Source: Anaerolineae bacterium (lineage in GTDB: Bacteria > Chloroflexota > Anaerolineae > Caldilineales > Caldilineaceae). From it: 64,000 nt of DNA. The stretch is from contig JAUIHI010000007.1 of assembly GCA_030432295.1 (NCBI GenBank), forward strand, positions 1 through 64,000, read 5' to 3'. Each line of letters opens with the position of its first letter. Position 1 is the stretch's first letter. Positions 1 to 64,000 of the stretch are shown in pieces. A program made the position numbers and the translations under genes. The notes beneath the pieces were generated by a model. The model did not search any database, was not told the origin of the DNA, and saw only the letters and a list, made by a program, of their open reading frames with translations.

Positions 1-125
1 GCCCAGCCCTTCAGGCTCAACACCTTCGTGATTGCCGCGGTCAAGGTCGTCTTGCCGTGGTCCACGTGGCCGATTGTCCCCACATTGATATGGGGCTTGT
101 TCCTCTGAAATACTGCCTTTGCCAT
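1..125 (-). CDS. tuf: Elongation factor Tu, N-terminal fragment (runs off the left edge)
   Basis: The first 41 codons of EF-Tu, the GTPase that delivers aminoacyl-tRNA to the ribosome. The reading starts [20 protein letters not shown], and the P-loop GHVDHGKT lies at residues 19-26. The rest of the gene lies outside the window to the left. The ATG complements 123-125. It follows three tRNA genes on the same strand, so tRNAs and tuf are probably one transcript from the promoter at 628-655. Confidence 0.96.
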
Positions 126-286
126 TGGCTAAGTGCCTCCTGATCCAAACTAAAATGGTTGCCTGCCAGGCTACAAAAAGCCCGATCATCAGTAGCCGCC
201 CACCAAATCTGGCCGACGGCCTTGAACGCAACAAAACACTTTCCGGCTGGCCTGACGAGCAGACCACTACTCCAACATCAACTAAC

Positions 287-362
<76 letters not shown>

Positions 363-366
363 TTGA

Positions 367-450
<84 letters not shown>

Positions 451-529
451 TGAAAACTACATACGCAAACCACTGATACAACTGGTATTTCTTTCCAACC
501 GATTTTGCTCAATGAGTCATCGGTCTGGA

Positions 530-602
530 AGCCGACGATCGGACTCGAACCGATGACCTGCTGTTTACAAGACAGCTGCTCTACCAACTGAGCTACGTCG
601 GC
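530..602 (-). tRNA. tRNA-Thr (anticodon TGT)
   Basis: Acceptor stem GCCGACG/CGTCGGC, anticodon stem-loop GCTGT-CTTGTAA-ACAGC with anticodon TGT, and T-arm GGTTCGAGTCC. CCA is not fully encoded. It is the first gene of the Thr-Tyr-Thr-tuf array. Confidence 0.95.
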
Positions 603-627
603 ATAGGTTGCGCTCGACATCCAAAAG

Positions 628-655
628 ATTATAGCACATTCAGTGAGGAGGTCAA
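628..655 (-). promoter_or_regulatory. Sigma-70-type promoter of the tRNA-tuf operon
   Basis: Read on the minus strand, TTGACC is followed after 16 nt by TATAAT, placed 25 nt upstream of the first tRNA. The near-consensus boxes and position fit a stable-RNA promoter. No gene is seen between it and the next gene end at 799. Confidence 0.8.
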
Positions 656-798
656 ATTTTCGTGGCTCTGGGCGCGTTTCAAATAGGAAAGGACAATAGA
701 GAGGCGCTCATCAGGACATTGCCTGCTGGTACTTCACGCTGATTCCGGGACAAAAATCTGCTTTCCTCTGCGTCTAACTTTCTCAGCATACACCTGAT

Positions 799-3700
799 TC
801 ACTCTATTTCCTGCAAAATCTGTTCAAATGTCTCCACCAACCGATCCGCGTCTGCCAGGCCAAAGGGCATAGGCGGGCGAATCTTCACCACATTGTGCAG
901 AGGGCCGTCTGTGCCCAGCAGAATCCCCTCCTCCCGCATCCGGTTGGCGATGTAAGAGGCTTCCGCCGCGGCGGGTTCGAGAGTTTCCCGATCCCGCACC
1001 AATTCCACGCCCAGAAAAAGCCCGGACCCGCGCACATCACCCACCAGCGGGAAGCGATCCACAAAAGGTTGCAGTTCGGCCAGCAGATGCGCCCCCACCT
1101 GTCGGGCGTGCTCCTGTAAACCTTCCGACTGCACCACATCCAGCACGGCCAACCCCACCGCGCAGGAGACCGGATTGCCGCCGAATGTGCTGAAGAATTC
1201 CATCCCGTTGTCGAAGGAATCGGCAATCTTTCGCGTCGTCACCAACGCGGCCAGGGGGTGGCCGTTGCCAATTGGCTTGCCCAGCACCACCACATCCGGC
1301 ACGACCCTCTGCTCCTCGAAGGCGTAGAAGTGGGTTCCGATGCGCCCGTAGCCCGTCTGCACTTCGTCGGCGATGCAGATGCCACCCGCCGCCCGCACGT
1401 ATTTATACACATCAGCCAGATAGCCGGGTGGGAAAAATATCTGCCCGCCCACGCTGGGGCAGGACTCGGCAATGAAACCGCCTGGCCCCCGTCCATCCGC
1501 CTGCATCCGTTCAATCGCCGCGCTCACCCCCGCCGCATATTTCGCCCCGGCCTGGGGATCGTCGGCTTTGAATGCGCCCCGGTAGACATCCGCCACGGGC
1601 GCGGTGTAGACCCAATCGGGTGCGCCTGTTCCGCCTGGCCCGTCATGCTTGTAGGGGCTGATGTCGATCAGCCCGCTGGAATTGCCGTGATAGGCTCCTT
1701 CCAGCACAATCATTTCCCGGCGGCCTGTATGGGCGCGCACCAGACGCAGGGCCAGTTCGTTGGCTTCGCTGGCCGAGTTGAGGAAGAAGCAGACGTTCAG
1801 CGGATCGGGCAGGGTGGCGGCCAGTCGCTCGGCATAGCGGGTCAGATTGTCGTGGAGGTAGCGGGTGTTGGTGTTGAGGACGGACATCTGTTCCGTCGCT
1901 GCCCGCACCACCCGCGGGTGGCAGTGGCCCACGTGGGGCACATTATTATATGCGTCCAGATAGCGACGGCCCGTCTCGTCATATAAATATTGTCGCCAGC
2001 CCCGCACCACCTTCACCGGCTCCCGGTAGCCGATGCTCAAATTGCCGCCGATGTGGGCGCGACGTGCGGCCAGCGTCTCGGCTTTCGTCGGCTCCACCCG
2101 CGGAAAAAGTTCGGCGGGGATGCCTAGCATCAGATTCGGGTTTGGGCAGAAGGCTCTCCAGACTTCCCGCTGGCTGGCTGTGCCCACGCCGGGGAAATCC
2201 GTGCCCAGCCCCAGCAGGTCGGTCACAATCTGAAAGTGGAGATGGGGTGGCCAGCCGCCGTTTATCTCTGCGCTGCCCAGTGTGGCAAAGGGCACGCCCG
2301 CTGCGATGGCTTGGCCGATTGCCAGCCCAGTCAGTGATTCCCGGCTCAAATGGCCGTAGAGGGTGTAAAAGGGTTCGCCGTCCTTTAAATCTGGCAGGTC
2401 TTTCAAACCTGCCAGATTTTTGTCAATCCGATGGGCCAGCACAACCACCGGGCCGTAGTCCTGGGCCGCGGCGTTGTCGGCAAAGGCGTGGACCGTCCCG
2501 GCGAAGGGCGCATATACGGGTGTCCCCGCTGGTGCGAAGAGGTCGATGCCCAAGTGAATGGTGCGTTTTTCACCACCCCCTCCCAGCCTCCCCCACACTG
2601 GGGGAGGAGCAGTATCGGTGCTTTCCTCAATTGAGGAACGAGCCAAATCTGCCCCCTCCCCAATGTGGGGAGGGTTGGGGTGGGGTGAAGTGTCAAACAT
2701 TTCCGCGGTGTAGATCAGCCGGGCCTCGTCGTAGCGGCCCACACCGACGGATGCACCGTCCGCGGTCATCTGCCTATTCAGGCGCTCCCCCAATTTTTCT
2801 GGGCTGTTCTCGGCCTCGTCTCCACTGAGCAGCGGACTGCCCACGCTCAGATCGAAAACCGTATAACTTTCTGCGTCCATCACCTGAGCAAAGGGCTGCA
2901 CATCCAGCCACGCCACCAGACACTCACTGGCGGGCAGAGGCGTCAATCCGCAGGCGTGGCGAAATGTGGCTTCGGCAAAGCGGGGATGAATCGTCGCCAG
3001 CCGGGGCAGGGTGCGCTGGATGGGCTGCTGGCTGATGGCGAGATAGGCGTCGTCGGGCCGCTGGCTCTGCTGGTGCGCGGCCATACAGGCGCTGACGCAC
3101 AGACGCAGGCACATCAGCCCCCACAGCGCAGCCAGTTCGTCATCCACCAAAGCGGTGACTTCGCTATAGCCTGTCACAATTTCTGCCGCGGCAGCCAACG
3201 GACCGGCTTTGTCCAGCACCGCATAGGCCGCGGCCACAGCCAGCCCACCAACCCGATAGCTGTGGACAATATCGCCGAAATCGATCAGCCCCACCACCTG
3301 CTGGTTGCGGCTGTACAGTTTTGCCCCGCCGCTTGATTGGCCGCCCACCAGAAGATTGTAATCGTTGGCGTCGTTGTGGATCACCTGCCGGGACAAATTC
3401 GTCAGCAACGGCGCGGTCTGCTGTCGGTAGTCGGCGGTCAACTTCGCCACCAGCCCGGCCATCGACCGGTCGGCAATCAGCGGGCTGTACTTTTCCACCA
3501 CTGACAGCCCCTGGGCCAAATCCCAGTCAAAATCCCGGTGAATGGCCGGGTGGTCAAAGTCAGCTAGAGCCGTGTCCACCTGGGCAACCCGGCGGCCCAC
3601 ATCCCGCAGGAGAGCGGGCGTCTGGCGGCTCTGCTTGGCCAGGGGTGTGCCAGGCAGGAAAGTGAGCAAACGCACCCAATGGCGGCTGCTGTCTGTCCCG

Positions 3701-3987
3701 TCGATTTGGGTCATCCACCTGCCGTCAACCGCAGGCAGGACGCAGGGGCAGATGCCAATCGATTCTGCCCGTAGCAGAGCTTCGGTCTGGGCTTCCAGCA
3801 GGCCCGCGTCTTCCTGGCCGTTGGCGATCTTTAGCACAAAGGCCTCGCCGGTTGGCGTGTCGAGACGAAAGTTCTGGTCGCGTTCGCCGGGCAGGGGCGT
3901 GGCTATGGCGCTGATGCCGTAGAGGTCCGCGGCCAGTGACTCAGCGTCCGCAGGGGTAAAGGTCGGTGTGTAGGTGAGATTTGGCAT
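799..3987 (-). CDS. Trifunctional fusion: APH-type kinase, M23 peptidase domain, class III PLP phospholyase/aminotransferase
   Basis: A 1062-residue protein with three domains. Residues about 1-330 are an aminoglycoside-phosphotransferase-like kinase, with Brenner motif [10 protein letters not shown] and IDFGD. Residues about 475-600 are an M23 (LytM) zinc peptidase domain with HLGIDLF and HLHFQI. Residues about 620-1062 are a class III aminotransferase fold with the PLP lysine in LGKPIGNG near residue 904 and DEVQTGYGR before it. The class III part resembles the AGXT2L group, which includes phosphoethanolamine and phosphohydroxylysine phospholyases; a kinase fused to it suggests phosphorylation of an amino alcohol followed by elimination. 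That is inference. The substrate is unknown. The ATG at 3987 is preferred to an upstream TTG. Two palindromic repeats are translated in the linker and M23 region. Confidence 0.85.
2387..2419. repeat. Perfect 13-bp inverted repeat inside a CDS (ACCTGCCAG family)
   Basis: AAATCTGGCAGGT and its exact complement are separated by 7 nt. The element is translated in frame within the M23 part of the fusion gene. The core ACCTGCCAG recurs in a longer palindrome at 51631-51668. Confidence 0.85.
2571..2686. repeat. Composite GGGGAGG-type palindromic repeat inside a CDS
   Basis: Two hairpins built on CCTCCCC...GGGGAGG flank a TCCTCAATTGAGGA palindrome. The block is in frame and encodes a proline/glycine-rich linker of about 40 residues just before the M23 domain. 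Related blocks lie at 21006-21050 and 27786-27872. Confidence 0.85.
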
Positions 3988-4007
3988 AGGATTTCGGGGC
4001 GACAAAT

Positions 4008-4910
4008 TTAGCGCGTCTGGGGCGGGTGTTGAAGTGTGTAGAGCGCGAGCAGGGCCAGGCTGGTGGTTTCGACGTTTGGATCGGTCAGTTGGAACGCGTC
4101 CCGGCGGTAGTGGGTGTGGAAGCCGCCGGTTTCGGGGTTCTGTTGGGCCAGCAGGGCAGCGAGCAATGGCTCATTCAGCGGCTCGCCGAGGAGTGCGCCC
4201 GCATAGACACACCAGGCCGGGCCAATTGTCTCGTAGACGCCATCCCGCCGCCGCCAGGCTTCGTCGGCCCAGCCCACGCCGTCGAAAGTAGAGAGTTCTG
4301 TCTCGTAGAGCCAGCGGGCCACCGCCAGGTTGCCGTTGTTGTACTCATTGACCGCACCCATACAGTGCAGATTGGAGAAGCTGGACCAGTCGTAGAAGAA
4401 GCCCAAATCCGGGGTGTGGGTTTCCTGCATCACACAATCGGCCAAGGGGCCAGCCTCCTCTGCATTCAGAAAATCGCATTCGCCGGGTCTCTTCTGCTCC
4501 ACCACAATATCTTTGTGATGCAACGGCGGCCAGACAATTACTTCGCCCCAGGCCACCTCGACAAAACCGTTGCTGTCATAGCCGTAGCGTTCCAGGCTGG
4601 CGCGCAGGGTTGCAGCCATTCCGTCTTCGCCAAACTGCTCGAACAGATACGCGGCCAGCGCGTTGTCGTTGGTCAGATAGTAGCGGTGCTGGCCGATATC
4701 GGGCGATTCCTGGAGAAGGCCGTAGTCCGGGTTGTACTGGCCCTTGAGAAAGCGCAGACCGTCGGAGATGGCCGCGTCCAGGCCGGGGATGGAAGGCGCT
4801 GGATGGGTCTCTGTGACGGGAGGCGCATATGCACACCCGCCACCAAGAATAAGCAGAAGAACAAATAGACAGATTTGTGTGGGGAACGAATGATATTTAT
4901 GCTGATTCAC
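4008..4910 (-). CDS. Lipoprotein of unknown function
   Basis: A 300-residue protein from a GTG start at 4910, which overlaps the end of the upstream DUF5615 gene by 14 nt. It begins with a hydrophobic segment and lipobox LILGGGC (Cys26), so it is probably exported and lipid-anchored. The body is rich in Trp, Tyr and acidic residues. Segments such as DAAISDGLRFLKGQYNPDYG and NPETGGFHTHYRRDAF recall alpha/alpha-toroid (prenyltransferase/squalene-cyclase-like) repeats. No catalytic motif is recognised. A longer reading into the upstream gene is possible but would bury the signal peptide. Confidence 0.6.
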   Translation of the reverse strand: MNQHKYHSFPTQICLFVLLLILGGGCAYAPPVTETHPAPSIPGLDAAISDGLRFLKGQYNPDYGLLQESPDIGQHRYYLTNDNALAAYLFEQFGEDGMAATLRASLERYGYDSNGFVEVAWGEVIVWPPLHHKDIVVEQKRPGECDFLNAEEAGPLADCVMQETHTPDLGFFYDWSSFSNLHCMGAVNEYNNGNLAVARWLYETELSTFDGVGWADEAWRRRDGVYETIGPAWCVYAGALLGEPLNEPLLAALLAQQNPETGGFHTHYRRDAFQLTDPNVETTSLALLALYTLQHPPQTR

Positions 4911-5253
4911 GGGCGAATCGAACGTAATTTTCTGTAACAACGACGAACTTTTCTTGGAGGTCTTCGCCATAATTGTCGAGAAGTCTGCGGATAATTTCGA
5001 TTTTGTTGTAGGCCATTTCGTTTTCCAGGCGCATAAGCACGACGCCGCGATGAGGATATTTTTCGCGGTAGACTTTTTCACCGAAATCTTTGTCCGCTGT
5101 AATGAGCACCCGCTCTTCACGAAATGCCTGACGAATGACATCGACATCATCCATCCCGCGAGCTTCGTCATAAACAGAGAAGACATCGTGCCCGCGTGAA
5201 TGCAGCCAGGCCGCTAATGCAGGCCCCGTACACTCATCGACAAGAAAACGCAT
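4897..5253 (-). CDS. DUF5615 PIN-like protein (putative toxin/nuclease)
   Basis: A 118-residue protein beginning MRFLVDECTGPALAAWL, with ITADKDFGEKVY in the middle. This is the pattern of DUF5615, a PIN-like fold with early Asp/Glu and a central D-x-D-F-G. Proteins of this family usually sit directly downstream of DUF433 genes, as here (1-nt gap), and are regarded as the toxin half of a VapBC-like pair. RNase activity is inferred from fold only. Confidence 0.8.
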   Translation of the reverse strand: MRFLVDECTGPALAAWLHSRGHDVFSVYDEARGMDDVDVIRQAFREERVLITADKDFGEKVYREKYPHRGVVLMRLENEMAYNKIEIIRRLLDNYGEDLQEKFVVVTENYVRFARESA

Positions 5254-5254
5254 T

Positions 5255-5503
5255 CTATGCAGGTTCCAAAGTTAACGGCATAAATGTCGTTGTCCCTAAC
5301 GCTTTGACCGCAAAGAGGAGACACGCCTGGATGTCTGCCTCTTCCAACCCCGTATATTCTTCCCGGATCGTAGCCGCCGTAGCGCCGTGGGCAAGCAAGT
5401 TGAGAATATACTCAACGGTCAAGCGCGTCCCGCGGATAACCGGCTTTCCGACCATCACTTTGGGGTTCAGAATAATTCGTTCCAGCAGTTTCTCTTCGTT
5501 CAT
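5255..5503 (-). CDS. DUF433 protein (putative antitoxin)
   Basis: An 82-residue protein with the DUF433 signature VMVGKPVIRGTRLTVEYIL, a small winged-helix-like domain typical of antitoxins paired with DUF5615 proteins. The ATG at 5503 is chosen because GGAGGG lies 7-8 nt upstream; the open frame continues further but without such a site. It is immediately upstream of the DUF5615 gene, so the two are likely co-transcribed and possibly autoregulated. Confidence 0.8.
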   Translation of the reverse strand: MNEEKLLERIILNPKVMVGKPVIRGTRLTVEYILNLLAHGATAATIREEYTGLEEADIQACLLFAVKALGTTTFMPLTLEPA

Positions 5504-5642
5504 CGGTCCCTCCACCTGGTGATTCGATGCGAAGGCTGCGCCGGTGTTACCCATTCGATGTTCACCAGTACGCAGGCTGCATTGCATCCCTCCCAGCAGT
5601 CTTCTTACCAAACTCTTTTGTCACTATAGCACAAATTCCTCG

Positions 5643-8387
5643 CTACATCGACACCCCCAGCAGTCCCCGGGTGAACTGAAAGTCGATATTCCCCACCTGC
5701 GCGGCTTTGGGCTTGTGACTCCGCCCCAGGGTGGCGGCCAGCAGATCCGCCATCTCCTGCGCCCAGCCCGCGGGGTCGTCGCCCAGGACAGCGTCCATAT
5801 CCGCAGAGTAGCGCTGCTCGACTGACTCTTCGCCGGTCACTTGCAGCACCGGGACCAGCGGATGTCCCTCCACCGGGTGGCCGCCCACGTAAGCTAGCAC
5901 TGCCTCCACCCCCGTCCCGCCCAGACCGGTGAGGGTCTCGGCCCAGTGGGAGGTAGGCGTCTCCATCACGTGAAAACCGGTCGTATCCCCTGCGTCGGCC
6001 AACGCCTGGCCGTAGGCGAGGGTGGGGAGATGGGGGCCAGGGCCGATGGTTTCGGCCAGGAATGCGGGAGAGGAGAGCAGCCCGCTGTTCTCCGGGACGA
6101 CAACCCCACCGCCACCCGCCACAATCCCTGCGGCCAGACGGCCCAATTGGATAGCCGCCACGTCGGAAAGTTCGCCGCTGTTGAGCAGGGCGATCCGCAC
6201 GTTTTCTACACCGGCTGTGATTGGTGCGGGCGCTTTCTCCCCGGCGAATTGCTCGACGAACCACTTTTCCACTTTTTCCAACACAGCGTCGATGCCCCCG
6301 TCGGACTGGATGCTAGCCCAGCCGTAGCGGCTCAGGTCGATGCCCCGCTCGGCCAGTTCGTGGCGGAAATAGTCGTTGTGGGTCTTCTCGCAGCCGTGCT
6401 CCAGCAGCAGGACGTGGGCCGCGGCCGGGTGGCGCAGATAGCCGACGAGAGAGCGCACATACGGGTCGCCCGTGCCGCCGCCGGAGGAGCCGCAGCCTTC
6501 GGTGTGGGCCAGGGCCACAAAACGGGAGATGCCCGCCTCTTTGCCCAGCCCTTTGCTGTTGAATTGGGCCGCAGCCATCTTGGCAATCTGTCCGGAGCAG
6601 AGGCTGGTGGGCAGGATGAGAGCAATGCGCTCGGCAGAGGGGCCGGAAGTAGAGCCTGCGGCTTTGGGGAAGGCGGGGTATTGGAGATTGGGTATTGGAG
6701 ATTGGAGATTGGGCAGGAGGGGCAGTGACAGTCCCTTCGGCTGGGGCATTCGGCTGATCTCTTCCACGTGGCCCGGTTCGGTCTGTCGCCAGTCCCGCCA
6801 GAGCTGGACCTGGGAATGGCCGGCCTTTTCGCCGACGGTGCGTTCGCCGGAAGCGACGCGCACGGTCAGGTCGAGGGTCTCCGCGCCCAGTTCGTCCATC
6901 GGCGTACCGTCCAGATAGCGGCCCGCGTTTACGTCCATATCCCGGCTGAGCAGTTGATAGCGCTGGGTGGTGGTAACAACTTTGATGGTGGGCACGAAAG
7001 GAAAGTTTGTGATGGAGCCGTTACCGGTGACAAAAAAGATGGCATTGCAACCGCTGGCCACCTGTCCGGCGATGCTCTCCAGATCGTTGCCGGGGCTATC
7101 CATAAAAAAATAGCCCCCCTCAGCCATGCGTTCGCCGTATTCCAGCACACCGTCCAGCCGGGTCTCCGGGTCTTTCTTGCGGGCCGCGCCGATGGATTTG
7201 AGGACGATATTGTAGAGTCCCCGGAATTTGTTGCCGCCGGAAGGGTTGCCCTCGGCGGTGTGGCCGTGCCAGCCCACCCGCTCCTGAAAACGGGCGATCA
7301 GGTCCAGGAAATGGCGGGCTGTCTCCACATTTTTGACCTTTTGCAGCACATACGGCTCCGCGCCGATCAGTTCGTCGGTCTCGGCCAGATTGGCCCCACC
7401 GCCGTAGCGCACCACTTCCCGCGCCACCCAGCCGATGAGCGGATTGCCGGAGACACCGGAGAAGGCATCCGAGCCACCACACTGCAACGCCAGCTTCAGT
7501 TCGGAGAGGGGCGTCAGGTCGCGAGAGGTGGCGTTGACATCTTCCAACCAGTCGCGCACAATCCCCTCGGCCCGGTCCAGACTGGTCTGGAAGCCGTCGG
7601 TGAGGGTGAGAAATTCGTGGGGCACCGCGTCCAGCGGATAGTCGTTGTCGGCCAGATATTCCTGCAATAGCGCGTTCGTCACCGGCTCCACGCCGTAGTC
7701 CACGCAGAGCACCGCGCCCGCATTGGGATGCACGACGAAACCGGCCAATGTGCGCAGGACGAATTCGGTGTTGTGGGGATCGTCGTGGCCGCCTTCGGTG
7801 TGGGCCACGGCCACAATCCCGTCGATATTCGGCCAGGCGTTGGCCACACCAGCCAGCCGGGCTTCCAACTGCTTCACAAAGCCACCCGTGCGCGAGGAGG
7901 TGCCGAGCAGAATAATTGTGTTGCGGGTTCCCACGCCCCGGCCACCGGCGCGGGGATAGCCCCAGAAGGCCCGTTCGTGGGCATAGGCGGGCAGCCCTTC
8001 GGCAGGCTGGAAGTTGGCCTCGTCCAGCACGTAGGGCGGCACAAAATCTTTGAAATTGGGCGTAGTGGGCAGGGCAAAGCTAATCGAACGACCGCCCAGG
8101 GCTTCCAGCATCTCTTCGTTGTGGACGTACTGGCCCGGCGCAATCCCCTGTGTGGCGATGCCGAAAGGCAGTTCCCAGGAGAGCAGATGCTCGCCGGGCG
8201 CAATGGGCGCGATGGCGAAGCGGTGGCCTTCCAGTACAGTGTAGTCGAGGGTCAGCGATTGGCCGTTGTATTCGATAACAGTACCTGCGGGCACTTTGCG
8301 GGTGACAATCGCCACATTATCGCCGGGCATAGGCAGGCGGGCGACGTTCTGAAATGGAATCGACTGGAAGGGGATGGGCTGGGTCAT
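5643..8387 (-). CDS. UxaA-family (altronate/galactarate) dehydratase, double-length
   Basis: A 914-residue protein. Residues about 10-110 form a SAF domain. Residues about 130-480 match the D-galactarate dehydratase/altronate hydrolase core, with HTEGGHDDPHNTEF near 199 and LQCGGSDAFSGVSGNP near 300. A second, diverged copy of the first core half follows at about 580-720 (AHTEGCGSSGGG near 627) with a further C-terminal domain. Ordinary UxaA is about 500 residues, so this looks like an internal duplication, with a repeat-encoded linker between the halves. It probably dehydrates a sugar acid, using iron. The MerR/Xis-like regulator gene lies just upstream. The ATG at 8387 has GAGGG upstream. 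Confidence 0.8.
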   Translation of the reverse strand: MTQPIPFQSIPFQNVARLPMPGDNVAIVTRKVPAGTVIEYNGQSLTLDYTVLEGHRFAIAPIAPGEHLLSWELPFGIATQGIAPGQYVHNEEMLEALGGRSISFALPTTPNFKDFVPPYVLDEANFQPAEGLPAYAHERAFWGYPRAGGRGVGTRNTIILLGTSSRTGGFVKQLEARLAGVANAWPNIDGIVAVAHTEGGHDDPHNTEFVLRTLAGFVVHPNAGAVLCVDYGVEPVTNALLQEYLADNDYPLDAVPHEFLTLTDGFQTSLDRAEGIVRDWLEDVNATSRDLTPLSELKLALQCGGSDAFSGVSGNPLIGWVAREVVRYGGGANLAETDELIGAEPYVLQKVKNVETARHFLDLIARFQERVGWHGHTAEGNPSGGNKFRGLYNIVLKSIGAARKKDPETRLDGVLEYGERMAEGGYFFMDSPGNDLESIAGQVASGCNAIFFVTGNGSITNFPFVPTIKVVTTTQRYQLLSRDMDVNAGRYLDGTPMDELGAETLDLTVRVASGERTVGEKAGHSQVQLWRDWRQTEPGHVEEISRMPQPKGLSLPLLPNLQSPIPNLQYPAFPKAAGSTSGPSAERIALILPTSLCSGQIAKMAAAQFNSKGLGKEAGISRFVALAHTEGCGSSGGGTGDPYVRSLVGYLRHPAAAHVLLLEHGCEKTHNDYFRHELAERGIDLSRYGWASIQSDGGIDAVLEKVEKWFVEQFAGEKAPAPITAGVENVRIALLNSGELSDVAAIQLGRLAAGIVAGGGGVVVPENSGLLSSPAFLAETIGPGPHLPTLAYGQALADAGDTTGFHVMETPTSHWAETLTGLGGTGVEAVLAYVGGHPVEGHPLVPVLQVTGEESVEQRYSADMDAVLGDDPAGWAQEMADLLAATLGRSHKPKAAQVGNIDFQFTRGLLGVSM
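6674..6718. repeat. GATTGGGTATTGG tandem-degenerate repeat inside a CDS
   Basis: Four tandem variants of the unit TATTGGAGATTGG lie in frame in the UxaA-family gene and encode an Asn/Leu/Gln/Pro linker between its two halves. The same family occurs at 13893-13922, 20189-20213 and 51393-51420. Confidence 0.85.
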
Positions 8388-8485
8388 AGGATTCCCTCTG
8401 AATTGGTGTGCGAATGGGGTTTGTCGAATATCAAAAATTGTACCACAGGGGAGAAGATCGTGCGTCTTCGCTTTGGGGAAAGTGC

Positions 8486-9133
8486 TTATTGGCCGCCAGC
8501 CAAAAGACTCTGCTCGTAGCCATCCAACACCGCGTAGAGCACTTCGTCCAGATACTGGGCGATCAGTTGGCGAATCTGCACATCTTCCGCGTCGAGAGCC
8601 TCGTCCCGACGCACCACTTCGAGCAATTGGCGACGGAAGAATTGCACGGCCCGTCCGGTCTCGGCCAGGGAAAGCTGACTGTGGGCCGCTTCCACGCCGT
8701 ATTCTCGGCCAATCGCCCGGCCATCGGCCAGCAGCCGCTCCCGCTGCTCCGGGCGGATGAGATAGTTCAGGGCCAGGGCAAAAAGCTTCCGTCCCCGTTC
8801 CCGGTTGGTTTCCGCGCTCTCTGGGGTAATCTCCGCCCGCCAGCCGCCTTCGCTGGCCGGTAGTTTGCTGATCTCCTGGCGTACGTGGCTGAGCGCGACG
8901 GCCATCAGCCCGTCCACATTGGCAAGCTGGCTTTGGCTGACCCTGCTTTCCAGAAAGCGGCGCAGATCGCCCAACTGGAAACGGCGATGGCCGCCGGGCG
9001 TGCGGAAAACGGGGATATCCCCGTTGTCGGCCCAAGTGCGCAGGGTCGTGTAGTGGATGCCCAGCACGTCGGCGGCATCTTTCAGTGTCAGCCAACGGCG
9101 GTTGTCCCGCTGGGCTGGTAGTTGTTTTGCCAT
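8486..9133 (-). CDS. MerR/excisionase-type HTH transcriptional regulator
   Basis: A 215-residue protein. Residues about 14-52 (WLTLKDAADVLGIHYTTLRT, then a W, and GGHRRF) are the winged HTH of MerR/Xis proteins. The C-terminal 150 residues are helical and resemble the ligand or cobalamin-binding region of such regulators without obvious cobalamin motifs. It lies 98 nt upstream of the UxaA-family gene on the same strand, so it may control sugar-acid catabolism. The start is the ATG at 9133; a TTG one codon upstream is less likely. Confidence 0.75.
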   Translation of the reverse strand: MAKQLPAQRDNRRWLTLKDAADVLGIHYTTLRTWADNGDIPVFRTPGGHRRFQLGDLRRFLESRVSQSQLANVDGLMAVALSHVRQEISKLPASEGGWRAEITPESAETNRERGRKLFALALNYLIRPEQRERLLADGRAIGREYGVEAAHSQLSLAETGRAVQFFRRQLLEVVRRDEALDAEDVQIRQLIAQYLDEVLYAVLDGYEQSLLAGGQ

Positions 9134-9213
9134 CAAAATCTATGCCCTTTCGCAAATGGGAACTATCAAACGGGTGTAATTCATATTTGGGGTGAAGTGG
9201 AATTGTCTGTGCC

Positions 9214-9340
9214 GCCCGGTGCTAAAGACACCGGGCTACCGAGTTACGCCCCCTAAACGGGGCTTTCGCAGAAACGGACAGACGGTTTCTGAGCCGGATT
9301 TATCCGGCATCGCCCTGTAGCTCCGGGTCTTTAGCCCGGT
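9214..9340. repeat. Cluster of small palindromes in the 9134-9454 intergenic region
   Basis: Four or five short hairpins follow one another: GCCCGGTG/CACCGGGC, GCCCC/GGGGC, GAAAC/GTTTC, GCCGGATTTATCCGGC, and a CCGGG/CCCGG pair. The 321-nt gap between the regulator gene and priA holds no recognisable gene, only this cluster. Confidence 0.7.
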
Positions 9341-9454
9341 GCGGTCGTCGCAAACCCACCCCTGCCCCGAAATTGAATTACACCCCTATCAACCCGCATT
9401 ATACCAGCAGAGAAGGTGGAGAGTGAAGACGGTTCCGCATTCCTACTTCATAAT

Positions 9455-12154
9455 TCAGAGCACCGATGTCGGGTCCACATCCACACGCCAGCCAAAGGGA
9501 ATGTCCAGCCCGCGCAGAAGTCGAGACGGGTCTGGGCCGCGCACGAGGATTTGCCAGCGGTAGAAGCTGCGGTGGCGGGCGAAGAAGGCGGGGACTGGGC
9601 CGATAATATCGAAACTTTCGCCGGGCAGGGCCACTTGACCAATGCGGGCGCGCAGGGCCGCAGCCATCTCAGCGCAACGGCTCTGCACAGTCTCCAGCTT
9701 CTTGTGCCAAAAGACCAGCCGGGCCAGCCGTCCTGCGGGGGGATAGCCCTGCTCCCGACGGAAGCTCATCTCCCGTGCGTAGAAAGCCGCGTAGTCGTGT
9801 TCTGCCGCGGCCTGCACAGCGTAGTGCTCCGGTTTGTAGGTCTGGAAGATGACCCGCCCGCCTCGTGCGCTGCGCCCTGCCCGGCCCGCCACCTGTGTCA
9901 GCAGTTGGAAGGTGCGCTCCGGCGCGCGGAAATCGGGCAGATAGAGTCCCACATCCGCGGAGACGACGCCCACAAAAGTCACCAGCGGCAGGTCCAGCCC
10001 TTTGGCGATCATCTGTGTGCCCACCAGCACATCCGCTTCGTGGGCCGCAAACCGGGCCAGAATCTCCTCGTGGCTGCCCTTGCGCCCAGTGGTGTCCGCG
10101 TCCCAGCGCAGGATGCGGGCGCGGGGGGAGATTTCCTGCACGGCCTCTTCAATGCGCTCGGTGCCGCTGCCAAAGAATTTGATGCGTTTGCTCTCGCACT
10201 CCGGGCAGACCGTCGGGATGGGATAGCGGGCGTTGCAGTGATGACAGACCAGCACGCTGACCCGCTCGTGATAGGTCAGGGGCACTTCACAGCGAGGGCA
10301 CTCCTCCACGTGGCCGCAGTCCCGGCAGAGGACGAATGTATTTGTGCCTCGCCGATTCAGGTAAAGAATCGCCTGCTCCTGCGCGTCCAGCGTGGCGTGG
10401 AGTTCGCTCTGCATACTGCGGCTGAAAATGCTGCGGTTGTTGGCGCGCAGTTCCTGGCGCATATCCACAATTTCCACAGGCGGCAGTTCGGCGTAGAGGG
10501 GCGAGGGGCGAGGGGCGAATTGCGAATTGCAAATTGCGCCATCGGGCGTCTTGTCATCTTGTCCTCCCTTCATCCTGTCATCTTCGCCGTGCCCCATCAC
10601 CCGGCGGGGAAGTTCGAGCAGGTGCAGGCCGCCAGATAAGCTCTCTGTGTAGGATTCCAGGGACGGGGTGGCGCTGCCCAGAATCAGACTGCTGCCGGTC
10701 AGTTCAGCCAACTGACGGGCGACTGTGCGGGCGTCGTAGAAGACTTTGAAACTGCCCCACACCTCCGCGTCCTGCTTATAGGAGGATTCGTGCTCCTCGT
10801 CCAGAATAATCAGTCCCAGCCGGGGCAAGGGCGCAAAGAGCGCGCTGCGGGGGCCGACCACCACATCGATCTCCCCGTCACGCACCTGCCGCCAGACGTC
10901 GTATCGTTCGCCCGCACTCAGCCCCGAATGGACGACCGTCACCCGGTCCGGGAAGCGGCCTGCAAAGCGGGCGACTGTCTGAGGAGTCAGCGCAATTTCG
11001 GGGACGAGCACAATCGCCTGGCGGTTGCGGTCCAGGGTTTCGGCGATGGCGTGGAGATAGATTTCCGTTTTGCCGCTGCCGGTGACGCCGTGTAGCAGAA
11101 AGCGGGCCGGTGTCAATTCCCCTTCGGTGGCGAAGCACGCGCTGCGAATGGTCTGCCAGACGCCGCTCTGCTGTTCGGTCAGGCGCAGGGGCCAGGTGCG
11201 GGGATAGATGCGTCCGGCCAACGGGTCACGGAAGCGCACCTTTTCGGCCATCTGCACCAGTCCGGCTTCGTGTAGTTCGCGCAGCACAGACAGATTTGTG
11301 TCCACCCGCGCGTAGAGTTCGCTCTTCCAGAGGGGACCGTCGGCGTCGGCCAGCGTATCCAGCACAATCCGATATTTTTCCACCCCGCGCAGGGCCAGCA
11401 GCGCGTCTTCGGCTTCCGACACGGGCAAGGCCAGTCTGGCCATTTCATCTTCCAGAACAATCAGCCCATCGCTTTCCAGTCGTTTGAGGGTGGCGGTTGT
11501 GCGCAGATCGCAGCGAATTTGTAGTTCGGCGATAGAAAGTGTCTGGTCTGGCGCGGCCAGCAGCGTCTCCAATGCCTGCACCTGCTTGCTCTGTCTGCCC
11601 AGTTGAAAAAGGCTCTGGCGAATCTCCTGGCGACGGATGCGCAGGCTGATGACCTCCTCCCGTTTGGAGCGGATGCCCGCGTCGCCCTCGTCCTTTTTCA
11701 TCAGGCCGGGGGGCAGGAAAAGCTTTACCGCTTCGGAGAGAGGGGCCACGTAATAATCGGCGATCCAAAAGGAGAGGGCGATCTGGGCCGGGGTGAGGAC
11801 CGGTTGCGGTCGGGCCAGCCGTTTGATCGGCTTCGTCGCTACCGGCGCGCCATCCGCCAGCTTCACAACAATGCCCTGCAACGTCTGGCGTCCAAAGGGA
11901 ACCCAGACCAGATGGCCGGGCTGGACGCTGCCTAGCAGTTCCGGTGGCAGGTGGTAGTGGAAGGTCTGCAAGGCAGCCGAGCTGTCGTCGCTGGCCTCGG
12001 CTTCGCCCTCAAAGCCGGGCAGGTCTGCCGGGGGCGGCGGGGTCTGTCCCTTGCCAAAGGAGCGGCGAATGGGCACATTGACGATCACTTCCACATAACC
12101 CAAACTGGCTGTGAGATTTGACTGATTGTTCAGCCCAGATGTTCTACTGTTCAT
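9455..12154 (-). CDS. priA: Primosomal protein N-prime, replication-restart helicase PriA
   Basis: An 899-residue superfamily 2 helicase that reloads the replisome at stalled forks. Seen: Walker A GVTGSGKTEIY near residue 361, DEEH box (ILDEEHESS) near 449, and a cysteine-rich zinc region CRDCGHVEECPRCE...CHHCNARY...CPECES around 606-655. The ATG at 12154 is chosen over upstream in-frame codons. An unusual insertion of about 30 residues after RRVMGHGEDD is encoded by repeats at 10499-10590 and lies before the conserved PPVEIVDMRQE segment, probably in a surface loop. trmFO is divergent upstream. Confidence 0.95.
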   Translation of the reverse strand: MNSRTSGLNNQSNLTASLGYVEVIVNVPIRRSFGKGQTPPPPADLPGFEGEAEASDDSSAALQTFHYHLPPELLGSVQPGHLVWVPFGRQTLQGIVVKLADGAPVATKPIKRLARPQPVLTPAQIALSFWIADYYVAPLSEAVKLFLPPGLMKKDEGDAGIRSKREEVISLRIRRQEIRQSLFQLGRQSKQVQALETLLAAPDQTLSIAELQIRCDLRTTATLKRLESDGLIVLEDEMARLALPVSEAEDALLALRGVEKYRIVLDTLADADGPLWKSELYARVDTNLSVLRELHEAGLVQMAEKVRFRDPLAGRIYPRTWPLRLTEQQSGVWQTIRSACFATEGELTPARFLLHGVTGSGKTEIYLHAIAETLDRNRQAIVLVPEIALTPQTVARFAGRFPDRVTVVHSGLSAGERYDVWRQVRDGEIDVVVGPRSALFAPLPRLGLIILDEEHESSYKQDAEVWGSFKVFYDARTVARQLAELTGSSLILGSATPSLESYTESLSGGLHLLELPRRVMGHGEDDRMKGGQDDKTPDGAICNSQFAPRPSPLYAELPPVEIVDMRQELRANNRSIFSRSMQSELHATLDAQEQAILYLNRRGTNTFVLCRDCGHVEECPRCEVPLTYHERVSVLVCHHCNARYPIPTVCPECESKRIKFFGSGTERIEEAVQEISPRARILRWDADTTGRKGSHEEILARFAAHEADVLVGTQMIAKGLDLPLVTFVGVVSADVGLYLPDFRAPERTFQLLTQVAGRAGRSARGGRVIFQTYKPEHYAVQAAAEHDYAAFYAREMSFRREQGYPPAGRLARLVFWHKKLETVQSRCAEMAAALRARIGQVALPGESFDIIGPVPAFFARHRSFYRWQILVRGPDPSRLLRGLDIPFGWRVDVDPTSVL
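10499..10590. repeat. Repeat block inside priA (AATTGCG and GACAAGATGA families)
   Basis: Tandem GGGGCGA units, then GAATTGCGAATTGCAAATTGC, then GTCATCTTGTCC units, all in frame. They encode the extra loop in PriA. The same unit types recur in the YfhO fusion at 19490-19512 and 20487-20571, and near 41206. Confidence 0.85.
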
Positions 12155-12231
12155 TTGTGTATTGTAGCGGATGTGGTAGGGGACGCAAAGCGAGCAAGAG
12201 AGGCAATACGCCACTTGCCTTTTACTCCGGT

Positions 12232-12260
12232 TTGACATTCAACCCCAGACTCTCTTTAAT
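12232..12260 (+). promoter_or_regulatory. Sigma-70-type promoter of trmFO
   Basis: TTGACA (12232-12237), a 17-nt spacer and TTTAAT (12255-12260), 66 nt upstream of the trmFO start. Spacing is ideal and the -35 box is perfect. Confidence 0.7.
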
Positions 12261-12325
12261 AGGGTACAACACTCAACACAACGATTCCGGGAGAATCCAT
12301 TGGTTATTTATGAACGGACGGCCCT

Positions 12326-13693
12326 ATGACAAGCCAACGCGTAACAATTGTGGGTGGTGGCCTGGCCGGGACCGAAGCCGCCTGGCAACTGGCCGAGCGG
12401 GGCTTTGCCGTCACTCTCTACGAAATGCGCCCGGTGCGCCCCACCGCGGCCCACATCACCGACAATCTGGCCGAGCTGGTGTGCAGCAATTCCATGGGCA
12501 GCACTCTGCCGGACAGGGCGCTGGGCATCCTCAAAAATGAGATGCAGAGCCTGGGCAGTCTGATCCTGCGCACGGCTTTCAAACACGCGTTGCCTGCGGG
12601 CAGTGCGCTGGCTGTGGGCCGGGACGAGTTCGCGGCGGAGATCACCGGGCTGATCGGCAGTCACCCCAACATCGACCTGCGCCGGGAAGAGGTGACAACT
12701 ATCCCGGAAGGCCCGACAATTCTCGCTACCGGTCCCCTCACCAGCCCGGACCTGACCGCGGATGTGCAGCGCTTGACCGGACGCTATCTCTACTTCTACG
12801 ATGCGATGGCCCCGATTGTGGTGGCGGAGAGCATCGATATGTCCATTGCCTTTCGCCAGAGCCGCTGGGACAAAAGCTCGATGGATGGGCCGGAGGAGGG
12901 GGATTATATCAATTGTCCCTTCAACAAAGCCGAGTACGAGGCCTTTGTCACTGCCCTGCTGGAATCGCCCAAAAACGAACTGAAGGGGGCGGACGCGGAG
13001 TTGGAGCGCTACTTCGAGGGTTGTATGCCGATTGAAGTGCTGGCGTCTCGCGGAATGGATTCCCTGGCCTATGGCCCTATGCGCCCGGTGGGTCTGCGGG
13101 ACCCACGCACTGGACGGCGACCCCATGCGGTTGTCCAGTTGCGCCAGGACAATGTGGCGGGCACACTTTACAATATGGTGGGTTTTCAGACGAATGTGAA
13201 ATGGGGACAGCAGGCGCAGATTTTGCAGATGATCCCCGGCCTGGCCAATGCGGAGTTTGTGCGGATGGGCCAGATGCACCGCAACACATTCATCAACAGC
13301 CCGACGCTGCTGCACCCGACGCTGCAATACCGGGAGCGGGAGAACCTTTTCTTCGCTGGGCAGATTACCGGCACGGAAGGGTATGTGGGCAGCACAATGG
13401 GCGGGCTTCTGGCTGGCATCAATATGGCCCGGAAGCTCACCGACCAGCCGCTGCTCGTGCCGCCGCGAGAGTCGATGATGGGCAGTCTGCTCTATTACAT
13501 CACCCACGCGGACCCCGAGAACTTCCAGCCGATGAAGGCGAATATGGGTTTGCTGCCCGACCTGGCAGAACGGGTGCGGGGCAAACAGCAGCGCTACGGC
13601 GTTTACGCCGAACGGGCACGCGTCGCCCTGGCCGACTATCTGGCCGAAAATGCGTTCACACCGGTCATCCAAAGCGAAGTTGCAGTGGCCTGA
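12326..13693 (+). CDS. trmFO: Methylenetetrahydrofolate-tRNA-(uracil-54-C5)-methyltransferase TrmFO
   Basis: A 455-residue flavoprotein that makes ribothymidine at position 54 of tRNA using methylene-THF and FADH2. The FAD-binding [17 protein letters not shown] is at residues 9-25, followed by the family-typical YEMRPVRPT and [30 protein letters not shown] near the end is the second FAD-contacting segment. Length is normal. The stop codon lies inside an 18-nt sequence that is repeated at 13806-13823. Confidence 0.95.
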
Positions 13694-13935
13694 GAATGAG
13701 TTCACTGCAAAAAGCCATTTGAACCACAAAGAATACAAAGGGCACAGAGATTTACAGGAGAAATATCTGCGTTTATCAGTGTTCATCAGTGGCTGGCAGA
13801 CCTTTTTGCAGTGGCCTGAGAATAGAACGCGGACAACGGATGAACTGATTACTGTTCACCCTTCACTTCGACAGCCCCGCCAACACCACCACCCAATATC
13901 TACTATCCAATACCCCATACCCCCTGCAAGGAGAA
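13680..13935. repeat. Repeat-filled intergenic region with 18-bp flanking direct repeats
   Basis: The sequence TTGCAGTGGCCTGAGAAT occurs at 13680-13697 (overlapping the trmFO stop) and again at 13806-13823. Between them lie CACAAAG-type and TATCAGTGTTCATCAGTGG-type units; after them come CCAATATCTACTATCCAATACC units. No gene is seen here. The last part carries the AGGAG site of malate synthase. Confidence 0.85.
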
Positions 13936-13939
13936 ACTG

Positions 13940-15538
13940 ATGCACGAGCACGACGAAGAGGAAGAACGGATTCAGATTGAAATCGATGAAATAGACGAAC
14001 CCGGTATCGACGAGATTCTCTCCCCAGAGGCGTTGGCCTTCGTGGCCGATCTGCACCTGGAATTCAACGAGCGGTGGGAAGCGCTGCTGGCCGCGCGGGT
14101 CGAACGCCAGGCCCGCATCGACGCCGGCGAAGTGCCCGGCTTCCTGGCCGAGACTGCCCACATCCGCGGCGGCGACTGGCAGGTGGCCGAAACACCCGAC
14201 GACCTGCTCCAGCGTTGGGTGGAGATCACCGGGCCGGTGGACCGCAAAATGGTCATCAATGCGCTCAACTGCGGCGCGGATGTATTTATGGCCGACTTTG
14301 AGGACGCCAACTCGCCCACCTGGGAAAACTGTGTGTTGGGCCAGCAGAACCTGCGGGACGCGGTGCGCCGGACGATTCGGCTGGAAGATGCGGCTCGGGG
14401 CCGGGTCTACGAGCTGAATGAGAAGACGGCTACGCTGCTGGTGCGGCCCCGGGGCTGGCATCTGCTGGAAAAGCACATGACCGTCGATGGGGAAGAGGTG
14501 AGCGCCAGCCTCTTCGACTTCGGGCTGTACGTCTTCCACAACGCGGAAGAAAATGCCAAACGGGGATCCTCCTGCTACTTCTATCTGCCCAAGCTGGAAA
14601 ACCATCTGGAAGCCCGGCTCTGGCGGGATGTCTTTGCCTACGCCGAAGAAGCGTTGGGCATCGAGCACGGCTCCTTCCGGGCGACAGTGCTGATCGAGAC
14701 GATTCTGGGCGCGCTGGAGATGGAGGAAATTCTCTACGAACTGCGGGAATACTCGGCGGGGCTGAATGCGGGTCGCTGGGACTACATCTTCAGTTGCATC
14801 AAAAAGTTCCGCAAGGACCCGACCCGTCTTGTGCCGGAACGGGCGCAGGTGACGATGACAACGCCCTTTATGCGGGCCTACACCGAGCGAATGGTCCACG
14901 TCTGCCACAGCCACGGCGCACACGCTATCGGTGGGATGGCGGCTTTCATTCCCAGCCGCCGGGACGAGGAAGTGAATCGCAACGCCTTTGCCAAAGTGAC
15001 CGCGGACAAAGAGCGGGAATCCCAGGACGGCTGCGACGGCACGTGGGTGGCCCACCCGGATTTGGTGCCGCTGGTGCATGAGATTTTCGAGCGCAATTTG
15101 GGGGGCAAGAAGAATCAGCGGGAGCGGCTGCGGGAGGATGTGACCGTCACCGCCGAGGAGATCACCGCCATCAGCGTGCCCGGCGGCACGATCAGCGAGG
15201 CGGGCCTACGCCTGAATGTGGATGTGTCGTTGCAGTATATCAACGCCTGGCTGGTGGGCAACGGCGCGGCAGCCATCTACAATCTGATGGAAGACGCGGC
15301 CACCGCGGAGATTTCCCGCAGCCAAATCTGGCAGTGGATTCGTCACGGGGCCAAGCTAGACGACGGGCGGGTGATCACCACAGAACTGTACGAGCAGATT
15401 CGGGACGAGGAACTGGCCCGGCTGGGCGGCTCTGATGCGGATCGCTACGAGGAAGCGGCGGAGATTCTGGACGAACTGATTCTGACCGACGACTTTGTGG
15501 AGTTTCTGACGCTGATTGCTTACGACTATTTGGATTAG
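13940..15538 (+). CDS. aceB: Malate synthase A
   Basis: A 532-residue protein of the malate synthase A type, which condenses glyoxylate and acetyl-CoA to malate. Recognisable segments: [74 protein letters not shown] and [21 protein letters not shown] very acidic N-terminus precedes the conserved part. AGGAG lies 7 nt before the ATG. No isocitrate lyase gene is in the window, so the role in the glyoxylate cycle is not confirmed here. Confidence 0.95.
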
Positions 15539-15551
15539 CAGAACTTAAATT

Positions 15552-15587
15552 AAAAGTACGGGCACGATATATAGTGCCCGTACTTTT
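15552..15587. terminator. Bidirectional terminator
   Basis: Perfect 14-bp arms AAAAGTACGGGCAC and GTGCCCGTACTTTT around an 8-nt loop, with A-run and T-run at the ends. It lies between the convergent malate synthase and SH3 lipoprotein genes. Confidence 0.85.
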
Positions 15588-15599
15588 GATCTGACAAAT

Positions 15600-16736
15600 T
15601 TACTCTCCGGCAGAAATGTCCAATTCCACATTCGTTTCTTTCAAGGCTACCTCATACACCTCAAAATCCCCGAAGTAGGCCTTTTCGTATTCCTCACCTT
15701 CGAACTCCCCAGTGAAGAGCCATCGCTTCGTATACTTCATCGCCACCAGCATTCCCGTGCGCTCATCGTAGCAGGTCACGCCGTCGTAGGCCGAAGTCCA
15801 GCCGCCCTCTTCCTCCACTTCGGCGGTCTGGGGATCGCCACACCAGCTTGCGATTTCTGCGTCTCCCAGGGTGTAGAAGCTGTTGGCCGGGCCGGGTTTG
15901 GCCCCTATCCAATAGTTGAAGAAGAAGAGACCGGTGCTGTTGGGGTAACGCTCCAGCCCGTCGGCGCGGTCAACCTGATGCAGCCAGGTGGAATCCTCGC
16001 CGCAGCCTTCGTCCCAGACCACATTGCGGTCGATCTCCAGCCAGCGGGGATCGGCGGCATTGCGCACGGATGCAGTCACCTGGGCCGCGCACTCGGCCAC
16101 GGGGCAACGCTCGGAACCGCATTGGTAGGAGACGTCCCAGGCCGCGGTCAGGTCGTCGGGAAAGAGGGGGCGCAGCACGCCCAGTTCCGCGGCGGCTGCG
16201 CTCACATCCACCACCCGGTTGGAAATCCACGCCTTTTGGGTGGGATTGTCTCTCTCGTCGTTGGGGCCGGGGATGCAGCAGATTTGCCACCAGGCTTCGT
16301 CGTCGCTCATCCCCAGGGCAGTGAAGGTGTCGCCCTGGGCCGCGCCGTTGACCACCGAAAAGTCCAGGCCGGGGCCGCTGCGCACATTGACGCTGGGATT
16401 CTTGACAGTCACAGTGGGGCTGCTGTCCGTTGTATCAGTGAGGGTCGCCGACCCGGCAATCGTTACGGCCGTGACGCCCGGTGCATCGACGTCCGCCTCA
16501 CTGGTCCCATTGGCGGCTTCGGCGGCCACAGTCGTCGTCAGAGCTGTGCTGCTTTCCACCATTTGAATACCCGTGGGCGGGCTTTGGTTGAGACCGGGCA
16601 TGGCCTGAAAGACTTCGTTGACTGTCATCGGGTCGGCCACGCAGCCGGTGACGAGCAGGGCAAGCCCGGCCAGCAGAGAGACGATTGCCGAACGGGAAGT
16701 GAATAAACGGGTTGGGAACAGAGAAGATGTAGGCAT
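15600..16736 (-). CDS. Secreted lipoprotein with bacterial SH3 domain
   Basis: A 378-residue protein. The N-terminus has a basic stretch, a hydrophobic core and lipobox LLVTGC (Cys32). A Thr/Ser/Ala-rich linker follows, then a bacterial SH3 (YgiM-like) domain at about 110-178 marked by NPSVNVRSGPGLDFSVV. The C-terminal 200 residues contain conserved-looking cysteines and WTSAYDGVTCYDERTGML but match no family I recognise. Probable role is binding at the cell surface or wall. The ATG at 16736 puts the signal peptide at the N-terminus. Confidence 0.7.
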   Translation of the reverse strand: MPTSSLFPTRLFTSRSAIVSLLAGLALLVTGCVADPMTVNEVFQAMPGLNQSPPTGIQMVESSTALTTTVAAEAANGTSEADVDAPGVTAVTIAGSATLTDTTDSSPTVTVKNPSVNVRSGPGLDFSVVNGAAQGDTFTALGMSDDEAWWQICCIPGPNDERDNPTQKAWISNRVVDVSAAAAELGVLRPLFPDDLTAAWDVSYQCGSERCPVAECAAQVTASVRNAADPRWLEIDRNVVWDEGCGEDSTWLHQVDRADGLERYPNSTGLFFFNYWIGAKPGPANSFYTLGDAEIASWCGDPQTAEVEEEGGWTSAYDGVTCYDERTGMLVAMKYTKRWLFTGEFEGEEYEKAYFGDFEVYEVALKETNVELDISAGE

Positions 16737-16841
16737 AGGCTTTTTATTGTGTGGAAAAGTGACGATTAGCAATGCAGGGAAAACCTTATCGGCCAAGTAT
16801 AGCCCAGCCGTTTACGGATGTGCAAAGGGTGAGACGGTTGC

Positions 16842-16920
16842 AAGTGGCAGGTGGAAGATGTGGGGTGTCGAGTGTCGCTTAGTACGACCTTTTGCTTTCT
16901 CCTGTTGCCATTTGCCTTTG
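16842..16920. repeat. Degenerate repeats in the 16737-16926 gap
   Basis: GTGTCGAGTGTCG (also present at 29370-29382) and CCTTTTGC/TTTGCC-type units fill the space between the SH3 lipoprotein and HEAT protein genes. No gene is seen. Confidence 0.6.
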
Positions 16921-16926
16921 ACGCCC

Positions 16927-17526
16927 CTATTTCTTCAGAAGGACATTCGTCAATAGCCCCAATTTATCCAGCGTCTCGAAGGCATAGTGACGCACCAGCG
17001 GGTTGGGGTCTTCCAGGTGGTGATAGAGAGGAACGGCGGTTTTCATTGTGCCAATTCTATGCAGAGCCGTCGCCGCCCGCACCCGCACCCCCTCGTGGGG
17101 ACTGTTGAGCGCCTCGGCCAGCGCGTCCACTGCTGCGTCGCCACACCGGGCCAGACTGTCCGCTGCGGTCTGGCGCACCAGCCCGTCGTCGTCGGCCAGG
17201 CGTTCGGCCAACCGGGGCAGAAAAGGCATAGCCATTTCTGGATAGCGCCGGTGGAGTTCAGCCAGTGCCAAGGCTGCTACCGAGCGAAGCGCGGGATCGT
17301 CATCGGCCAGAAACGGGACAACCGCGGGAATGGCCCGCTCGTCCCCCACCGCAGCCAGACCGCGCAGACCCCACCAGCGGCTGTCGCCGCCACTCTCTAT
17401 CAACGCCAGCAGACGGGCACTGTCTGTCGATGTGAGCAGGCTGACCAGTGACTCGGCCCGTTCGTCGTCGCCCGCGGCCACCGCAGCCCGGAAACGTTCC
17501 CAGTGACTTTTGCCGGTGGATTTCAT
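16927..17526 (-). CDS. HEAT-repeat protein
   Basis: A 199-residue all-helical protein made of about five HEAT repeats, with the recurrent pattern DDGLVRQTAADSLARCGDAA, HEGVRVRAATALHRIG and NPLVRHYAFETLDKLG. Such proteins act as scaffolds, and some relate to phycobilin-lyase-like HEAT proteins; no catalytic motif is visible. The ATG at 17526 is used because the upstream extension reads through CACAAAG-type repeats. Confidence 0.75.
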   Translation of the reverse strand: MKSTGKSHWERFRAAVAAGDDERAESLVSLLTSTDSARLLALIESGGDSRWWGLRGLAAVGDERAIPAVVPFLADDDPALRSVAALALAELHRRYPEMAMPFLPRLAERLADDDGLVRQTAADSLARCGDAAVDALAEALNSPHEGVRVRAATALHRIGTMKTAVPLYHHLEDPNPLVRHYAFETLDKLGLLTNVLLKK

Positions 17527-17569
17527 CAGCGCCCCTTCTGTCGCAGAAATTATGACTGGTTCTCCAATA

Positions 17570-17655
17570 CTTCTACCACAAAGCCACAAAGACGCAAAGG
17601 AAAAGAGGAGGCTTCCGCCTCTTCTTCGTGTTTTTGTGGCTTTGTGGTTGGCTCT
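17570..17655. repeat. CACAAAG-type inverted repeat block
   Basis: ACCACAAAGCCACAAAGACG and, about 40 nt later, TTTTTGTGGCTTTGTGGTT form a large imperfect hairpin around GGAGGCTTCCGCCTCTTC. It lies upstream of the HEAT gene. Same unit family as 13727-13752, 29488-29512, 41348-41385 and 59000-59022. Confidence 0.8.
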
Positions 17656-17755
17656 ATCCACCGGCAGAAATGGCCTGTCAATTGGGTTTTCGACCCTTGG
17701 CGTGCTACAATTGCGCGCTTGTGCAGTGTGATTACGAATTCGTGTGAGATGCTCT

Positions 17756-18610
17756 ATGCAACAGCCGTTCAGCCCACAAACCCGACTTCCCAGCGAGTGG
17801 CGACAGACCCCACTGACAGTTGTGATCCCCACCTACAACGAAGCGGAAAACCTGGCCGGAATCAGCGAAGCCATCCTGGGATTGGGTCTGTCTGGCCTGC
17901 GCCTGCTGATTGTAGACGACAATTCGCCCGACGGCACAGGCCAGATGGCCGACGATCTGGCGGCCCGCTTCAACCGGAACGGCCAAGCGCGGATGAGCGT
18001 TCTGCATCGCACAGGTAAGGGGGGGCTGGGCACGGCTTACGTGGCCGGAATGAGCCAGGCCCTGGCCGAAGGGGCTGAGTTTGTGGTGCAGATGGACGCC
18101 GACTTTTCCCACTCACCCGAATACATCCCGGCGATGCTGGGGGTGATCCTCTCCACCGGCGCGGATGTGGTCATTGGCAGCCGCTACGTGCCCGGCGGTT
18201 CACTGGACGAGGGCTGGAGTTGGTGGCGGCGCTTTTTGAGCTGGTGGGCCAATCTCTACAGCCGCACGCTGCTCGGCATCCGGGTGCGGGATATGACCGC
18301 CGGTTTCAAACTCTGGCGCAGTTCGGCCCTGCAGGAGATCGGCCTGAAAAACATCCGCAGCAACGGCTACATTTTTCAGGTGGAGATGGCCTATCTGTGC
18401 GAACGGCTGGGTTTTCGCATCATCGAAATTCCCATCCACTTTGAAGATCGGCGCATCGGCCAGAGCAAAATGGACATCCCCGTCAAGCTGGAATCGGCCT
18501 GGCGGGTGTGGGAACTGGCGTGGCGGCACAGAAAGCGGGAACGAGTCGGGCGAACGAACGCGCAAATAGTTTCTACAGATGTGCTGGTAGATGATGGGAT
18601 GCTGAGATGA
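17756..18610 (+). CDS. Polyprenol-phosphate sugar transferase (dolichol-phosphate mannosyltransferase-like GT2)
   Basis: A 284-residue family 2 glycosyltransferase. Seen: [13 protein letters not shown] at the N-terminus, [10 protein letters not shown] near residue 56, and [12 protein letters not shown] near 112 (metal-binding DxD). [10 protein letters not shown] and [10 protein letters not shown] further on are typical of DPM1-type enzymes that load mannose or another hexose onto undecaprenyl phosphate. There is no C-terminal membrane domain, so it is the short soluble form. The lipid-linked sugar could feed the GT-C-like YfhO protein encoded next. ATG 17756 is preferred over a GTG at 17744. 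Confidence 0.88.
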
Positions 18611-18649
18611 TGGAAAAGGCATACCCCATCATCTCAGCATCCCATCATC
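18590..18649. repeat. 24-bp perfect inverted repeat spanning a stop codon
   Basis: The arm at 18590-18613, containing GATGATGGGATGCTGAGATG, is exactly complementary to 18626-18649. The stop codon of the sugar-transferase gene falls inside the left arm. It has no T-run, so it is more likely a repeat or mRNA-stabilising hairpin than a terminator. Confidence 0.8.
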
Positions 18650-18668
18650 TTTCCCGGCATTGAAATTT

Positions 18669-23096
<4,428 letters not shown>

Positions 23097-23356
23097 TCTT
23101 TGACCGCCCTATGGATTCCAATCCATTTCCTGGGCTGTGGCAGCGAACCAAAGGGGCATACGAATAGCCGGTGCGAGGGGAACAACGGTTGTACAACCAG
23201 GACTGTCTACCGACCAACCATTCGCTCCATCCTCCCATTCGCTGTCATTTTCTCCCCTCCACAAATGCCCCTTTCCTCGACAATCCCCCTGTGCTATACT
23301 CTTACCGGTAACTGTCGCCCGACCCGCTCTCCAATCCCCAACCCCGGAGGCCCGCC
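23097..23356. other. Intergenic region upstream of the TIR-CHAT gene
   Basis: No gene is seen in this 260-nt region. A perfect -10-like TATACT lies at about 23292-23297 without a convincing -35 box. CGGAGG sits 7 nt before the ATG at 23357, which fixes that start. Confidence 0.5.
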
Positions 23357-25540
23357 ATGCCCCACATTTTCATCTCCCACGCCAGCGCCGATGACCCCTT
23401 TGTGGCCGAATTGCGCCGGGCACTGGAGAGCCACGACGTCCCCGTCTGGGTGGACTCGCGCAACCTGCGCGGCGGGGCTGTGTTGAATGATGCGATAGGC
23501 GATGCCATCGCCTCTGCCCAGCACTGCCTGGTCGTCCTCAGCCCGCAGACGGTCAACTCGCCCTGGGTGAAGAAGGAGATCGATCTGGCGCTTCAGGCCC
23601 AACAACTGGTGGAGGGCTACCGGGTCATCCCCCTCCTCCTGCCCGGCATCCAGCCCGCGGCCCTGGGCATGTGGTTTGACGCCGAACCCCTGGGCGTGAA
23701 GGTGGAGCTTGCCCCCGGCAGCCTCGACGGAGCTTTGCCCGCCATCCTGGCCGGGCTGGGACGCCAGATGCCCGCCGACGCCACCCCCGCGGTCGAACTG
23801 CCCCCGACCCGCACGGACGAGCTGATCCTCGAACTGCGCGACCCCACAATTGTGGAGATCGACGGCGCACAGCGGGCCAGGGCCACGGCCATTCTGCGCT
23901 TTCAACCCGCAGACGGGGAGCACAGCCGGGCCGTGGAGAGCGCCCGCTACACCGTCACTGCACCCCTGGGGCCGGTGGAGCGGGAGGAGCTGCGCTGGTA
24001 TTTGGAGGAGTTCAGCCTGTGGCCCGTGGGCATCTTTGCCGAGCGGGCCGCACGCACGGAGCAGGCGATGGCCGGCTGGGGACAGGCCCTCTACGCCGCT
24101 GCCCTGGGCAGCCCCCTGGCCCAGCCAGCCCTGACCGCCTGGCAGAACGGCAGCGGAGAGGCGCGCCGCTTCTCCCTCTGGGTGGACCAGGAGCCGCCCG
24201 ACGGCTCCGCCGAAAGCGACATCGCCCAGGCCCACGCCGGGGCCACGGAACTCCTGGCCCTGCCCTGGGAGATTCTGCACGATGGGGATAAACGGGGGGA
24301 TGAATGGGGCAGGGGCGGCTTCTGGCTGAACGGGGGCGACCCGGTGGCCGTGCGCCGTCGTCTGCCCAACCGCAGCCCCCAGGCCGTGGCCCCGGCCCAG
24401 CCTCCCATCCGCATTCTCCTGCTCAGCCCCCGGCCCGACAAAACGCCGGAGGGCCGTTCCATCGGCTACTTTGACCACCGCGCCAGCGCCCTGCCCCTGG
24501 TGCAGGCCGTGGAAAATCTGGGCGATCTGGCCCGGCTCACCGTCCTGCATCCCCCCACGCTGCCCGCGCTCCAGGACGAACTGGCCCGGGCCAAGCGGGC
24601 GGGCCAGCCCTATCACGTAGTCCATTTCGACGGCCACGGGGTCTACGACCGCCACAAAGGGCTGGGCGCGCTGCTCTTTGAATCCCCCCAGGACAGCCAA
24701 CTGCTGAGCGGACGGCACAGCGAACTGGTCCACGCCGACCGGCTGGCCGGGCTGATGCGGGCCAACGCCATCCCCCTGGTCTTTTTGGACGCCTGCCAGA
24801 GCAGCCAGAGCCAGGAGGAACTCAACTCCGTAGCCACCCGGCTGCTCCAGGAGGGGGTCAGTTCGGTGGTGGCGATGAGCTACACTGTGCTGGTGGAAAG
24901 CTCCCGCCGCTTTGTGGAGCGCTTCTACGCCGAGCTGGCCCAGGGGCGACCCGTGGGCGGGGCTGTGTTGGCCGGGCAGCGGGCGCTGGAAACCGACAGC
25001 TATCGCATCGATGTGATGGGGGCCGGGCCGCTGCACATGCGGGATTGGTTTGTGCCTGTGCTCTATCAGGACGCGGCCGACCCCCAGCTTTTCCGCCGTC
25101 TGCCCGGCAGCGCGGCGCGGGCGTTGACCACAGAGCGGGCCAAATTGCGTCTGGGCGACCTGCCCGATACCCCGCCCCAGAGCTTTGTGGGGCGCAGCCA
25201 CGAACTGCTGCTTATCGAACGGCTGCTGACGCTGGAAGCCTATGCGCTGGTGCGGGGCAGCGGCGGCGCGGGCAAGACCACCCTGGCCGTGGAAGCCGCC
25301 CGCTGGCTGGTGCGCAGCCACCGCTTTGGCCGGGCCGCCTTTGTCAGCCTGGAAGAGTGGCAGGACGACTGGGCCGTGCTCGATGTGCTGGCCCACCAAC
25401 TCCTGCCCGGCGACGACTACTCCGTGGCCCTCTTCCCCAGCCTGGACGCGGCCCTGCAACCCGTCCGCCGCGCCCTGCAGGACGACCCGACGATTATCGT
25501 CATCGACAATGTGGAGTCGGTGTTGCCGGGGATCGGGTAA
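23357..25540 (+). CDS. TIR-CHAT-NTPase protein, N-terminal piece of a split NLR-like conflict gene
   Basis: A 727-residue piece. Residues 1-130 are a TIR domain: HIFISHASADD at the start and SPWVKKEIDLAL with the glutamate expected at the NADase site. Residues about 250-600 are a CHAT (caspase-like) peptidase, with His in HFDGHG near 426 and Cys in FLDACQSS near 479. From about 615 an AAA/NB-ARC-like NTPase begins (GSGGAGKTT near 632, IIVIDNVE at the end). The frame is stopped by TAA at 25538-25540 inside a repeat block, just after Walker B. The same frame reopens at once and continues with NTPase and TPR sequence, so this is the front of an originally longer protein. TIR plus CHAT implies two effector activities, NAD cleavage and proteolysis; this is inferred from motifs. 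Confidence 0.85.
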   Translation: MPHIFISHASADDPFVAELRRALESHDVPVWVDSRNLRGGAVLNDAIGDAIASAQHCLVVLSPQTVNSPWVKKEIDLALQAQQLVEGYRVIPLLLPGIQPAALGMWFDAEPLGVKVELAPGSLDGALPAILAGLGRQMPADATPAVELPPTRTDELILELRDPTIVEIDGAQRARATAILRFQPADGEHSRAVESARYTVTAPLGPVEREELRWYLEEFSLWPVGIFAERAARTEQAMAGWGQALYAAALGSPLAQPALTAWQNGSGEARRFSLWVDQEPPDGSAESDIAQAHAGATELLALPWEILHDGDKRGDEWGRGGFWLNGGDPVAVRRRLPNRSPQAVAPAQPPIRILLLSPRPDKTPEGRSIGYFDHRASALPLVQAVENLGDLARLTVLHPPTLPALQDELARAKRAGQPYHVVHFDGHGVYDRHKGLGALLFESPQDSQLLSGRHSELVHADRLAGLMRANAIPLVFLDACQSSQSQEELNSVATRLLQEGVSSVVAMSYTVLVESSRRFVERFYAELAQGRPVGGAVLAGQRALETDSYRIDVMGAGPLHMRDWFVPVLYQDAADPQLFRRLPGSAARALTTERAKLRLGDLPDTPPQSFVGRSHELLLIERLLTLEAYALVRGSGGAGKTTLAVEAARWLVRSHRFGRAAFVSLEEWQDDWAVLDVLAHQLLPGDDYSVALFPSLDAALQPVRRALQDDPTIIVIDNVESVLPGIG

Positions 25541-25595
25541 GTTGGGGGAAATTCCGTGTCTTCCGTCTCTTCCGTGGTTAAAATTTTCGCCCTTT
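25537..25595. repeat. TTCCGTGTCTTCCGT repeat block that interrupts the TIR-CHAT gene
   Basis: GGTAAGTTGGGGG is followed by TTCCGTGTCTTCCGTCTC, another TTCCGTGG and GGTTAAAATTTTCGCCC. The block supplies the in-frame TAA. The coding frame is identical on both sides, so excising it would restore one reading frame if its length is a multiple of three. Confidence 0.75.
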
Positions 25596-27169
25596 GTCAG
25601 AAATTGCTCGCCGCCGACCCGCGCACCCGGCTGATCTTCACCAGCCGGGAGGGGCTGCCGTCGCCCTTTGATCGGGGGCGCTGCCGGGTGGAGTTGGGCG
25701 CGCTCAGCCCGACCGATGCGGTGCGGCTGGTGGAGCGGGTGCTGGCGGAGGCGGGCCAGCAGCCCGCGGCTGCGGACCCGGGCCGCACGCCGGATGAGGT
25801 GAGCGCGCTGGTGGACGGGGTGGGCCGCCACGCCCGCGCTCTGGTGTTGCTGGCGCGGGAGGTGGCCCGGCAAGGGGTGAAGGCCACCACCGCCAACCTG
25901 CAGCGGCTGATGGAGAGGCTGGAAGCCGCCCACCCCGGCGACCGGGAAAATTCCCTCTACGCCAGCGTGGAGTTGTCCCTGCGCCGCCTGCCCCCAGCGA
26001 TGCAGGAGCAGGTGAAAAATCTGGCGGTCTTCCACGGCGGCGGCCAGCTTTATGTGCTTGGGGCAGTGATGGGCGTCGATCAGAACGAAGCCCGAACGAT
26101 TGCCATAACCCTCATCGAAGTCGGCATGGCCGACGATATGGGCTATGGCTACCTGCGCCTGGACCCGGCCCTGGCCCCCTACCTGGCCCGCAGCCTGGAC
26201 TCGGTCAACCTGACCGCCCTGACCACCCGCTGGGCCGAGGCGATGATGCAGTTGGTGGGCTTTCTGCTCCAACAGCGAGACAGGGACACCAAATTGCAAG
26301 CCCAACTCACCCTGCTGGAACTGACCAACCTCCTGGCCCTGCTGGAGCATCTGGGGGCTGGTCTGGCCGAGGGGGAGACGACCCCGGAGCAGGTCGTGGA
26401 CGTGGCCGGGTCCATAGAGCAACTCTTGGCCAACCTGGGCCGCCCGGCCGCGCTGGCCCGGGCCGTGGCCCTGCGCGAGTCTGCGGCCAAGCGGTTGGGG
26501 GCGTGGAGCCACGCAAGTTACCAAGCGGAGGATGCCAAGTTTGATCGTCTGCTCCAGGTCGGGGACGGGGGAGGCGCATATCAGGTCGCAACTCGCCTAC
26601 TTGAGCGTTCCCTGGCCGCCGGTGAGTCGGCCTATCCCGGTGCAGGGTACAATATTGCTATGGCACATTTCAATGTGGGACGGGTGTTGAGTACAATCGG
26701 CCAAGCCGAGCCTGCCCTCGACTCCCTGACCCAGGCCCAGACCCGCTTCCAGGCCCTGGCGGACGGGGGCAACCGGAGTGCCGCCCGCATGGCCGCCGTC
26801 GCCCTCACCGAGCAGGGGGATTGTCTGGCTGCTCTGGGGCGTTTGGACGAGGCCGCGGGCAAGTACGAGGAAGGCATTCGCCGGTCCAAAGAACTGGACG
26901 ACCAGCGCCAGGTTGCTGTCAATAGCGGCAACCTGGGCAGTGTGCGCATATACCAGCAGCGCTACGCCGAGGCCCTGGCCGCCTGGGACGAGGCCCGGCG
27001 CATCTTCCAGGGGCTGGGGGGAGCCGGGCGGGGAGGCCACGGCCTGGCATCAGATGGGTGTGGTCCACAGGCAGGCCCGCCAGTGGGAAGCGGCGGAGCG
27101 GGCCTATCGCCAGGCTGTCAGCATCTTCGTGCAGCAGGGAAATCTGTCAAATCAGGCGTCCAGCCTTGA
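25556..27169 (+). CDS. NTPase/TPR middle piece of the split TIR-CHAT gene
   Basis: This 537-codon frame is the same frame as the upstream TIR-CHAT piece. After a few repeat-encoded residues it continues NB-ARC-like sequence (LLAADPRTRLIFTSREGLPS, a sensor-1-like segment, then LGALSPTDAVRLVERVL). A helical region follows, then tetratricopeptide repeats (YNIAMAHFNVGRVLSTIGQA, AVALTEQGDCLAALGRLDEA). Beyond about 27020 the translation turns into low-complexity Gly/Pro sequence, while the TPR pattern continues in another frame, so a frameshift has occurred in a G-rich run near 27010-27040. The GTG at 25556 is only the first possible start; whether it is translated alone is unknown. Confidence 0.75.
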   Translation: MSSVSSVVKIFALCQKLLAADPRTRLIFTSREGLPSPFDRGRCRVELGALSPTDAVRLVERVLAEAGQQPAAADPGRTPDEVSALVDGVGRHARALVLLAREVARQGVKATTANLQRLMERLEAAHPGDRENSLYASVELSLRRLPPAMQEQVKNLAVFHGGGQLYVLGAVMGVDQNEARTIAITLIEVGMADDMGYGYLRLDPALAPYLARSLDSVNLTALTTRWAEAMMQLVGFLLQQRDRDTKLQAQLTLLELTNLLALLEHLGAGLAEGETTPEQVVDVAGSIEQLLANLGRPAALARAVALRESAAKRLGAWSHASYQAEDAKFDRLLQVGDGGGAYQVATRLLERSLAAGESAYPGAGYNIAMAHFNVGRVLSTIGQAEPALDSLTQAQTRFQALADGGNRSAARMAAVALTEQGDCLAALGRLDEAAGKYEEGIRRSKELDDQRQVAVNSGNLGSVRIYQQRYAEALAAWDEARRIFQGLGGAGRGGHGLASDGCGPQAGPPVGSGGAGLSPGCQHLRAAGKSVKSGVQP

Positions 27170-27770
27170 TGAACTTGGGAACTTGTATGGAGAAATTGAT
27201 AGAAATGAGGAAGCAGTCGTTTTTCACCGTCAGGCGGCAGATATTCGTGCAAGAATTCAGGATTTGGCTGCCGAAGGGCGATCCCGAAACAACTTGGCGA
27301 ATAAACTGGTCAAGCTGGGGCGGCTGGACGAGGCCCGCCAGGAGATTCAGCGGGCGATTGAATGCGCCAAACCCTTCGGCCACGCGGCCGAGCCGTGGAA
27401 GACGTGGAACATCCTGCGCGACATCGAAAGCGCCACCGGCCACGCGGACGCGGCCCAGGCCGCCTGGGTCCAGGCCCGGGATGCGTACCTGGCCTACCGG
27501 CGGGAGGGGGGGTATGCGCAGCAATCTGGTGGCAAATTGTGTGAACAGGTTTTGCAGGCCATACAATCGGGTCAAGACAAAGACGTTGGACAAGCGCTTA
27601 TGCAATTGTACGAGGATCCGAGTTCTCCGAAATGGCTAAAAGTATTGATTCCAATACTTCAGACAATTCTGGGCGGAGACCACAACCCGGCTCTTGCCGA
27701 AGACTTCGACCTCGACTACGACGATTCCGCCGAACTCCTCCTGCTCCTGGAGCGGCTGGGGGGTGGGTAG
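27054..27770 (+). CDS. TPR C-terminal piece of the split TIR-CHAT gene
   Basis: The frame used here (open from upstream, first internal ATG at 27054) carries the continuation of the TPR array: MGVVHRQARQWEAAERAYRQ, SSLDELGNLYGEIDRNEEAV and NNLANKLVKLGRLDEARQEI. A helical tail follows, ending in an acidic stretch (EDFDLDYDDSAELLLLLERL). It is in a different frame from 25556-27169. Joined together, the three pieces would give about 1470 residues with order TIR, CHAT, NTPase, TPR. The shift may be real decay, a programmed event or an assembly error in a run of G residues. Confidence 0.75.
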   Translation: MGVVHRQARQWEAAERAYRQAVSIFVQQGNLSNQASSLDELGNLYGEIDRNEEAVVFHRQAADIRARIQDLAAEGRSRNNLANKLVKLGRLDEARQEIQRAIECAKPFGHAAEPWKTWNILRDIESATGHADAAQAAWVQARDAYLAYRREGGYAQQSGGKLCEQVLQAIQSGQDKDVGQALMQLYEDPSSPKWLKVLIPILQTILGGDHNPALAEDFDLDYDDSAELLLLLERLGGG

Positions 27771-27785
27771 GGGGCAGGGGGCAGG

Positions 27786-27872
27786 CGGCCCTCACCACCC
27801 CCTGCCCCCCTCCTCTCCCAGCCGGGGCGTGGGTTCGTCTGTGTTGTCGTCTGCGCTGGGAGAGGAGGGGGC
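27786..27872. repeat. GGGGAGG-type inverted repeat downstream of the TPR gene
   Basis: CCCCCTCCTCTCCCAG and CTGGGAGAGGAGGGGGC are separated by about 40 nt. This is related to the blocks at 2571-2686 and 21006-21050, here in non-coding DNA. Confidence 0.75.
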
Positions 27873-27915
27873 ACTCGTTGGGGGCGTTGTTCCTCGTTCC
27901 CATCTGTCTAGCCGT

Positions 27916-28072
27916 CGCCGGTTGAGTAGCCGCCAGAGGTGTCTGTGGCTTCCTCGCCAGCGTCCGGCGGCGTATCGAAACCCAGACGGCGGGTTGACCG
28001 GAAGAACTGTCTCGTCACCCGTTCGCTGGGTTTCGATATGGCGGGAAAAAGCCCCCGCCTACTCAACCGGCG
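27916..28072. repeat. 157-nt MITE-like imperfect palindrome
   Basis: The termini CGCCGGTTGAGTAG (27916-27929) and CTACTCAACCGGCG (28059-28072) are exact complements. Internal arms GTATCGAAACCCA (27972-27984) and TGGGTTTCGATAT (28027-28039) match with one mismatch. The 397-nt gap between 27770 and 28168 holds only this element and the preceding hairpin; no gene is seen. Confidence 0.75.
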
Positions 28073-28167
28073 CTCACTGGCTTGGCTGGTCAGCCCGCTG
28101 TCGATTTATCTGTGCAAATCCCTCCCATCCGTGAAAATCCGTGTCCTTCCTTTCGGAGACTCGACCA

Positions 28168-29367
28168 ATGACCCTCCACCCACCCGTCCGTCTCGCCCTC
28201 ATCGGCGCGGGCTTTTTGGCCGAGACCCGCGCCCGCTGCTACGCCCAGGTCCACGGCTACGACGTGCGTATTGTGGCTGTGGCCGCGCGTACCTCCGAGC
28301 GGGCCAACGCTTTTGCCGCCCGCCACGGAATCCCCCGCGCCACCACCGACTACCGGGAACTCCTGGCCCTGCCGGAGGTGGACGCGGTGGACCTCTGCGT
28401 GCCCAACCACCTGCACCGGCCCATCACCGAAGCTGCCGCGGCCGCGGGCAAGCAGGTCATCTGCACCAAACCCCTCACCGCCTACGTGGGTCAGGACTTG
28501 GCCGCGGACACTTCCGACGGGGAGATTTCCGGCCAGGACCGGGCGCATATGCTGGCCGTGGCAAGCGAAGACGCGGCGGCAATGGTAGCCGCCTGTGAAC
28601 GGGCCGGCGTGCAACTGATGTACGGCGAGAATTGGGTCTACGCGCCGTCCATCAGCCGGGCCGCGGGGCTGATCGCCCACAGCCGCGGCGCAATTGTCGA
28701 GATGCGCGGCGGCGAATGTCACAACGGCTCCCACTCCCCCTTCTCCAAAATCTGGCGCTACACCGGCGGCGGCGCGCTGATAAGGCTCGGCGCGCATCCC
28801 ATCGGCGCAATGCTCCATCTGAAAGCCCAGGAGGGGATCGCTCGCGACGGCGTGCCCATCCGTCCCGTATCAGTCAGCGCGGAGGTGGGCGATCTGTCGC
28901 AGATTCCCGCGGTCGCCGCGGCTGAGCAGAGTTGGATTGTGCGGGGCTGGCAGGATGTGGAGAATTGGGCCGCGGTCATCCTCACCTTCAGCGACGGCAG
29001 CCGGGGCGTCGTCTATGCCTCGGACGCTGTCCTGGGCGGGATGGAGAGTAAACTGGAAATCTTTCTGGACAACGGCCAGTTCAAATGCAATCTCAGCCCC
29101 CACGACCTGTTGCAAAGCTACAGCCCGGACCCGTCCGTGCTGGGCGACGCCTATCTGATGGAAAAGGTCAGCACCAGCGCGGGCTGGAATACGCCCCTGC
29201 CCAACGAGGACTGGTCTTCCGGCCATCTGGCTATGTGCCAGGATTTTGTGGAAGCCGTGGCTGAGAAGCGCCCGGCCCGTTCCGATGGCTGCCTGGGGCT
29301 GGAAGTGACGAAAGTCGTCTACGCCGCCTATCTCTCGGCGCAGGAGGGGCGGCGGGTGGAGATATAA
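28168..29367 (+). CDS. Gfo/Idh/MocA-family oxidoreductase
   Basis: A 399-residue NAD(P)-dependent oxidoreductase. The N-terminal Rossmann motif is LALIGAGFLAETRARCY. EVDAVDLCVPNHLHRPITEA and CTKPLTAYVG (the EKP-like segment, here TKP) are family hallmarks. The C-terminal half is the alpha/beta dimerisation domain. An insertion-like stretch after CTKPLTAYVG (DLAADTSDGEISGQDRAHML) is longer than usual. It probably oxidises or reduces a sugar or cyclitol and, with the GH2 gene 198 nt downstream, may form a carbohydrate-use pair. ATG 28168 follows GGAG by 10 nt. Confidence 0.85.
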   Translation: MTLHPPVRLALIGAGFLAETRARCYAQVHGYDVRIVAVAARTSERANAFAARHGIPRATTDYRELLALPEVDAVDLCVPNHLHRPITEAAAAAGKQVICTKPLTAYVGQDLAADTSDGEISGQDRAHMLAVASEDAAAMVAACERAGVQLMYGENWVYAPSISRAAGLIAHSRGAIVEMRGGECHNGSHSPFSKIWRYTGGGALIRLGAHPIGAMLHLKAQEGIARDGVPIRPVSVSAEVGDLSQIPAVAAAEQSWIVRGWQDVENWAAVILTFSDGSRGVVYASDAVLGGMESKLEIFLDNGQFKCNLSPHDLLQSYSPDPSVLGDAYLMEKVSTSAGWNTPLPNEDWSSGHLAMCQDFVEAVAEKRPARSDGCLGLEVTKVVYAAYLSAQEGRRVEI

Positions 29368-29369
29368 AA

Positions 29370-29520
29370 GTGTCGAGTGTCGGCGCACCAGACATTTCCG
29401 CCTTCGTTGTGCGTTCGGAGAGACGAGATTTCTGAGTCAGACACTTTTGCCTTCCCCTTTTGCCTTTTGCCTTTTTTATCCCCTCTTCTTTGTGTCTTTG
29501 CGACTTTGTGGTTATTCTTC
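29370..29520. repeat. Repeat-filled intergenic region
   Basis: GTGTCGAGTGTCG, CCTTTTGCCTTTTGCC and TTTGTGTCTTTGCGACTTTG units occupy most of 29368-29565, between the oxidoreductase and GH2 genes. No gene is seen. The same units occur at 16842-16920 and 17570-17655. Confidence 0.8.
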
Positions 29521-29565
29521 TCTCTACAGTCGAAATTTGACCCCACCACTACTGAGAGAATAGAA

Positions 29566-32286
29566 ATGACCCACACGCCCCCATCCAACCATCCGCGCCC
29601 CGACTACCCCCGCCCCTATCTGCGCCGGGAGGAGTGGCGCAGTTTGAACGGTCCCTGGCGTTTTGCCTTTGATCCCCACGTCCACGGCGAGCAGATGGGC
29701 TGGCATCGCAGCACGCCCGAAAAGGCCGGTTTTCACCGGGCCGGCAACGGCAAATATCTGACGATTACCGTCCCCTTCCCCTGGGAGTCGCCCCTCTCCG
29801 GTGTGGCCGCGCCCGAATACCGGGGCGCGGGCTGGTACGAGCGGGAAGTGACGATTCCCGCGGATTGGACGGGGGTGCGTCCCTTTCTCAACTTCAACGC
29901 GGTGGACTGGAGCGCACGGGTCTGGGTCAACGGCCAGATCGCCGCCGAGAATGACAACGGCTACCTGCCCTTCTCCATCGATCTCAGCCCCTACGCCCAG
30001 CCCGGCGAGACCGTCACCGTCACCCTCCGCGCCTGGGACATCGCCGAGGCCACGACGCTCGTCGGCAAGCAGGTCCCCCACTGGTACACCTACAGCAGCG
30101 GCATCTGGCAGAGCGTCTGGCTGGAGGCCCGCCCCGCCAGCCACATTACCGGCGTGCGTATCAGCCCGGATGTGGCGAACCAGCAGGCCAGCGCGCAGAT
30201 CGATCTTTCCGTGGCGGCCGCGGGCAGCTATCGCCTGCGCCTCTCCTCGCCCGATAGCAGCTTCCCTAGGGTAGAGAGCAGCCAGACTTTGCAGCCGGGA
30301 GCGCAGAGCGTCACTGTCACCTTCGCCGTGCCCAGCCCGAAGCTCTGGTCCCCGGAGACGCCCCATCTCTACGACGTGCAGGTGGAACTGACTTGCACTG
30401 AGCCTGTCGAACGTGTCCCAGCGGACGGCAGAGCGAGTGATACGGCTACCACCTATTTTGGGATGCGCACGGTCAGCCGGGGCGGTTGGGATGGCAAAGA
30501 GTACGAGTACATTCTGCTCAACGGCGAACCGGTCTATCTGCGCGGCGCGCTGGATCAGGCCTTCCACCCGGACGGGCTGCACGCCTACCCGACCTACGAG
30601 ATCATCCGGGGAGACATTCAGCTTGCCAAGGATTTGGGGCTGAATATGCTGCGCTGTCACATCAAAATCAACGATCCCCGCTACTACTACTGGGCCGACA
30701 AACTGGGCCTGCTGATTTTCTACGATATGCCCAGCCCGGATATGGACACGCCCAGTATGCGCCGCACCTACGAATCGGCCCTGCGCGACGCCATCGCTCG
30801 GGACTTCAACAGCCCGTCGATTATCGCCTGGATTATCTTCAACGAGACCTGGGGACTGACCCGCCATCACACTGCGGACGGGCAACGCTGGCTGGCGGAA
30901 ATGGTGGAGCTGACCCGCCAACTCGACCCCACCCGGCTGGTGGAGGACAACTCCCCCTGCCGCTACGATCACGTGGAGACGGACATCAACTCCTGGCACT
31001 TCTACATCAACAACTACCCCGAAGTGCGCCGCCACGTGCAGCGGGTGGTGGACGAGACTTATCCCGGCTCGGCCTTCAATTACGTGGGGGGTGAATATGT
31101 GCAGAAAACCGCGCCGCTGATGAACAGCGAGTTCGGCGGCATTGCGGCCCGCAGCGGCGACACGGACATCGCCTGGTGCTTCAAATACCAGACGACGGAG
31201 CTGCGCCGCCACGCCAAAGTCTGCGGCTACGTCTACACCGAACTGGACGACATCGAGTGGGAGCACAACGGTTTTGTCAACTACGACCGCAGCGCCAAAG
31301 AGTTCGGCTACGACGCCTTTGTGCCGGGGATGTCTGTGGCCGATCTGAACGCAGCTGACTTTGTAGGACTGGACACGCCCCCCTGCCAGACCCTTACACC
31401 GGGAAGTGAGTTCCGCGCCCCCCTCTTCGTCAGCCATTGGGGAGCGCCCATCGGCAATGCGACTGTGCGGTGGCAGGTGGACTTTGTAGATCGCTACGGT
31501 CAGCCCAGCACTGTCCAGAGCGGCGAAATCCCCGTCACCCCCACCCGCTTCGACGTGACTTCTCTGGGTGATCTGGCCTTCGCACTCCCCGCCGAAAACG
31601 GGCTGGCGACGGTCGCACTACAACTGGTGGACGGTACGGGCGCGGTGCGTTCCCGTAATTATGTGAATGTGGAAGTCTCGGCGGGTCCCAGCCCGGCGGT
31701 AGAACAAAACGACTACGGCCACGCCCTGCGCTTCCGTCCCGGTGACTTCAGCGCATCCTCCTGGGACCAGCCACAGGTGGACCCCTCTCGCCAGAAGTTT
31801 TCGGCCACAGGCAGCGGCTGGGTGGAGTACGAATTGTCCCTGCCTGCGGGGGTGGACGGAGCCAAGATCAGCGGTCTGGAAGTGCGCTTCGAGGCCGGGG
31901 CACGGGCCGGGCGGGCGAAGATCGACTGGCCCGCCAAAATCCAGGGCTTCAACTATCCCCAGACCGAGTTGGAGCGCAAGACGCCCTCGGATGTGACGGT
32001 TGCCCTGAACGGCGTGGAAATCGGCAGCGCCCACCTGCCCGACGACCCCGCCGACGCACGGGGCGTGCTCAGCCATCACAACTGGATCGACCCCGGCTCC
32101 TACGGCTATTTGATCGACGCCTCCACCGACGCCGACGCGCTGGCAGCGGTGAAGGCGACGCTGGCCGCCGGCAAACCTCTGCTGGTTCGTTTCACCGTCC
32201 CGACAGAGAGTGGGGGTGGGCTGGCCCTCTACGGCGAAGAGGCAGGCCACTATCCCGTAGCGCCGACACTGCTGGTGATGCTGTAG
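29566..32286 (+). CDS. Glycoside hydrolase family 2 (beta-galactosidase/beta-glucuronidase type)
   Basis: A 906-residue GH2 enzyme. The N-terminal sugar-binding domain starts RREEWRSLNGPWRFAFDPH; immunoglobulin-like domains follow and then a TIM barrel. The catalytic acid/base is Glu427 in FNETWG and the nucleophile is Glu522 in MNSEFGG. A C-terminal beta-rich extension of about 250 residues is present. There is no signal peptide, so it is probably cytoplasmic, hydrolysing an imported beta-glycoside. A short repeat at 30397-30411 (ACTGAGCCTGTCGAA) is translated in an interdomain loop. GAGA lies 8 nt upstream of the chosen ATG; the frame is open upstream only through repeats. Confidence 0.88.
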   Translation: MTHTPPSNHPRPDYPRPYLRREEWRSLNGPWRFAFDPHVHGEQMGWHRSTPEKAGFHRAGNGKYLTITVPFPWESPLSGVAAPEYRGAGWYEREVTIPADWTGVRPFLNFNAVDWSARVWVNGQIAAENDNGYLPFSIDLSPYAQPGETVTVTLRAWDIAEATTLVGKQVPHWYTYSSGIWQSVWLEARPASHITGVRISPDVANQQASAQIDLSVAAAGSYRLRLSSPDSSFPRVESSQTLQPGAQSVTVTFAVPSPKLWSPETPHLYDVQVELTCTEPVERVPADGRASDTATTYFGMRTVSRGGWDGKEYEYILLNGEPVYLRGALDQAFHPDGLHAYPTYEIIRGDIQLAKDLGLNMLRCHIKINDPRYYYWADKLGLLIFYDMPSPDMDTPSMRRTYESALRDAIARDFNSPSIIAWIIFNETWGLTRHHTADGQRWLAEMVELTRQLDPTRLVEDNSPCRYDHVETDINSWHFYINNYPEVRRHVQRVVDETYPGSAFNYVGGEYVQKTAPLMNSEFGGIAARSGDTDIAWCFKYQTTELRRHAKVCGYVYTELDDIEWEHNGFVNYDRSAKEFGYDAFVPGMSVADLNAADFVGLDTPPCQTLTPGSEFRAPLFVSHWGAPIGNATVRWQVDFVDRYGQPSTVQSGEIPVTPTRFDVTSLGDLAFALPAENGLATVALQLVDGTGAVRSRNYVNVEVSAGPSPAVEQNDYGHALRFRPGDFSASSWDQPQVDPSRQKFSATGSGWVEYELSLPAGVDGAKISGLEVRFEAGARAGRAKIDWPAKIQGFNYPQTELERKTPSDVTVALNGVEIGSAHLPDDPADARGVLSHHNWIDPGSYGYLIDASTDADALAAVKATLAAGKPLLVRFTVPTESGGGLALYGEEAGHYPVAPTLLVML
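30397..30411 (+). repeat. CTGAGCCTGTCGAA repeat unit inside the GH2 gene
   Basis: Fourteen nucleotides (CTGAGCCTGTCGAA) are identical to 58947-58960, which lies inside a glycosyltransferase gene. Both copies are translated. Confidence 0.7.
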
Positions 32287-32560
32287 ATACCGTAGGTTGG
32301 ATCCTCCTGGACGCATTGATAGATGAAAGTTCTTTAATGCCAAGAAAACCAAACATCAGTAGACAAAAAACGTATTTGACATCAACAATAGGCGGGTATA
32401 AACTCCTGTCAGCTGTTTGTCGATAAGCAGACTGATGGCAAGCATAAACACTAAGGAGTAACTCAATTGCCTTCCCTCGAGCTTACATAGCTAATTCTGG
32501 TTTTGGTGATTGTCTCTATTTTCTTCGTTATACTGCGATTTGTTAGGGGAGGTAGCAGTT
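32287..32560. other. AT-richer intergenic region before the IS, with a promoter-like site and small hairpin
   Basis: TTGACA at 32376-32381 is followed after 15 nt by TATAAA (or after 17 nt by TAAACT). Just downstream, ACTCCT (32402-32407) pairs with AGGAGT (32454-32459) around an inner CTGTTT/AAGCAG hairpin, which could be a short leader or small RNA. No open frame of note is present. Confidence 0.4.
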
Positions 32561-34114
32561 CTAACTCGAGTCTGGCGAAAATAAGGGCATGTGGAGATCC
32601 TGAAGCTGATTGTACAACATTCTCCGGCATTGATCAGTTTTCTGCTCAGTTTGAAACTGAACCTGAGCAAGCCACAGTTTGAACATATACTACGTCTGTC
32701 GGATGCGTTGATTACAACTGATATGCGTCACAAAACGGTGGCCAGGCTGTATGGAACGATAGTGGATGCACCAGACCCATCCAATGGATGTGATCATTTA
32801 CGCATCAGCCCCTGGTCGGCCAGGGAGACAAGGAGTGCCATCAGGGAATTCGTTATCGACGAGATTGTGAGGGAGTCTGCCCGCACAGGGGAGCGAACCC
32901 TCTATGTCTCGATTGATGACTCTCTGGGAGAGAAAGACAAACAGACCCGACATATGGAGGCAGTGGAATTCCATCACGATCACACCAAGAGCCAGGACAG
33001 GAAGCAGGTCTAAGTAGTTCCAAGAAAATTTTTAGACATAAATTAGCTTTATTTTCGTCAATCCTAACCTGATTATCGTGAAATTCTATTTCCAAAAACT
33101 TCTTTGATTTTACTTATACGAATGGAACCGTCCATATAGAAGCACGACTCCAGCTAGGCAAGATGGAGTATGTTTTTGACTGGCATCTCTATTTGCGAGA
33201 AAAGTCAGTACGCAAACTGAATCGAAGCCGTGCCCAGGGCGAGCGGCTTCGATTTCGAAAAAAGACCAGTCTTGCTCTGGAAATGCTGATGGAACTGGAC
33301 AAACGACTGCCTGGGGGATTTCAGGTCTATGTCCTGTTCGACAGTTGGTACGCCTCCAATCGGGTGTTGAAATTCTGCCGTCGTCGCGGCTGGCATGTCA
33401 TCTGTGCGGTCAAATCCAATCGCTTGTTGAACGAGATGAAGTTATCTCAATGGAACCGAACGCTCAAGCACCAGCGGTACGAGCACGTCTCGCTTGCCGC
33501 TACAGACCAACGGCCAAGAAGCTATTTCGTGCGAGTCAAGCACGGTCGCTTCAAAAAACTGCCCTTTGACGTCTGTGTCATCATTAGCAAACGGCACCAT
33601 CGGGATAAACGCCCGAAATATTTTCTCTCGACTGACACCTCGTTAGCCCCGCAGAAAATATTGCGAATCTATCAAAAGCATTGGCCTATTGAGGTCGATA
33701 ACTTCTACGTCAAACAGCATTTGGGGCTGACCAGTTTCAGAGTACGTTCTTTCGAGGCTACGGAAAAGTGGTTTGCTGTCGTCTTTCTGGCTTACATCTT
33801 TCTGCAATACCGGCTCAATCACTCGCCACCTACGGAGCAACTCCGCTCGATTGCTGATGTGATTCGGCTTCATCGCCAAGAACATGCCCGTACATTGCTG
33901 GAAACTGCCTGTCAGGAAGCCGTGCGCTTGTCAGATTATCTGCCTGTCATTCGCAGGCTTATCTGTTCGCCAGCCTGACCCTTTTCTCTCCCCGAACTAG
34001 CGTATTTCTGCGGTTGACGCTCCTTGCTCACCCGACGATTCTTTCTGCCCTACGGCAGAACCTTTTGACTGCACATCTCTCTGCTCAAACAACATTTTCG
34101 CCAGACTCAAATTA
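32561..34114 (+). mobile_element. IS element (IS4/IS701-like) with 15-bp perfect core inverted repeats
   Basis: GAGTCTGGCGAAAAT at 32568-32582 is matched by its complement at 34094-34108; outside this core the termini stay partly similar (TAACTC versus TAATTT). The DDE transposase lies between. Base composition is more AT-rich than the neighbours. No clear target duplication is visible. The element lies between the GH2 gene and the end of the redoxin gene, interrupting neither. Confidence 0.8.
32591..33978 (+). pseudogene. DDE transposase, frameshifted/interrupted
   Basis: Two pieces in different frames. 32591-33013 (140 residues) carries the N-terminal domain and the first catalytic aspartate in YVSIDDSLGEKDK. 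From about 33115, with first ATG at 33163, a second frame gives VHIEARLQLGKMEYVFDWHL, the second aspartate in YVLFDSWYASNR, and the catalytic glutamate in HWPIEVDNFYVKQHLGL. This is the D-D-E order of IS4/IS701-like transposases. About 95 nt of AT-rich sequence between the pieces (33014-33110) does not read as protein, so the gene is likely inactive. Confidence 0.8.
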
Positions 34115-34145
34115 TAGAGATGTCATCATCCGATGTGTGCATTCC

Positions 34146-34781
34146 CTAGCGGATGGCATCCAGGCGTTCTTTGAGGGCTGGTGGCGTCAACGGGCCGGAA
34201 TAGACTGCCGAGATCGCCCCAGAATCGTCGATGAAATAGGTGGTCGGCAGACCACGCACCGCATATAGTTTGTTCAATGCACCCTCGGAATCGAGCACAA
34301 CCGGCGTTGTCATCGCAAAGTCATCTGCAAAGGCGGCGACCGCGCCCTGCTCTTCCTGAACATTGACAGCCAACAGGACCAGATTGGGATCACCCACAGC
34401 CGTACGCATAAGTTCGGGCATTTCCAAACGGCAAGGCCCGCACCAGGTGGCCCAGAAGTTGATGACAACAGGACGGCCACGCAGATCGCTCAGGGAAAGA
34501 TGGCTGCCGTCTTCGAGCACCAGCGCGAAGTCCGGCGCGGGCGCACCCGGCTGCAAAGAGGGGGTGCTCTTGCCGCCTGGGGTCATCTGCGCGGAGGGAT
34601 AGCCCCGTCCCACGCCCGCGGGGAAGTCAGCCAGTGCCACCTTCTTGGCAATATCCAGCTTCGCCCCGGCGCTGCTAGCGCCACAGGCCGCCAGTATCAA
34701 TGCGGCAACCACAACCCCCGCCCATGCCCGGAAGCGGTGGACACATCGGTTTGTACTGAAATATCCTTCTCTTGTGGACAT
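34146..34781 (-). CDS. Lipid-anchored TlpA/ResA-like thioredoxin-fold protein
   Basis: A 211-residue protein with a lipobox in LILAACGAS and a TlpA-type redoxin domain: VVINFWATWCGPCRLEMPEL holds the redox CxxC and GLPTTYFIDDSG the cis-proline. It probably acts outside the membrane, reducing disulfides or persulfides. It is last in the sulfur gene set, separated from the secreted rhodanese gene by a hairpin (34813-34854), so it may be transcribed partly on its own. The gene ends 32 nt from the IS terminus. Confidence 0.88.
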   Translation of the reverse strand: MSTREGYFSTNRCVHRFRAWAGVVVAALILAACGASSAGAKLDIAKKVALADFPAGVGRGYPSAQMTPGGKSTPSLQPGAPAPDFALVLEDGSHLSLSDLRGRPVVINFWATWCGPCRLEMPELMRTAVGDPNLVLLAVNVQEEQGAVAAFADDFAMTTPVVLDSEGALNKLYAVRGLPTTYFIDDSGAISAVYSGPLTPPALKERLDAIR

Positions 34782-34812
34782 CCCGTTTCTCGTTTCTGAG
34801 TGACAAGACAGC

Positions 34813-34854
34813 TTGACAGATAGCCCGCCTTTGACCAGGCGGGCTATCTGTCAA
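34813..34854. terminator. Strong hairpin between secreted rhodanese and redoxin genes
   Basis: Perfect 18-bp arms (TTGACAGATAGCCCGCCT and its complement) around a 6-nt loop. It lacks a clear T-run, so it could be a partial terminator or a processing site within the operon. Confidence 0.55.
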
Positions 34855-34897
34855 TCATTGTGGCTTTGGTTCCTGCGTCGGTCAGTGTACTTGCCTA

Positions 34898-35884
34898 TTA
34901 TTCGAGGGGCTTGGACGGATCGTTGGCCCACTCTATCCAGGAGCCGTCGTAGTTGCGCACCTGGGGATAGTCGAGCAATTCGGACAGGACAAACCAGGTG
35001 TGCGCGCCACGCACGCCGGTCTGGCAATAGGTGATGACCTGCTTGTCCGGAGCAAAGCCCGCCCGCTGATAGAGATCGGCCAGATAGGTCGTGTCTTTGA
35101 AAGTGCCGTCCTCCGAATTCACTGTATTCACCCACTCCACATTGATCGCACCGGGGATGTGGCCGCCCCGATCAGCGCGCACGTCCGTTCCGGCATATTC
35201 CCCAGGCCCGCGGGTGTCGCAGACGACGGTGGAGGGATCGTCCAGATGCTCAAGCACATACTCGCCGGTTGTGCGCAGGTCCGGGTCCGCGTCCCCAGCC
35301 ATGTATTCGGTTGCAGGCAATGCAGCCACCGCCTCGGTGCTCAGACTGTTGCCATCAGCAACCCACTTTTTTGCGCCGCCGTTGTAGAGACGCACATCCG
35401 CGTGCTGATAGTATTTGAATGCCCAGTAGGCCCGCGCCGACAGCAGATTGTTGTTGCCGTCATAGACGACCAGCGTGTCGTCGTTTTCAATGCCCAGGCG
35501 GCTGAACAGTTCGCCCAGCGCTTCCTGGGTCAGTATCTGGCCCTGGGTCGAGTCGGCGGGGTTGGTCAAATCCTCGCCCAGGTTGACGTAGATGGCATTG
35601 GGCAAGTGGCCGGAGTCAAAATCCTCCTGCTTGCTGCTGATGGCCAGGAAGCGCACATTCGGATCGTCCTGATGGGCCACGACCCACTCTGTGTCGACCA
35701 GAGATTCCGGGGCCGCCACAGACGTGGTTTCCGATGCCGCTGCTGGCTCTGCTGGCTCTGCGGCCTGCTCAGTGGCCGGTTGAGCGGCCGCTTCTGCGGC
35801 TGTGGGTGGGGCGACTGGTGCACAGGCGGTCATCACCAGCGCCAATATCAGAAACAATAGGGGAAGTGAGAAACGGGAACGCAT
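34898..35884 (-). CDS. Secreted two-domain rhodanese lipoprotein (sulfurtransferase)
   Basis: A 328-residue protein with signal peptide and lipobox ALVMTACAP, an Ala/Glu/Pro/Thr-rich linker to about 55, then two rhodanese modules. The second has the catalytic cysteine in ITYCQTGVRGAH and the family-typical VRNYDGSWIEWANDPSKPLE ending. The first lacks a cysteine loop, as usual. It likely transfers sulfane sulfur from thiosulfate or mercaptopyruvate on the outer face of the membrane, next to the transporter encoded upstream. AAGGAG precedes the ATG. Confidence 0.9.
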   Translation of the reverse strand: MRSRFSLPLLFLILALVMTACAPVAPPTAAEAAAQPATEQAAEPAEPAAASETTSVAAPESLVDTEWVVAHQDDPNVRFLAISSKQEDFDSGHLPNAIYVNLGEDLTNPADSTQGQILTQEALGELFSRLGIENDDTLVVYDGNNNLLSARAYWAFKYYQHADVRLYNGGAKKWVADGNSLSTEAVAALPATEYMAGDADPDLRTTGEYVLEHLDDPSTVVCDTRGPGEYAGTDVRADRGGHIPGAINVEWVNTVNSEDGTFKDTTYLADLYQRAGFAPDKQVITYCQTGVRGAHTWFVLSELLDYPQVRNYDGSWIEWANDPSKPLE

Positions 35885-35934
35885 AGATGGGTCTCCTTAA
35901 ATTGATTTATTCTGCATTCGATGAACTGCGTTGA

Positions 35935-36162
35935 TTACTTCCGGGTTAGTGTAATAGTCCATTCCGGCGAACCGGTTTCTTCGATCACCGAGGTGTAACC
36001 GAGCCGCACGGCCTGGGTCGGAATCGTCTCCAGGGCGGGCGCGTGGTCAGTGATCACTTCCAGACCGGCCTCATCGGGCTTGAGTCTCTTGAGCGCCTGG
36101 ACTGCTTTCATCATCGGATAGGGACAGATTTCCCCGCGTACGTCGAGCTGCTTGAGTGACAT
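35935..36162 (-). CDS. TusA-family sulfur carrier protein
   Basis: A 75-residue protein with the TusA signature LDVRGEICPYPMMKAVQAL, where Cys of CPxP carries the persulfide. It is placed directly downstream of the YeeE-type transporter gene, the arrangement known for TsuA/TsuB thiosulfate uptake, where the TusA-like protein receives sulfur from the channel. AAGGAG lies 7 nt before the ATG. It might instead serve tRNA thiolation, but the operon favours uptake. Confidence 0.92.
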   Translation of the reverse strand: MSLKQLDVRGEICPYPMMKAVQALKRLKPDEAGLEVITDHAPALETIPTQAVRLGYTSVIEETGSPEWTITLTRK

Positions 36163-36195
36163 AAAATGCTCCTTTCGATAAAGTTTGAACTGTGG

Positions 36196-37464
36196 TTAGT
36201 CAATCCGTTGAATAATCTGCGTTCCAATCCAGGCACCGATGGCGAGGAAAATGGCGAAGACCCAGCCATTCAGGCCCAGCGACGGGATTGCAGAGAAGAA
36301 TGCGCCGATGGTGCAGCCCATGGCCAGGGCCGCGCCCACGCCCATAAACAGTCCGCCGCCAGCCGCCTGGGCATAACGCCGGTTTTGGCGCGGGCGGCGA
36401 ATTTTGAACTCACCCGAAAAGAGAGCGGCCACAAACGATCCCATGACCATTCCCCACACGAGAAAAAACATATGGCTCAAAAATCCGCTTTCACTCACAT
36501 CCAGGGTGCAGCCGGGCAGACTGGCCGCGCCCAGCAGTTCCCCAGGCCCAACGCCCAGCCCGTTGCTAATGCTCAGCATCCACCGGGAAAGTTCGCCGGT
36601 AAAACCCCAGGGATGGGCCGTGTAGAAAAACATGACATTGAGCGCGCCCAGAGCCACACCGCCGGTCACAGCCGGCCAGCCGTGGACGAATGTCTGGCGC
36701 AGGTTGTCGCCGATACGCGCCCGAAAACCCTCGTCGTCACTGCCTGCAAAGGGTGTCTCTGGGATTACCATTCCGCTGCGGCTTTCCCACCAGACTACCA
36801 GCAGATAGACGCCCAGCAGTGTCAGCAGCGTCAGGGCAATCGCGCCGCCGTGGCCAAAATAGGTGGGCAGCCAGATGCGCCAGCCATCTGCAATCGACAG
36901 GTCCCACCACCAATTCCACGTGTAGGAGGTGACCAGCAGACCGACAAGAATCCCCGCGAAACTCACCCACGAAGCCAGATAGCCCTCGCCCATACGGTAG
37001 ACACTGCCTGAGACACAGCCGCCAGCCACCACCATTCCAACGCCGAAGATCAGTCCCCCCACAACCAGATGCAGGCCAATGGGCAACACATTGGCTTCGG
37101 GCGGCAGAAATCCCAGAGACGGATTGGGCACCTGTTTGCTCATCACCAGCCCAAAGCCCAGCGTGGCCACTGCCAGACCTGCCAGCACCCCCTTCAGCGT
37201 GCGCCCGTGCTGAAGCAGGAAAATATCCCGGAAGGCAGAGGCAAAACAGAAGCGGCTGCGTTGGAGCACAAATCCAAAGGCCAGGCCATACGCCCAGAAC
37301 AGACCCATCTCGGAATTGATACCCATCGCGATCATCCATAAGGCCAGGGCAGCCAGCCCTGCCAGCAAACCCATGCGGACATTAGGGGACACCCTTTCCA
37401 GGAATGAACCAGACTTTGTGTCTGCACCCGCCAATGACTGTTCAACTGCCGATTGTTCACTCAT
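36196..37464 (-). CDS. YeeE/YedE-family (TsuA-like) thiosulfate transporter
   Basis: A 422-residue integral membrane protein with about ten membrane segments and the conserved cysteine-bearing loops GGCVSGSVYRMGEGY and ALAMGCTIGAFFSAIPSLG. These correspond to the cysteines that relay thiosulfate in TsuA. It combines two SUL_transport/YeeE modules and is somewhat longer than minimal members. It sits between a cytoplasmic rhodanese gene and tusA. GAGGAG precedes the ATG. Sulfur substrate specificity is inferred from family and neighbours. Confidence 0.9.
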   Translation of the reverse strand: MSEQSAVEQSLAGADTKSGSFLERVSPNVRMGLLAGLAALALWMIAMGINSEMGLFWAYGLAFGFVLQRSRFCFASAFRDIFLLQHGRTLKGVLAGLAVATLGFGLVMSKQVPNPSLGFLPPEANVLPIGLHLVVGGLIFGVGMVVAGGCVSGSVYRMGEGYLASWVSFAGILVGLLVTSYTWNWWWDLSIADGWRIWLPTYFGHGGAIALTLLTLLGVYLLVVWWESRSGMVIPETPFAGSDDEGFRARIGDNLRQTFVHGWPAVTGGVALGALNVMFFYTAHPWGFTGELSRWMLSISNGLGVGPGELLGAASLPGCTLDVSESGFLSHMFFLVWGMVMGSFVAALFSGEFKIRRPRQNRRYAQAAGGGLFMGVGAALAMGCTIGAFFSAIPSLGLNGWVFAIFLAIGAWIGTQIIQRID

Positions 37465-37523
37465 AAAGTCTCCTCACTTTTCGTTGCCTGATTTGTCGTC
37501 ATCTTTGTTGTCATCTTATTCAT

Positions 37524-38405
37524 TTATTCATCATTTTTTTCGATGGGAAGACCCGTCACCGACTGCCATTCCAGCCAGGAACCGTCGTAGTTGCGCACAC
37601 GGGGGTAGCCGAGCTGACGCAGCGCCCAATAGGTGTGGGCCGCGCGCACGCCTGAACGGCAATAGGTGACAATCTCTTTGTCCGGGGTAATGCCAACACT
37701 TGCCAATTCAGCCAATACTTCTGGCGCTGGCCGCAGGGCCTCCCACCCATCCACCGGCACAGCGTTCATCCAATCCCAATGCACCGCCCCGGGCACATGA
37801 CCGTCGGCAAATTCCTTTTGACCCCGTGTGTCCACAATCACCACATCCGGGTTGTCCAGATTTGCCAGAAGCCACTCCCGCTCGGCCAAAACCGATTCAG
37901 TCGCCTGGGGGGTAAACTCACCGGGTGCGCCATCTGATGAGATATTTGATGGGTTAGCCTCTGTAGTTGTGACGATTGGCCTGCCTTCGGCCTGCCACTG
38001 ATCCCACCCACCGGTGAGCAACGCGGTGTTGGTAAAGCCATAGCGATGGAGTGCCCACAGCACCCGGGCTGCGGCCATGCCCCAGTTGTCGTCATAGACA
38101 ATGACCGTTGCAGCGGGATGAATGCCAACTCCTGTCATCTTTTCTGCAAAGGGAGCGGACGGCAAGAGGATGCCGGGCACGCCCGCGACTGTCGTACTCA
38201 ACCCACCGAAATCGACATGCGCGGCGTGGGGCAGATGGCCTTCGGAAAAATGTTCCAGAGTACGTACATCCAATAGGCGGAGTGTCGGGTTTGCCAGATT
38301 GTCGTGAAGCCAGGCGGTTGTTACCAGCAGACCTGGCAAATACAATCCATCTTCCTTTTCTGCTCGGTCCGATGCAATAGTTGATTGGCTACTCGTCATA
38401 CTCAT
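37524..38405 (-). CDS. Cytoplasmic two-domain rhodanese (thiosulfate/3-mercaptopyruvate sulfurtransferase)
   Basis: A 293-residue protein with two rhodanese domains; LLDVRTLEHFSEGHLPHAAH opens the first. The catalytic cysteine is in VTYCRSGVRAAH, followed by RNYDGSWLEWQSVTGLPIEK. There is no signal peptide, in contrast to the secreted paralogue at 34898-35884. The ATG at 38405 has AAGGA 6-7 nt upstream; an upstream extension of the frame would run through the terminators at 38434-38506 and is rejected. It is first in the sulfur operon, behind the RNA leader at 38479-38749. Confidence 0.9.
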   Translation of the reverse strand: MSMTSSQSTIASDRAEKEDGLYLPGLLVTTAWLHDNLANPTLRLLDVRTLEHFSEGHLPHAAHVDFGGLSTTVAGVPGILLPSAPFAEKMTGVGIHPAATVIVYDDNWGMAAARVLWALHRYGFTNTALLTGGWDQWQAEGRPIVTTTEANPSNISSDGAPGEFTPQATESVLAEREWLLANLDNPDVVIVDTRGQKEFADGHVPGAVHWDWMNAVPVDGWEALRPAPEVLAELASVGITPDKEIVTYCRSGVRAAHTYWALRQLGYPRVRNYDGSWLEWQSVTGLPIEKNDE

Positions 38406-38433
38406 CTGTATCCTTTTCAAGGGTTTTGACAAC

Positions 38434-38469
38434 AAAAAAAATGCGCCGCCGGAAAATTCCGGCGGCGCA
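38434..38469 (-). terminator. Rho-independent terminator upstream of the rhodanese gene
   Basis: Read on the minus strand, TGCGCCGCCGGAA pairs perfectly with TTCCGGCGGCGCA and is followed by eight T residues. It is the second of two terminators in tandem and ends about 30 nt before the rhodanese start codon. Confidence 0.9.
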
Positions 38470-38478
38470 GAAGGCAAC

Positions 38479-38506
38479 AAAAAAGCGCTCAGGGCTGCTG
38501 AGCGCT
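38479..38506 (-). terminator. Rho-independent terminator at the end of the structured RNA
   Basis: On the minus strand AGCGCTCAG and CTGAGCGCT flank a 5-nt loop and are followed by six T residues. It closes the candidate RNA 38479-38749. Confidence 0.9.
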
Positions 38507-38749
38507 ACACTTCCTCAGACGACCCTCACCGGACCCAGAAATTGCGGAGGTCCGAGAGGTTCGTATCTTTTGGCTACGACATTTCCTGCCCAGCCCAAAG
38601 CGCGAACTCACGACTCCGCTCTTTACAAGTACAACAGCAGAGGCCGTGACAGATGGCGTTGTTTTCGGCAGGGACCAAAGAAATGGCTACAATCTCAAGC
38701 ATTGGTTGTCTCGTTCCAGGGAATGAACAACAACTGATTTTGCAATGCG
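38479..38749 (-). ncRNA. Unclassified structured RNA or attenuator leader, about 270 nt
   Basis: Between a near-perfect promoter and a terminator there is no reading frame, but there is much potential pairing. A 5-prime hairpin uses GCATTG (38743-38748) with CAATGC (38699-38704), continued inside by GTTGT/ACAAC and TTCC/GGAA. Further on are TCGTA/TACGA, and CCTC...CGGACC with GGTCCG...GAGG around 38524-38560. I looked for hallmarks of RNase P, tmRNA, SRP RNA, 6S RNA, T-box and SAM-I and found none. It may be a stand-alone small RNA or a cis-regulatory leader for the sulfur operon 75 nt beyond its end. Confidence 0.65.
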
Positions 38750-38755
38750 GATAAG

Positions 38756-38784
38756 AGTATATACAGGCATGGGTTTGATGTCAA
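38756..38784 (-). promoter_or_regulatory. Near-consensus sigma-70 promoter of the structured RNA / sulfur operon
   Basis: On the minus strand TTGACA, a 17-nt spacer, then TATACT. Predicted transcription start is near 38749, exactly at the base of the first hairpin. It is among the best promoters in the window. Confidence 0.85.
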
Positions 38785-38809
38785 ATAGAATAGAGTTTGA
38801 AACAGTCTC

Positions 38810-39757
38810 CTATCCACCGAAATAGTGTGCGTAGGGAAAATCGCTACCCAATCGGGCCAGTTCTGCCTGGGCGAAGGCGTGAATGGCCTGCTCCTGTTCC
38901 GGGGAGAGCAGTTCTACTGCCTCTCCACTTTTGCCGCTGCGCATCAGCACCGGTTTCTTGCCGCCCTGGCGAAAGGGAATCGGCGGCATAAACTTGTGGT
39001 CGATGGCCTGCATATAGGCAAAGCTGCTTTTCTCCACCACCGCCGCCACCTGCTCTTCGGTCAGTGTCACCCCCAACAGATCGGCCACCCGCCGCACAGA
39101 ACCGGACGGGTCCCGCTTCAACTCATCGTAAAAAATAACCAATACATTTTTGCGCTCCCGCCACGCCCAATAGCCAGCCAAATGGGCTGCCCAGGAGCCA
39201 AACAGAAAATGGCCGCTCAGGTACGATTGCAGAAATTCATCCACCGAATAGGTGATGCCACCGGGCAGGATTGTCCCCGCAAAATAGTAGCCGGAAACGA
39301 AGACATCCCTGGGATCGCGCACAACGACGACGTATCTGGCCTCTTCGTTATAGGGCACGTATTCAGCTTCGGCGTGGGTTTTGATCACCCGTAAGCCGGT
39401 AGGCGATCTTTCCTGGGGTCCGGTGTCGGTCAGGCTGACAATGCCAGGCATAGGAGCTTCAGGCCAGGGAATCTCGTCGTGGATGTGCTCAAACTCCCCC
39501 TGGCCGTAGTGAGCAATCTGATAGGCGATCTGCATCATCCAGTTGGTGCCGCTCTTGGAAAATGTGGCTACAAAAACGTCATGCCCAGTGGGTGTATAGT
39601 CGGCAAAGGCCCGGCGCTTGCCCGCGGGCGAATTCATCCGCTTGCCCATCAGCCGCATCATCGGCATTGTCAGCCCCAGCCGAACGGCCAGCCCCAACAA
39701 ACCACTCATCGGGCGCATTATCAGCCCAAAGAGGGAAAAGCTGGATTGTTTTGTCAT
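38810..39757 (-). CDS. PAPS-dependent sulfotransferase domain protein
   Basis: A 315-residue protein with the 5-prime PAPS-binding loop TFSKSGTNWMMQIAYQIAH and the 3-prime phosphate-binding segment VVVVRDPRDVFVSGYY. FHPQGGKK-like RxGxxG motifs of eukaryotic-type sulfotransferases are only loosely matched near the C-terminus (FRQGGKKPVLMRSGKSGEAV). It would transfer sulfate from PAPS to a hydroxyl of a small molecule or glycan. Proximity to the sulfur operon and glycan genes is suggestive but they are separated by the RNA unit. Confidence 0.85.
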   Translation of the reverse strand: MTKQSSFSLFGLIMRPMSGLLGLAVRLGLTMPMMRLMGKRMNSPAGKRRAFADYTPTGHDVFVATFSKSGTNWMMQIAYQIAHYGQGEFEHIHDEIPWPEAPMPGIVSLTDTGPQERSPTGLRVIKTHAEAEYVPYNEEARYVVVVRDPRDVFVSGYYFAGTILPGGITYSVDEFLQSYLSGHFLFGSWAAHLAGYWAWRERKNVLVIFYDELKRDPSGSVRRVADLLGVTLTEEQVAAVVEKSSFAYMQAIDHKFMPPIPFRQGGKKPVLMRSGKSGEAVELLSPEQEQAIHAFAQAELARLGSDFPYAHYFGG

Positions 39758-39789
39758 CGAATTGGCTTTCTTTGAAGAACCGCCACGGA

Positions 39790-40206
39790 CTACAGAAGTG
39801 TCATCAGTTCATCGATCGTTGTCAGAAAAATCCCTTCCTGACCCAATAATTCGGCGATAGCGTGGGTGCGCAAATCATCATCAGCGGTGATCAAATAGTC
39901 CGCCATTCCGTAGACCGCTGTCGCAATTACTTTGTCATCATCCGGATCGCGACAGACCGCAGGGATATGCGGCAGGTCGATCATCTCCATCTCAACAGCT
40001 AGTTGGGTGAGGAATATGCGCCGCAATTCGGGGTAGATCAACTCAGCAATCCCAGGCGCATCCAGAATCCGCTGATATTCATCCAGGAGAAGAGGGGAAC
40101 AGACAACAGTTATACGCCTGGACGCCCAAGCCATCACAAAAGTAGCCAGTTCTGGTGGGCGCATCAGAGCGCGCACCAGTTGATTGGTGTCGATAGTCAC
40201 GCGCAT
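39790..40206 (-). CDS. PIN-domain toxin
   Basis: A 138-residue PIN-domain protein. Acidic residues at the expected places: Asp6 in VTIDTNQLVRAL, Glu in LLLDEYQRIL, Asp in DPDDDKVIATA and YLITADDDL. This matches the family annotated as PIN-family toxin components, which cleave RNA using magnesium. The partner gene ends 3 nt upstream. Confidence 0.85.
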   Translation of the reverse strand: MRVTIDTNQLVRALMRPPELATFVMAWASRRITVVCSPLLLDEYQRILDAPGIAELIYPELRRIFLTQLAVEMEMIDLPHIPAVCRDPDDDKVIATAVYGMADYLITADDDLRTHAIAELLGQEGIFLTTIDELMTLL

Positions 40207-40209
40207 TTT

Positions 40210-40473
40210 TTATGAACCAGTGGTACGACGCGCCATTTTTATGCGTGAGTCGAGTTCCTTATCGCTGATGACCGGTGGGGTAAATCCTTCTGCGATAGCT
40301 GCCTGAATCGCCGCCATCACCCGGTCAAATCGCAACCGCCGCTCCGGGCTATCCTCGGCAGGCTCGTCCGACATCACCATTACCGCAACTCTTGAGCCAA
40401 CCGGTATGCTGGCGGGCAGGGCAATTGTTCTGGTCGCATTGACAGTTGAAATAAACGCAGGAATCTTATGCAT
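40210..40473 (-). CDS. Putative antitoxin paired with the PIN toxin
   Basis: An 87-residue protein, MHKIPAFISTVNATRTIALP and onward, with VGSRVAVMVM and a helical Arg-rich tail (SPERRLRFDRVMAAIQ). The first half looks like a short AbrB/SpoVT-like beta strand pair; the tail would wrap the toxin. ATG 40473 has GAGGA 9 nt upstream; the frame is open for 15 further codons but without such a site. Confidence 0.65.
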   Translation of the reverse strand: MHKIPAFISTVNATRTIALPASIPVGSRVAVMVMSDEPAEDSPERRLRFDRVMAAIQAAIAEGFTPPVISDKELDSRIKMARRTTGS

Positions 40474-40564
40474 ACGAATCGTCCTCTTCTTTGCATCTAC
40501 AGCTTTCGCATCTGACACTACCGGAATTCTAACGCAGGAATGGCTATTCGTAAAGCGAAACGGG

Positions 40565-41392
40565 TTAGTCTGCCGCTCTTTTTCGCCCTATCCACTGCCC
40601 CAGCACCAGCCCCGCAAAGAGCGGCAACACACGCATCCGCCGCCAGCGCCAGGGCTGGATGACCAGCCGGTGCAGCCATTCCAGCCCCAGCCGTTGCATC
40701 CACAGGGGCGCGCGTTTGGTGACACCAGCCACAAAGTCGAAGGCTCCCCCCACGCCCAAGGCCACAGCCACAGGCAATTCGTGCCGGTGTCTGTCGATCC
40801 AAAAGTCCTGGCGAGGATGGCCGAAAGCCACAAAGAGTACATCTGCCTGGGCCGCGGCCAGCCGTTGCTGAATCTCCGGCCAGCCTTCATCCGCGGGCGA
40901 ACCGCTGAATGTGCCCGCCACCTGCAATCCCGGATAGCGCGCGGTGAGCCGCGCCGCGGTCTGCTCCGCCACCCCCGGCCCCGCGCCCAGCAGAAAGACC
41001 CGCCAGCCTTCCCCCGCGGCCCGCTCACAGATGCGGTAGATACCGTCCGATCCGGTCACCCGCTCGGCGAAGGGCTGGCCCAGCAGCCGCCCCGCCCAGA
41101 GAATCCCTACCCCATCCGGCGCGCATACCTCCGCCCGGTTCAGCACCGCGGCAAAGGCTGGGTCCCGGCGGGCTTCCATTACGAATTCCGGGTTGACGGT
41201 GCAGAGTTGGCGGGTTGCGAGTTGGGAATTGCGAGTTGCGCGGCGTTCCTCAATCCAATGGGCGATTTGGTCGAGGGTTTGGGCGAAATCGACCCGGTGG
41301 ATGCGCACGCCCAGAATCTCCACAGAGGAGAATTCAAAGCTCTCTTCCTCTGCGCCTCTGCGTCTCTGCGTCTCTGCGTTAAGTTTTTTCAC
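40565..41392 (-). CDS. WecG/TagA/CpsF-family glycosyltransferase
   Basis: A 275-residue GT26 enzyme. Seen: LCTVNPEFVMEARRDPAFA, APDGVGILWAGRLLG, VFLLGAGPGVAEQTA, FVAFGHPRQDFWIDRH and VGGAFDFVAGVTKRAP. These enzymes add N-acetylmannosaminuronate or N-acetylmannosamine to a lipid-linked GlcNAc. The first 15 residues (NAETQRRRGAEEE) and RRATRNSQLATRQ near residue 50 are encoded by repeats. The start overlaps the upstream glycosyltransferase stop by 4 nt (ATGA), so translation is likely coupled. Confidence 0.92.
   Translation of the reverse strand: MKKLNAETQRRRGAEEESFEFSSVEILGVRIHRVDFAQTLDQIAHWIEERRATRNSQLATRQLCTVNPEFVMEARRDPAFAAVLNRAEVCAPDGVGILWAGRLLGQPFAERVTGSDGIYRICERAAGEGWRVFLLGAGPGVAEQTAARLTARYPGLQVAGTFSGSPADEGWPEIQQRLAAAQADVLFVAFGHPRQDFWIDRHRHELPVAVALGVGGAFDFVAGVTKRAPLWMQRLGLEWLHRLVIQPWRWRRMRVLPLFAGLVLGQWIGRKRAAD
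41206..41246. repeat. GAGTTGGGAATTGCGAGTTGCG repeats inside the TagA-type gene
   Basis: Tandem units GCGGGTTGCGAGTTGG and GAATTGCGAGTTGCG in frame, encoding RRATRNSQLATRQ. Same family as priA 10517-10538. Confidence 0.8.
41340..41385. repeat. CTCTGCGTCTCTGCG repeats at the start of the TagA-type gene
   Basis: Four tandem variants of CTCTGCGC/GTCTCTGCG. On the coding strand these read ACGCAGAG, as at 19415-19440. They encode the N-terminal NAETQRRRGAEEE. Confidence 0.85.
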
Positions 41393-42603
41393 TTCTTCTC
41401 CGCTGCATTCAGCAGAACGGCCAGCGTCTCCCGCGCCGCCTTCTCCCAGGAGAAGCGCTTGACATTCTCGTAGCCTTTGGCGATCAATTCCTGGCGCAGG
41501 GACTCGTCCCGACTCAGCCGTAGCATCGCGTCCGCAATCGCCTCTGTGTCGTTGGGGTCCACCAGCAGCGCGGCGTCGCCCGCCACCTCTGGCAGAGAAG
41601 AATTATTGCTCGTCATCACAGCCACCCCCATCTGTTGGGCCTCCAACACCGGCAGGCCAAAGCCCTCGTAGAGGGACGGAAAAGCAAAAAAGAGCGCGTT
41701 CTGAAAAAGTGCAGGCAGGTCTGCGTCGTCCACATAACCGGGAAAGTGAATGCGCTCGCCCAACCCCAGGGCAGCGACCTGGGCTGGAAACGGCTCGCCC
41801 AACCAGCCCAGCCCCCCGGCAATCACCAAATCCCAGTCGATTTTTTCCCGTTCGATCAGCCGCGCATAGGCGTCGATCAGTCGGGCCAAATTCTTGCGGG
41901 GCTGGAGCGTTCCGACGTAGAGAGCGTATTTTACAAACTGAGTTTCTTGCAGAAACTCAGTTTGTGGGAACGCGCCCGCCGCCTCATAAATCACCCGCAG
42001 CTTTTCTTCCGGAGTCCCGTAGAAACGCATCAGATCATCCGCCGTCGCCTGGCTGGGGGCGATGACCCGGCGGGCTACCCAACTGCTCCAACGGGTGGAA
42101 AGTTCCAGATAGAGCCGCTGGCTGGCCGTATGTGCGGCGGGAAAGTGTCGATAGCCCACGTCGTGGAGTGTCACCACTGACGGGGACAGCAGACCCGGCG
42201 GCAAAAAGGGAATGACGTGGGAGGGCACAAAGAGTACATCCGGTCTGTGCCGGGCGACTTCCCAGGCCAGGGCTGTGTGGGTCCACAGGCGGCGACCGGG
42301 CAGGACCCGCACTTCCACTTTCGGATCATTCCAAAAAGCCTGCGCTGCCCCAAAAATAGCCACTGATGAACGCTGATGAACACTGATAAAATCTGCGGAA
42401 TCTGCGTTCCTATTTTCTCCGGTATCAGTGCCCCCAAATATACCGTCTGGCGTGACTGCCGGTGCTTCGGGCACGTACAGCCGAAAGCGATGGCCCGCGG
42501 CTTCGGGCAGTGCCAAGAGATGACGGATGATTTCGAGGGAATAGCGCTCCGTCCCCGTGCGCCGGGCACGCAGGGCGCGGGAGGCATCGATGCCGATAAT
42601 CAT
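41389..42603 (-). CDS. GT4-family glycosyltransferase
   Basis: A 404-residue retaining glycosyltransferase of the GT-B fold. Seen: SPSVVTLHDVGYRHFPAAHT, IAPSQATADDLMRFY, ALYVGTLQPRKNLARLIDAY and SLYEGFGLPVLEAQQMGVAV with the EGFGLPxLE sugar-nucleotide site. ATG at 42603 overlaps the end of the Sua5 gene by 4 nt. Two repeat blocks are translated: one in the N-terminal domain (42358-42410) and a perfect palindrome in the linker before ALYVGTLQPRKN (41933-41965). It likely adds hexose to a surface glycan. Confidence 0.9.
   Translation of the reverse strand: MIIGIDASRALRARRTGTERYSLEIIRHLLALPEAAGHRFRLYVPEAPAVTPDGIFGGTDTGENRNADSADFISVHQRSSVAIFGAAQAFWNDPKVEVRVLPGRRLWTHTALAWEVARHRPDVLFVPSHVIPFLPPGLLSPSVVTLHDVGYRHFPAAHTASQRLYLELSTRWSSWVARRVIAPSQATADDLMRFYGTPEEKLRVIYEAAGAFPQTEFLQETQFVKYALYVGTLQPRKNLARLIDAYARLIEREKIDWDLVIAGGLGWLGEPFPAQVAALGLGERIHFPGYVDDADLPALFQNALFFAFPSLYEGFGLPVLEAQQMGVAVMTSNNSSLPEVAGDAALLVDPNDTEAIADAMLRLSRDESLRQELIAKGYENVKRFSWEKAARETLAVLLNAAEKK
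41933..41965. repeat. Perfect 14-bp inverted repeat inside the GT4 gene
   Basis: ACAAACTGAGTTTC and its exact complement around a 5-nt loop, in frame, encoding QTEFLQETQFVKY between the two GT-B domains. Confidence 0.85.
42358..42410. repeat. CACTGATGAACACTGATAAA repeat block inside the GT4 gene
   Basis: Tandem CACTGATGAACGCTGATG units then ATAAAATCTGCGGAATCTGCG, in frame. It matches blocks at 13770-13796 (complement), 53021-53150 and 57255-57300. Confidence 0.85.
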
Positions 42604-43223
42604 CGAATCAATTCTCGAATCGTCTCGCCCACAGGTCCCTCGCGCAGGATGCCCGGAGGCGTCGTCGTCAGGTTCAGCACAGTGCTGGCCTGGGCCAGGG
42701 GAGAGGAGCCGCCATCCACCAGCAGGGGAATGCGTCCATCCAACTGGGCCAGCACCGCTGCTCCGCTGTGACACTCGGCCCCTCCGCTGCGGTTGGCGCT
42801 GGACGAGGCCAGAGGACCGGCCTTTCGGGCCAGTTCGCGCAGAAAGGGCTGGTCGGGAATGCGCACGCCGACGGTCGATCCGCCTGCGGTCAACACCGGG
42901 GGCAGATGAGGAAGCGCGGGCAAAATCAGCGTCAGCGGGCCGGGCCAGAAACGGGCAATGAGTTCCTGGGCCAGAGCGGACAGTTCTCCCTCCACCACCT
43001 GTGCCAACTGGCTTTCGTCGCCGATGAGCACAGGCAGAGCCTTCTCCGGCGGGCGATCCTTCACCCGGTAGAGTTCTTCGATGGCCTGGCTGCTGTCGTA
43101 GCGGCAGACCAGCCCGTAGACGGTATCTGTGGGCGCGGCGATGACCTGATTGTAGCGAAGGAGAGTCACCGCATCTGTTAACGCCTGTTTTTTCTTGGCT
43201 GACAGAACTTCGGTTGGGTGCAT
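42600..43223 (-). CDS. tsaC: Threonylcarbamoyl-AMP synthase (Sua5/YrdC family)
   Basis: A 207-residue protein that makes threonylcarbamoyl-AMP from threonine, bicarbonate and ATP for tRNA t6A modification. Seen: IAAPTDTVYGLVCR, YRVKDRPPEKALPVLI with the substrate-binding K-x-R, and PLASSSANRSGG. It is the short TsaC length, without the C-terminal Sua5 domain. It is the first gene of a coupled trio with the GT4 and TagA-type genes. The symbol is by family; Sua5 and TsaC names overlap. Confidence 0.92.
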   Translation of the reverse strand: MHPTEVLSAKKKQALTDAVTLLRYNQVIAAPTDTVYGLVCRYDSSQAIEELYRVKDRPPEKALPVLIGDESQLAQVVEGELSALAQELIARFWPGPLTLILPALPHLPPVLTAGGSTVGVRIPDQPFLRELARKAGPLASSSANRSGGAECHSGAAVLAQLDGRIPLLVDGGSSPLAQASTVLNLTTTPPGILREGPVGETIRELIR

Positions 43224-43235
43224 TGGACGATTCCT

Positions 43236-43420
43236 TGTAGGACGGAATGCCATTCCGTCCGGCGCTGGGCGGAATACTCGGAGATCTAAAAATTAATCCA
43301 GCAATGTGAGGCTCCCCGCTGGTCACGGACCAGCGGCGTGACGCGGCAACTGTTACACCTCTCGTTGGGCCGCCGGGTCCGTGACCCGGCGGCCCAATAC
43401 CGCAGCGGCGCAATACGGCA
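43236..43420. repeat. Palindromic repeats between Sua5 and oxidase genes
   Basis: GGACGGAATGCCATTCCGTCC is a perfect palindrome at about 43241-43261. Further on CCGCCGGGTCCGTGACCCGG forms another hairpin, and CAGCGGCG units repeat. The gap 43224-43461 contains no gene. Confidence 0.75.
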
Positions 43421-43461
43421 GCGGTTCCCCGATCATTTATTGAATCTCCAACCATTCCGCC

Positions 43462-44694
43462 CTACAGATTGGCTGTGTCCACCGACGGTTGGGCCTGTCC
43501 AGTCACAAAGCGGTCTATGCGAAATATCTCCCGCCAGAGGGGGGACGAATAATCACCTGGCCCGCTCCCGGCCAAGTCCGCCAGCAGCCGCCCGGTGGTG
43601 ACCACAAATTTGAAGCCCCGCCCGCTAAAGCCCGCGGCCAGCAGAATCTGCGGGTGTGCCGGATGGCGGTCGATGAGAAAGTGGCCGTCGGGTGAAAGGG
43701 TGTAGAGGCACTTTTCTGTGGAGACCGCTTTGGGGATCACACCGACAAGCGTCTCGTCAGCCCAGGCCTCCACTTCCGCCACTGCGTTGGCATCGACGCT
43801 GCGTTCCCCGTCCGGGTCGATGGCCGGGCCGTCTACCTCCCGCGCCACCTTCACCTGGCCGGGCCGCTCCCAAATGGAGAAGCCGTAGAAATAGGGCATA
43901 GGCAGGCCGATGTAGAGCGGACAGCGATCCGCTGCAAAGAGCGGGCGGGCCGACTCGAAGACTTCCATATACGTCAACTGCTGATGGGTCACCCGCAGGG
44001 GTGCGGCATAGCCAGCGGTGATGCCCAGGCTATCCAGAAAGCGGCCTGCCCAGGGACCTGCGGCCACCACCGCCCGATCTGCCAGCACACGCTGTCGCCC
44101 AGCCGGGCCGTCGATCTCCACCCGCACGCCCGCGCCGTCCGGCTGCACCGCCAGCACCCGGCTCTTTTCCCGCAGCACAGCGCCCCGCTTCACTGCCTGG
44201 GCGGCCAGGGTTTCCACACAGCGGGTGGCAGAGAGAATGCCCGCGTCGGCCTGATGCAGAGCTACCCAGCCTGAGGGCAGGCGAAATTGGGGGTAGTCCC
44301 GGGCCAGATCGTCCTGGGCGTAGAGGCGATAGGGCAGCCCCAAATTGTCCAGCGTCGCCATTCGACCCAGCAGCGTCGGATAGTCCGGCGGAGCGAAGTC
44401 CAGCCCGCCGGTGTCACCCAGCAGCCGATGGACGCCACTTTCTGCCTGTAACTGCCGCCAGAGCGCGAAGGCGTGGGGGGCCAGTGTCGCATACTCCGGC
44501 TCCACGTAGCTGTGGCGGATGATGCGGCTGCCGCCGTGGCTGCTGCCCCGGTTGTGGCCGACAGTGAACTGCTCCACCAGCAGCACCTGCCGCCCGTCCT
44601 GGGCCAGATAGTATGCAGCGGCACTGCCCATCCCGCCTGCACCGATCACCACTACATCGAATCGTTCCACGAATTTTCCAGCCCCCAATCCCAT
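43462..44694 (-). CDS. Sarcosine oxidase / N-methyltryptophan oxidase-like flavoprotein
   Basis: A 410-residue FAD-dependent amine oxidase. The dinucleotide motif is VVVIGAGGMGSAAAYYLAQD. The segment VSTEKCLYTLSPDGHFLIDR has the cysteine that binds FAD covalently in monomeric sarcosine oxidase and SolA. LAAGFSGRGFKFV near the end is also typical. It probably demethylates an N-methyl amino acid, releasing formaldehyde and hydrogen peroxide. ATG 44694 has GGAG 7 nt upstream and a promoter at 44721-44749. Confidence 0.88.
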   Translation of the reverse strand: MGLGAGKFVERFDVVVIGAGGMGSAAAYYLAQDGRQVLLVEQFTVGHNRGSSHGGSRIIRHSYVEPEYATLAPHAFALWRQLQAESGVHRLLGDTGGLDFAPPDYPTLLGRMATLDNLGLPYRLYAQDDLARDYPQFRLPSGWVALHQADAGILSATRCVETLAAQAVKRGAVLREKSRVLAVQPDGAGVRVEIDGPAGRQRVLADRAVVAAGPWAGRFLDSLGITAGYAAPLRVTHQQLTYMEVFESARPLFAADRCPLYIGLPMPYFYGFSIWERPGQVKVAREVDGPAIDPDGERSVDANAVAEVEAWADETLVGVIPKAVSTEKCLYTLSPDGHFLIDRHPAHPQILLAAGFSGRGFKFVVTTGRLLADLAGSGPGDYSSPLWREIFRIDRFVTGQAQPSVDTANL

Positions 44695-44720
44695 TTACCC
44701 ACTCCCCTTCTTTCCGTTGT

Positions 44721-44749
44721 ATACTACAGCCAGGAAACGCGAACGTCAA
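44721..44749 (-). promoter_or_regulatory. Promoter of the amine oxidase gene
   Basis: Minus strand TTGACG, 17-nt spacer, TAGTAT, about 27 nt upstream of the oxidase start codon. The region is shared with the divergent GyrA-CTD gene. Confidence 0.6.
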
Positions 44750-44769
44750 TTTGACCAATGGAGGAGTCT

Positions 44770-45822
44770 ATGACGCCTAACCGCCCGGATTTGAATACAC
44801 TGCCCGCGGATGTGCGGGCCTATATTGAGTTTTTGGAAGAGAGTCTGGCTGAAGCCGAGAACGCAGCCGGTAGCGGGCGCGGCTCGTCTGCCAGCACGGA
44901 GCCTAGCGAAGCCCCCACCACCGCCCAAGTGATTACCATCAGCCGCAGTGGGCTGGTCAAACGCACACCCCGCCACCTGTACAGTCGCCAGCGTCGGGGC
45001 GGGATGGGCGTCTTTGACCTGGACAGCGGCGAGGACGATCCCCCCGCCTTCTTGCTGGTGGCGGATGTGAGCGAGCGGCTGCTGATCTGGACAGACCGCA
45101 ACCGCTATTTCAGCCTGGCGGTGGCCGATCTGCCGGAGGGAGAGGTGCGCGACAAAGGCGAGTCCATCAGCCGCTGGGTCACATTGCAGCCGGACGAGCA
45201 ACTGGCGGTGGTCATCGCGGACGGGGGCGGTGCCCATTTGCAGGTTCTCAGCGATCGGGGCTGGGTGCGCAAATTCAGTCGTACCCAATTGCCCCACCTG
45301 AAGGCTGGTTCGCTGGTGGAGGTACGCACGGGTCACAAACCGGTGGCGGCCTGTTGGAGCAGCGGCGGCGACGAACTCTTTATCGTCAGCCGCACGGGCC
45401 AGGCCATCCGTTTCAGCGAACGGCAGGTCCCCATCTCCGGCGGCTGCCTGGGCATCCGTCTGGACCCTAGCGACGAGTGTCTGGCTATCGCGGCTGTGCA
45501 GGAAGAGAGCGGCGTCTTTCTGGCCGGAGACGACGGCAAAGCGACAGTGCGGCTGATGGCCGGATTCCGCACGAATAAGTCGCCGGGGGCTGGCGGCAAA
45601 GTGGCGATGAAGGTCGAGCGTCTGCTCTGTGCGCAGACCGTTGCGCCGGGCCAGGATGCGCTGATTATTTCGGCCCAGGGCAAAATCATCCGTTTTTCTG
45701 CCGATGACATCCCGGCCAAAGAGGGCGTTGTGCAGGGGGTGAATTGTATGAGTCTGCGGGCCGACAGTGCAGTGGCCGCGACGGTGACGGATGGGGGCAC
45801 ACCTTTGGCGGTGGACGCGTGA
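44770..45822 (+). CDS. Stand-alone DNA gyrase A C-terminal beta-propeller protein
   Basis: A 350-residue protein that lacks all catalytic gyrase domains but repeats the blades of the GyrA C-terminal propeller: ITISRSGLVKRTPRHLYSR, LLIWTDRNRYFSLAVADLP, QVLSDRGWVRKFSRTQL, FIVSRTGQAIRFSE and ISAQGKIIRFSADDI. QRRGGMG near residues 74-80 resembles the GyrA box (QRRGGKG) that wraps DNA. A Ser/Ala linker precedes it. It may bend or wrap DNA as a nucleoid-associated protein or assist gyrase/topo IV. Start at 44770 because GGAGGAG lies 5 nt upstream. It overlaps yqeB by 4 nt. Confidence 0.88.
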   Translation: MTPNRPDLNTLPADVRAYIEFLEESLAEAENAAGSGRGSSASTEPSEAPTTAQVITISRSGLVKRTPRHLYSRQRRGGMGVFDLDSGEDDPPAFLLVADVSERLLIWTDRNRYFSLAVADLPEGEVRDKGESISRWVTLQPDEQLAVVIADGGGAHLQVLSDRGWVRKFSRTQLPHLKAGSLVEVRTGHKPVAACWSSGGDELFIVSRTGQAIRFSERQVPISGGCLGIRLDPSDECLAIAAVQEESGVFLAGDDGKATVRLMAGFRTNKSPGAGGKVAMKVERLLCAQTVAPGQDALIISAQGKIIRFSADDIPAKEGVVQGVNCMSLRADSAVAATVTDGGTPLAVDA

Positions 45823-46646
45823 ACAACTCTCATTTCTCCGATACGCTTATCCTCATCAAAGGCGCGGGGGACCTGGCGACCGGCGTGGGCTGGCGTCTGC
45901 ATCGCTGCGGCTTTCCGGTGGTGATGACCGAACTGTCCCGTCCCCTGGCCGTGCGCCGGGCGGTCTGCTTTGCCCAGGCCGTCTTTGATGGCGAGCACAC
46001 AGTCGAAGGCGTCACGGCCCGGCTGGCTGCGCTGGAAGATGTGCCGGATGTGCTGGCGGCCAACGAAATCCCCGTATTGATCGACACGGAAACCCAGAGC
46101 CTGCACGAGATCGCGCCGACTGTGCTGGTGGACGCCCGCATCACCAAACGCAATATCGACACATCCATCGATGACGCGCCGCTGGTATTGGCGTTGGGTC
46201 CGGGCTACACCGCCGGGGTGGACTGCCACGCGGTGATCGAGACCCATCGCAGCCACAACCTGGGGCGGGTCATCTGGCAGGGCGAGGCAGAGGCAGATAC
46301 GGGGGATCCCGGCTCCCTGCCCGGCGTGCCCGACGACACCAGCCGGGTCCTGCGCGCGGGTGTAGCTGGGCGTTTTATCAGCTTTTCCCGGATCGGCGAT
46401 CGGCTGCCTGCGGGCGATACAATTGGTGTCATCCAGCGGCCAGGGGGCGAAGAAGCGCCTGTGCTGGCCCCTTTCACCGGTGTGGTGCGGGGGCTGATCC
46501 ACGAAAGCACACCGGTCGATGCGGGAATGAAGATCGGCGATATGGACCCGCGCATTGCTGCGGAGAATGCCTTTACTATCTCTGACAAATCTCTGGCGAT
46601 TGGGGGCGGGGTGCTGGAAGCAATTCTGACTTGGATGCGGGGGTAA
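45819..46646 (+). CDS. yqeB: YqeB-family selenium-dependent molybdenum hydroxylase maturation protein
   Basis: A 275-residue protein starting VNNSHFSDTLILIKGAGDLA, a Rossmann-like N-terminus. It continues with HRCGFPVVMTELSRPLAVRR, LVDARITKRNIDTSID and LALGPGYTAGVDCHAVIETH, the profile of the YqeB family linked to selenium-dependent molybdenum hydroxylases. The exact biochemical step is not settled in the literature I know. The GTG start at 45819 overlaps the GyrA-CTD stop (GTGA), so the two are translationally coupled. No xdh, selD or yqeC gene is in the window. Confidence 0.85.
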   Translation: MNNSHFSDTLILIKGAGDLATGVGWRLHRCGFPVVMTELSRPLAVRRAVCFAQAVFDGEHTVEGVTARLAALEDVPDVLAANEIPVLIDTETQSLHEIAPTVLVDARITKRNIDTSIDDAPLVLALGPGYTAGVDCHAVIETHRSHNLGRVIWQGEAEADTGDPGSLPGVPDDTSRVLRAGVAGRFISFSRIGDRLPAGDTIGVIQRPGGEEAPVLAPFTGVVRGLIHESTPVDAGMKIGDMDPRIAAENAFTISDKSLAIGGGVLEAILTWMRG

Positions 46647-46680
46647 CGTTCGCATCCGCGGTGGACAATTCTTCGGACAT

Positions 46681-46728
46681 AAAAGAGCGGGGGACGGAGT
46701 GCTTTAGCACTCCGTCCCCCGCTCTTTT
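46681..46728. terminator. Bidirectional terminator between yqeB and the ABC exporter gene
   Basis: Two perfectly complementary 23-nt arms (46681-46703 and 46706-46728), with core GGGGGACGGAGTGCT. A-run at the left, T-run at the right. The flanking genes converge on it. Confidence 0.88.
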
Positions 46729-46750
46729 GGTATCCCAAAACAGACTCTCT

Positions 46751-48736
46751 CTACACAGCCACCCGTGGCCCCTGGCCGTTGACGGTTGCGGGCGCTGCAT
46801 CTTCCCGCTGGAACTGGCTCATATAGAGGTCGTAGTAGGCACCCCGTCTGTCGATTAGCTCGGTGTGGGTTCCCCGCTCGGCAATCACCCCGTCTTTGAG
46901 GACAAGCACCTGGTCCGCGTTGCGGATAGTGCTCAGCCGGTGGGCGATGACAAAGCTGGTGCGTCCCTCCAGCAGTTTTTCCAGCGCGGCCTGAATCTGC
47001 CGCTCGGTGCGGGTGTCCACGCTGCTGGTGGCTTCGTCCAGAATCAGAATGCGGGGATCGGCCAGAGCCGCTCTGGCAATGGCGAGCAACTGGCGCTGAC
47101 CCTGGCTCAGACCGCCGCCCCGCTCGCCCAGAATTGTCTGGTAGCCTTCGGAGAGGGAGAGGATGAAGTCCTCGGCGTGGGCCAGACGGGCAGCGTCCAT
47201 CACTTCCTCGTCGCTGGCCTCCGGGCGGCCAAAGCGGATATTGTTCATCACCGTATCGCTGAAGAGGAATGAATCCTGCAGGACGATGCCCACCTGACTG
47301 CGCAGGGAATCCAGCTTCATATCCCGCACATTCACCCCATCAATCGTCACGGAACCACTTTTGGCGTCGTAGAAGCGGGGGATGAGGTTGATGATTGTCG
47401 TCTTGCCCGCGCCCGTCGGCCCGACGATAGCGACAGTCTGCCCCGGCTCCGCGTGCAGATTGATGCCTTTCAGCACAAGCTCGCCGGGATTGTACTCCAG
47501 GGTCACGTCCTTGAATTCCACCCGGCCCTGAATCTGGCCTATCTCCACTGGCTTGGGCGCCTCGACAATATCCGGCGCTTCGTCGAGCAGACCGAAGATG
47601 CGCTCGGCCCCTGCGATGGCGCTCTGGATATTCGTCCACAGTACGCTCACCTGTTGGATGGGCTGATTGAAGCGCTGGACATAGCCCAGGAAAGTCACAA
47701 TCAGCCCCAGGGAGACCAGATTGCCACCCAGGGTCTGGCCCCGCAATAGAGCAATGCCGCCCACGCCCACGACAATCGCAATCGCCACATAGCCCAGGGC
47801 TTCCAGGGTGGGGGCCAGGGCCGCGGTGAAGGCCACGGCCCGGATGTTGGCGTCCCGGTTGGCTGCGTTGCTCACCCGGAAGTTCTCGATATTGGCCTCT
47901 TCCCGGGCAAAGGCTTGCACCTCGCGCACGCCGGAGATGCTCTCTTGCAGGTTGGCGTTGACGTTGCCGATCTCCTGGCGGGTCTTGCGGAAGGCTTTGC
48001 GGGCCTGACCACTGAACCAGAGCGTCGCCAGAATCATCACCGGAACCACCAGCATACTGATCAGGGCGTAGACCAGATTGAGGGTGAGCATTTTGTAGAT
48101 GATCCAGACAATGAGCAGTACACCGCCCAAGACCTGGAGCAGGGCAAAGTTCATCACCTGTTGCAGGGTGTCCATATCGTTGGTGATGCGGCTCATAATA
48201 TCGCCGGCTTCGTTCTTGGAATAATAGCCCAGGGAGAGGCGGTGAATGTGGCGGAAGACCTCCTCGCGCATATTGCGCAGGACGTGGCTGCCCGCCCAGG
48301 TCATCAGGAAGAATTGCAGACCGGTGAAGATGGATGTGCCCACATACAGGGCCACAATCACCAGGACCAGCCGGGCCAGCCCGGAGACCAGTTCGTCGCT
48401 GCCCGCGTCTGGGGCCAGGGTCTCCCACCAGCAGTTGGACTGGGACGCGCTGTCCCCACCGGTCATATCCTCCATACCGGGGATGGCTACGCCGTCAGCA
48501 CCGCTTGCGTTAGTCACCGCATTGCGGGCCACGGCTGGCGCAATGTAGCAGTCGGTGGCCTGGCCGATCAGCTCCGGAGAGATGACCTGCGCCCAAGTGC
48601 TGGCAATGATCAACCCAGCCACCAACAACAGTACCAGACCGTAGGGAGCAAAATAGCGGCTCAGACGACCCAGCGTCGCGCCTACCCGCTTTGGTTTTAG
48701 TATCTCTCTGTCCAGAACACCTCGTGGACCCATCAT
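46751..48736 (-). CDS. ABC exporter subunit (permease-ATPase half-transporter)
   Basis: A 661-residue type IV ABC half-transporter. Six membrane helices (e.g. YFAPYGLVLLLVAGLIIAS) include an unusual extracytoplasmic insertion of about 55 residues after helix 1 with two cysteines. ATPase motifs: Walker A GPTGAGKTT, signature LSQGQRQLLAIARA, Walker B ILILDEATSSVD and the H-loop IAHRLST. Partner of the half-transporter encoded at 48863-50785; together they probably form a heterodimeric drug or lipid exporter under the MarR regulator. AGGAG precedes the ATG. Confidence 0.92.
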   Translation of the reverse strand: MMGPRGVLDREILKPKRVGATLGRLSRYFAPYGLVLLLVAGLIIASTWAQVISPELIGQATDCYIAPAVARNAVTNASGADGVAIPGMEDMTGGDSASQSNCWWETLAPDAGSDELVSGLARLVLVIVALYVGTSIFTGLQFFLMTWAGSHVLRNMREEVFRHIHRLSLGYYSKNEAGDIMSRITNDMDTLQQVMNFALLQVLGGVLLIVWIIYKMLTLNLVYALISMLVVPVMILATLWFSGQARKAFRKTRQEIGNVNANLQESISGVREVQAFAREEANIENFRVSNAANRDANIRAVAFTAALAPTLEALGYVAIAIVVGVGGIALLRGQTLGGNLVSLGLIVTFLGYVQRFNQPIQQVSVLWTNIQSAIAGAERIFGLLDEAPDIVEAPKPVEIGQIQGRVEFKDVTLEYNPGELVLKGINLHAEPGQTVAIVGPTGAGKTTIINLIPRFYDAKSGSVTIDGVNVRDMKLDSLRSQVGIVLQDSFLFSDTVMNNIRFGRPEASDEEVMDAARLAHAEDFILSLSEGYQTILGERGGGLSQGQRQLLAIARAALADPRILILDEATSSVDTRTERQIQAALEKLLEGRTSFVIAHRLSTIRNADQVLVLKDGVIAERGTHTELIDRRGAYYDLYMSQFQREDAAPATVNGQGPRVAV

Positions 48737-48774
48737 ATCTATACTCTCCTTAAAGGATTCGCCATTCTGCGCAC

Positions 48775-48852
48775 TGGAAATGTGCTGCGTGAAACGTGAG
48801 ATTCAACGTGAAATTCTCGGCGTTGGTCACGCCTCACGGGTCACGGGGCAGA
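48775..48852. repeat. CGTGAAACGTGAGATTC repeats between ABC exporter genes
   Basis: Tandem variants of ACGTGAAAC and CACGGGTCACG fill the 126-nt gap within the exporter operon. No gene is seen. Confidence 0.7.
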
Positions 48853-48862
48853 CACAGCCTTT

Positions 48863-50785
48863 CTACTTTGCCGCCACAAGCTCTGTCTCTTCATCCACTA
48901 CCGCATCTTCCACTAACTGGCTGCTGAAGATTTCGGCGTAGATGGGGTTGGTCTCCATCAGGTCGGTATGGGTTCCCACACCGACGACTCGCCCCTTTTC
49001 CAGAACGATAATCTGGTCGGCGTTGCGCACAGTGCTGATGCGTTGGGCGATGACGATGCTCGTGCGCCCCTGCATCAGTTTGTCCAACGCCCGCTGGATG
49101 ACGGCTTCAGTCGCCAGGTCCACACTGCTGGTGGAATCGTCCAGAATCAGAATGCGTGGGTCCAGGAGCAGGGCACGGGCGATAGCCACCCGCTGCTTCT
49201 GCCCACCGCTGAGAGTTGCGCCCCGCTCGCCCACAGGTGTGTCGTAGCCTTCAGGGAAACTGACGATAAAGTCGTGAGCTGCGGCAGCTTTGGCCGCGGC
49301 GATGACATCCTCATCGGTGGCGTCCGGGCGGCCAAAGGCGATGTTGTCCCGCACTGTGCCGGTGAAGAGGTTCGTCTCTTGCAGCACAATCCCAATCTGG
49401 CTGCGCAGGGATTCCAGAGTCACATCCCGCACGTCGATGCCGTCGATAGTCACGCTGCCCTCGCTCACGTCGTAGAAACGGGGGATGAGGTTGATGACAG
49501 TGGATTTACCGCTGCCCGTCGCGCCCAGCAGGGCGATGGTCTGGCCAGGGGCGGCATCAAAGCTGATGTTGGAAAGCACCGGATCGCCGCCGCCGAAGTA
49601 ACGGAAGGTGACATTCTCGAAGGCCAGCTTGCCGCTGATGGCGGCCAAAGGCTTCGCGTCGGGTTTATTCATCACCTCATTACGGGTGTCCAGAATCTCA
49701 AAGATGCGGGTGGCGCTGGCGCTGGCCTGGCTCATCTGGCTGATAATAAAACCCAACTGGCCGATGGGGAAAAAGACGTAAATCAGATAGAGGCTGAATT
49801 TCTGCCATTCACCGAAGGTCAGAGTGCTGTCGATAATCTGCACGCCGCCGTAGTAGAGCACCGCAGCCTGGCCCAGATTCGCCAGCATAAAGATGACCGG
49901 AAAGAGAAAGCTGAAGACTTTGCCGACGGTAATGCCCTGGTTCATCAGGTCTTCGGCAGCCACGTGAAATTTGGCCTGCTCCTGGGGTTCCCGCACAAAA
50001 GCTTTGACAACTTTGATGCCCGCCAGATTCTCCTGCAAAATCGTGTTCAGCCGGGAGAGCTTCTCCTGCACAGCGGCAAAGAGAGGCTGGGCCACCGCGC
50101 CAAAAACCATAAAGAGAATCAGGGCCAGGGGCAGCACAGGCAGGATGACGAGGGTGAGGCGGAAGTTGGTAAAGAGCAGAATTGTCAGGGTCCCTGTGAG
50201 CAGGACCAGGGCCTGGACGGCCATTAGCAACCCCTGGCCGATAAAGCCCCGCAGCTTCTCCACATCATCCGTGGCCCGGATCATCAACTGGCCCGTGCGG
50301 TTGCGGTCGTGATAGCTGAAGGAGAGACGCTGGATCTTTTCGAAGAGTTCGTTGCGGAAGTCGAAGGCCACGCCCTGGCTCACCTGTTCGGACATAAATG
50401 TCTGGGAGAAGGCAAAGGCGCCCCGGGCCACCGCAAAGATGACGATAAATAGAATGGCCCAGTAGAGAGCAATCTCCGGCCTGTTGGCGAAGGTGTCAAA
50501 CTGCTCCGCGCTCCACCCCAGCCGCTCCAGCACCGCGGGCAGAAAGCTGGCTGGTACATTGCCGATCTGTTGGGCGATCATCCCACTCGTCACCGCGTCC
50601 AACACATTCTGCACCAGTTGAGGAACCATCAACTGCGCGCCTGTGCTGATAAAGAGAAAGAGATAGGCGAAGATGGCCATCCGTTTGTAGTGGCCCAGAT
50701 AGCGGATGGCCCGCCCCAGGTCCCGAAAGCTGGGCTTGGGGCGACCGCCCTGCCCCTTTTCGCCCTTTTTGCGTCGTTGGAACAT
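48863..50785 (-). CDS. ABC exporter subunit (permease-ATPase half-transporter)
   Basis: A 640-residue half-transporter. A short Lys/Arg/Gly-rich N-terminus (RRKKGEKGQGGRPKPS) precedes six membrane helices. ATPase motifs: Walker A GATGSGKST, signature LSGGQKQRVAIARA, Walker B ILILDDSTSSVD and IAQRIST. In Walker B the catalytic glutamate after DD is replaced (DDS rather than DEA), which usually marks the degenerate site of a heterodimeric exporter, so the two subunits probably work together. AGGAGG lies 7 nt upstream. It follows the MarR gene by 15 nt. Confidence 0.92.
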   Translation of the reverse strand: MFQRRKKGEKGQGGRPKPSFRDLGRAIRYLGHYKRMAIFAYLFLFISTGAQLMVPQLVQNVLDAVTSGMIAQQIGNVPASFLPAVLERLGWSAEQFDTFANRPEIALYWAILFIVIFAVARGAFAFSQTFMSEQVSQGVAFDFRNELFEKIQRLSFSYHDRNRTGQLMIRATDDVEKLRGFIGQGLLMAVQALVLLTGTLTILLFTNFRLTLVILPVLPLALILFMVFGAVAQPLFAAVQEKLSRLNTILQENLAGIKVVKAFVREPQEQAKFHVAAEDLMNQGITVGKVFSFLFPVIFMLANLGQAAVLYYGGVQIIDSTLTFGEWQKFSLYLIYVFFPIGQLGFIISQMSQASASATRIFEILDTRNEVMNKPDAKPLAAISGKLAFENVTFRYFGGGDPVLSNISFDAAPGQTIALLGATGSGKSTVINLIPRFYDVSEGSVTIDGIDVRDVTLESLRSQIGIVLQETNLFTGTVRDNIAFGRPDATDEDVIAAAKAAAAHDFIVSFPEGYDTPVGERGATLSGGQKQRVAIARALLLDPRILILDDSTSSVDLATEAVIQRALDKLMQGRTSIVIAQRISTVRNADQIIVLEKGRVVGVGTHTDLMETNPIYAEIFSSQLVEDAVVDEETELVAAK

Positions 50786-50800
50786 TCCCGTTCCTCCTGT

Positions 50801-51355
50801 CTATGCGCTCTTGACTTTGGCGTTGTTCTCTGTCCACTCGAGCAGCGAACAATGCAACTTTCCCAACAAAACTTCTGTCTGTTCGATCTCTTCCGCGGTC
50901 AGGCTATCCGCCAGGCGGTTGAGAAAGCGGATATGGACGGGCAGACTTTCGTGCATCAGCCGACGCCCTTCCTCGCTGAGTTGGATGCGAAAGGCACGCA
51001 GATCGTCCGGATCAATCGTGCGCTCGATCAGCCTGTGTTCTTCCAGGTGGCGCAAATGCGCGCTGATCGTATTTTTGCTCAACTGCTGGCTGCGGGCCAG
51101 TTCAGTTGGGGTCAGGCTGCTCTCGCCGCTCTGCTCGGCAATCAACAGGCGGGAAAGCAGTCGCCATTGGGGCGACGAAACAGATTCGTGGCGCATCTGC
51201 TCGCTCAGAATGGTGTCATAGGCCCCGTTGCACATTTTCACCAGACGCAGCAGTTCCAGGCCGTGGGTTTCAGTGACGCCCATTCCGGAAAGCAGGCGGC
51301 CAAACGCCGCTCGATGCGTGTCAGCCTGAGATTGGTTCGTTACCGTATTGGTCAT
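50801..51355 (-). CDS. MarR-family transcriptional regulator
   Basis: A 184-residue winged-helix regulator: LTPTELARSQQLSKNTISAH is the recognition HTH, followed by LRHLEEHRLIERTIDPDDLR and the wing. The last third is a dimerisation helix. It is first in an operon with the two ABC exporter subunits, the classical layout for ligand-relieved repression of an efflux pump. The ATG at 51355 is used; longer readings pass into the repeat at 51393-51470 and the tRNA gene. Confidence 0.9.
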   Translation of the reverse strand: MTNTVTNQSQADTHRAAFGRLLSGMGVTETHGLELLRLVKMCNGAYDTILSEQMRHESVSSPQWRLLSRLLIAEQSGESSLTPTELARSQQLSKNTISAHLRHLEEHRLIERTIDPDDLRAFRIQLSEEGRRLMHESLPVHIRFLNRLADSLTAEEIEQTEVLLGKLHCSLLEWTENNAKVKSA

Positions 51356-51392
51356 GCGCAGAATTGTACGCCAACGAACTACTTTTGGCAAG

Positions 51393-51470
51393 AAAGAGTA
51401 TTGGAGATTGGGGATTGAGAGTGGGATGTCGAGTCTTCCCAGGCTCCAATCTCCAATCAAAAAAGGCCCG
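51393..51470. repeat. Inverted GATTGGGGATTG repeats upstream of marR
   Basis: TATTGGAGATTGGGGATTG on the left and CTCCAATCTCCAATC on the right form an imperfect hairpin around GATGTCGAGTC. Family shared with 6674-6718 and 20189-20213. Confidence 0.8.
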
Positions 51471-51498
51471 CCACGCAATTGTGACGGACCTTTCCCAG

Positions 51499-51570
<72 letters not shown>

Positions 51571-51630
51571 AGAACAACCGGATTTGAATGAGAATCATAG
51601 CACAGTAGGCGGCTGGCAAGCAAATTGGGA

Positions 51631-51668
51631 CAAGACCTGCCAGGTTTCGGAAAACCTGGCAGGTCTTG
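51631..51668. repeat. 17-bp perfect inverted repeat (ACCTGCCAG family)
   Basis: CAAGACCTGCCAGGTTT and AAACCTGGCAGGTCTTG around a 4-nt loop, in the gap upstream of the aminotransferase gene. The 9-nt core also forms the palindrome inside the CDS at 2387-2419. Confidence 0.85.
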
Positions 51669-51779
51669 AGAACCCTTTGCAGCCAGATGACATTCCGCAA
51701 GGCTTGTGCTATCATTTTCCCAGCATTCTTGATCCCCTTTCCACTGATCGATCCAACGCGCTATCGAGGAAGAATTCCT

Positions 51780-53000
51780 GTGTCTCTTGCCAACTTTCAG
51801 CCCGCCGAGCGGGTACGCTCCTTCGGCACGACTGTCTTTGCCGAGTTTACCGCCCTGGCTATCCAACACAACGCAGTCAATCTGGGCCAGGGCTTTCCGG
51901 ACTTTCCCGCGCCCGATTTTGTGGTGGAAGCCGCCCGCACGGCCCTGGCCTCCGGCTACAACCAATACGCCCGCAGCGCTGGCCATCCCCGCGCGGTCAA
52001 AGCCATCGCAGCGGTCTACAGCCCCCTCTTTGGCCGGGAACTGGACCCGATGAACGAAATCGTCATCACCACCGGCGCGACGGAAGGCATCTTCGCCACA
52101 ATGCAAGGGCTGGTCAATCCCGGCGACGAAGTGATTCTCATCGAACCCTTCTACGACAGCTACCCGGCCGCGGTGCTGATGGCAGGTGGCACGCCAGTTT
52201 ATGTGCCCCTGCGCCCCACCCCAGGCGCCACCAGCGCGGCCCAGTGGTCCCTGGATATGGACGAACTGGCCGCGGCCATCACTCCCCGCACCCGCCTACT
52301 GGTGATCAACACACCCAACAACCCGGCAGGCAAAGTCTTCACCCAGGCCGAATTGGAGCAGGTCGCTGCGTTGGTGCAGGAGCGGGATTTGGTGGTACTC
52401 AGCGACGAAGTCTATGAATGGATGACCTACGACGGCATCCCCCATCTGCGCCTGGCCACCCTGCCCGGTATGTGGGAGCGCACGATTACCCTGGGCAGCG
52501 CGGGCAAGACCTTCTCCGTCACCGGCTGGAAGATCGGCTGGGCCATCGCCCCCCGCCAACTGGCCCACGCGGTGTTGATGGCCCACCAGTGGATTCCCTT
52601 TGCGGTCACAACGCCTTTGCAGGAGGCGGTCGGTGCGGCCTTTGAGCAGGTGGAGGAACGGGGCTACTTCGCCGAACTCTCTTCGATGTATCAGGCCAAG
52701 CGGGACAAACTGGCCGGTGCGCTGGCGGCGGTGGGGCTGACACCGGTGATTCCCCAGGGGTCCTACTTTATTCTGGTGGACACGGCCCATTTGGACGCGC
52801 CCACGCCGACCGATGACCCGCGGGATGTGCAGATTTGCCGCTGGCTGACCCGTGAAATCGGTGTGGCGGCCATTCCGCCATCTGCATTCTACAGTCCGCA
52901 GCACAAAGTCCTGGCCGCGGATGTGGCCCGCTTCTGCTTCTGCAAAACCGACGCCGTACTCGACGCCGCGGCCCAGCGCCTGCGCCAGAACTTCGGATAA
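51780..53000 (+). CDS. Class I/II PLP aminotransferase (kynurenine/methionine aminotransferase type)
   Basis: A 406-residue fold-type I aminotransferase. Seen: AVNLGQGFPDFPAPDFV, EIVITTGATEGIF, LLVINTPNNPAGKVFT, VVLSDEVYEWM and SAGKTFSVTGWKIGW with the PLP lysine, which matches the glutamine transaminase K / kynurenine aminotransferase / YbdL group. It probably transaminates methionine, glutamine or aromatic amino acids with a 2-oxoacid. GTG start at 51780 is preferred, with GAGGA 9 nt upstream. Confidence 0.9.
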   Translation: MSLANFQPAERVRSFGTTVFAEFTALAIQHNAVNLGQGFPDFPAPDFVVEAARTALASGYNQYARSAGHPRAVKAIAAVYSPLFGRELDPMNEIVITTGATEGIFATMQGLVNPGDEVILIEPFYDSYPAAVLMAGGTPVYVPLRPTPGATSAAQWSLDMDELAAAITPRTRLLVINTPNNPAGKVFTQAELEQVAALVQERDLVVLSDEVYEWMTYDGIPHLRLATLPGMWERTITLGSAGKTFSVTGWKIGWAIAPRQLAHAVLMAHQWIPFAVTTPLQEAVGAAFEQVEERGYFAELSSMYQAKRDKLAGALAAVGLTPVIPQGSYFILVDTAHLDAPTPTDDPRDVQICRWLTREIGVAAIPPSAFYSPQHKVLAADVARFCFCKTDAVLDAAAQRLRQNFG

Positions 53001-53002
53001 CA

Positions 53003-53150
53003 GCGGACGCAGATTGCGCAGAAAACAGAGATTGACACAGATTTTCTCTGTGTAATCTGCGGCCATCAGCGTAAATCTGTGTTCAAAATCTTTCACAAAA
53101 TCGCTAATCAGCGCAGATCAATTCAAATCAGGTAAATCTGCGTCCCTCTT
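53003..53150. repeat. AATCTGCG-type repeats between aminotransferase and pepA genes
   Basis: Units such as GCGCAGATT, ACAGATTTTCTCTGTGTAAT and AATCAGCGCAGATCAATTC repeat in both orientations through almost the whole 168-nt gap. No gene is seen. Confidence 0.75.
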
Positions 53151-53169
53151 TCCACCAGGAGAATCGTCA

Positions 53170-54669
53170 ATGGAAATCCGAGTTGCCCAGGGCAATATTG
53201 CCCAGTTCGAGAGCGACTGTATCGTCGTCAATCTGTTCGAGGGTGTCAGCGCGCCCGGCGGTGCCACCGGCGCAGTGGATCAGGCGTTGGGTGGCGCAAT
53301 CTCCCGCCTGATCGCCAGCGGTGACTTTACGGGCAAAGCCGAAAGTACGGCTCTGCTCTACAGCGACGGCAAAACTGCCGCGCCCCGGGTGCTGGTGGTT
53401 GGGCTGGGCAAAGCGGAGAAGTTCGATCTCCACGCGGTGCGCCGGGCCAGCGCGGTGGCGGCCAAAGTCCTGGCCAAGACCGGTGGCGTGAAGAACTACG
53501 CCACAATCGTCCACGGCGCGGGCATCGCCGGTTTGGATGTGAGCCAAAGCAGCCAAGCCTTGGCCGAGGGCACGCGGATGGCCCTCTATCAGGCCACCCA
53601 ATACAAACGGGAGCAGCAGCCCGTCGGACTGGATAGCTGCACTGTCGTCGAATTCAGCCAGGAGAAACTGGCCGATGTGACATCCGGTGTCAAGCGGGGC
53701 GAAGTGATTGCCCAGGCTGTCTGCACAGCGCGGGATTTGGTCAGCGAGCCGCCCAATGTACTTTTCCCTGTGGAACTGGCGACCCGCGCCCGGCAGATGG
53801 CCGAGGAAGTGGGACTGAAGAGCACTGTTCTGGGCGAGGCGGCTATGCGGGAATTGGGGATGAATATCCTCCTGGCCGTGAGCAAAGGCAGCGCCAACGA
53901 AGCCCAATTTCTGATTCTGGAGCACGCACCCGCGGGTCACGAGGAGGAGCAACCCCTCGTCCTGGCGGGCAAGGGCATCACTTTTGACACTGGCGGCATC
54001 AGCCTGAAAGCCGGTGCGGAGATGTGGCGGATGAAGAATGATATGGGCGGCGCGGGCGCGGTCATCGGCGCAATGGAGGCGATTGGCCGCCTCAACCTGC
54101 CCCGGCGGGTGATCGGCGTGGCCGCCTGTGTGGAAAATATGCCCGACGGTCTGGCCTTCCGCCCCGCCGATATTGTGACGGGGATGACGGGCAAGACCGC
54201 CGAAATCATCAGCACCGACGCCGAAGGGCGGCTGGTGCTGGCCGATGCCCTGGCCTATGTCGCCCGTTTCAAACCCTCCGCAGTGGTCGATCTGGCCACA
54301 TTGACCGGCGCGGTGGGGGTTGCTCTGGGCAAAATACGAGGCGGACTCTTTGCCAACGACGAGAATTTACAGGCAGCGCTGATGGCCGCGGGCGAACGCA
54401 GCGGCGACAAGCTCTGGCCCTTCCCGATGGACGAGGAATATGTGGATTCGATCAAAAGTGATATGGCCGAAGTGAAGAACAGTGGCGGCAGAGGCGGCGG
54501 TGTGAGCAGCAGCGCCAAATTTCTGGAACATTTCACCGAAGGCTATCCCTGGGCACATCTGGACATCGCAGCGATGGTTTGGAGCGACGCGGAAAAGGGG
54601 GCCGAGAATCCCAAAGGCGCAACCGGCTACGGCGTGCGTCTGCTGGTAGAATTAGCAGGCGCGATCTGA
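53170..54669 (+). CDS. pepA: Leucyl aminopeptidase (M17)
   Basis: A 499-residue M17 metallopeptidase that removes N-terminal residues from peptides. The C-terminal catalytic domain has LVLAGKGITFDTGGISLKAG (metal-binding Lys and Asp), MKNDMGGAG and the family motif STDAEGRLVLADALAY with the bridging Asp and Glu. The N-terminal macro-like domain is intact, length is typical. AGGAG lies 8 nt before the ATG. The next gene starts 34 nt after its stop, so they may be co-transcribed. Confidence 0.94.
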   Translation: MEIRVAQGNIAQFESDCIVVNLFEGVSAPGGATGAVDQALGGAISRLIASGDFTGKAESTALLYSDGKTAAPRVLVVGLGKAEKFDLHAVRRASAVAAKVLAKTGGVKNYATIVHGAGIAGLDVSQSSQALAEGTRMALYQATQYKREQQPVGLDSCTVVEFSQEKLADVTSGVKRGEVIAQAVCTARDLVSEPPNVLFPVELATRARQMAEEVGLKSTVLGEAAMRELGMNILLAVSKGSANEAQFLILEHAPAGHEEEQPLVLAGKGITFDTGGISLKAGAEMWRMKNDMGGAGAVIGAMEAIGRLNLPRRVIGVAACVENMPDGLAFRPADIVTGMTGKTAEIISTDAEGRLVLADALAYVARFKPSAVVDLATLTGAVGVALGKIRGGLFANDENLQAALMAAGERSGDKLWPFPMDEEYVDSIKSDMAEVKNSGGRGGGVSSSAKFLEHFTEGYPWAHLDIAAMVWSDAEKGAENPKGATGYGVRLLVELAGAI

Positions 54670-54703
54670 GATATTTTGCTCATTTGGCAGAGGAGGAGAG
54701 GGT

Positions 54704-55474
54704 ATGAAAAAGCGAAATGGTTTGACAAAGTGGGCACATCGGGGACGCCGGGCCGTGTGGGCTACCGCCTCCGCGCTGGTGCTGATCGGGCTGACAGCGC
54801 CGATTGCCGCCGCGGCTGGTCTGGGACAAGAGGCCACCAGCGGTCCGGCCATCTGGCCCGTGCTGCTGCCCCTGCTGGCCGCCGCGGCCAGTGTGGAGCG
54901 GGCAGTGGAATTGGGTTGGAATTATGTGGAGTGGGCGCTAATTCGTTTTGTGGGCTGGCGGCCCAGCGATCTGAAGACGACCAGCTACGGCCAGTTCAAA
55001 AGTGGGACCAGCCTGCTGGCCGGGGTGGTGCTGGGCATTGTGGTGGTCAACTACAGCAGTATGCGGCTGATGGCCCATCTGCAACCCCTCATCCCCACCT
55101 TCTTTGTGGGCGACGCGACCCAAATGGGGCTGTGGGATGTACTGATCACTGGCGCGGTGGTGGGGGCAGGCTCCAAACCGGCCCACGACATTCTGGGCAT
55201 CATCACCCAAATCAAAAACTTCACCGGCAACTCCGCCATCAAACAGCGGGAAGAGGCGGGTGCAGCTTTGGCCGAAGGCATTCTGAAGCTGGGGCAGAGC
55301 CAGCAGCCCGCGCCAGCCTATAACATCGACGTGCCAGGGATGGGGCCGTCCGCAATGGGCAGCCCGGCGGCCACGGCCCGCAGCCGGATGTTGGAAGAGA
55401 CCGGCAGCCGCAGCGCACCGGAAGTCAATGTGGAGCGCTACGCCAAGGCCATTCACGACAGTCTGTACGGTTGA
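54704..55474 (+). CDS. Predicted membrane protein of unknown function
   Basis: A 256-residue protein. A signal-like or first membrane segment (VWATASALVLIGLTAPIAAA) is followed by WPVLLPLLAAAASVERAVEL, LLAGVVLGIVVVNY and DVLITGAVVGAGSKPAHDIL as further hydrophobic segments. The C-terminal 90 residues are polar and Ala/Gln/Pro-rich, probably cytoplasmic. GAGSKPAHDILGII looks like a conserved small-residue motif, but I do not recognise a family. A strong AGGAGGAG site precedes the ATG. Confidence 0.6.
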   Translation: MKKRNGLTKWAHRGRRAVWATASALVLIGLTAPIAAAAGLGQEATSGPAIWPVLLPLLAAAASVERAVELGWNYVEWALIRFVGWRPSDLKTTSYGQFKSGTSLLAGVVLGIVVVNYSSMRLMAHLQPLIPTFFVGDATQMGLWDVLITGAVVGAGSKPAHDILGIITQIKNFTGNSAIKQREEAGAALAEGILKLGQSQQPAPAYNIDVPGMGPSAMGSPAATARSRMLEETGSRSAPEVNVERYAKAIHDSLYG

Positions 55475-55493
55475 TCTGTACAGGGCTTCAGAT

Positions 55494-55558
55494 GTATAGA
55501 CGGATCAAAAGGAACACGGATTCATCTGAAATCCGTGTTCCTTTTGATCCGTCTATAC
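55494..55558. terminator. 29-bp perfect inverted repeat between convergent genes (bidirectional terminator or repeat)
   Basis: The arms 55494-55522 and 55530-55558 are exact complements, with a 7-nt loop. Core CGGATCAAAAGGAACACGG. The A/T-rich inner stretches could serve termination in both directions for the convergent membrane-protein and PspC genes. Confidence 0.8.
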
Positions 55559-55573
55559 AAAACCTACAGTCGC

Positions 55574-56524
55574 CTACCCAACCGTTCCGTCAATAATCTG
55601 AACGTCCTGGGGGTCCTGCCCATAGGCCGTCACCGCAGCCGCAGCATCCTCTTCCGGCAGGAGCAGACCAGCGGCGATGTAGAGCAGCACGCCCATTCCC
55701 ACACTGCCCACCGAGAAGGCCACCCAAATCAGACGCACCAGATTGGCGTCGATGTTGACCGCCTTGCCAATTGCTCCACAGACGCCGTAGAAGATGCGAT
55801 CCGTGCGGCTGCGCTTGAAGGGAATGGCAGCTTTTGCCTTGCCCAGACCGCTCTTGACGCTCTCCCGATCCACACGCACAGAATCTTTCACTTTGTCCGA
55901 CCCTTCGCTGAAGCGGCTGCGCATCGCTTCCCGGCTTTTGGAAAAGCGGCTGCGCAGGTCCCGCTGGTTATTGAGCAGGAGCAGGCCAGCGCCGATGAGC
56001 AGAGCAGGCCAGAAGAGCAGGCCCACTGTGCGCCAGAATGCGCCCCACAGCCAGGGCAGAATGCCCACATTGGCCAGAAGCCAGAGCACACCCAGACCCA
56101 CCAGCAACATCCCGGCCCGCCAGACATTGCGCTCGTTGAGTTCCAGGGTGGCGGGAGATTCCACGCCACCGCTGGCCGTGCCCACGGGCAACAGCAGCCA
56201 GAGCGCGAGATAGGCCAGGAAGCCAGCGCCCGCGCTGCCTACAGTCAGCACCACCCACAGCACCCGCACCAGCGAGGGGTCGATCCGGGTGTATTCGGCG
56301 ATACCGCCACAGACGCCGCCGATCAGTCGCTGGCTTGGGTGGCGGTAGAGCATCGCTGGCTGGCGTTCGCTGCTGCTCTGCTTGGCGGTCCCGCTGGATG
56401 TGGAGGGCCGCACGGGTTCTTCATTGGCACTCTTCACAGCCGACGGTGTGCTGTCCACATTCACTACCGGCACTTCATTCGTTGTAAAATCAGATTGAAC
56501 TTCAGGGGAGCGTTCCTCGCTCAT
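55574..56524 (-). CDS. Double PspC-domain membrane protein
   Basis: A 316-residue protein with two PspC domains, at about 60-115 (RLIGGVCGGIAEYTRIDPSL, then a hydrophobic helix) and 235-290 (RIFYGVCGAIGKAVNIDANL). Between them lie two further membrane helices like those of LiaF-type proteins and a basic coiled segment (RDLRSRFSKSREAMRSRFSE). PspC proteins sense or protect against membrane stress. A Ser/Thr/Glu-rich N-terminal tail of 50 residues is probably disordered. No other psp gene is adjacent. Confidence 0.88.
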   Translation of the reverse strand: MSEERSPEVQSDFTTNEVPVVNVDSTPSAVKSANEEPVRPSTSSGTAKQSSSERQPAMLYRHPSQRLIGGVCGGIAEYTRIDPSLVRVLWVVLTVGSAGAGFLAYLALWLLLPVGTASGGVESPATLELNERNVWRAGMLLVGLGVLWLLANVGILPWLWGAFWRTVGLLFWPALLIGAGLLLLNNQRDLRSRFSKSREAMRSRFSEGSDKVKDSVRVDRESVKSGLGKAKAAIPFKRSRTDRIFYGVCGAIGKAVNIDANLVRLIWVAFSVGSVGMGVLLYIAAGLLLPEEDAAAAVTAYGQDPQDVQIIDGTVG

Positions 56525-56617
56525 TGGATTTCCTCCTCATTGCTATAGTCGTTACATCCGAGCCATTTTTCGGTTCGTCCTACACTACGCACCAATCCCA
56601 AGGAAGTTTCAGCGGAT

Positions 56618-57277
56618 ATGCCCACAGAATTATCGCCCGGCCTGCGTTTGCTGCTGCAACAGAAAATCCACGTGGCTGCCGATGCCTATGCCCGGAGCGG
56701 CCGGGATGTACAGGCGCGCTTTCCCAGCGGGTGGAGCGGGGCGATAGAGACGGCTCGACTGCTGGGAAATCTACCGGAGGATGCCATCCACTGGTGGGCC
56801 GAGCAGCCCCACGGCCATCTGCTACTCACAGCGGGCGATGACTCGTATGCAGACGCTCTGGCTGTGGATGAAGTCGAATTGCGGGGGGTAGCCCGGCTAC
56901 CGATGGCCTGGCTGCTGGACGAGTCGGCGCGGACACTGGCCGCGATTCTGCACCCGCTGGATCATCTGCTGGGGTGTGGGGGACGGGCCGACGGGCGTTG
57001 GCTCTCGGACGGGAGCGGGATCAGCCCGCGCTGGCAGCAGGTGGGGGTGCAGATCGCAGCGCTCTTCGCTCTGGGCTATGGGGCGACAGAAGTCAGCCGC
57101 GGGGACCCTCACGCCTATCTGGCCGAAGGATTGGCCCTGGCCTTGGAGGATCAGCGGCAACTCAACGCCCAGGACCCCAAACTGGAACGGTTGTTGAGTG
57201 CGTCCCTGCTGTCCAACGGCTTCTGGCACAACTTCCGGGCAGAATCTGATCAAAAAATGGCCACTGATGAAGACTGA
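56618..57277 (+). CDS. Hypothetical protein
   Basis: A 219-residue soluble protein from ATG 56618, with AAGGAAG upstream. It contains WWAEQPHGHLLLTAGDDSYA and MAWLLDESARTLAAILHPLD, then GCGGRADGRWLSDGSGISPR and a helical end. The pattern LDHLLGCGG with HPLDHLLG might be a metal-binding site, but this is not supported by any family I recognise. The C-terminal SDQKMATDED is encoded by repeat sequence (57255-57300), so the ancestral end was probably earlier. Confidence 0.55.
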   Translation: MPTELSPGLRLLLQQKIHVAADAYARSGRDVQARFPSGWSGAIETARLLGNLPEDAIHWWAEQPHGHLLLTAGDDSYADALAVDEVELRGVARLPMAWLLDESARTLAAILHPLDHLLGCGGRADGRWLSDGSGISPRWQQVGVQIAALFALGYGATEVSRGDPHAYLAEGLALALEDQRQLNAQDPKLERLLSASLLSNGFWHNFRAESDQKMATDED

Positions 57278-57300
57278 TAAACGCGGATAAAATCTGCGTC
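57255..57300. repeat. CACTGATGAAGACTGATAAACG repeat at a gene 3-prime end
   Basis: GCCACTGATGAAGACTGATA, AACGCGGATAAAATCTGCGTCC. The block overlaps the last codons and stop of the hypothetical gene. Same family as 42358-42410. Confidence 0.8.
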
Positions 57301-57312
57301 CTTTCCCCTTTC

Positions 57313-58362
57313 CTACCCACCCCAAATTGCTTCCAAGGCGTCGGCCCAGTCGGTGGCGCGCACGGCCAGTATCCGCTGGTTGTGTAGATAGCTGCGGGCA
57401 TTGGCCGCCAGTTCCCGGCGCAGGTCAGGCTGTTCGATGAGTGAGCGCAGGGCAGCCACCCAACTGGCCGTGTCGTTAGCCGTCAGTAGCCCGGTCTCCC
57501 CGTGACGCACGCTATCGGCATAGACCGGCAGATCGCTGTAGATGCCCGGCGCGCCCAACGCGGCGTAGTCCAAAAATTTAATGTCGGACTTGGCCCGGTT
57601 GAAGGGCGTGTCGCACAGGGGAGCCAGGGCGATGTCCCAGCGTACATTGCCGGTGAACCAGGGCAGGAATTGGGGATATTCTGGGCTTGGCGGCGTCAGT
57701 CGGGTGACGGGAAAGGGCAGTTGGTTGAGTTGGACCAACGTTTGCGCGTCCGCCACGCCGCCGATAATCTGCAATTCCAGGGGCACAGAGACCGAAGCAG
57801 CGACTTCACTCAGCGCGGGCAAAAGCAGCCGCAGGTCGTCGTCGTGGGTGAGAGTTCCCATATAGCCCAGAACCATCCGCTCGCCGTCCGTCCCCGACTG
57901 AGACGCGCCCCGGACAACCAGCCTCTCATCCAGCGCGTTGCCCACCACCCGTACCTGTGCATTCTGGCTGACATAGCGGGCGCGCAGGGCGGTGGTGGAG
58001 ACGATCACCCCATCAGCCTCCCGCAGGAAAGTTGCCACAATGTCCCGTTTGGCCTGAGCAGCCGATGTATCAGCGGGCAACGCCAGCAGGTCGTCGTCGA
58101 TCTGATAGACGAGCTTCGCCCCCTGCTGACACACATCTGCGGCCAGCCGCCTGGCCATTTCCGGCGTACAATCGGGCCGCCAGTGGCGATCCACCAGCAC
58201 GATTTCGGCTTCCTGGCCGTAATAGACGGGCGAAGGAGTGACGTAGAAGCGCCCGGCGCTGGCTGGATGGGTCAGGGGCTGCATCAGACGAATGTAGGCG
58301 CTGCCGTGGGGCAGACCGATTGGACTGTATTCGTAGAGAACGAGAACCCGGGGAACAATCAC
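57313..58362 (-). CDS. Glycosyltransferase (GT4-like)
   Basis: A 349-residue protein with a GT-B-like layout: VLVLYEYSPIGLPHGSAYIR at the N-terminus, KLVYQIDDDLLALPADTS, GVIVSTTALRARYV, MVLGYMGTLTHDDDLRLLLP and SDIKFLDYAALGAPGIYSDL. The last segment takes the place of the EGFGLPxLE nucleotide-sugar loop. The GTG start overlaps the upstream gene by 4 nt (GTGA). It is last in a four-gene surface-glycan cluster. Confidence 0.82.
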   Translation of the reverse strand: MIVPRVLVLYEYSPIGLPHGSAYIRLMQPLTHPASAGRFYVTPSPVYYGQEAEIVLVDRHWRPDCTPEMARRLAADVCQQGAKLVYQIDDDLLALPADTSAAQAKRDIVATFLREADGVIVSTTALRARYVSQNAQVRVVGNALDERLVVRGASQSGTDGERMVLGYMGTLTHDDDLRLLLPALSEVAASVSVPLELQIIGGVADAQTLVQLNQLPFPVTRLTPPSPEYPQFLPWFTGNVRWDIALAPLCDTPFNRAKSDIKFLDYAALGAPGIYSDLPVYADSVRHGETGLLTANDTASWVAALRSLIEQPDLRRELAANARSYLHNQRILAVRATDWADALEAIWGG

Positions 58363-60881
58363 AGCGCGCCCCCATTCGCTGGTGGATCAAAGAGGACGGT
58401 CAGGATATTGAACGCTGCCCGCTCTGGAAAGAAGGCGCAGGCATCCCGGATGGCATTGGCCCGCAGCCGGGCACGCAGATGCTCGTCGTCTACCAGCGAG
58501 CGCAGGGCACGCCAGCACGCCTCGGCAGAGGATGTGTCCACCACCAGCGCGTTTTCGCCGTCGCGGGCAAAGCTCCCCGCGCCCCCCTTCTGCGGGACGA
58601 TAACCGCGGCTCCACAGGCCATCGCCTCCAGTGCGGTCAGCCCCATAGCCTGGTAGGTGGAGAAATCCACAAAAATATCCGTCGCGCCCAGCAATGCGGC
58701 CACTCGCTCCGTCTCCAGCATCCCGGCCAGTTGCCAGTCAAAATCCTGGGGCAGATCCGCAAAGCCGGGGTCGGCGGGAGAGACGCCAAAAAGGGTGATG
58801 GCGACCCGCTCGCCGTAGTGGTGAGAAAGTCGGCGCAGGATTTCCATCGTCAGCCGGGGGCCACGGCGGGGCGAACTGGGCCGAATCATCGCTGTGATGC
58901 GAATGGGAGCGGAGGAAGAATAGAACACGGATGACGCGGCGGTGTCCTGAGCCTGTCGAAGGGATTGGGCAGATAGACGCGGATTTTCTTCTTTGTGTCT
59001 CTGTGTCTTTGTGGTTAAAGGACGGAAGCGGTCGATGTCTACCGAGGGACCGACGACTGCACAATCCACGCCAGTGTGAGCCAGAACTTCCTGCCGGTTC
59101 CACTCGGTTTTGGTGAAGCAGCGCAGAGTGGGCCGGGCGCTGTAGCTGGCCGCGGCCTGGCGCTGCTCGTCGCTGCCGTCTGCGAAAAAGTGAGCCTCAA
59201 AATCCTGCACGTAATAGCCAAGCGCTGGGCCAGAAGTAGAGTGCGCGGGCAGCCATTCCACGCTTTCGTGCCAGGTGGCGACCATCCCATCGAAGCCCAG
59301 GCCCAGCCGCCAGGCATCCTCCGGGCTGCCGAAATGGATAGGCAGCCGGTTGACGGGATAGGCTGCGGCGAAAAGCTGGCGATTCTTGGCCAGATTGAAG
59401 AGATGGACCTCCACACCCATCCCGGCCATTGCCTCGGCCTCGGTCAGAACGACGTTTGCGCCGCCGCCGGGCGCATCCACAGGCAACAGAAAGAGCAGCC
59501 GCTTTCCAGAAAAGTACTGCCGCCCCACATCCACCAGCCCAAAACGTTCGGCCAGCACAGCCGCCCGCGCCCGGATACCGAGGAGTGCCGGTCCATCGCG
59601 CATGGCATCTTCAGCCGCGGCGATGGATTCCCGGCCATAGCGTTCGGTCAAAATCTGACCAGCCCGCTCGCTCAGTTCCCGGCGGCGAGTGTGGGAATAG
59701 CTGCGGGATTGGGCGTGGAAGACGTAGGCGTCGTCGGCCAGGGCCAGCCGCCAGCCCGCAGCCCGGGCGCGCAGGCAATAGTCGTTCTCCTCGCCGTAGC
59801 CCGCGCCAAAAGCGTCCTCATCAAAATAGCCGATGGCATCGATGACCTCCCTGCGGATAAGCAGAGAGAAACCGTTGAGGAAGGGCATCTCCGGGTAGAG
59901 CCGGGCAGCGCTTTCGGCCAGCGCCCCGGCCCAGCCATCGATCTCCCAACCGGCGGGCAGGGGATTTTCGGCCCAGTCGCCCCCTGAACTCAAGGCGGGG
60001 ATGGACTGATAGGAGGCGGTGTTTGAGAGGGGACCGACCAACCCAATCGCCGGGTCGGAATCGGCAGAGGCGATGAGCCTGTCCAGCCAGCCGGGGCTGA
60101 CGATGGTGTCGCTGTTGAGGAGGAGGACGAAGGAAGCGGTGCTGTGGCGCAGTCCCCGGTTGGCGGCGAAGGTATAGCCGGTAGCTTCATCCCGACGCAA
60201 AAGGGTTGTGTGGGGCTGTTGGCGGGCAAAGTTGGCCAGAAAATCCCGGGTAGGCAGGTCGCTACCGTCGTCCACCAGAAGCAGCCCGTAGGGTTGGGCT
60301 GTGTGACGCAGCACAGATTCCAGACAGCGCTGCACATCTTCCAGCGCGTTGTGGATGCAGACGACAATATCCACCGCTTCGGTGTGGGGTGTTACGGGCG
60401 GGCGGATAGGCGGCAGGGGAATTTCTATAATCTCGTTGCGATAGGGCCGACGGGGGCCGATTCGTCGGGCCAAGGATTTCCAGCGCCAACGGGCCTCCCC
60501 GTGCAGGTGAACGAGCAGCCCACCCGTGCCTCGCTGATTGGCTATGCGAATCCAGCCAGCCGCCATAGCCAGAAGCCCTTCCCTCCGAGAACCGGGCGGG
60601 ATTGTGCGGGCGCGCAAGCGCTGCAACAGACGCAAAAGCGCGTAGCCGGGGCTCTGGCGCAGACTCTCCCATTCGGCCAGTTCGGCGTGATATTTGGCTT
60701 CCCAGGCCGCTTTCTCCTGGCGGGCGGCCAACATCTCCTTTTCCAGGGCCAGGGCCAGATGGGTTAGCTGGGCCAGACGGGTGTCCTGTTGGCGGGCAGC
60801 GGTACGCAGGGCGTCGATCTCCTGGCAGGCGCGGTCCAGGTGCGGGTCAGGCGTGGCGGGAGGCGGAGAGGGTGCAGTCAC
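58359..60881 (-). CDS. Two-domain glycosyltransferase (GT2 plus GT4)
   Basis: An 840-residue protein with a coiled-coil-like N-terminus (QEIDALRTAARQQDTRLAQL). A GT2 domain follows at about 165-420 (VDIVVCIHNALEDVQRCLES, LLLNSDTIVSPGWLDRL, GYGEENDYCLRARAAGW). A GT4-type domain fills about 500-840 (LPVDAPGGGANVVLTEAEAM, YQAMGLTALEAMACGAAVI). Two linked transferases suggest successive sugar additions, as in polymerising O-antigen or glycoprotein enzymes. A repeat block (58941-59028) is translated between the GT4 subdomains. GTG at 60881 is chosen because it lies just after the upstream stop. Confidence 0.87.
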   Translation of the reverse strand: MTAPSPPPATPDPHLDRACQEIDALRTAARQQDTRLAQLTHLALALEKEMLAARQEKAAWEAKYHAELAEWESLRQSPGYALLRLLQRLRARTIPPGSRREGLLAMAAGWIRIANQRGTGGLLVHLHGEARWRWKSLARRIGPRRPYRNEIIEIPLPPIRPPVTPHTEAVDIVVCIHNALEDVQRCLESVLRHTAQPYGLLLVDDGSDLPTRDFLANFARQQPHTTLLRRDEATGYTFAANRGLRHSTASFVLLLNSDTIVSPGWLDRLIASADSDPAIGLVGPLSNTASYQSIPALSSGGDWAENPLPAGWEIDGWAGALAESAARLYPEMPFLNGFSLLIRREVIDAIGYFDEDAFGAGYGEENDYCLRARAAGWRLALADDAYVFHAQSRSYSHTRRRELSERAGQILTERYGRESIAAAEDAMRDGPALLGIRARAAVLAERFGLVDVGRQYFSGKRLLFLLPVDAPGGGANVVLTEAEAMAGMGVEVHLFNLAKNRQLFAAAYPVNRLPIHFGSPEDAWRLGLGFDGMVATWHESVEWLPAHSTSGPALGYYVQDFEAHFFADGSDEQRQAAASYSARPTLRCFTKTEWNRQEVLAHTGVDCAVVGPSVDIDRFRPLTTKTQRHKEENPRLSAQSLRQAQDTAASSVFYSSSAPIRITAMIRPSSPRRGPRLTMEILRRLSHHYGERVAITLFGVSPADPGFADLPQDFDWQLAGMLETERVAALLGATDIFVDFSTYQAMGLTALEAMACGAAVIVPQKGGAGSFARDGENALVVDTSSAEACWRALRSLVDDEHLRARLRANAIRDACAFFPERAAFNILTVLFDPPANGGAL
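58941..59028. repeat. Repeat block inside the two-domain glycosyltransferase gene
   Basis: GGTGTCCTGAGCCTGTCGAA, AGATAGACGCGGATTTTC and CTTTGTGTCTCTGTGTCTTT units, in frame, encode TTKTQRHKEENPRLSAQSLR. It combines three families found separately elsewhere. Confidence 0.85.
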
Positions 60882-60886
60882 AGGAA

Positions 60887-62218
60887 TCAACCAGCCAGAA
60901 AGCTGAAATTTGGGAAAATCACAGTTGCCAGCCCGGTCAGATTGACGCTTGCCATGACAAGAACGACGCCCAGTGTCACCCAGCCCCGAAAGCGCCCAGC
61001 CCAGTGCAGCCAGCCCAAACCGACGAGCATTCCAATGGCAGGCAAAGCGGTAAAGAGAAAACGGCCCTGGGGTTGAAACGCCGTCAGATTGAAGTACCAG
61101 AAGGCAGCCAGCACGCTGCCGATGCTCCCCCACAGGAGAAGAACGCCGATCCATTGGTTTTTGGACAGCTTTTGTCTGCGTCGTAGGAGCCAGAGAAGGG
61201 CCCCTGCCAAACCGATTAACAGAATGGCATCCAGTATCCACAGCAAGGGTGACGGGAGTGGCATATTCACCCAACCGAACATTCCCCAGAATGAGGTGTG
61301 GGCCATTGGAATAATTATGCGGAGATGGGCAATGGTCAGAAAATCCTGGTTGATTCCCCCGGATTGGGGCGAGTTGAGCAGCCGCTGGAATAGATCAGGC
61401 CATAAGAGGCGGCTTAGCAAAAGCCCGGCGGCAGCGGTGGCAGTGAACAAAAGAAAGTCCGTGACATTTTTTAGTGGGGCGCGAGGTTTGCTCTGCAACT
61501 GGGCGATGGCCAGCAAAAAGGCCAGAGGAAGCAGATACCAAGTCGTCATCTTGGCAGCCACGGCGATAGCAACCCCGCAACCGGCCCATAGCCAATTTCG
61601 TCGCAGATCGGTTGTGTTCGATAGGGCCACACTGACTAGGCCAAGCAACCCCAGACTACTGCCAAAAATCGCCAGGGCGTCATTGGTTACATAGGCGTGC
61701 AAAAAGTTGAATTGGGGGATTGTGGCGACAAACCCGGCGCTCATTTCTGGCAGCCAAAGCTCGCCGGGGAAGAGTCGGCGAGCTAGGAAGAATGAAACAC
61801 AGACGGTTCCCAGCCCCAGCAGGGCAGAGAGAAGGCGCAGCAGATGTGCTTCGGTGAAGCGAAGGGGAGCAGGCACAAAGAGCGGGCGCATTGTGCCGGG
61901 GAATTCGGGATTGATGGCAGGAAATGCGGGGTAGCGGTCTACAAGCGACAAAAATCGCCCAGTGCGGAGAACCAGCGCGCCCAAGGCATAGTAGAATGGC
62001 GGATGATGCCACTCGTAATTGGATGTGACAAAGCCATTCTTCCAGAAAGAGTCCCGTTGGGGTGGGGGCGGGGCAGGCGGTGTGCCCGTGTCGGCCAGAT
62101 GTTGGGCATAGAGAAAATGGGCCGGTTCGTCGGGTGCTTCGCCTACCGGAACTGCGATCAGATAGGCAAGGGTCATTGCCAAATAGAGTGTGGTAATCAG
62201 CAGGAGGCTTCTTGGCAT
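60887..62218 (-). CDS. GT-C-like polytopic membrane protein (DUF2142/GT39-type)
   Basis: A 443-residue protein with about eleven membrane helices. GEAPDEPAHFLYAQHLADTG after helix 1 contains the acidic ExPDE pattern seen in lipid-dependent GT-C transferases; EWHHPPFYYALGALVLR follows. It probably moves a sugar from a polyprenol carrier outside the membrane. Genes on both sides encode glycan enzymes on the same strand with 5-7 nt gaps, so they form one operon. Confidence 0.75.
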   Translation of the reverse strand: MPRSLLLITTLYLAMTLAYLIAVPVGEAPDEPAHFLYAQHLADTGTPPAPPPPQRDSFWKNGFVTSNYEWHHPPFYYALGALVLRTGRFLSLVDRYPAFPAINPEFPGTMRPLFVPAPLRFTEAHLLRLLSALLGLGTVCVSFFLARRLFPGELWLPEMSAGFVATIPQFNFLHAYVTNDALAIFGSSLGLLGLVSVALSNTTDLRRNWLWAGCGVAIAVAAKMTTWYLLPLAFLLAIAQLQSKPRAPLKNVTDFLLFTATAAAGLLLSRLLWPDLFQRLLNSPQSGGINQDFLTIAHLRIIIPMAHTSFWGMFGWVNMPLPSPLLWILDAILLIGLAGALLWLLRRRQKLSKNQWIGVLLLWGSIGSVLAAFWYFNLTAFQPQGRFLFTALPAIGMLVGLGWLHWAGRFRGWVTLGVVLVMASVNLTGLATVIFPNFSFLAG

Positions 62219-62225
62219 GGGTGAC

Positions 62226-64000
62226 TTATGGCAACTTTTTGGTCATAGATGGGATCGGTAAACTGATTGTCTGAGAACCCTGTGTAATACGAAGAAGTTG
62301 TGATGCAGAACCATTTTCCAGTTCTACCTGCGCTCCACGCCAATCTCCGAGCAGGAAAAGACTAACTACAGCCAACGAACCATCGGAGGCTTGCTGATAA
62401 GTCAGGTCCAGTTGATCCTCCGCTCTCTTGGATTCGATTTGCGCCTCATCCGGATTGCCGAGCGGGATCAACACCAGTTCCACCGGGTCCGCTCCATCCC
62501 GCAATTGGATGCGCCGGGTATCTGCCACCACATTCCCGCTGGTTGCCAGATGCCAACTCAGGGCAGATTGTTGTCCAGCCGGTCCTTCGGCACGGTCGAC
62601 GACTGCAATAGGTCCGTCATTCTGATAGACATAGACCCAGCGGTCATGCTGCCAACCCCGCCATTCAGACAGTCGGGTGTGGCTCCAGTCCAGATCGTCC
62701 CCTATTTGAAAGTCTACTACTTCGGCATAATAGGGCGGGTCCTGTGCCCACGGGCTACCCATACCAGTCAGATTGTACAATATTGCGCTCAATCCGCTCT
62801 TTTCTATGAGTAAGCCGTTCAGATTTTCCCGGCCAATCCGCTTGTCTCGCAACAGACTGCGCCCCACGGGAAGCCAGCGTAGGGGCTGACCTTTTGTCCG
62901 TTCTACCACTAATGGCCCACGCCAGTCCAACTGGATAATATCGTTTGTCGCCTTATAGCGATGCCAACCAGAAAATCGCAAATTAAGGGATAGATATGTG
63001 CTGCCAGATGACCAACTGTTGCGAAAGATAATTTTATCGGGAGCCAGCGGGCCAAGCTGATTAGGCAGGCCAGAGTCACCGTAGAGAAGGCAGGAACCAG
63101 TGCTAGGAGAACGTCCAACCAATTGGACCGGGTATTCGGCTCCGGGCTGGGCAAACACCAACACGCCATCTGCTGCTGCCTTGTCCAGTGCCTGACCGGC
63201 CAGCCACAGGTAGTGAGGATCGTTTAGCAGAAGTGCGCCCAAGTAAGCAATCCCAGCCAGGGATGGTCGGCCGACATGATTATAGGAGGGGAATGCACCA
63301 TCTGGGAGGGCTTGGAACAGGAGCCACTCAAAGGAGAATCGCTTCTTCAGTGGATCCGATTCGTCTTGAAAGAAAGACTGAAAATAGGCATTGGTGATCC
63401 ATTCGGCCTGATAGAGAAAGGTGTCATCTGTGTTACGAAAACGGGCAAACCAACCGCGCTGGTTTCGACGCAGATAATCTACATTGCTCGAAGAGAGCGA
63501 GGGATCGTTCATCCCATTGGCCTGCAACAAAGAGAGCAGCCCTGCGCCATTTTCCTGATTTTCATACAGCCCTTCTGGGAATTTGGAAAATGCCAATCCG
63601 TACATCCAATCTACCCACTCTACGGTTTGGGCACGGCGGTTAATATCCGCCATCCATGCGAACAAAAGTGAACGGTCTGCGCTGGTGAAGAGATCGGGAT
63701 AGTGATCGTTTACGCGTGCCAAATAATAGGCGCGGAGGCCAGCCTGGTATTGTATCCATTTGACACTGTTGGCAGCGTGCGCAAAGCGGCCTTGCGCCGC
63801 TTCTGCCAATATCTCCTCCCTGAATAACTCTCTCCAGAAGCGATCACCTGTCCCCAACGCCAGCATCCCATATTCAGGGACTGCCTTGGCCGGGTTGGCT
63901 GCCACTTGGGCCAGCAGATTTTCGAATACCTGGATGCCCTCGTATTCGCTGGGGGCAGGTTCTACCGCATCACAAAGGAAAGGAGCCGAAGCCGAAATGC
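62226..64000 (-). CDS. Heparinase II/III-like protein, 5-prime end outside the window
   Basis: The frame is open to the right edge, so the N-terminus is missing; 591 codons are present. The first half is helical, like an alpha/alpha toroid (WITNAYFQSFFQDESDPLKK, LPDGAFPSYNHVGRPSLAGI). The second half is beta-rich (KIIFRNSWSSGSTYLSLNLR, GWHRYKATNDIIQLDWRGPL). This order is that of heparinase II/III-type polysaccharide lyases, and H in GWHRYKATND is placed like their conserved histidine. Activity is not demonstrated by clear catalytic residues. It likely modifies or degrades a surface glycan made by the same operon. Confidence 0.6.
   Translation of the reverse strand, partial: ISASAPFLCDAVEPAPSEYEGIQVFENLLAQVAANPAKAVPEYGMLALGTGDRFWRELFREEILAEAAQGRFAHAANSVKWIQYQAGLRAYYLARVNDHYPDLFTSADRSLLFAWMADINRRAQTVEWVDWMYGLAFSKFPEGLYENQENGAGLLSLLQANGMNDPSLSSSNVDYLRRNQRGWFARFRNTDDTFLYQAEWITNAYFQSFFQDESDPLKKRFSFEWLLFQALPDGAFPSYNHVGRPSLAGIAYLGALLLNDPHYLWLAGQALDKAAADGVLVFAQPGAEYPVQLVGRSPSTGSCLLYGDSGLPNQLGPLAPDKIIFRNSWSSGSTYLSLNLRFSGWHRYKATNDIIQLDWRGPLVVERTKGQPLRWLPVGRSLLRDKRIGRENLNGLLIEKSGLSAILYNLTGMGSPWAQDPPYYAEVVDFQIGDDLDWSHTRLSEWRGWQHDRWVYVYQNDGPIAVVDRAEGPAGQQSALSWHLATSGNVVADTRRIQLRDGADPVELVLIPLGNPDEAQIESKRAEDQLDLTYQQASDGSLAVVSLFLLGDWRGAQVELENGSASQLLRITQGSQTISLPIPSMTKKLP

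What the first reader, a model, noticed from the sequence alone, without database searches (positions are those of the whole stretch)
2387..59028. Many families of short degenerate repeats invade both intergenic DNA and reading frames, mostly in frame
At least a dozen unit types recur: GATTGGGTATTGG, GAATTGCGAATTGC, GACGGCGGACGGC, GACAAGATGAC, ACGCAGAG/CACAAAG, CACTGATGAACACTGAT, GTGTCGAGTGTCG, CTGAGCCTGTCGAA, ACCTGCCAG palindromes, GGGGAGG palindromes, TTCCGTGTCTTCCGT, CACGCAGCACGCAG and CGTGAAACGTGA. Copies occur inside about ten genes (kinase/phospholyase fusion, UxaA-type, priA, YfhO fusion, TIR-CHAT, GH2, GT4, TagA-type, two-domain glycosyltransferase, 3-prime end of 56618-57277). They keep the frame open and add linkers in places that look like loops. 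Different families are often joined end to end. No transposase is linked to them. This suggests an active process that inserts or expands tiny units, tolerated where it preserves frame.
Basis: partly seen in the sequence, partly recalled or inferred. Interest (0 to 1): 0.78.

Follow-up and report, generated by a model that had tools for sequence, protein, structure and literature searches.

The report
Fast-changing short repeats inside bacterial genes
A bacterium related to Caldilineaceae carries many tiny tandem repeats, often folded as hairpins, between and inside its genes; relatives often keep repeats at the same spots but with altered or different repeat words, mostly without shifting the reading frame.

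Summary
The repeats are real and far above chance. In 1.247 Mb of this genome there are 79 arrays of period 7 and 26 of period 8, against 0 and 0 in a Markov control; units recur (391 near-identical period-7 pairs, shuffled maximum 86); 58 of 128 arrays have an inverted partner within 130 bp, against 27 of 640 control trials. Arm order is fixed within families in 50 of 52 hairpins.

At orthologous sites of congeners (flanks about 84% identical) arrays often persist but change quickly. Of 56 pairs with arrays on both sides, 62% keep a related unit (random 19%) and 30% still align (random 1.5%). In the coding class, 52 of 56 length differences are multiples of three. The PriA loop is the clearest case.

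Frame preservation is best read as selection. Turnover by slippage, template switching and copying from elsewhere is inferred, not shown. Some genomes with the octamer family lack Y1 transposase or reverse transcriptase matches. The decamer recurs across bacterial phyla and in archaea; the one heptamer tested is mostly lineage-local. Verdict: a new variant of known short-repeat classes.

The parts
6676..6712 (-). Array in the altronate/galactarate-dehydratase-like ORF (5643-9155): ATTGGAG units, encodes PNLQSPIPNLQYP
   Evidence: Four congeners have 22-25 bp here, G004 and G005 (and partly G001) with GTGATTGG-type units; differences 12 or 15 bp.
10496..10584 (-). Composite array in priA (9455-12238): GAGGGGC, GCGAATT and CTTGTCAT blocks in a loop
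   Evidence: the best-scoring solved PriA chain aligns up to query residue 547 and again from 611.
18589..18650 (.). Intergenic foldback hairpin of GATGATGG units; in the same spacer G004 has a GCGTTCAA hairpin, G005 GTAGTGC, G006 GTATTGC, and G001 a related GATGATGG array
19419..19504 (+). Array site 1 in the YfhO/flippase ORF (18660-23096): ACGCAGAG, GACGGCG and CTCGCCC blocks
   Evidence: length 86 against 71, 98, 107 and 182 in congeners, differences all multiples of 3.
19874..19974 (+). Array site 2 in the same ORF: GGTGTCG, GACGGCG and CACGCAG blocks
   Evidence: G004 and G006 have a GTGGCAG hairpin around GTCGTCC units here; 5 of 6 length differences multiples of 3.
20183..20253 (+). 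Array site 3 in the same ORF: GGGTATT and AATATCT blocks; 71 bp also in the four congeners compared
20485..20557 (+). Array site 4 in the same ORF: ATGACAAG / GTCATCCG hairpin; G004 and G006 have GACGGCG-type and GCAATTC arrays instead
20700..20730 (+). Site 5 in the same ORF: a single CCCTCGC in the window; about four CCCCTCG units in G005, other arrays in G004 and G006
41204..41240 (-). Array in the 40565-41392 gene: GAGTTGC units; congeners carry TGGTGCG (G004), GATGCGT (G005), GCGTATT (G001) or GATATTG (G006) arrays
   Evidence: length differences multiples of 3 in 3 of 5 pairs called coding and 0 of 2 called non-coding; G004 is out of frame.
41347..41379 (-). Array near the N terminus of the same gene: CTCTGCGT units
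   Evidence: differences 6, 9, 12, 18 and 24 bp.
42361..42400 (-). CACTGATGAA decamer array in the GT4 glycosyltransferase (41389-43455)
   Evidence: the G005 difference is a multiple of 3 with the limits, not with those.
58975..59013 (-). CACAAAGA octamer array (CTTTGTGT on +) in the GT2/GT4 ORF (58359-61274), ending GTGGTTAA
25552..25576 (-). TTCCGTGTC array ending GTGGTTAA in ORF 23294-26524
   Evidence: one congener (G004) has a 76 bp version.
13695..13814 (.). MITE-like element (about 120 bp, ends CTCCACTGCAAAAAG / CTTTTTGCAGTGGA) that carries AACCACAAAG and CACTGAT units inside
   Evidence: copies at 82-97% identity in this genome; 15 aligned.

Best explanation
This is a genome-wide population of degenerate tandem arrays (unit 7 or 8 bp, sometimes 9-10). 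Nearly half have an inverted partner of the same unit family close by, with the same arm first in nearly every case of a family. They live in permissive DNA: spacers, and protein linkers or loops. Shown: site persistence with fast change of content; related units at many orthologous sites and unrelated ones at others; gain, loss or replacement of unit blocks; near-complete frame preservation in genes; recurrence of families; fixed arm order. Inferred: replication slippage expands or homogenises units, template switching within and between self-complementary arrays copies blocks and arms, and some spread is passive carriage in MITE-like elements and by horizontal transfer. Selection removes out-of-frame or stop-containing versions from genes. 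The evidence does not call for a dedicated enzyme, though an unknown one is not excluded.
For: Period excess: 79 and 26 arrays of period 7 and 8 against 0 and 0. Recurrent units: 391 period-7 pairs within one mismatch against mean 71.2, maximum 86. Inverted partners: 58 of 128 against 27 of 640. Arm order: in the six families with more than one same-family inverted neighbour, 53 of 53 in one order per family; 50 of 52 by a second method. Orthologous sites: 62% related unit against 19% random, yet only 30% alignable at 84% flank identity. Piecewise change: PriA and YfhO sites share some blocks and differ in others. Unit-number change: one CCCTCGC in the window, about four units in G005, direction unknown. 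Frame: 52 of 56 differences. No shared enzyme: G000, G433, G312 and G186 have no RVT_1 match; G433 (20 octamer matches) and G130 (4) have no Y1_Tnp match. MITE carriage.
Against: Slippage alone does not explain why families recur at unlinked sites, nor why a 25-base decamer pattern recurs across bacterial phyla and in archaea. Fixed arm order is what one expects of a moving element with ends. No same-species pair was available, so no single event was caught, and many changes could be older multi-step ones. The enzyme tests rest on one octamer family. The coding class requires an open frame through the array on one side, which favours intact cases.
Confidence: 0.6

Rival explanations
1. The hairpins are true mobile foldback elements: a trans-acting enzyme recognises the array arms as terminal inverted repeats and copies the whole hairpin to new sites, including tolerated sites in genes.
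For: Fixed arm order. Octamer arrays begin with AAC in 14 of 28 cases in 464 kb of this genome, and decamers in the 47 loci with AAC in 40 of 109. Hairpins with AACCAC...GTGGTT ends stand in an Opitutales MAG, Isosphaeraceae, Kiritimatiellae, a PVC-group MAG and a viral contig. Patchy, high-copy distribution: 26 of 400 genomes of the phylum, with 88, 29, 25 and 20 matches in genera of four families.
Against: Y1 transposase or RVT_1 matches are absent from some octamer-bearing genomes and present in genomes without the octamer. The AAC start is not seen in G005 octamers (1 of 21), and decamers here start with AGC in 6 of 16. No constant target duplication was noticed at the sites I looked at by eye (not a systematic search). 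No clear GTAG/CGTC tag enrichment. Units drift within sites.
Confidence: 0.25
2. Ordinary local microsatellite births: each array arises where it stands by polymerase slippage with a step near 7-8 bp; family recurrence is coincidence or composition bias.
For: A site that differs only in unit number. Heptamer arrays in general are known to be over-represented in many bacteria (passages of PMC4692102). The heptamer tested across the phylum is in 10 of 400 genomes and its reversed control, by my reading of the table, in 5.
Against: 391 recurrent unit pairs against a shuffled maximum of 86; only 6 of 79 period-7 arrays fall in one-member families. Inverted partners and arm order. Decamer shared across phyla and with archaea.
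Confidence: 0.1
3. The arrays are functional sequence kept by selection: terminators, RNA-stability hairpins or G-quadruplex signals between genes, and adaptive variable linkers inside proteins.
For: Sites persist across species. In this genome G exceeds C in the 5' arm in 69 of 85 hairpins, less than C in 11. Array-bearing PriA loops are seen here and in four congeners.
Against: Content is not conserved, and arrays are depleted in coding DNA. Some sites have no array in some congeners (27 of 79 coding pairs; that class includes ordinary periodic coding stretches). The G-rich 5' arm is not general: in the loci of other phyla G exceeds C in 11 and falls below in 27 of 45 hairpins.
Confidence: 0.05

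Closest known systems
Heptameric tandem repeats of cyanobacteria and others (STRR, recalled; GGGNATC in Xanthomonas and Nostoc, PMC4692102, passages; TAACTGA in Beggiatoaceae, PMC4679880, abstract and one section)
   Same: Unit of 7 bp, dispersed, mostly between genes. PMC4692102 reports that most repeats lie between the same genes in two Xanthomonas species with extensive length and sequence variation. [quoted passage not shown]
   Different: Here many unit families coexist in one genome, inverted pairs of fixed arm order are common, and arrays sit in the middle of conserved genes with frame mostly kept while units change between species.
Small dispersed repeats (SDR) of Nostoc (Elhai et al. 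2008; recalled, the paper is not held; mentioned in a passage of PMC2884548)
   Same: Tiny, dispersed, possibly mobile; found with heptamer arrays and in minitransposons (recalled).
   Different: SDRs are fixed 21-27 nt sequences (recalled); these are arrays of variable unit and length.
Rickettsia palindromic elements and CGTC/GTAG REPs inside genes (PMC3733652, abstract and passages)
   Same: Palindromic repeats inside ORFs, in-frame in Rickettsia, suggested to be neutral where in linkers or loops; replication and repair genes among the targets; [quoted passage not shown]
   Different: REPs are short stem-loops with a tag at one end; no clear tag enrichment here. Arms here are tandem arrays.
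MITEs
   Same: Two MITE-like elements are in the window, and one carries repeat units.
   Different: The arrays themselves vary in unit and length, and no constant target duplication was noticed.

Membership tests
Short tandem repeat arrays of heptamer type (STRR-like) | Tandem units of about 7 bp in excess of chance | tested here: met
   79 against 0 in the Markov control, 1.247 Mb.
Short tandem repeat arrays of heptamer type (STRR-like) | Dispersed, mainly intergenic | tested here: inconclusive
   By density yes (0.348 per kb non-coding, 0.072 coding); by count no: 29 coding, 22 non-coding, 7 at edges in 464 kb.
REP (GTAG- or CGTC-tagged) | Tetranucleotide tag at one end of the stem-loop | tested here: not met
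   87 hairpin placements: GTAG 12, CTAC 5, CGTC 14, GACG 16, against 7, 7, 17 and 9 in one set of random places; the GACGGCG family itself contains GACG.
REP mobilised by RAYT | Y1 tyrosine transposase present in genomes rich in the repeat | tested here: not met
   G433 (20 octamer matches) and G130 (4) have none, 94% and 100% complete. G000 itself has 7 matches. Octamer family only.
MITE | Constant terminal inverted repeats and target duplication | tested here: inconclusive
   The separate elements at 9172-9386 and 13695-13814 have constant ends. For the arrays no target duplication was noticed by eye, without a systematic search.
SDR of Nostoc | Fixed 21-27 nt sequence families with common secondary structure (recalled) | tested here: inconclusive
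   Units and lengths vary; the paper could not be read.
Retroelement-driven repeats | Reverse transcriptase (PF00078) in the genome | tested here: not met
   No match in G000, G433, G312 or G186.
Rickettsia palindromic elements | Palindromic repeat inserted in frame in genes encoding functional proteins | tested here: inconclusive
   Mostly in frame and in part palindromic; the RPE sequences were not compared and protein function was not tested.

The most novel reading that the evidence does not exclude
The hairpins with fixed arm order, and above all the AACCAC...GTGGTT octamer/decamer foldbacks, are among the smallest mobile DNA: elements with no gene and no constant core, whose arms are arrays of a few-base word. 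They spread between bacterial phyla, archaea and phages by an unknown route that needs neither Y1 transposase nor PF00078 reverse transcriptase, and settle in spacers and protein linkers, where they act as a standing source of new linker peptides.
Probability: 0.22. Interest if true: 0.88.

Novelty: new variant of a known kind. Interest (0 to 1): 0.64.

Why it matters
It gives a measurable case of protein linkers being rewritten quickly by repeat turnover while the gene mostly stays in frame. It turns an old puzzle, where heptamer repeats come from and how they spread, into testable predictions: fixed arm order, site persistence with changing content, a decamer foldback shared across phyla and with archaea. 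It also warns that loops made of such arrays can mislead protein alignments and annotation.

Tried and rejected
Reverse transcriptase or RAYT as the necessary engine: not supported for the octamer family. REP tags: no clear enrichment. A phage vehicle as the main route: exact patterns are rare in viral contigs, 3, 3, 6 and 8 stretches in four scans of the 2.9 million-contig collection, although clean hairpins exist there. Co-occurrence of one heptamer family with the octamer family across the phylum: none of the 9 other heptamer-positive genomes has the octamer. Register of units across block boundaries: lag-7 match rate 0.313 in flanks of period-7 arrays against 0.254-0.289 at other lags, too weak to use. 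Preferred neighbours among families: at most 2 occurrences of any pair in 27, no conclusion. The fixed-word family scan has a high background (430 blocks against about 176 in the reversed control), so only its arm order is used. Clean empty sites with target duplications for the arrays: none found by eye. The further G005 contigs gave no shared array site; all matches lie in contigs held before, in 65 kb of alignable DNA. The non-coding class (12 of 22 multiples of three) contains sites that look coding on inspection (41223, 41362, 35750, 37504), so it is not used as a clean control; two sites that look intergenic (18601, 51419) give 3 of 10. One of 144 pairs was lost at a contig edge, and 143 pairs were cut to 102 by dropping reciprocal duplicates.
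Full report
What was checked. The window is the first 64,000 bases of contig C49 of a 6.72 Mb genome in 61 contigs. Six congeners are held. The one with the highest PriA identity (92%), G005, is the genome of a record titled Caldilineaceae bacterium isolate ACE_CHL8: the PriA match in the genome reached through locus L115 has the same contig number, coordinates and score as in G005. So the window comes from an unnamed member of that genus; that Caldilineaceae belong to the Chloroflexota is recalled.

The repeats exceed chance. In the window, arrays with a lag-match score of 11 or more number 16, against 0 in one fifth-order Markov shuffle. In 1.247 Mb of the same genome the counts by period, observed against control, are 79/0 for period 7, 26/0 for 8, 13/3 for 9 and 10/1 for 10; multiples such as 14 and 15 are also raised. 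The pattern CACTGATGAACACTGAT with at most one mismatch occurs 95 times in the genome and its reversed control 0 times.

Families recur, so not every array is born alone. Among the 79 period-7 arrays, 391 pairs of units agree within one mismatch in some rotation or strand; letter-shuffled units give a mean of 71.2 and a maximum of 86; 6 of the 79 fall in one-member families. Period 8 gives 36 against a maximum of 7, period 10 gives 12 against 0. The largest families are AATACCC, ACGGCGG, AAAAGGC and AATTCGC among heptamers, and ACGCAGAG and AACCAATC among octamers.

Nearly half have an inverted partner. Of 128 arrays of period 7-10, 58 match the reverse complement of their own flanks within 130 bp, against 27 of 640 trials with flanks of other arrays. 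The order of arms is fixed within families. In a word-based scan 58 same-family inverted neighbours were seen; in the six families seen more than once, 53 of 53 have one order per family, for example 28 of 28 with GGGRATT first and 12 of 12 with GACGGCG first. By a second method 50 of 52 hairpins from the 15 families seen at least twice share their family's order, and G exceeds C in the 5' arm in 69 of 85 hairpins and falls below it in 11. The G-rich first arm is not general: in the loci of other phyla it is 11 above and 27 below of 45. At one spacer where the family differs between species, both arms differ: 18535-18694 has a GATGATGG hairpin here, a GCGTTCAA hairpin in G004, and hairpins of GTAGTGC and GTATTGC type in G005 and G006.

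Where they stand. With a simple hexamer-based gene caller, 29 arrays of period 7-10 in 464 kb are coding, 22 non-coding and 7 at edges; density is 0.072 per kb coding and 0.348 non-coding. In 372 kb of G005 the figures are 19, 14 and 4, and 0.065 against 0.172.

Orthologous sites. Stretches of six congeners were fetched around the window's genes, besides two contigs of G005. Of 107 array clusters with full flanks, 51 had at least one orthologous site. After dropping reciprocal duplicates there are 102 pairs, 79 called coding from an open frame and third-position bias. In the coding class the lengths differ in 56, and 52 of the 56 differences are multiples of three; the other side has a different array in 34, the same in 18 and no array in 27. 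'Different' here is by alignment and includes drifted units; the unit test below separates the two. By site: 17 coding sites, 13 with length polymorphism, all differences multiples of three in 10. Two sites that look intergenic give 3 of 10. The pairs are not independent, since one site contributes up to ten, and the coding call needs an open frame through the array in one genome.

How different are they? In 56 pairs with arrays on both sides, 62% share a unit within two mismatches in seven, against 19% of random pairs, so sites are partly inherited. Only 30% still align at 60% of the self score (random 1.5%), although the flanks are on average 84% identical. So change is fast, with both drift of a unit and true replacement. 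The PriA loop shows both. G000 carries GATGACAAG, GCAATTCGC and CCCCTCG blocks, G005 the first two and one CCCCTC; G001 has GATGACAAG, a GCAATACGC variant and CCCCAATC blocks; G006 and G004 have GGGGACT or GGGGATT/CCCCAATC hairpins; G014 of another genus has CAATCCAC octamers; G020 is ambiguous; 11 other genomes of the family and the 4 class-level genomes that I aligned have loops that look plain, mostly shorter. The best-scoring solved PriA chain aligns up to query residue 547 and again from 611, so the array fills a linker between the first helicase lobe and the zinc region (domain names). At the fifth site of the YfhO-like gene the window has one CCCTCGC where G005 has about four units; which state is older is not known.

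Beyond the genus. An exact pattern with 25 fixed bases, CACTGATNAACACTGATNAACACTGAT, was found in 47 stretches of a collection of 84,980 species genomes. Their titles name Verrucomicrobia, Isosphaeraceae and Phycisphaerae, Geothrix, Arenimonas, Alcaligenaceae, Hydrogenedens, Armatimonadetes, Lentisphaeria, Kiritimatiellae, a Lachnospiraceae MAG, Aquidulcis and Caldilineaceae, and archaea (Methanomassiliicoccaceae, Methanophagales, Methanosarcinales). Thirteen of the 47 stretches come from one genome, so this is not 47 independent cases. Several read AACCACTGATGAACACTGAT - loop - ATCAGTGTTCATCAGTGGTT or close to it. The octamer pattern AACCACNAAGNCACNAAG occurs in 26 of 400 genomes of the phylum, with one reversed-control match by my reading of the table; the copies are concentrated in scattered genera: 88 here, 29 in G270, 25 in G338, 20 in G433. 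The AAC start holds for 14 of 28 octamer arrays here but for 1 of 21 in G005. The heptamer TTGCGRRTTGCGRRTTGCG is in 10 of 400 genomes and its reversed control in 5, and no other genome has both families. So this heptamer family looks mostly lineage-local, while the octamer and decamer families travel or recur widely. This is a result against a single simple story.

Machinery. No tested engine is needed by all. Y1 transposase matches occur in 32 of 42 chosen genomes but not in octamer-bearing G433 and G130; reverse transcriptase matches occur in 15 of 22 but not in G000, G433, G312 or G186. The genomes were chosen by me by their octamer counts, and other transposase families were not tested. 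Two MITE-like elements were recognised by aligning copies: a 215 bp one at 9172-9386 with duplications of about 9 bp by eye, and one of about 120 bp at 13695-13814 that carries AACCACAAAG and CACTGAT units inside. So passive carriage is one route of spread.

Known things. Heptamer arrays are long known. PMC4692102 (passages) and PMC4679880 (abstract and one section) describe single-unit families in other phyla, in the first case between the same genes with varying content, in the second also in some ORFs. PMC3733652 (abstract and passages) describes REPs inside genes, suggests linkers or loops, notes replication and repair genes, and cites Rickettsia elements inserted in frame. PMC2884548 (passages and one section) describes short variable segments in three bacterial species, many inside ORFs. 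PMC6649704 (abstract) describes inverted repeats in mitochondrial genes. The Nostoc SDR paper is recalled, not read. None of six exact unit strings is in the held papers. I did not see in print the combination of many families, fixed arm order and site persistence with unit change inside genes; that rests on the listings only, most of which were capped.

Verdict. The frame-keeping is best read as selection on a fast turnover process. The mechanism of turnover and spread is inferred, not shown. Filed as a new variant of known short-repeat classes.

Noticed in passing
window 9172-9386: A 215 bp MITE-like element with ends GGGTGTAATTCA...TGAATTACACCC and duplications of about 9 bp by eye; 26 further places in this genome are listed; in G005 7 bp stand in its place.
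   Followed up: partly
window 799-4005; 5643-9155; 18660-23096: Unusual domain combinations by Pfam: APH kinase + peptidase M23 + class-III aminotransferase; SAF and galactarate/altronate dehydratase domains in a 1170 aa ORF; YfhO-like + polysaccharide biosynthesis in one 1478 aa ORF.
   Followed up: no
window 2387-2421: A near-perfect hairpin AAATCTGGCAGGT...ACCTGCCAGATTT inside the ORF 799-4005; may be a separate palindrome class.
   Followed up: no
L184 (IMG/VR contig, 5574 bp): Four AACCACAAAG arms, some clearly paired as hairpins, in one 5.6 kb viral contig.
   Followed up: no
L191, L193: AT-rich contigs held as viral that carry nearly perfect GGGGATT/AATCCCC palindromic arrays; they may be organelle-like rather than viral.
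   Followed up: no
L058 about 1161-1240 (G004): The congener's copy of the 40565-41392 gene has about eleven TGGTGCG-type units and a length that is not a multiple of three relative to others: possibly a broken or phase-variable gene.
   Followed up: no
window 20183-20253: Array site 3 keeps exactly 71 bp here and in the four congeners compared although the units changed, unlike the other sites of the same gene.
   Followed up: no
L085 and other loci of Candidatus Aquidulcis FI88_2_58_12: One genome holds many near-identical copies of a longer element (catagcgcagcatagccgcaaccaaatcttttgga + CACTGAT array + ATCTGTGT array), which looks like a recently spread composite.
   Followed up: no

Follow-up and report, generated by a model that had tools for sequence, protein, structure and literature searches.

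The trp, his, leu and ilv attenuators combine a translated leader that carries a run of codons for the pathway amino acid with alternative helices and an intrinsic terminator. The leader described here, which lies on the minus strand of a 64,000-nucleotide stretch of DNA that we refer to as the window, resembles these systems in having a short leader ORF, a control codon run, alternative helices and a terminator before the first gene. It differs from them in that the signal would be cysteine, in its occurrence in Chloroflexota, in the presence of one extra alternative helix (A:B, B:C and C:terminator, as against the usual 2:3 and 3:4 scheme) and, in the leaders that precede rhodanese genes, in a second terminator that the classical attenuators do not have.

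Mycobacterial polycysteine leaderless short ORFs, in work from 2020 ascribed to Canestrari et al., reportedly control sulfur and cysteine genes in response to cysteine. The likeness to our locus lies in a Cys-codon run within a short upstream ORF that is associated with sulfur and cysteine genes, whereas the arrangement differs: the mycobacterial ORFs are reported to open directly at the mRNA 5' end and to regulate translation, while here the predicted transcription start is ~47 nt upstream of the ATG, so that the ORF would not be leaderless, and the ORF is followed by intrinsic terminators. In Actinobacteria, cysteine leader peptides have also been described ahead of cys operons in Mycobacterium and Propionibacterium and of cbs in Bifidobacterium; their Cys runs lie close to the stop, and a conserved terminator hairpin was not found (PMC1262725). 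Unlike these, the present leader has terminators and covarying alternative helices. CruR (DUF2946), a copper-responsive upstream ORF, encodes a conserved 145-residue protein that contains the motifs CXXC and RAPP, and works through Rho-dependent termination (PMC9426467). Our locus shares with CruR a Cys-containing upstream ORF that is proposed to control transcription of the following genes, but its 42-aa peptide has neither a DUF2946 nor any other Pfam match, and there is no RAPP in its sequence. The 'metL' leader peptide of Streptomyces lividans metNIQ ends in ..ARCMCRRMCAF before the stop, with three Cys close together (PMC8079986), and from this sequence could be reading cysteine codons instead of methionine.

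In the open-access literature that we searched, we found no description of a leader-peptide attenuator in Chloroflexota, nor of a terminator-based cysteine attenuator there. If the model developed below is correct, a whole class of mostly uncultured Chloroflexota would set cysteine synthesis and thiosulfate use by codon-counting attenuation. The model gives predictions at the level of single codons and single helices, and the covariance model would allow many small leader genes that now lack annotation, and through them cysteine regulons, to be annotated from sequence.

Leader architecture and the cysteine-codon ORF

The original prediction described a promoter, a folded RNA of no known class, tandem terminators and a rhodanese gene starting shortly after the second of these, and this framework holds in all its parts (Table 1). 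The promoter boxes, TTGACA at 38784-38779 and TATACT at 38761-38756, are separated by a 17-nt spacer, and 28 of 35 related leaders are preceded by a promoter close to consensus (allowing up to 2 penalty points across 12 bases), a match that shuffled flanks rarely reach. Transcription is predicted to start at ~38749. Between the promoter and the two terminators lies a leader of ~270 nt that folds more stably than expected by chance (minimum free energy -98.8 kcal/mol, against -84.4 +/- 4.8 for shuffled sequences; z = -3.0). Terminator 1 (38506-38484) consists of the arms AGCGCTCAG/CTGAGCGCT followed by T6, and nearly all related leaders have a terminator at the same place. Terminator 2 is found in 9/9 rhodanese-type leaders, always ~14-25 nt from terminator 1, and is absent from the leaders of cysK and M24 peptidase genes; only ~30 nt separate its T run from the rhodanese ATG. 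The leader matches no Rfam family at the gathering score. With permissive filters and E values up to 10, the search returned terminator-like sub-threshold matches only, with no riboswitch or T-box among them; the best of these (anti-hemB, at 29.2 bits against a threshold of 49.5, RcsR1 and suhB) fall mainly over the terminator hairpins. A search of a plasmid collection gave no match.

Table 1. Features of the leader and of the genes downstream (window coordinates).
Feature	Position	Strand	Evidence or remark
Sigma-70 type promoter, TTGACA-17-TATACT	38756..38784	-	sequence; near-consensus promoters in related leaders
Leader ORF, 42 aa, MLEIVAISLVPAENNAICHGLCCCTCKERSREFALWAGQEMS then stop	38574..38702	-	in-frame ATG, Cys run and stop position kept in seven homologs
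Control codons TGC TGT TGT ACT TGT (Cys-Cys-Cys-Thr-Cys)	38625..38639	-	conservation; TGT preference
Segment A, GCGGAGTCGTGAGTT	38605..38619	-	directly 3' of control codons; A:B covariation
A:B inner helix, CTTTGGGC (38600-38593) / GCCAAAAG (38574-38567)	38567..38600	-	alignment, pair listing
Segment B, AACCTCTCGGACCTCCGC	38544..38561	-	partner of A or of C
Segment C, GGTCCGGTGAGGGT	38522..38535	-	partner of B or, via GGGT, of terminator 1
Antiterminator, GGGTCGTCTGAG...CTCAGCAGCCC	38492..38525	-	exclusive with terminator 1; own against swapped arms
Intrinsic terminator 1, AGCGCTCAGCAGCCCTGAGCGCT and T run	38479..38506	-	-14.5 kcal/mol
Intrinsic terminator 2, TGCGCCGCCGGAATTTTCCGGCGGCGCA and T8	38434..38469 (hairpin 38469-38442)	-	-26.2 kcal/mol
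Two-domain rhodanese (sulfurtransferase), first structural gene	37524..38405	-	Pfam Rhodanese, E 2.7e-43
YeeE/YedE-type sulfur (thiosulfate) transporter	36196..37464	-	Pfam Sulf_transp, E 3.1e-63
TusA sulfur carrier	35935..36162	-	Pfam TusA, E 1.4e-16
Second rhodanese	34898..35884	-	Pfam Rhodanese, E 1.8e-33; putative operon member by strand and spacing
Thioredoxin-like (AhpC/TSA, redoxin) protein	34146..34781	-	Pfam AhpC-TSA, E 1.5e-23; putative operon member by strand and spacing

The leader had been taken to be without coding potential, and on this point the earlier description was mistaken. An ORF of 43 codons runs from an ATG at 38702 to a TAG at 38574, between the promoter and the first structural gene, and relatives keep the frame, the run of Cys codons and the stop. 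In an alignment with five related loci, the best-conserved stretch is TGYTGYTGYAYYTGY followed by GAGCGGAG, which in frame reads Cys-Cys-Cys-Thr/Ile-Cys; all seven homologs have an in-frame ATG, the CCC[T/I]C motif and a stop exactly 16 codons after the Cys run. Among close relatives the Cys codons change at the third base only, while the rest of the peptide drifts, with 9 amino-acid-changing against 2 silent codon changes between G000 and G005. We considered selection on the sequence of the leader peptide and found no support for it, amino-acid-changing substitutions being more frequent than silent ones. The minority Cys codon of the window's genes, TGT, is favoured in leaders (TGT:TGC = 84:31, against 74:123 in a background that comprises this window's genes only, the leaders coming from several genomes). 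Taken together, the drift of the peptide, the retention of the Cys codons and the preference for TGT point to a leader whose codons matter, and not its product. The leader ATG has no clear Shine-Dalgarno sequence.

This pattern also bears on whether a Cys-rich nascent peptide might sense metal or redox state in the manner of CruR, with a CXXC-type site for copper and with peptide-dependent arrest, not the supply of Cys-tRNA, driving the switch. Cys-rich upstream ORFs that act through the nascent peptide do exist (PMC9426467). However, the leaders differ in how many Cys residues they have and in how these are spaced (CCCTC, CCCC, CxC, CCCPACFCPCP), the remainder of the peptide is unconserved and contains no recurring arrest motif, and the downstream genes serve cysteine supply and not metal handling. 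We therefore regard peptide sensing as very unlikely.

Further upstream on the same strand, a gene for a PIN_3-domain protein (39790-40206) is directly preceded by an ORF for 102 aa (40210-40518) with no Pfam match; together (39790-40518) they probably form a toxin-antitoxin pair of the PIN type, which lies immediately upstream of a sulfotransferase gene.

Competing helices and the proposed switch

Conservation and covariation in relatives, on which the original prediction had staked itself, are both found. The leader contains three segments, A, B and C, of which B can pair with A or with C, and C with B or with terminator 1. In 12 diverged leaders, from which short bulges in B were removed by hand, 96% of the cells in the A:B alignment are paired and 7/13 pairs have changed on both sides; none of 500 shuffles was as good (0/500), and slid partners gave 39-67%. 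The inner helix of A:B lies around the leader stop codon and has one mismatched pair in the window copy. We also compared the pairing of each leader's own arms with that of arms swapped among 26 leaders, permutations in which relatedness was handled only by the choice of representatives. Own arms paired better for A:B (p = 5e-5; mean -24.2 vs -19.5 kcal/mol), and every A favours the region downstream of it over the corresponding regions of the other leaders; the same holds for B:C (p = 5e-5, own partner best in 21/26), which forms a hairpin of -18.3 kcal/mol in the window, and for C:terminator (p = 0.005, own partner best in 18/26).

In the window, the C:terminator helix reads GGGU..CUGAG/CUCAG..GCCC; RNAfold arrives at it unaided, with -11.7 kcal/mol as against -14.5 for terminator 1. 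Its sequence varies among leaders while the pairing is kept: GGGUC/GACCC (G030), GGGAG/CUCCC (G011), GGGGA/UCCCC (G019), GGCGGA/UCCGCC (G023b), GAAUACGGUGA/UCACCGUAUUC (G016) and, before a cysK, GAUGCGAUGAGUC/GACUCAUCGCAUC (G102). This behaviour is relevant to the idea of a ligand-binding riboswitch, or of a T-box that reads tRNA-Cys directly, with the short ORF incidental. A long structured leader with terminators upstream of a sulfur operon is what such an element would look like, yet the Rfam search returned neither, even at permissive thresholds, the leaders differ widely in structure with the pairing alone kept, and the in-frame Cys run is the sole conserved stretch that is free of pairing constraint. 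We find this explanation barely credible.

Instead, we suggest that the leader is very probably a ribosome-mediated, cysteine-codon transcription attenuator of the leader-peptide type, a reading built on features that sequence and comparison establish. These are the ORF with its run of Cys codons, the terminators, the helices, which are conserved and mutually exclusive, and the association with genes of cysteine supply. The terminators lie between the leader ORF and the first gene, the codon run is for the amino acid that the downstream genes supply (the thiosulfate operon here has CCCTC, and Cys runs likewise precede cysK and other cysteine-supply genes), and an exclusive antiterminator helix lies beside the control codons. 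RNA polymerase would start near 38749, and a ribosome would translate the leader of 42 codons. As long as Cys-tRNA is plentiful, this ribosome would cross the Cys codons and then segment A and would reach the stop at 38574, keeping A from B, so that B would pair with C and terminator 1 would form. The stop lies 16 codons past the Cys run, and a ribosome that does not stall on the run would presumably still keep A unpaired. When Cys-tRNA is short, the ribosome would stall on the Cys run and the free A would pair with B; C, thus released, would capture terminator 1 by its 5' arm and loop, and polymerase would continue into the rhodanese/YeeE-YedE/TusA thiosulfate-assimilation operon. In other words, expression would presumably rise as cysteine runs short.

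We modelled a non-stalled ribosome by masking A. Because the equilibrium probability of the terminator is ~1 whether A is free or masked, we used G(T)-G(no T) as the measure instead. Masking raised the advantage of terminator 1 in the window from -0.6 to -5.6 kcal/mol; among 31 leaders, 24 lay above their shuffled-A mean, with a modest mean gain of +3.1 vs +1.8 kcal/mol for shuffled A, and in some, e.g. G027 and G102k, the effect was opposite and the terminator was not favoured. Given that the effect over the 31 leaders is positive but modest, the switch is best seen as kinetic. Indeed, A:B and terminator 1 can coexist at equilibrium, which requires the switch to be kinetic.

For the operon to be expressed, polymerase must also pass terminator 2, for which we found no convincing antiterminator. 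Once freed, the 3' arm of terminator 1 (GCGCUUU) can pair with terminator 2 at its base (in G003, AAAGCG), by eye over 7 bp in G003 and 4 bp in the window, and over 4-7 bp across the rhodanese leaders. This pairing suggests a bolder reading, which we hold to be doubtful, in which rhodanese leaders would be two-stage cascades, the 3' arm of terminator 1 disarming terminator 2, and the wider system would form a regulon of cysteine attenuators that is old and shared across the GTDB class to which Caldilineaceae belong. A single signal of cysteine shortage would then disarm two successive terminators, making a very tight switch.

Distribution and gene context

Related leaders are present in Caldilineaceae and Litorilinea assemblies, which places the window in a Caldilineaceae-type member of Chloroflexota. 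A first covariance model, built from the seven closest leaders, found more within the family; a second, built from 14 leaders, was run on 396 genomes of the class. The leader precedes 8/8 orthologs of the window's rhodanese gene in 46 Caldilineaceae genomes, while more distant rhodanese paralogs are not among the covariance-model matches. This constancy can be set against the possibility that the tandem terminators mark the end of an independent, abundant small RNA and that the rhodanese operon is driven by a different promoter. A strong promoter, tandem terminators and a terminator 2 that has no clear bypass would suit such an RNA, but the leader always accompanies the gene start and recurs before other cysteine genes, and little room is left between terminator 2 and the rhodanese gene; we consider the possibility extremely unlikely. 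A discrete RNA of ~270 nt would also be expected as the terminated form of an attenuator leader. The original prediction had offered an abundant small RNA or a riboswitch or attenuator sensing a sulfur compound. Of these, an attenuator tied to a sulfur compound, in the form of cysteine supply, is favoured, whereas the ligand riboswitch and the small RNA are not, because the sensor would be the translated cysteine-codon leader ORF that had been overlooked.

Within the family, the leader is also found upstream of M24-family peptidases and of a DppA-like peptide-binding protein (L053, L056, L059, L117, L058), which could reflect the salvage of peptides for their cysteine; G010 has an M24 peptidase that lacks the leader. 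At the level of the class, Cys leaders precede cysteine synthase (cysK; G101, G329, G170, G159), a ThiS/MoaD-type sulfur carrier with a rhodanese-like gene behind it (G236, G146), a NIR/SIR-domain (nitrite/sulfite-type) reductase (G334) and sulfurtransferases (G213, G163, G144). Weak class-level matches that lie in coding sequence or have no Cys leader, e.g. L101, L107, L110, L111, L113 and L114, were left out of this set. A phylum-wide draw of 301 genomes, searched with strict filters, returned the window itself and one weak match from the same class, and none beyond the class. An exact pattern scan of GTDB genomes gave matches outside Caldilineaceae and relatives that look like chance and lie inside other coding sequence, several of them in what looks like one conserved gene.

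Two incomplete loci were observed at contig ends. G003 has a second rhodanese-type leader copy with both terminators (L010:4267 to the contig end), where the contig stops before the downstream gene can be read, and G016 (L057 / L021) has a Cys leader, MLFQLSGCYPLCCWLCKERRQ then stop, with an 11-bp antiterminator before a truncated gene of unknown kind.

In the genome that the window comes from, cysK (L163) lacks a leader. In a model-free survey of cysK genes, an upstream Cys-run ORF (short, with three or more Cys codons in a stretch of five) was found before 14/70, compared with 1 in antisense and 1.8 in shuffled sequences; additional cysK leaders carry CxC. Five cysK leaders have an extra Cys as the last codon before the stop, with the C-terminal ends ..GLAC, ..VAAC, ..EHTC, ..DQAC and ..EFTC (L096, L099, L143, L146 and L147), as if a second cysteine checkpoint were placed at the end of segment A.
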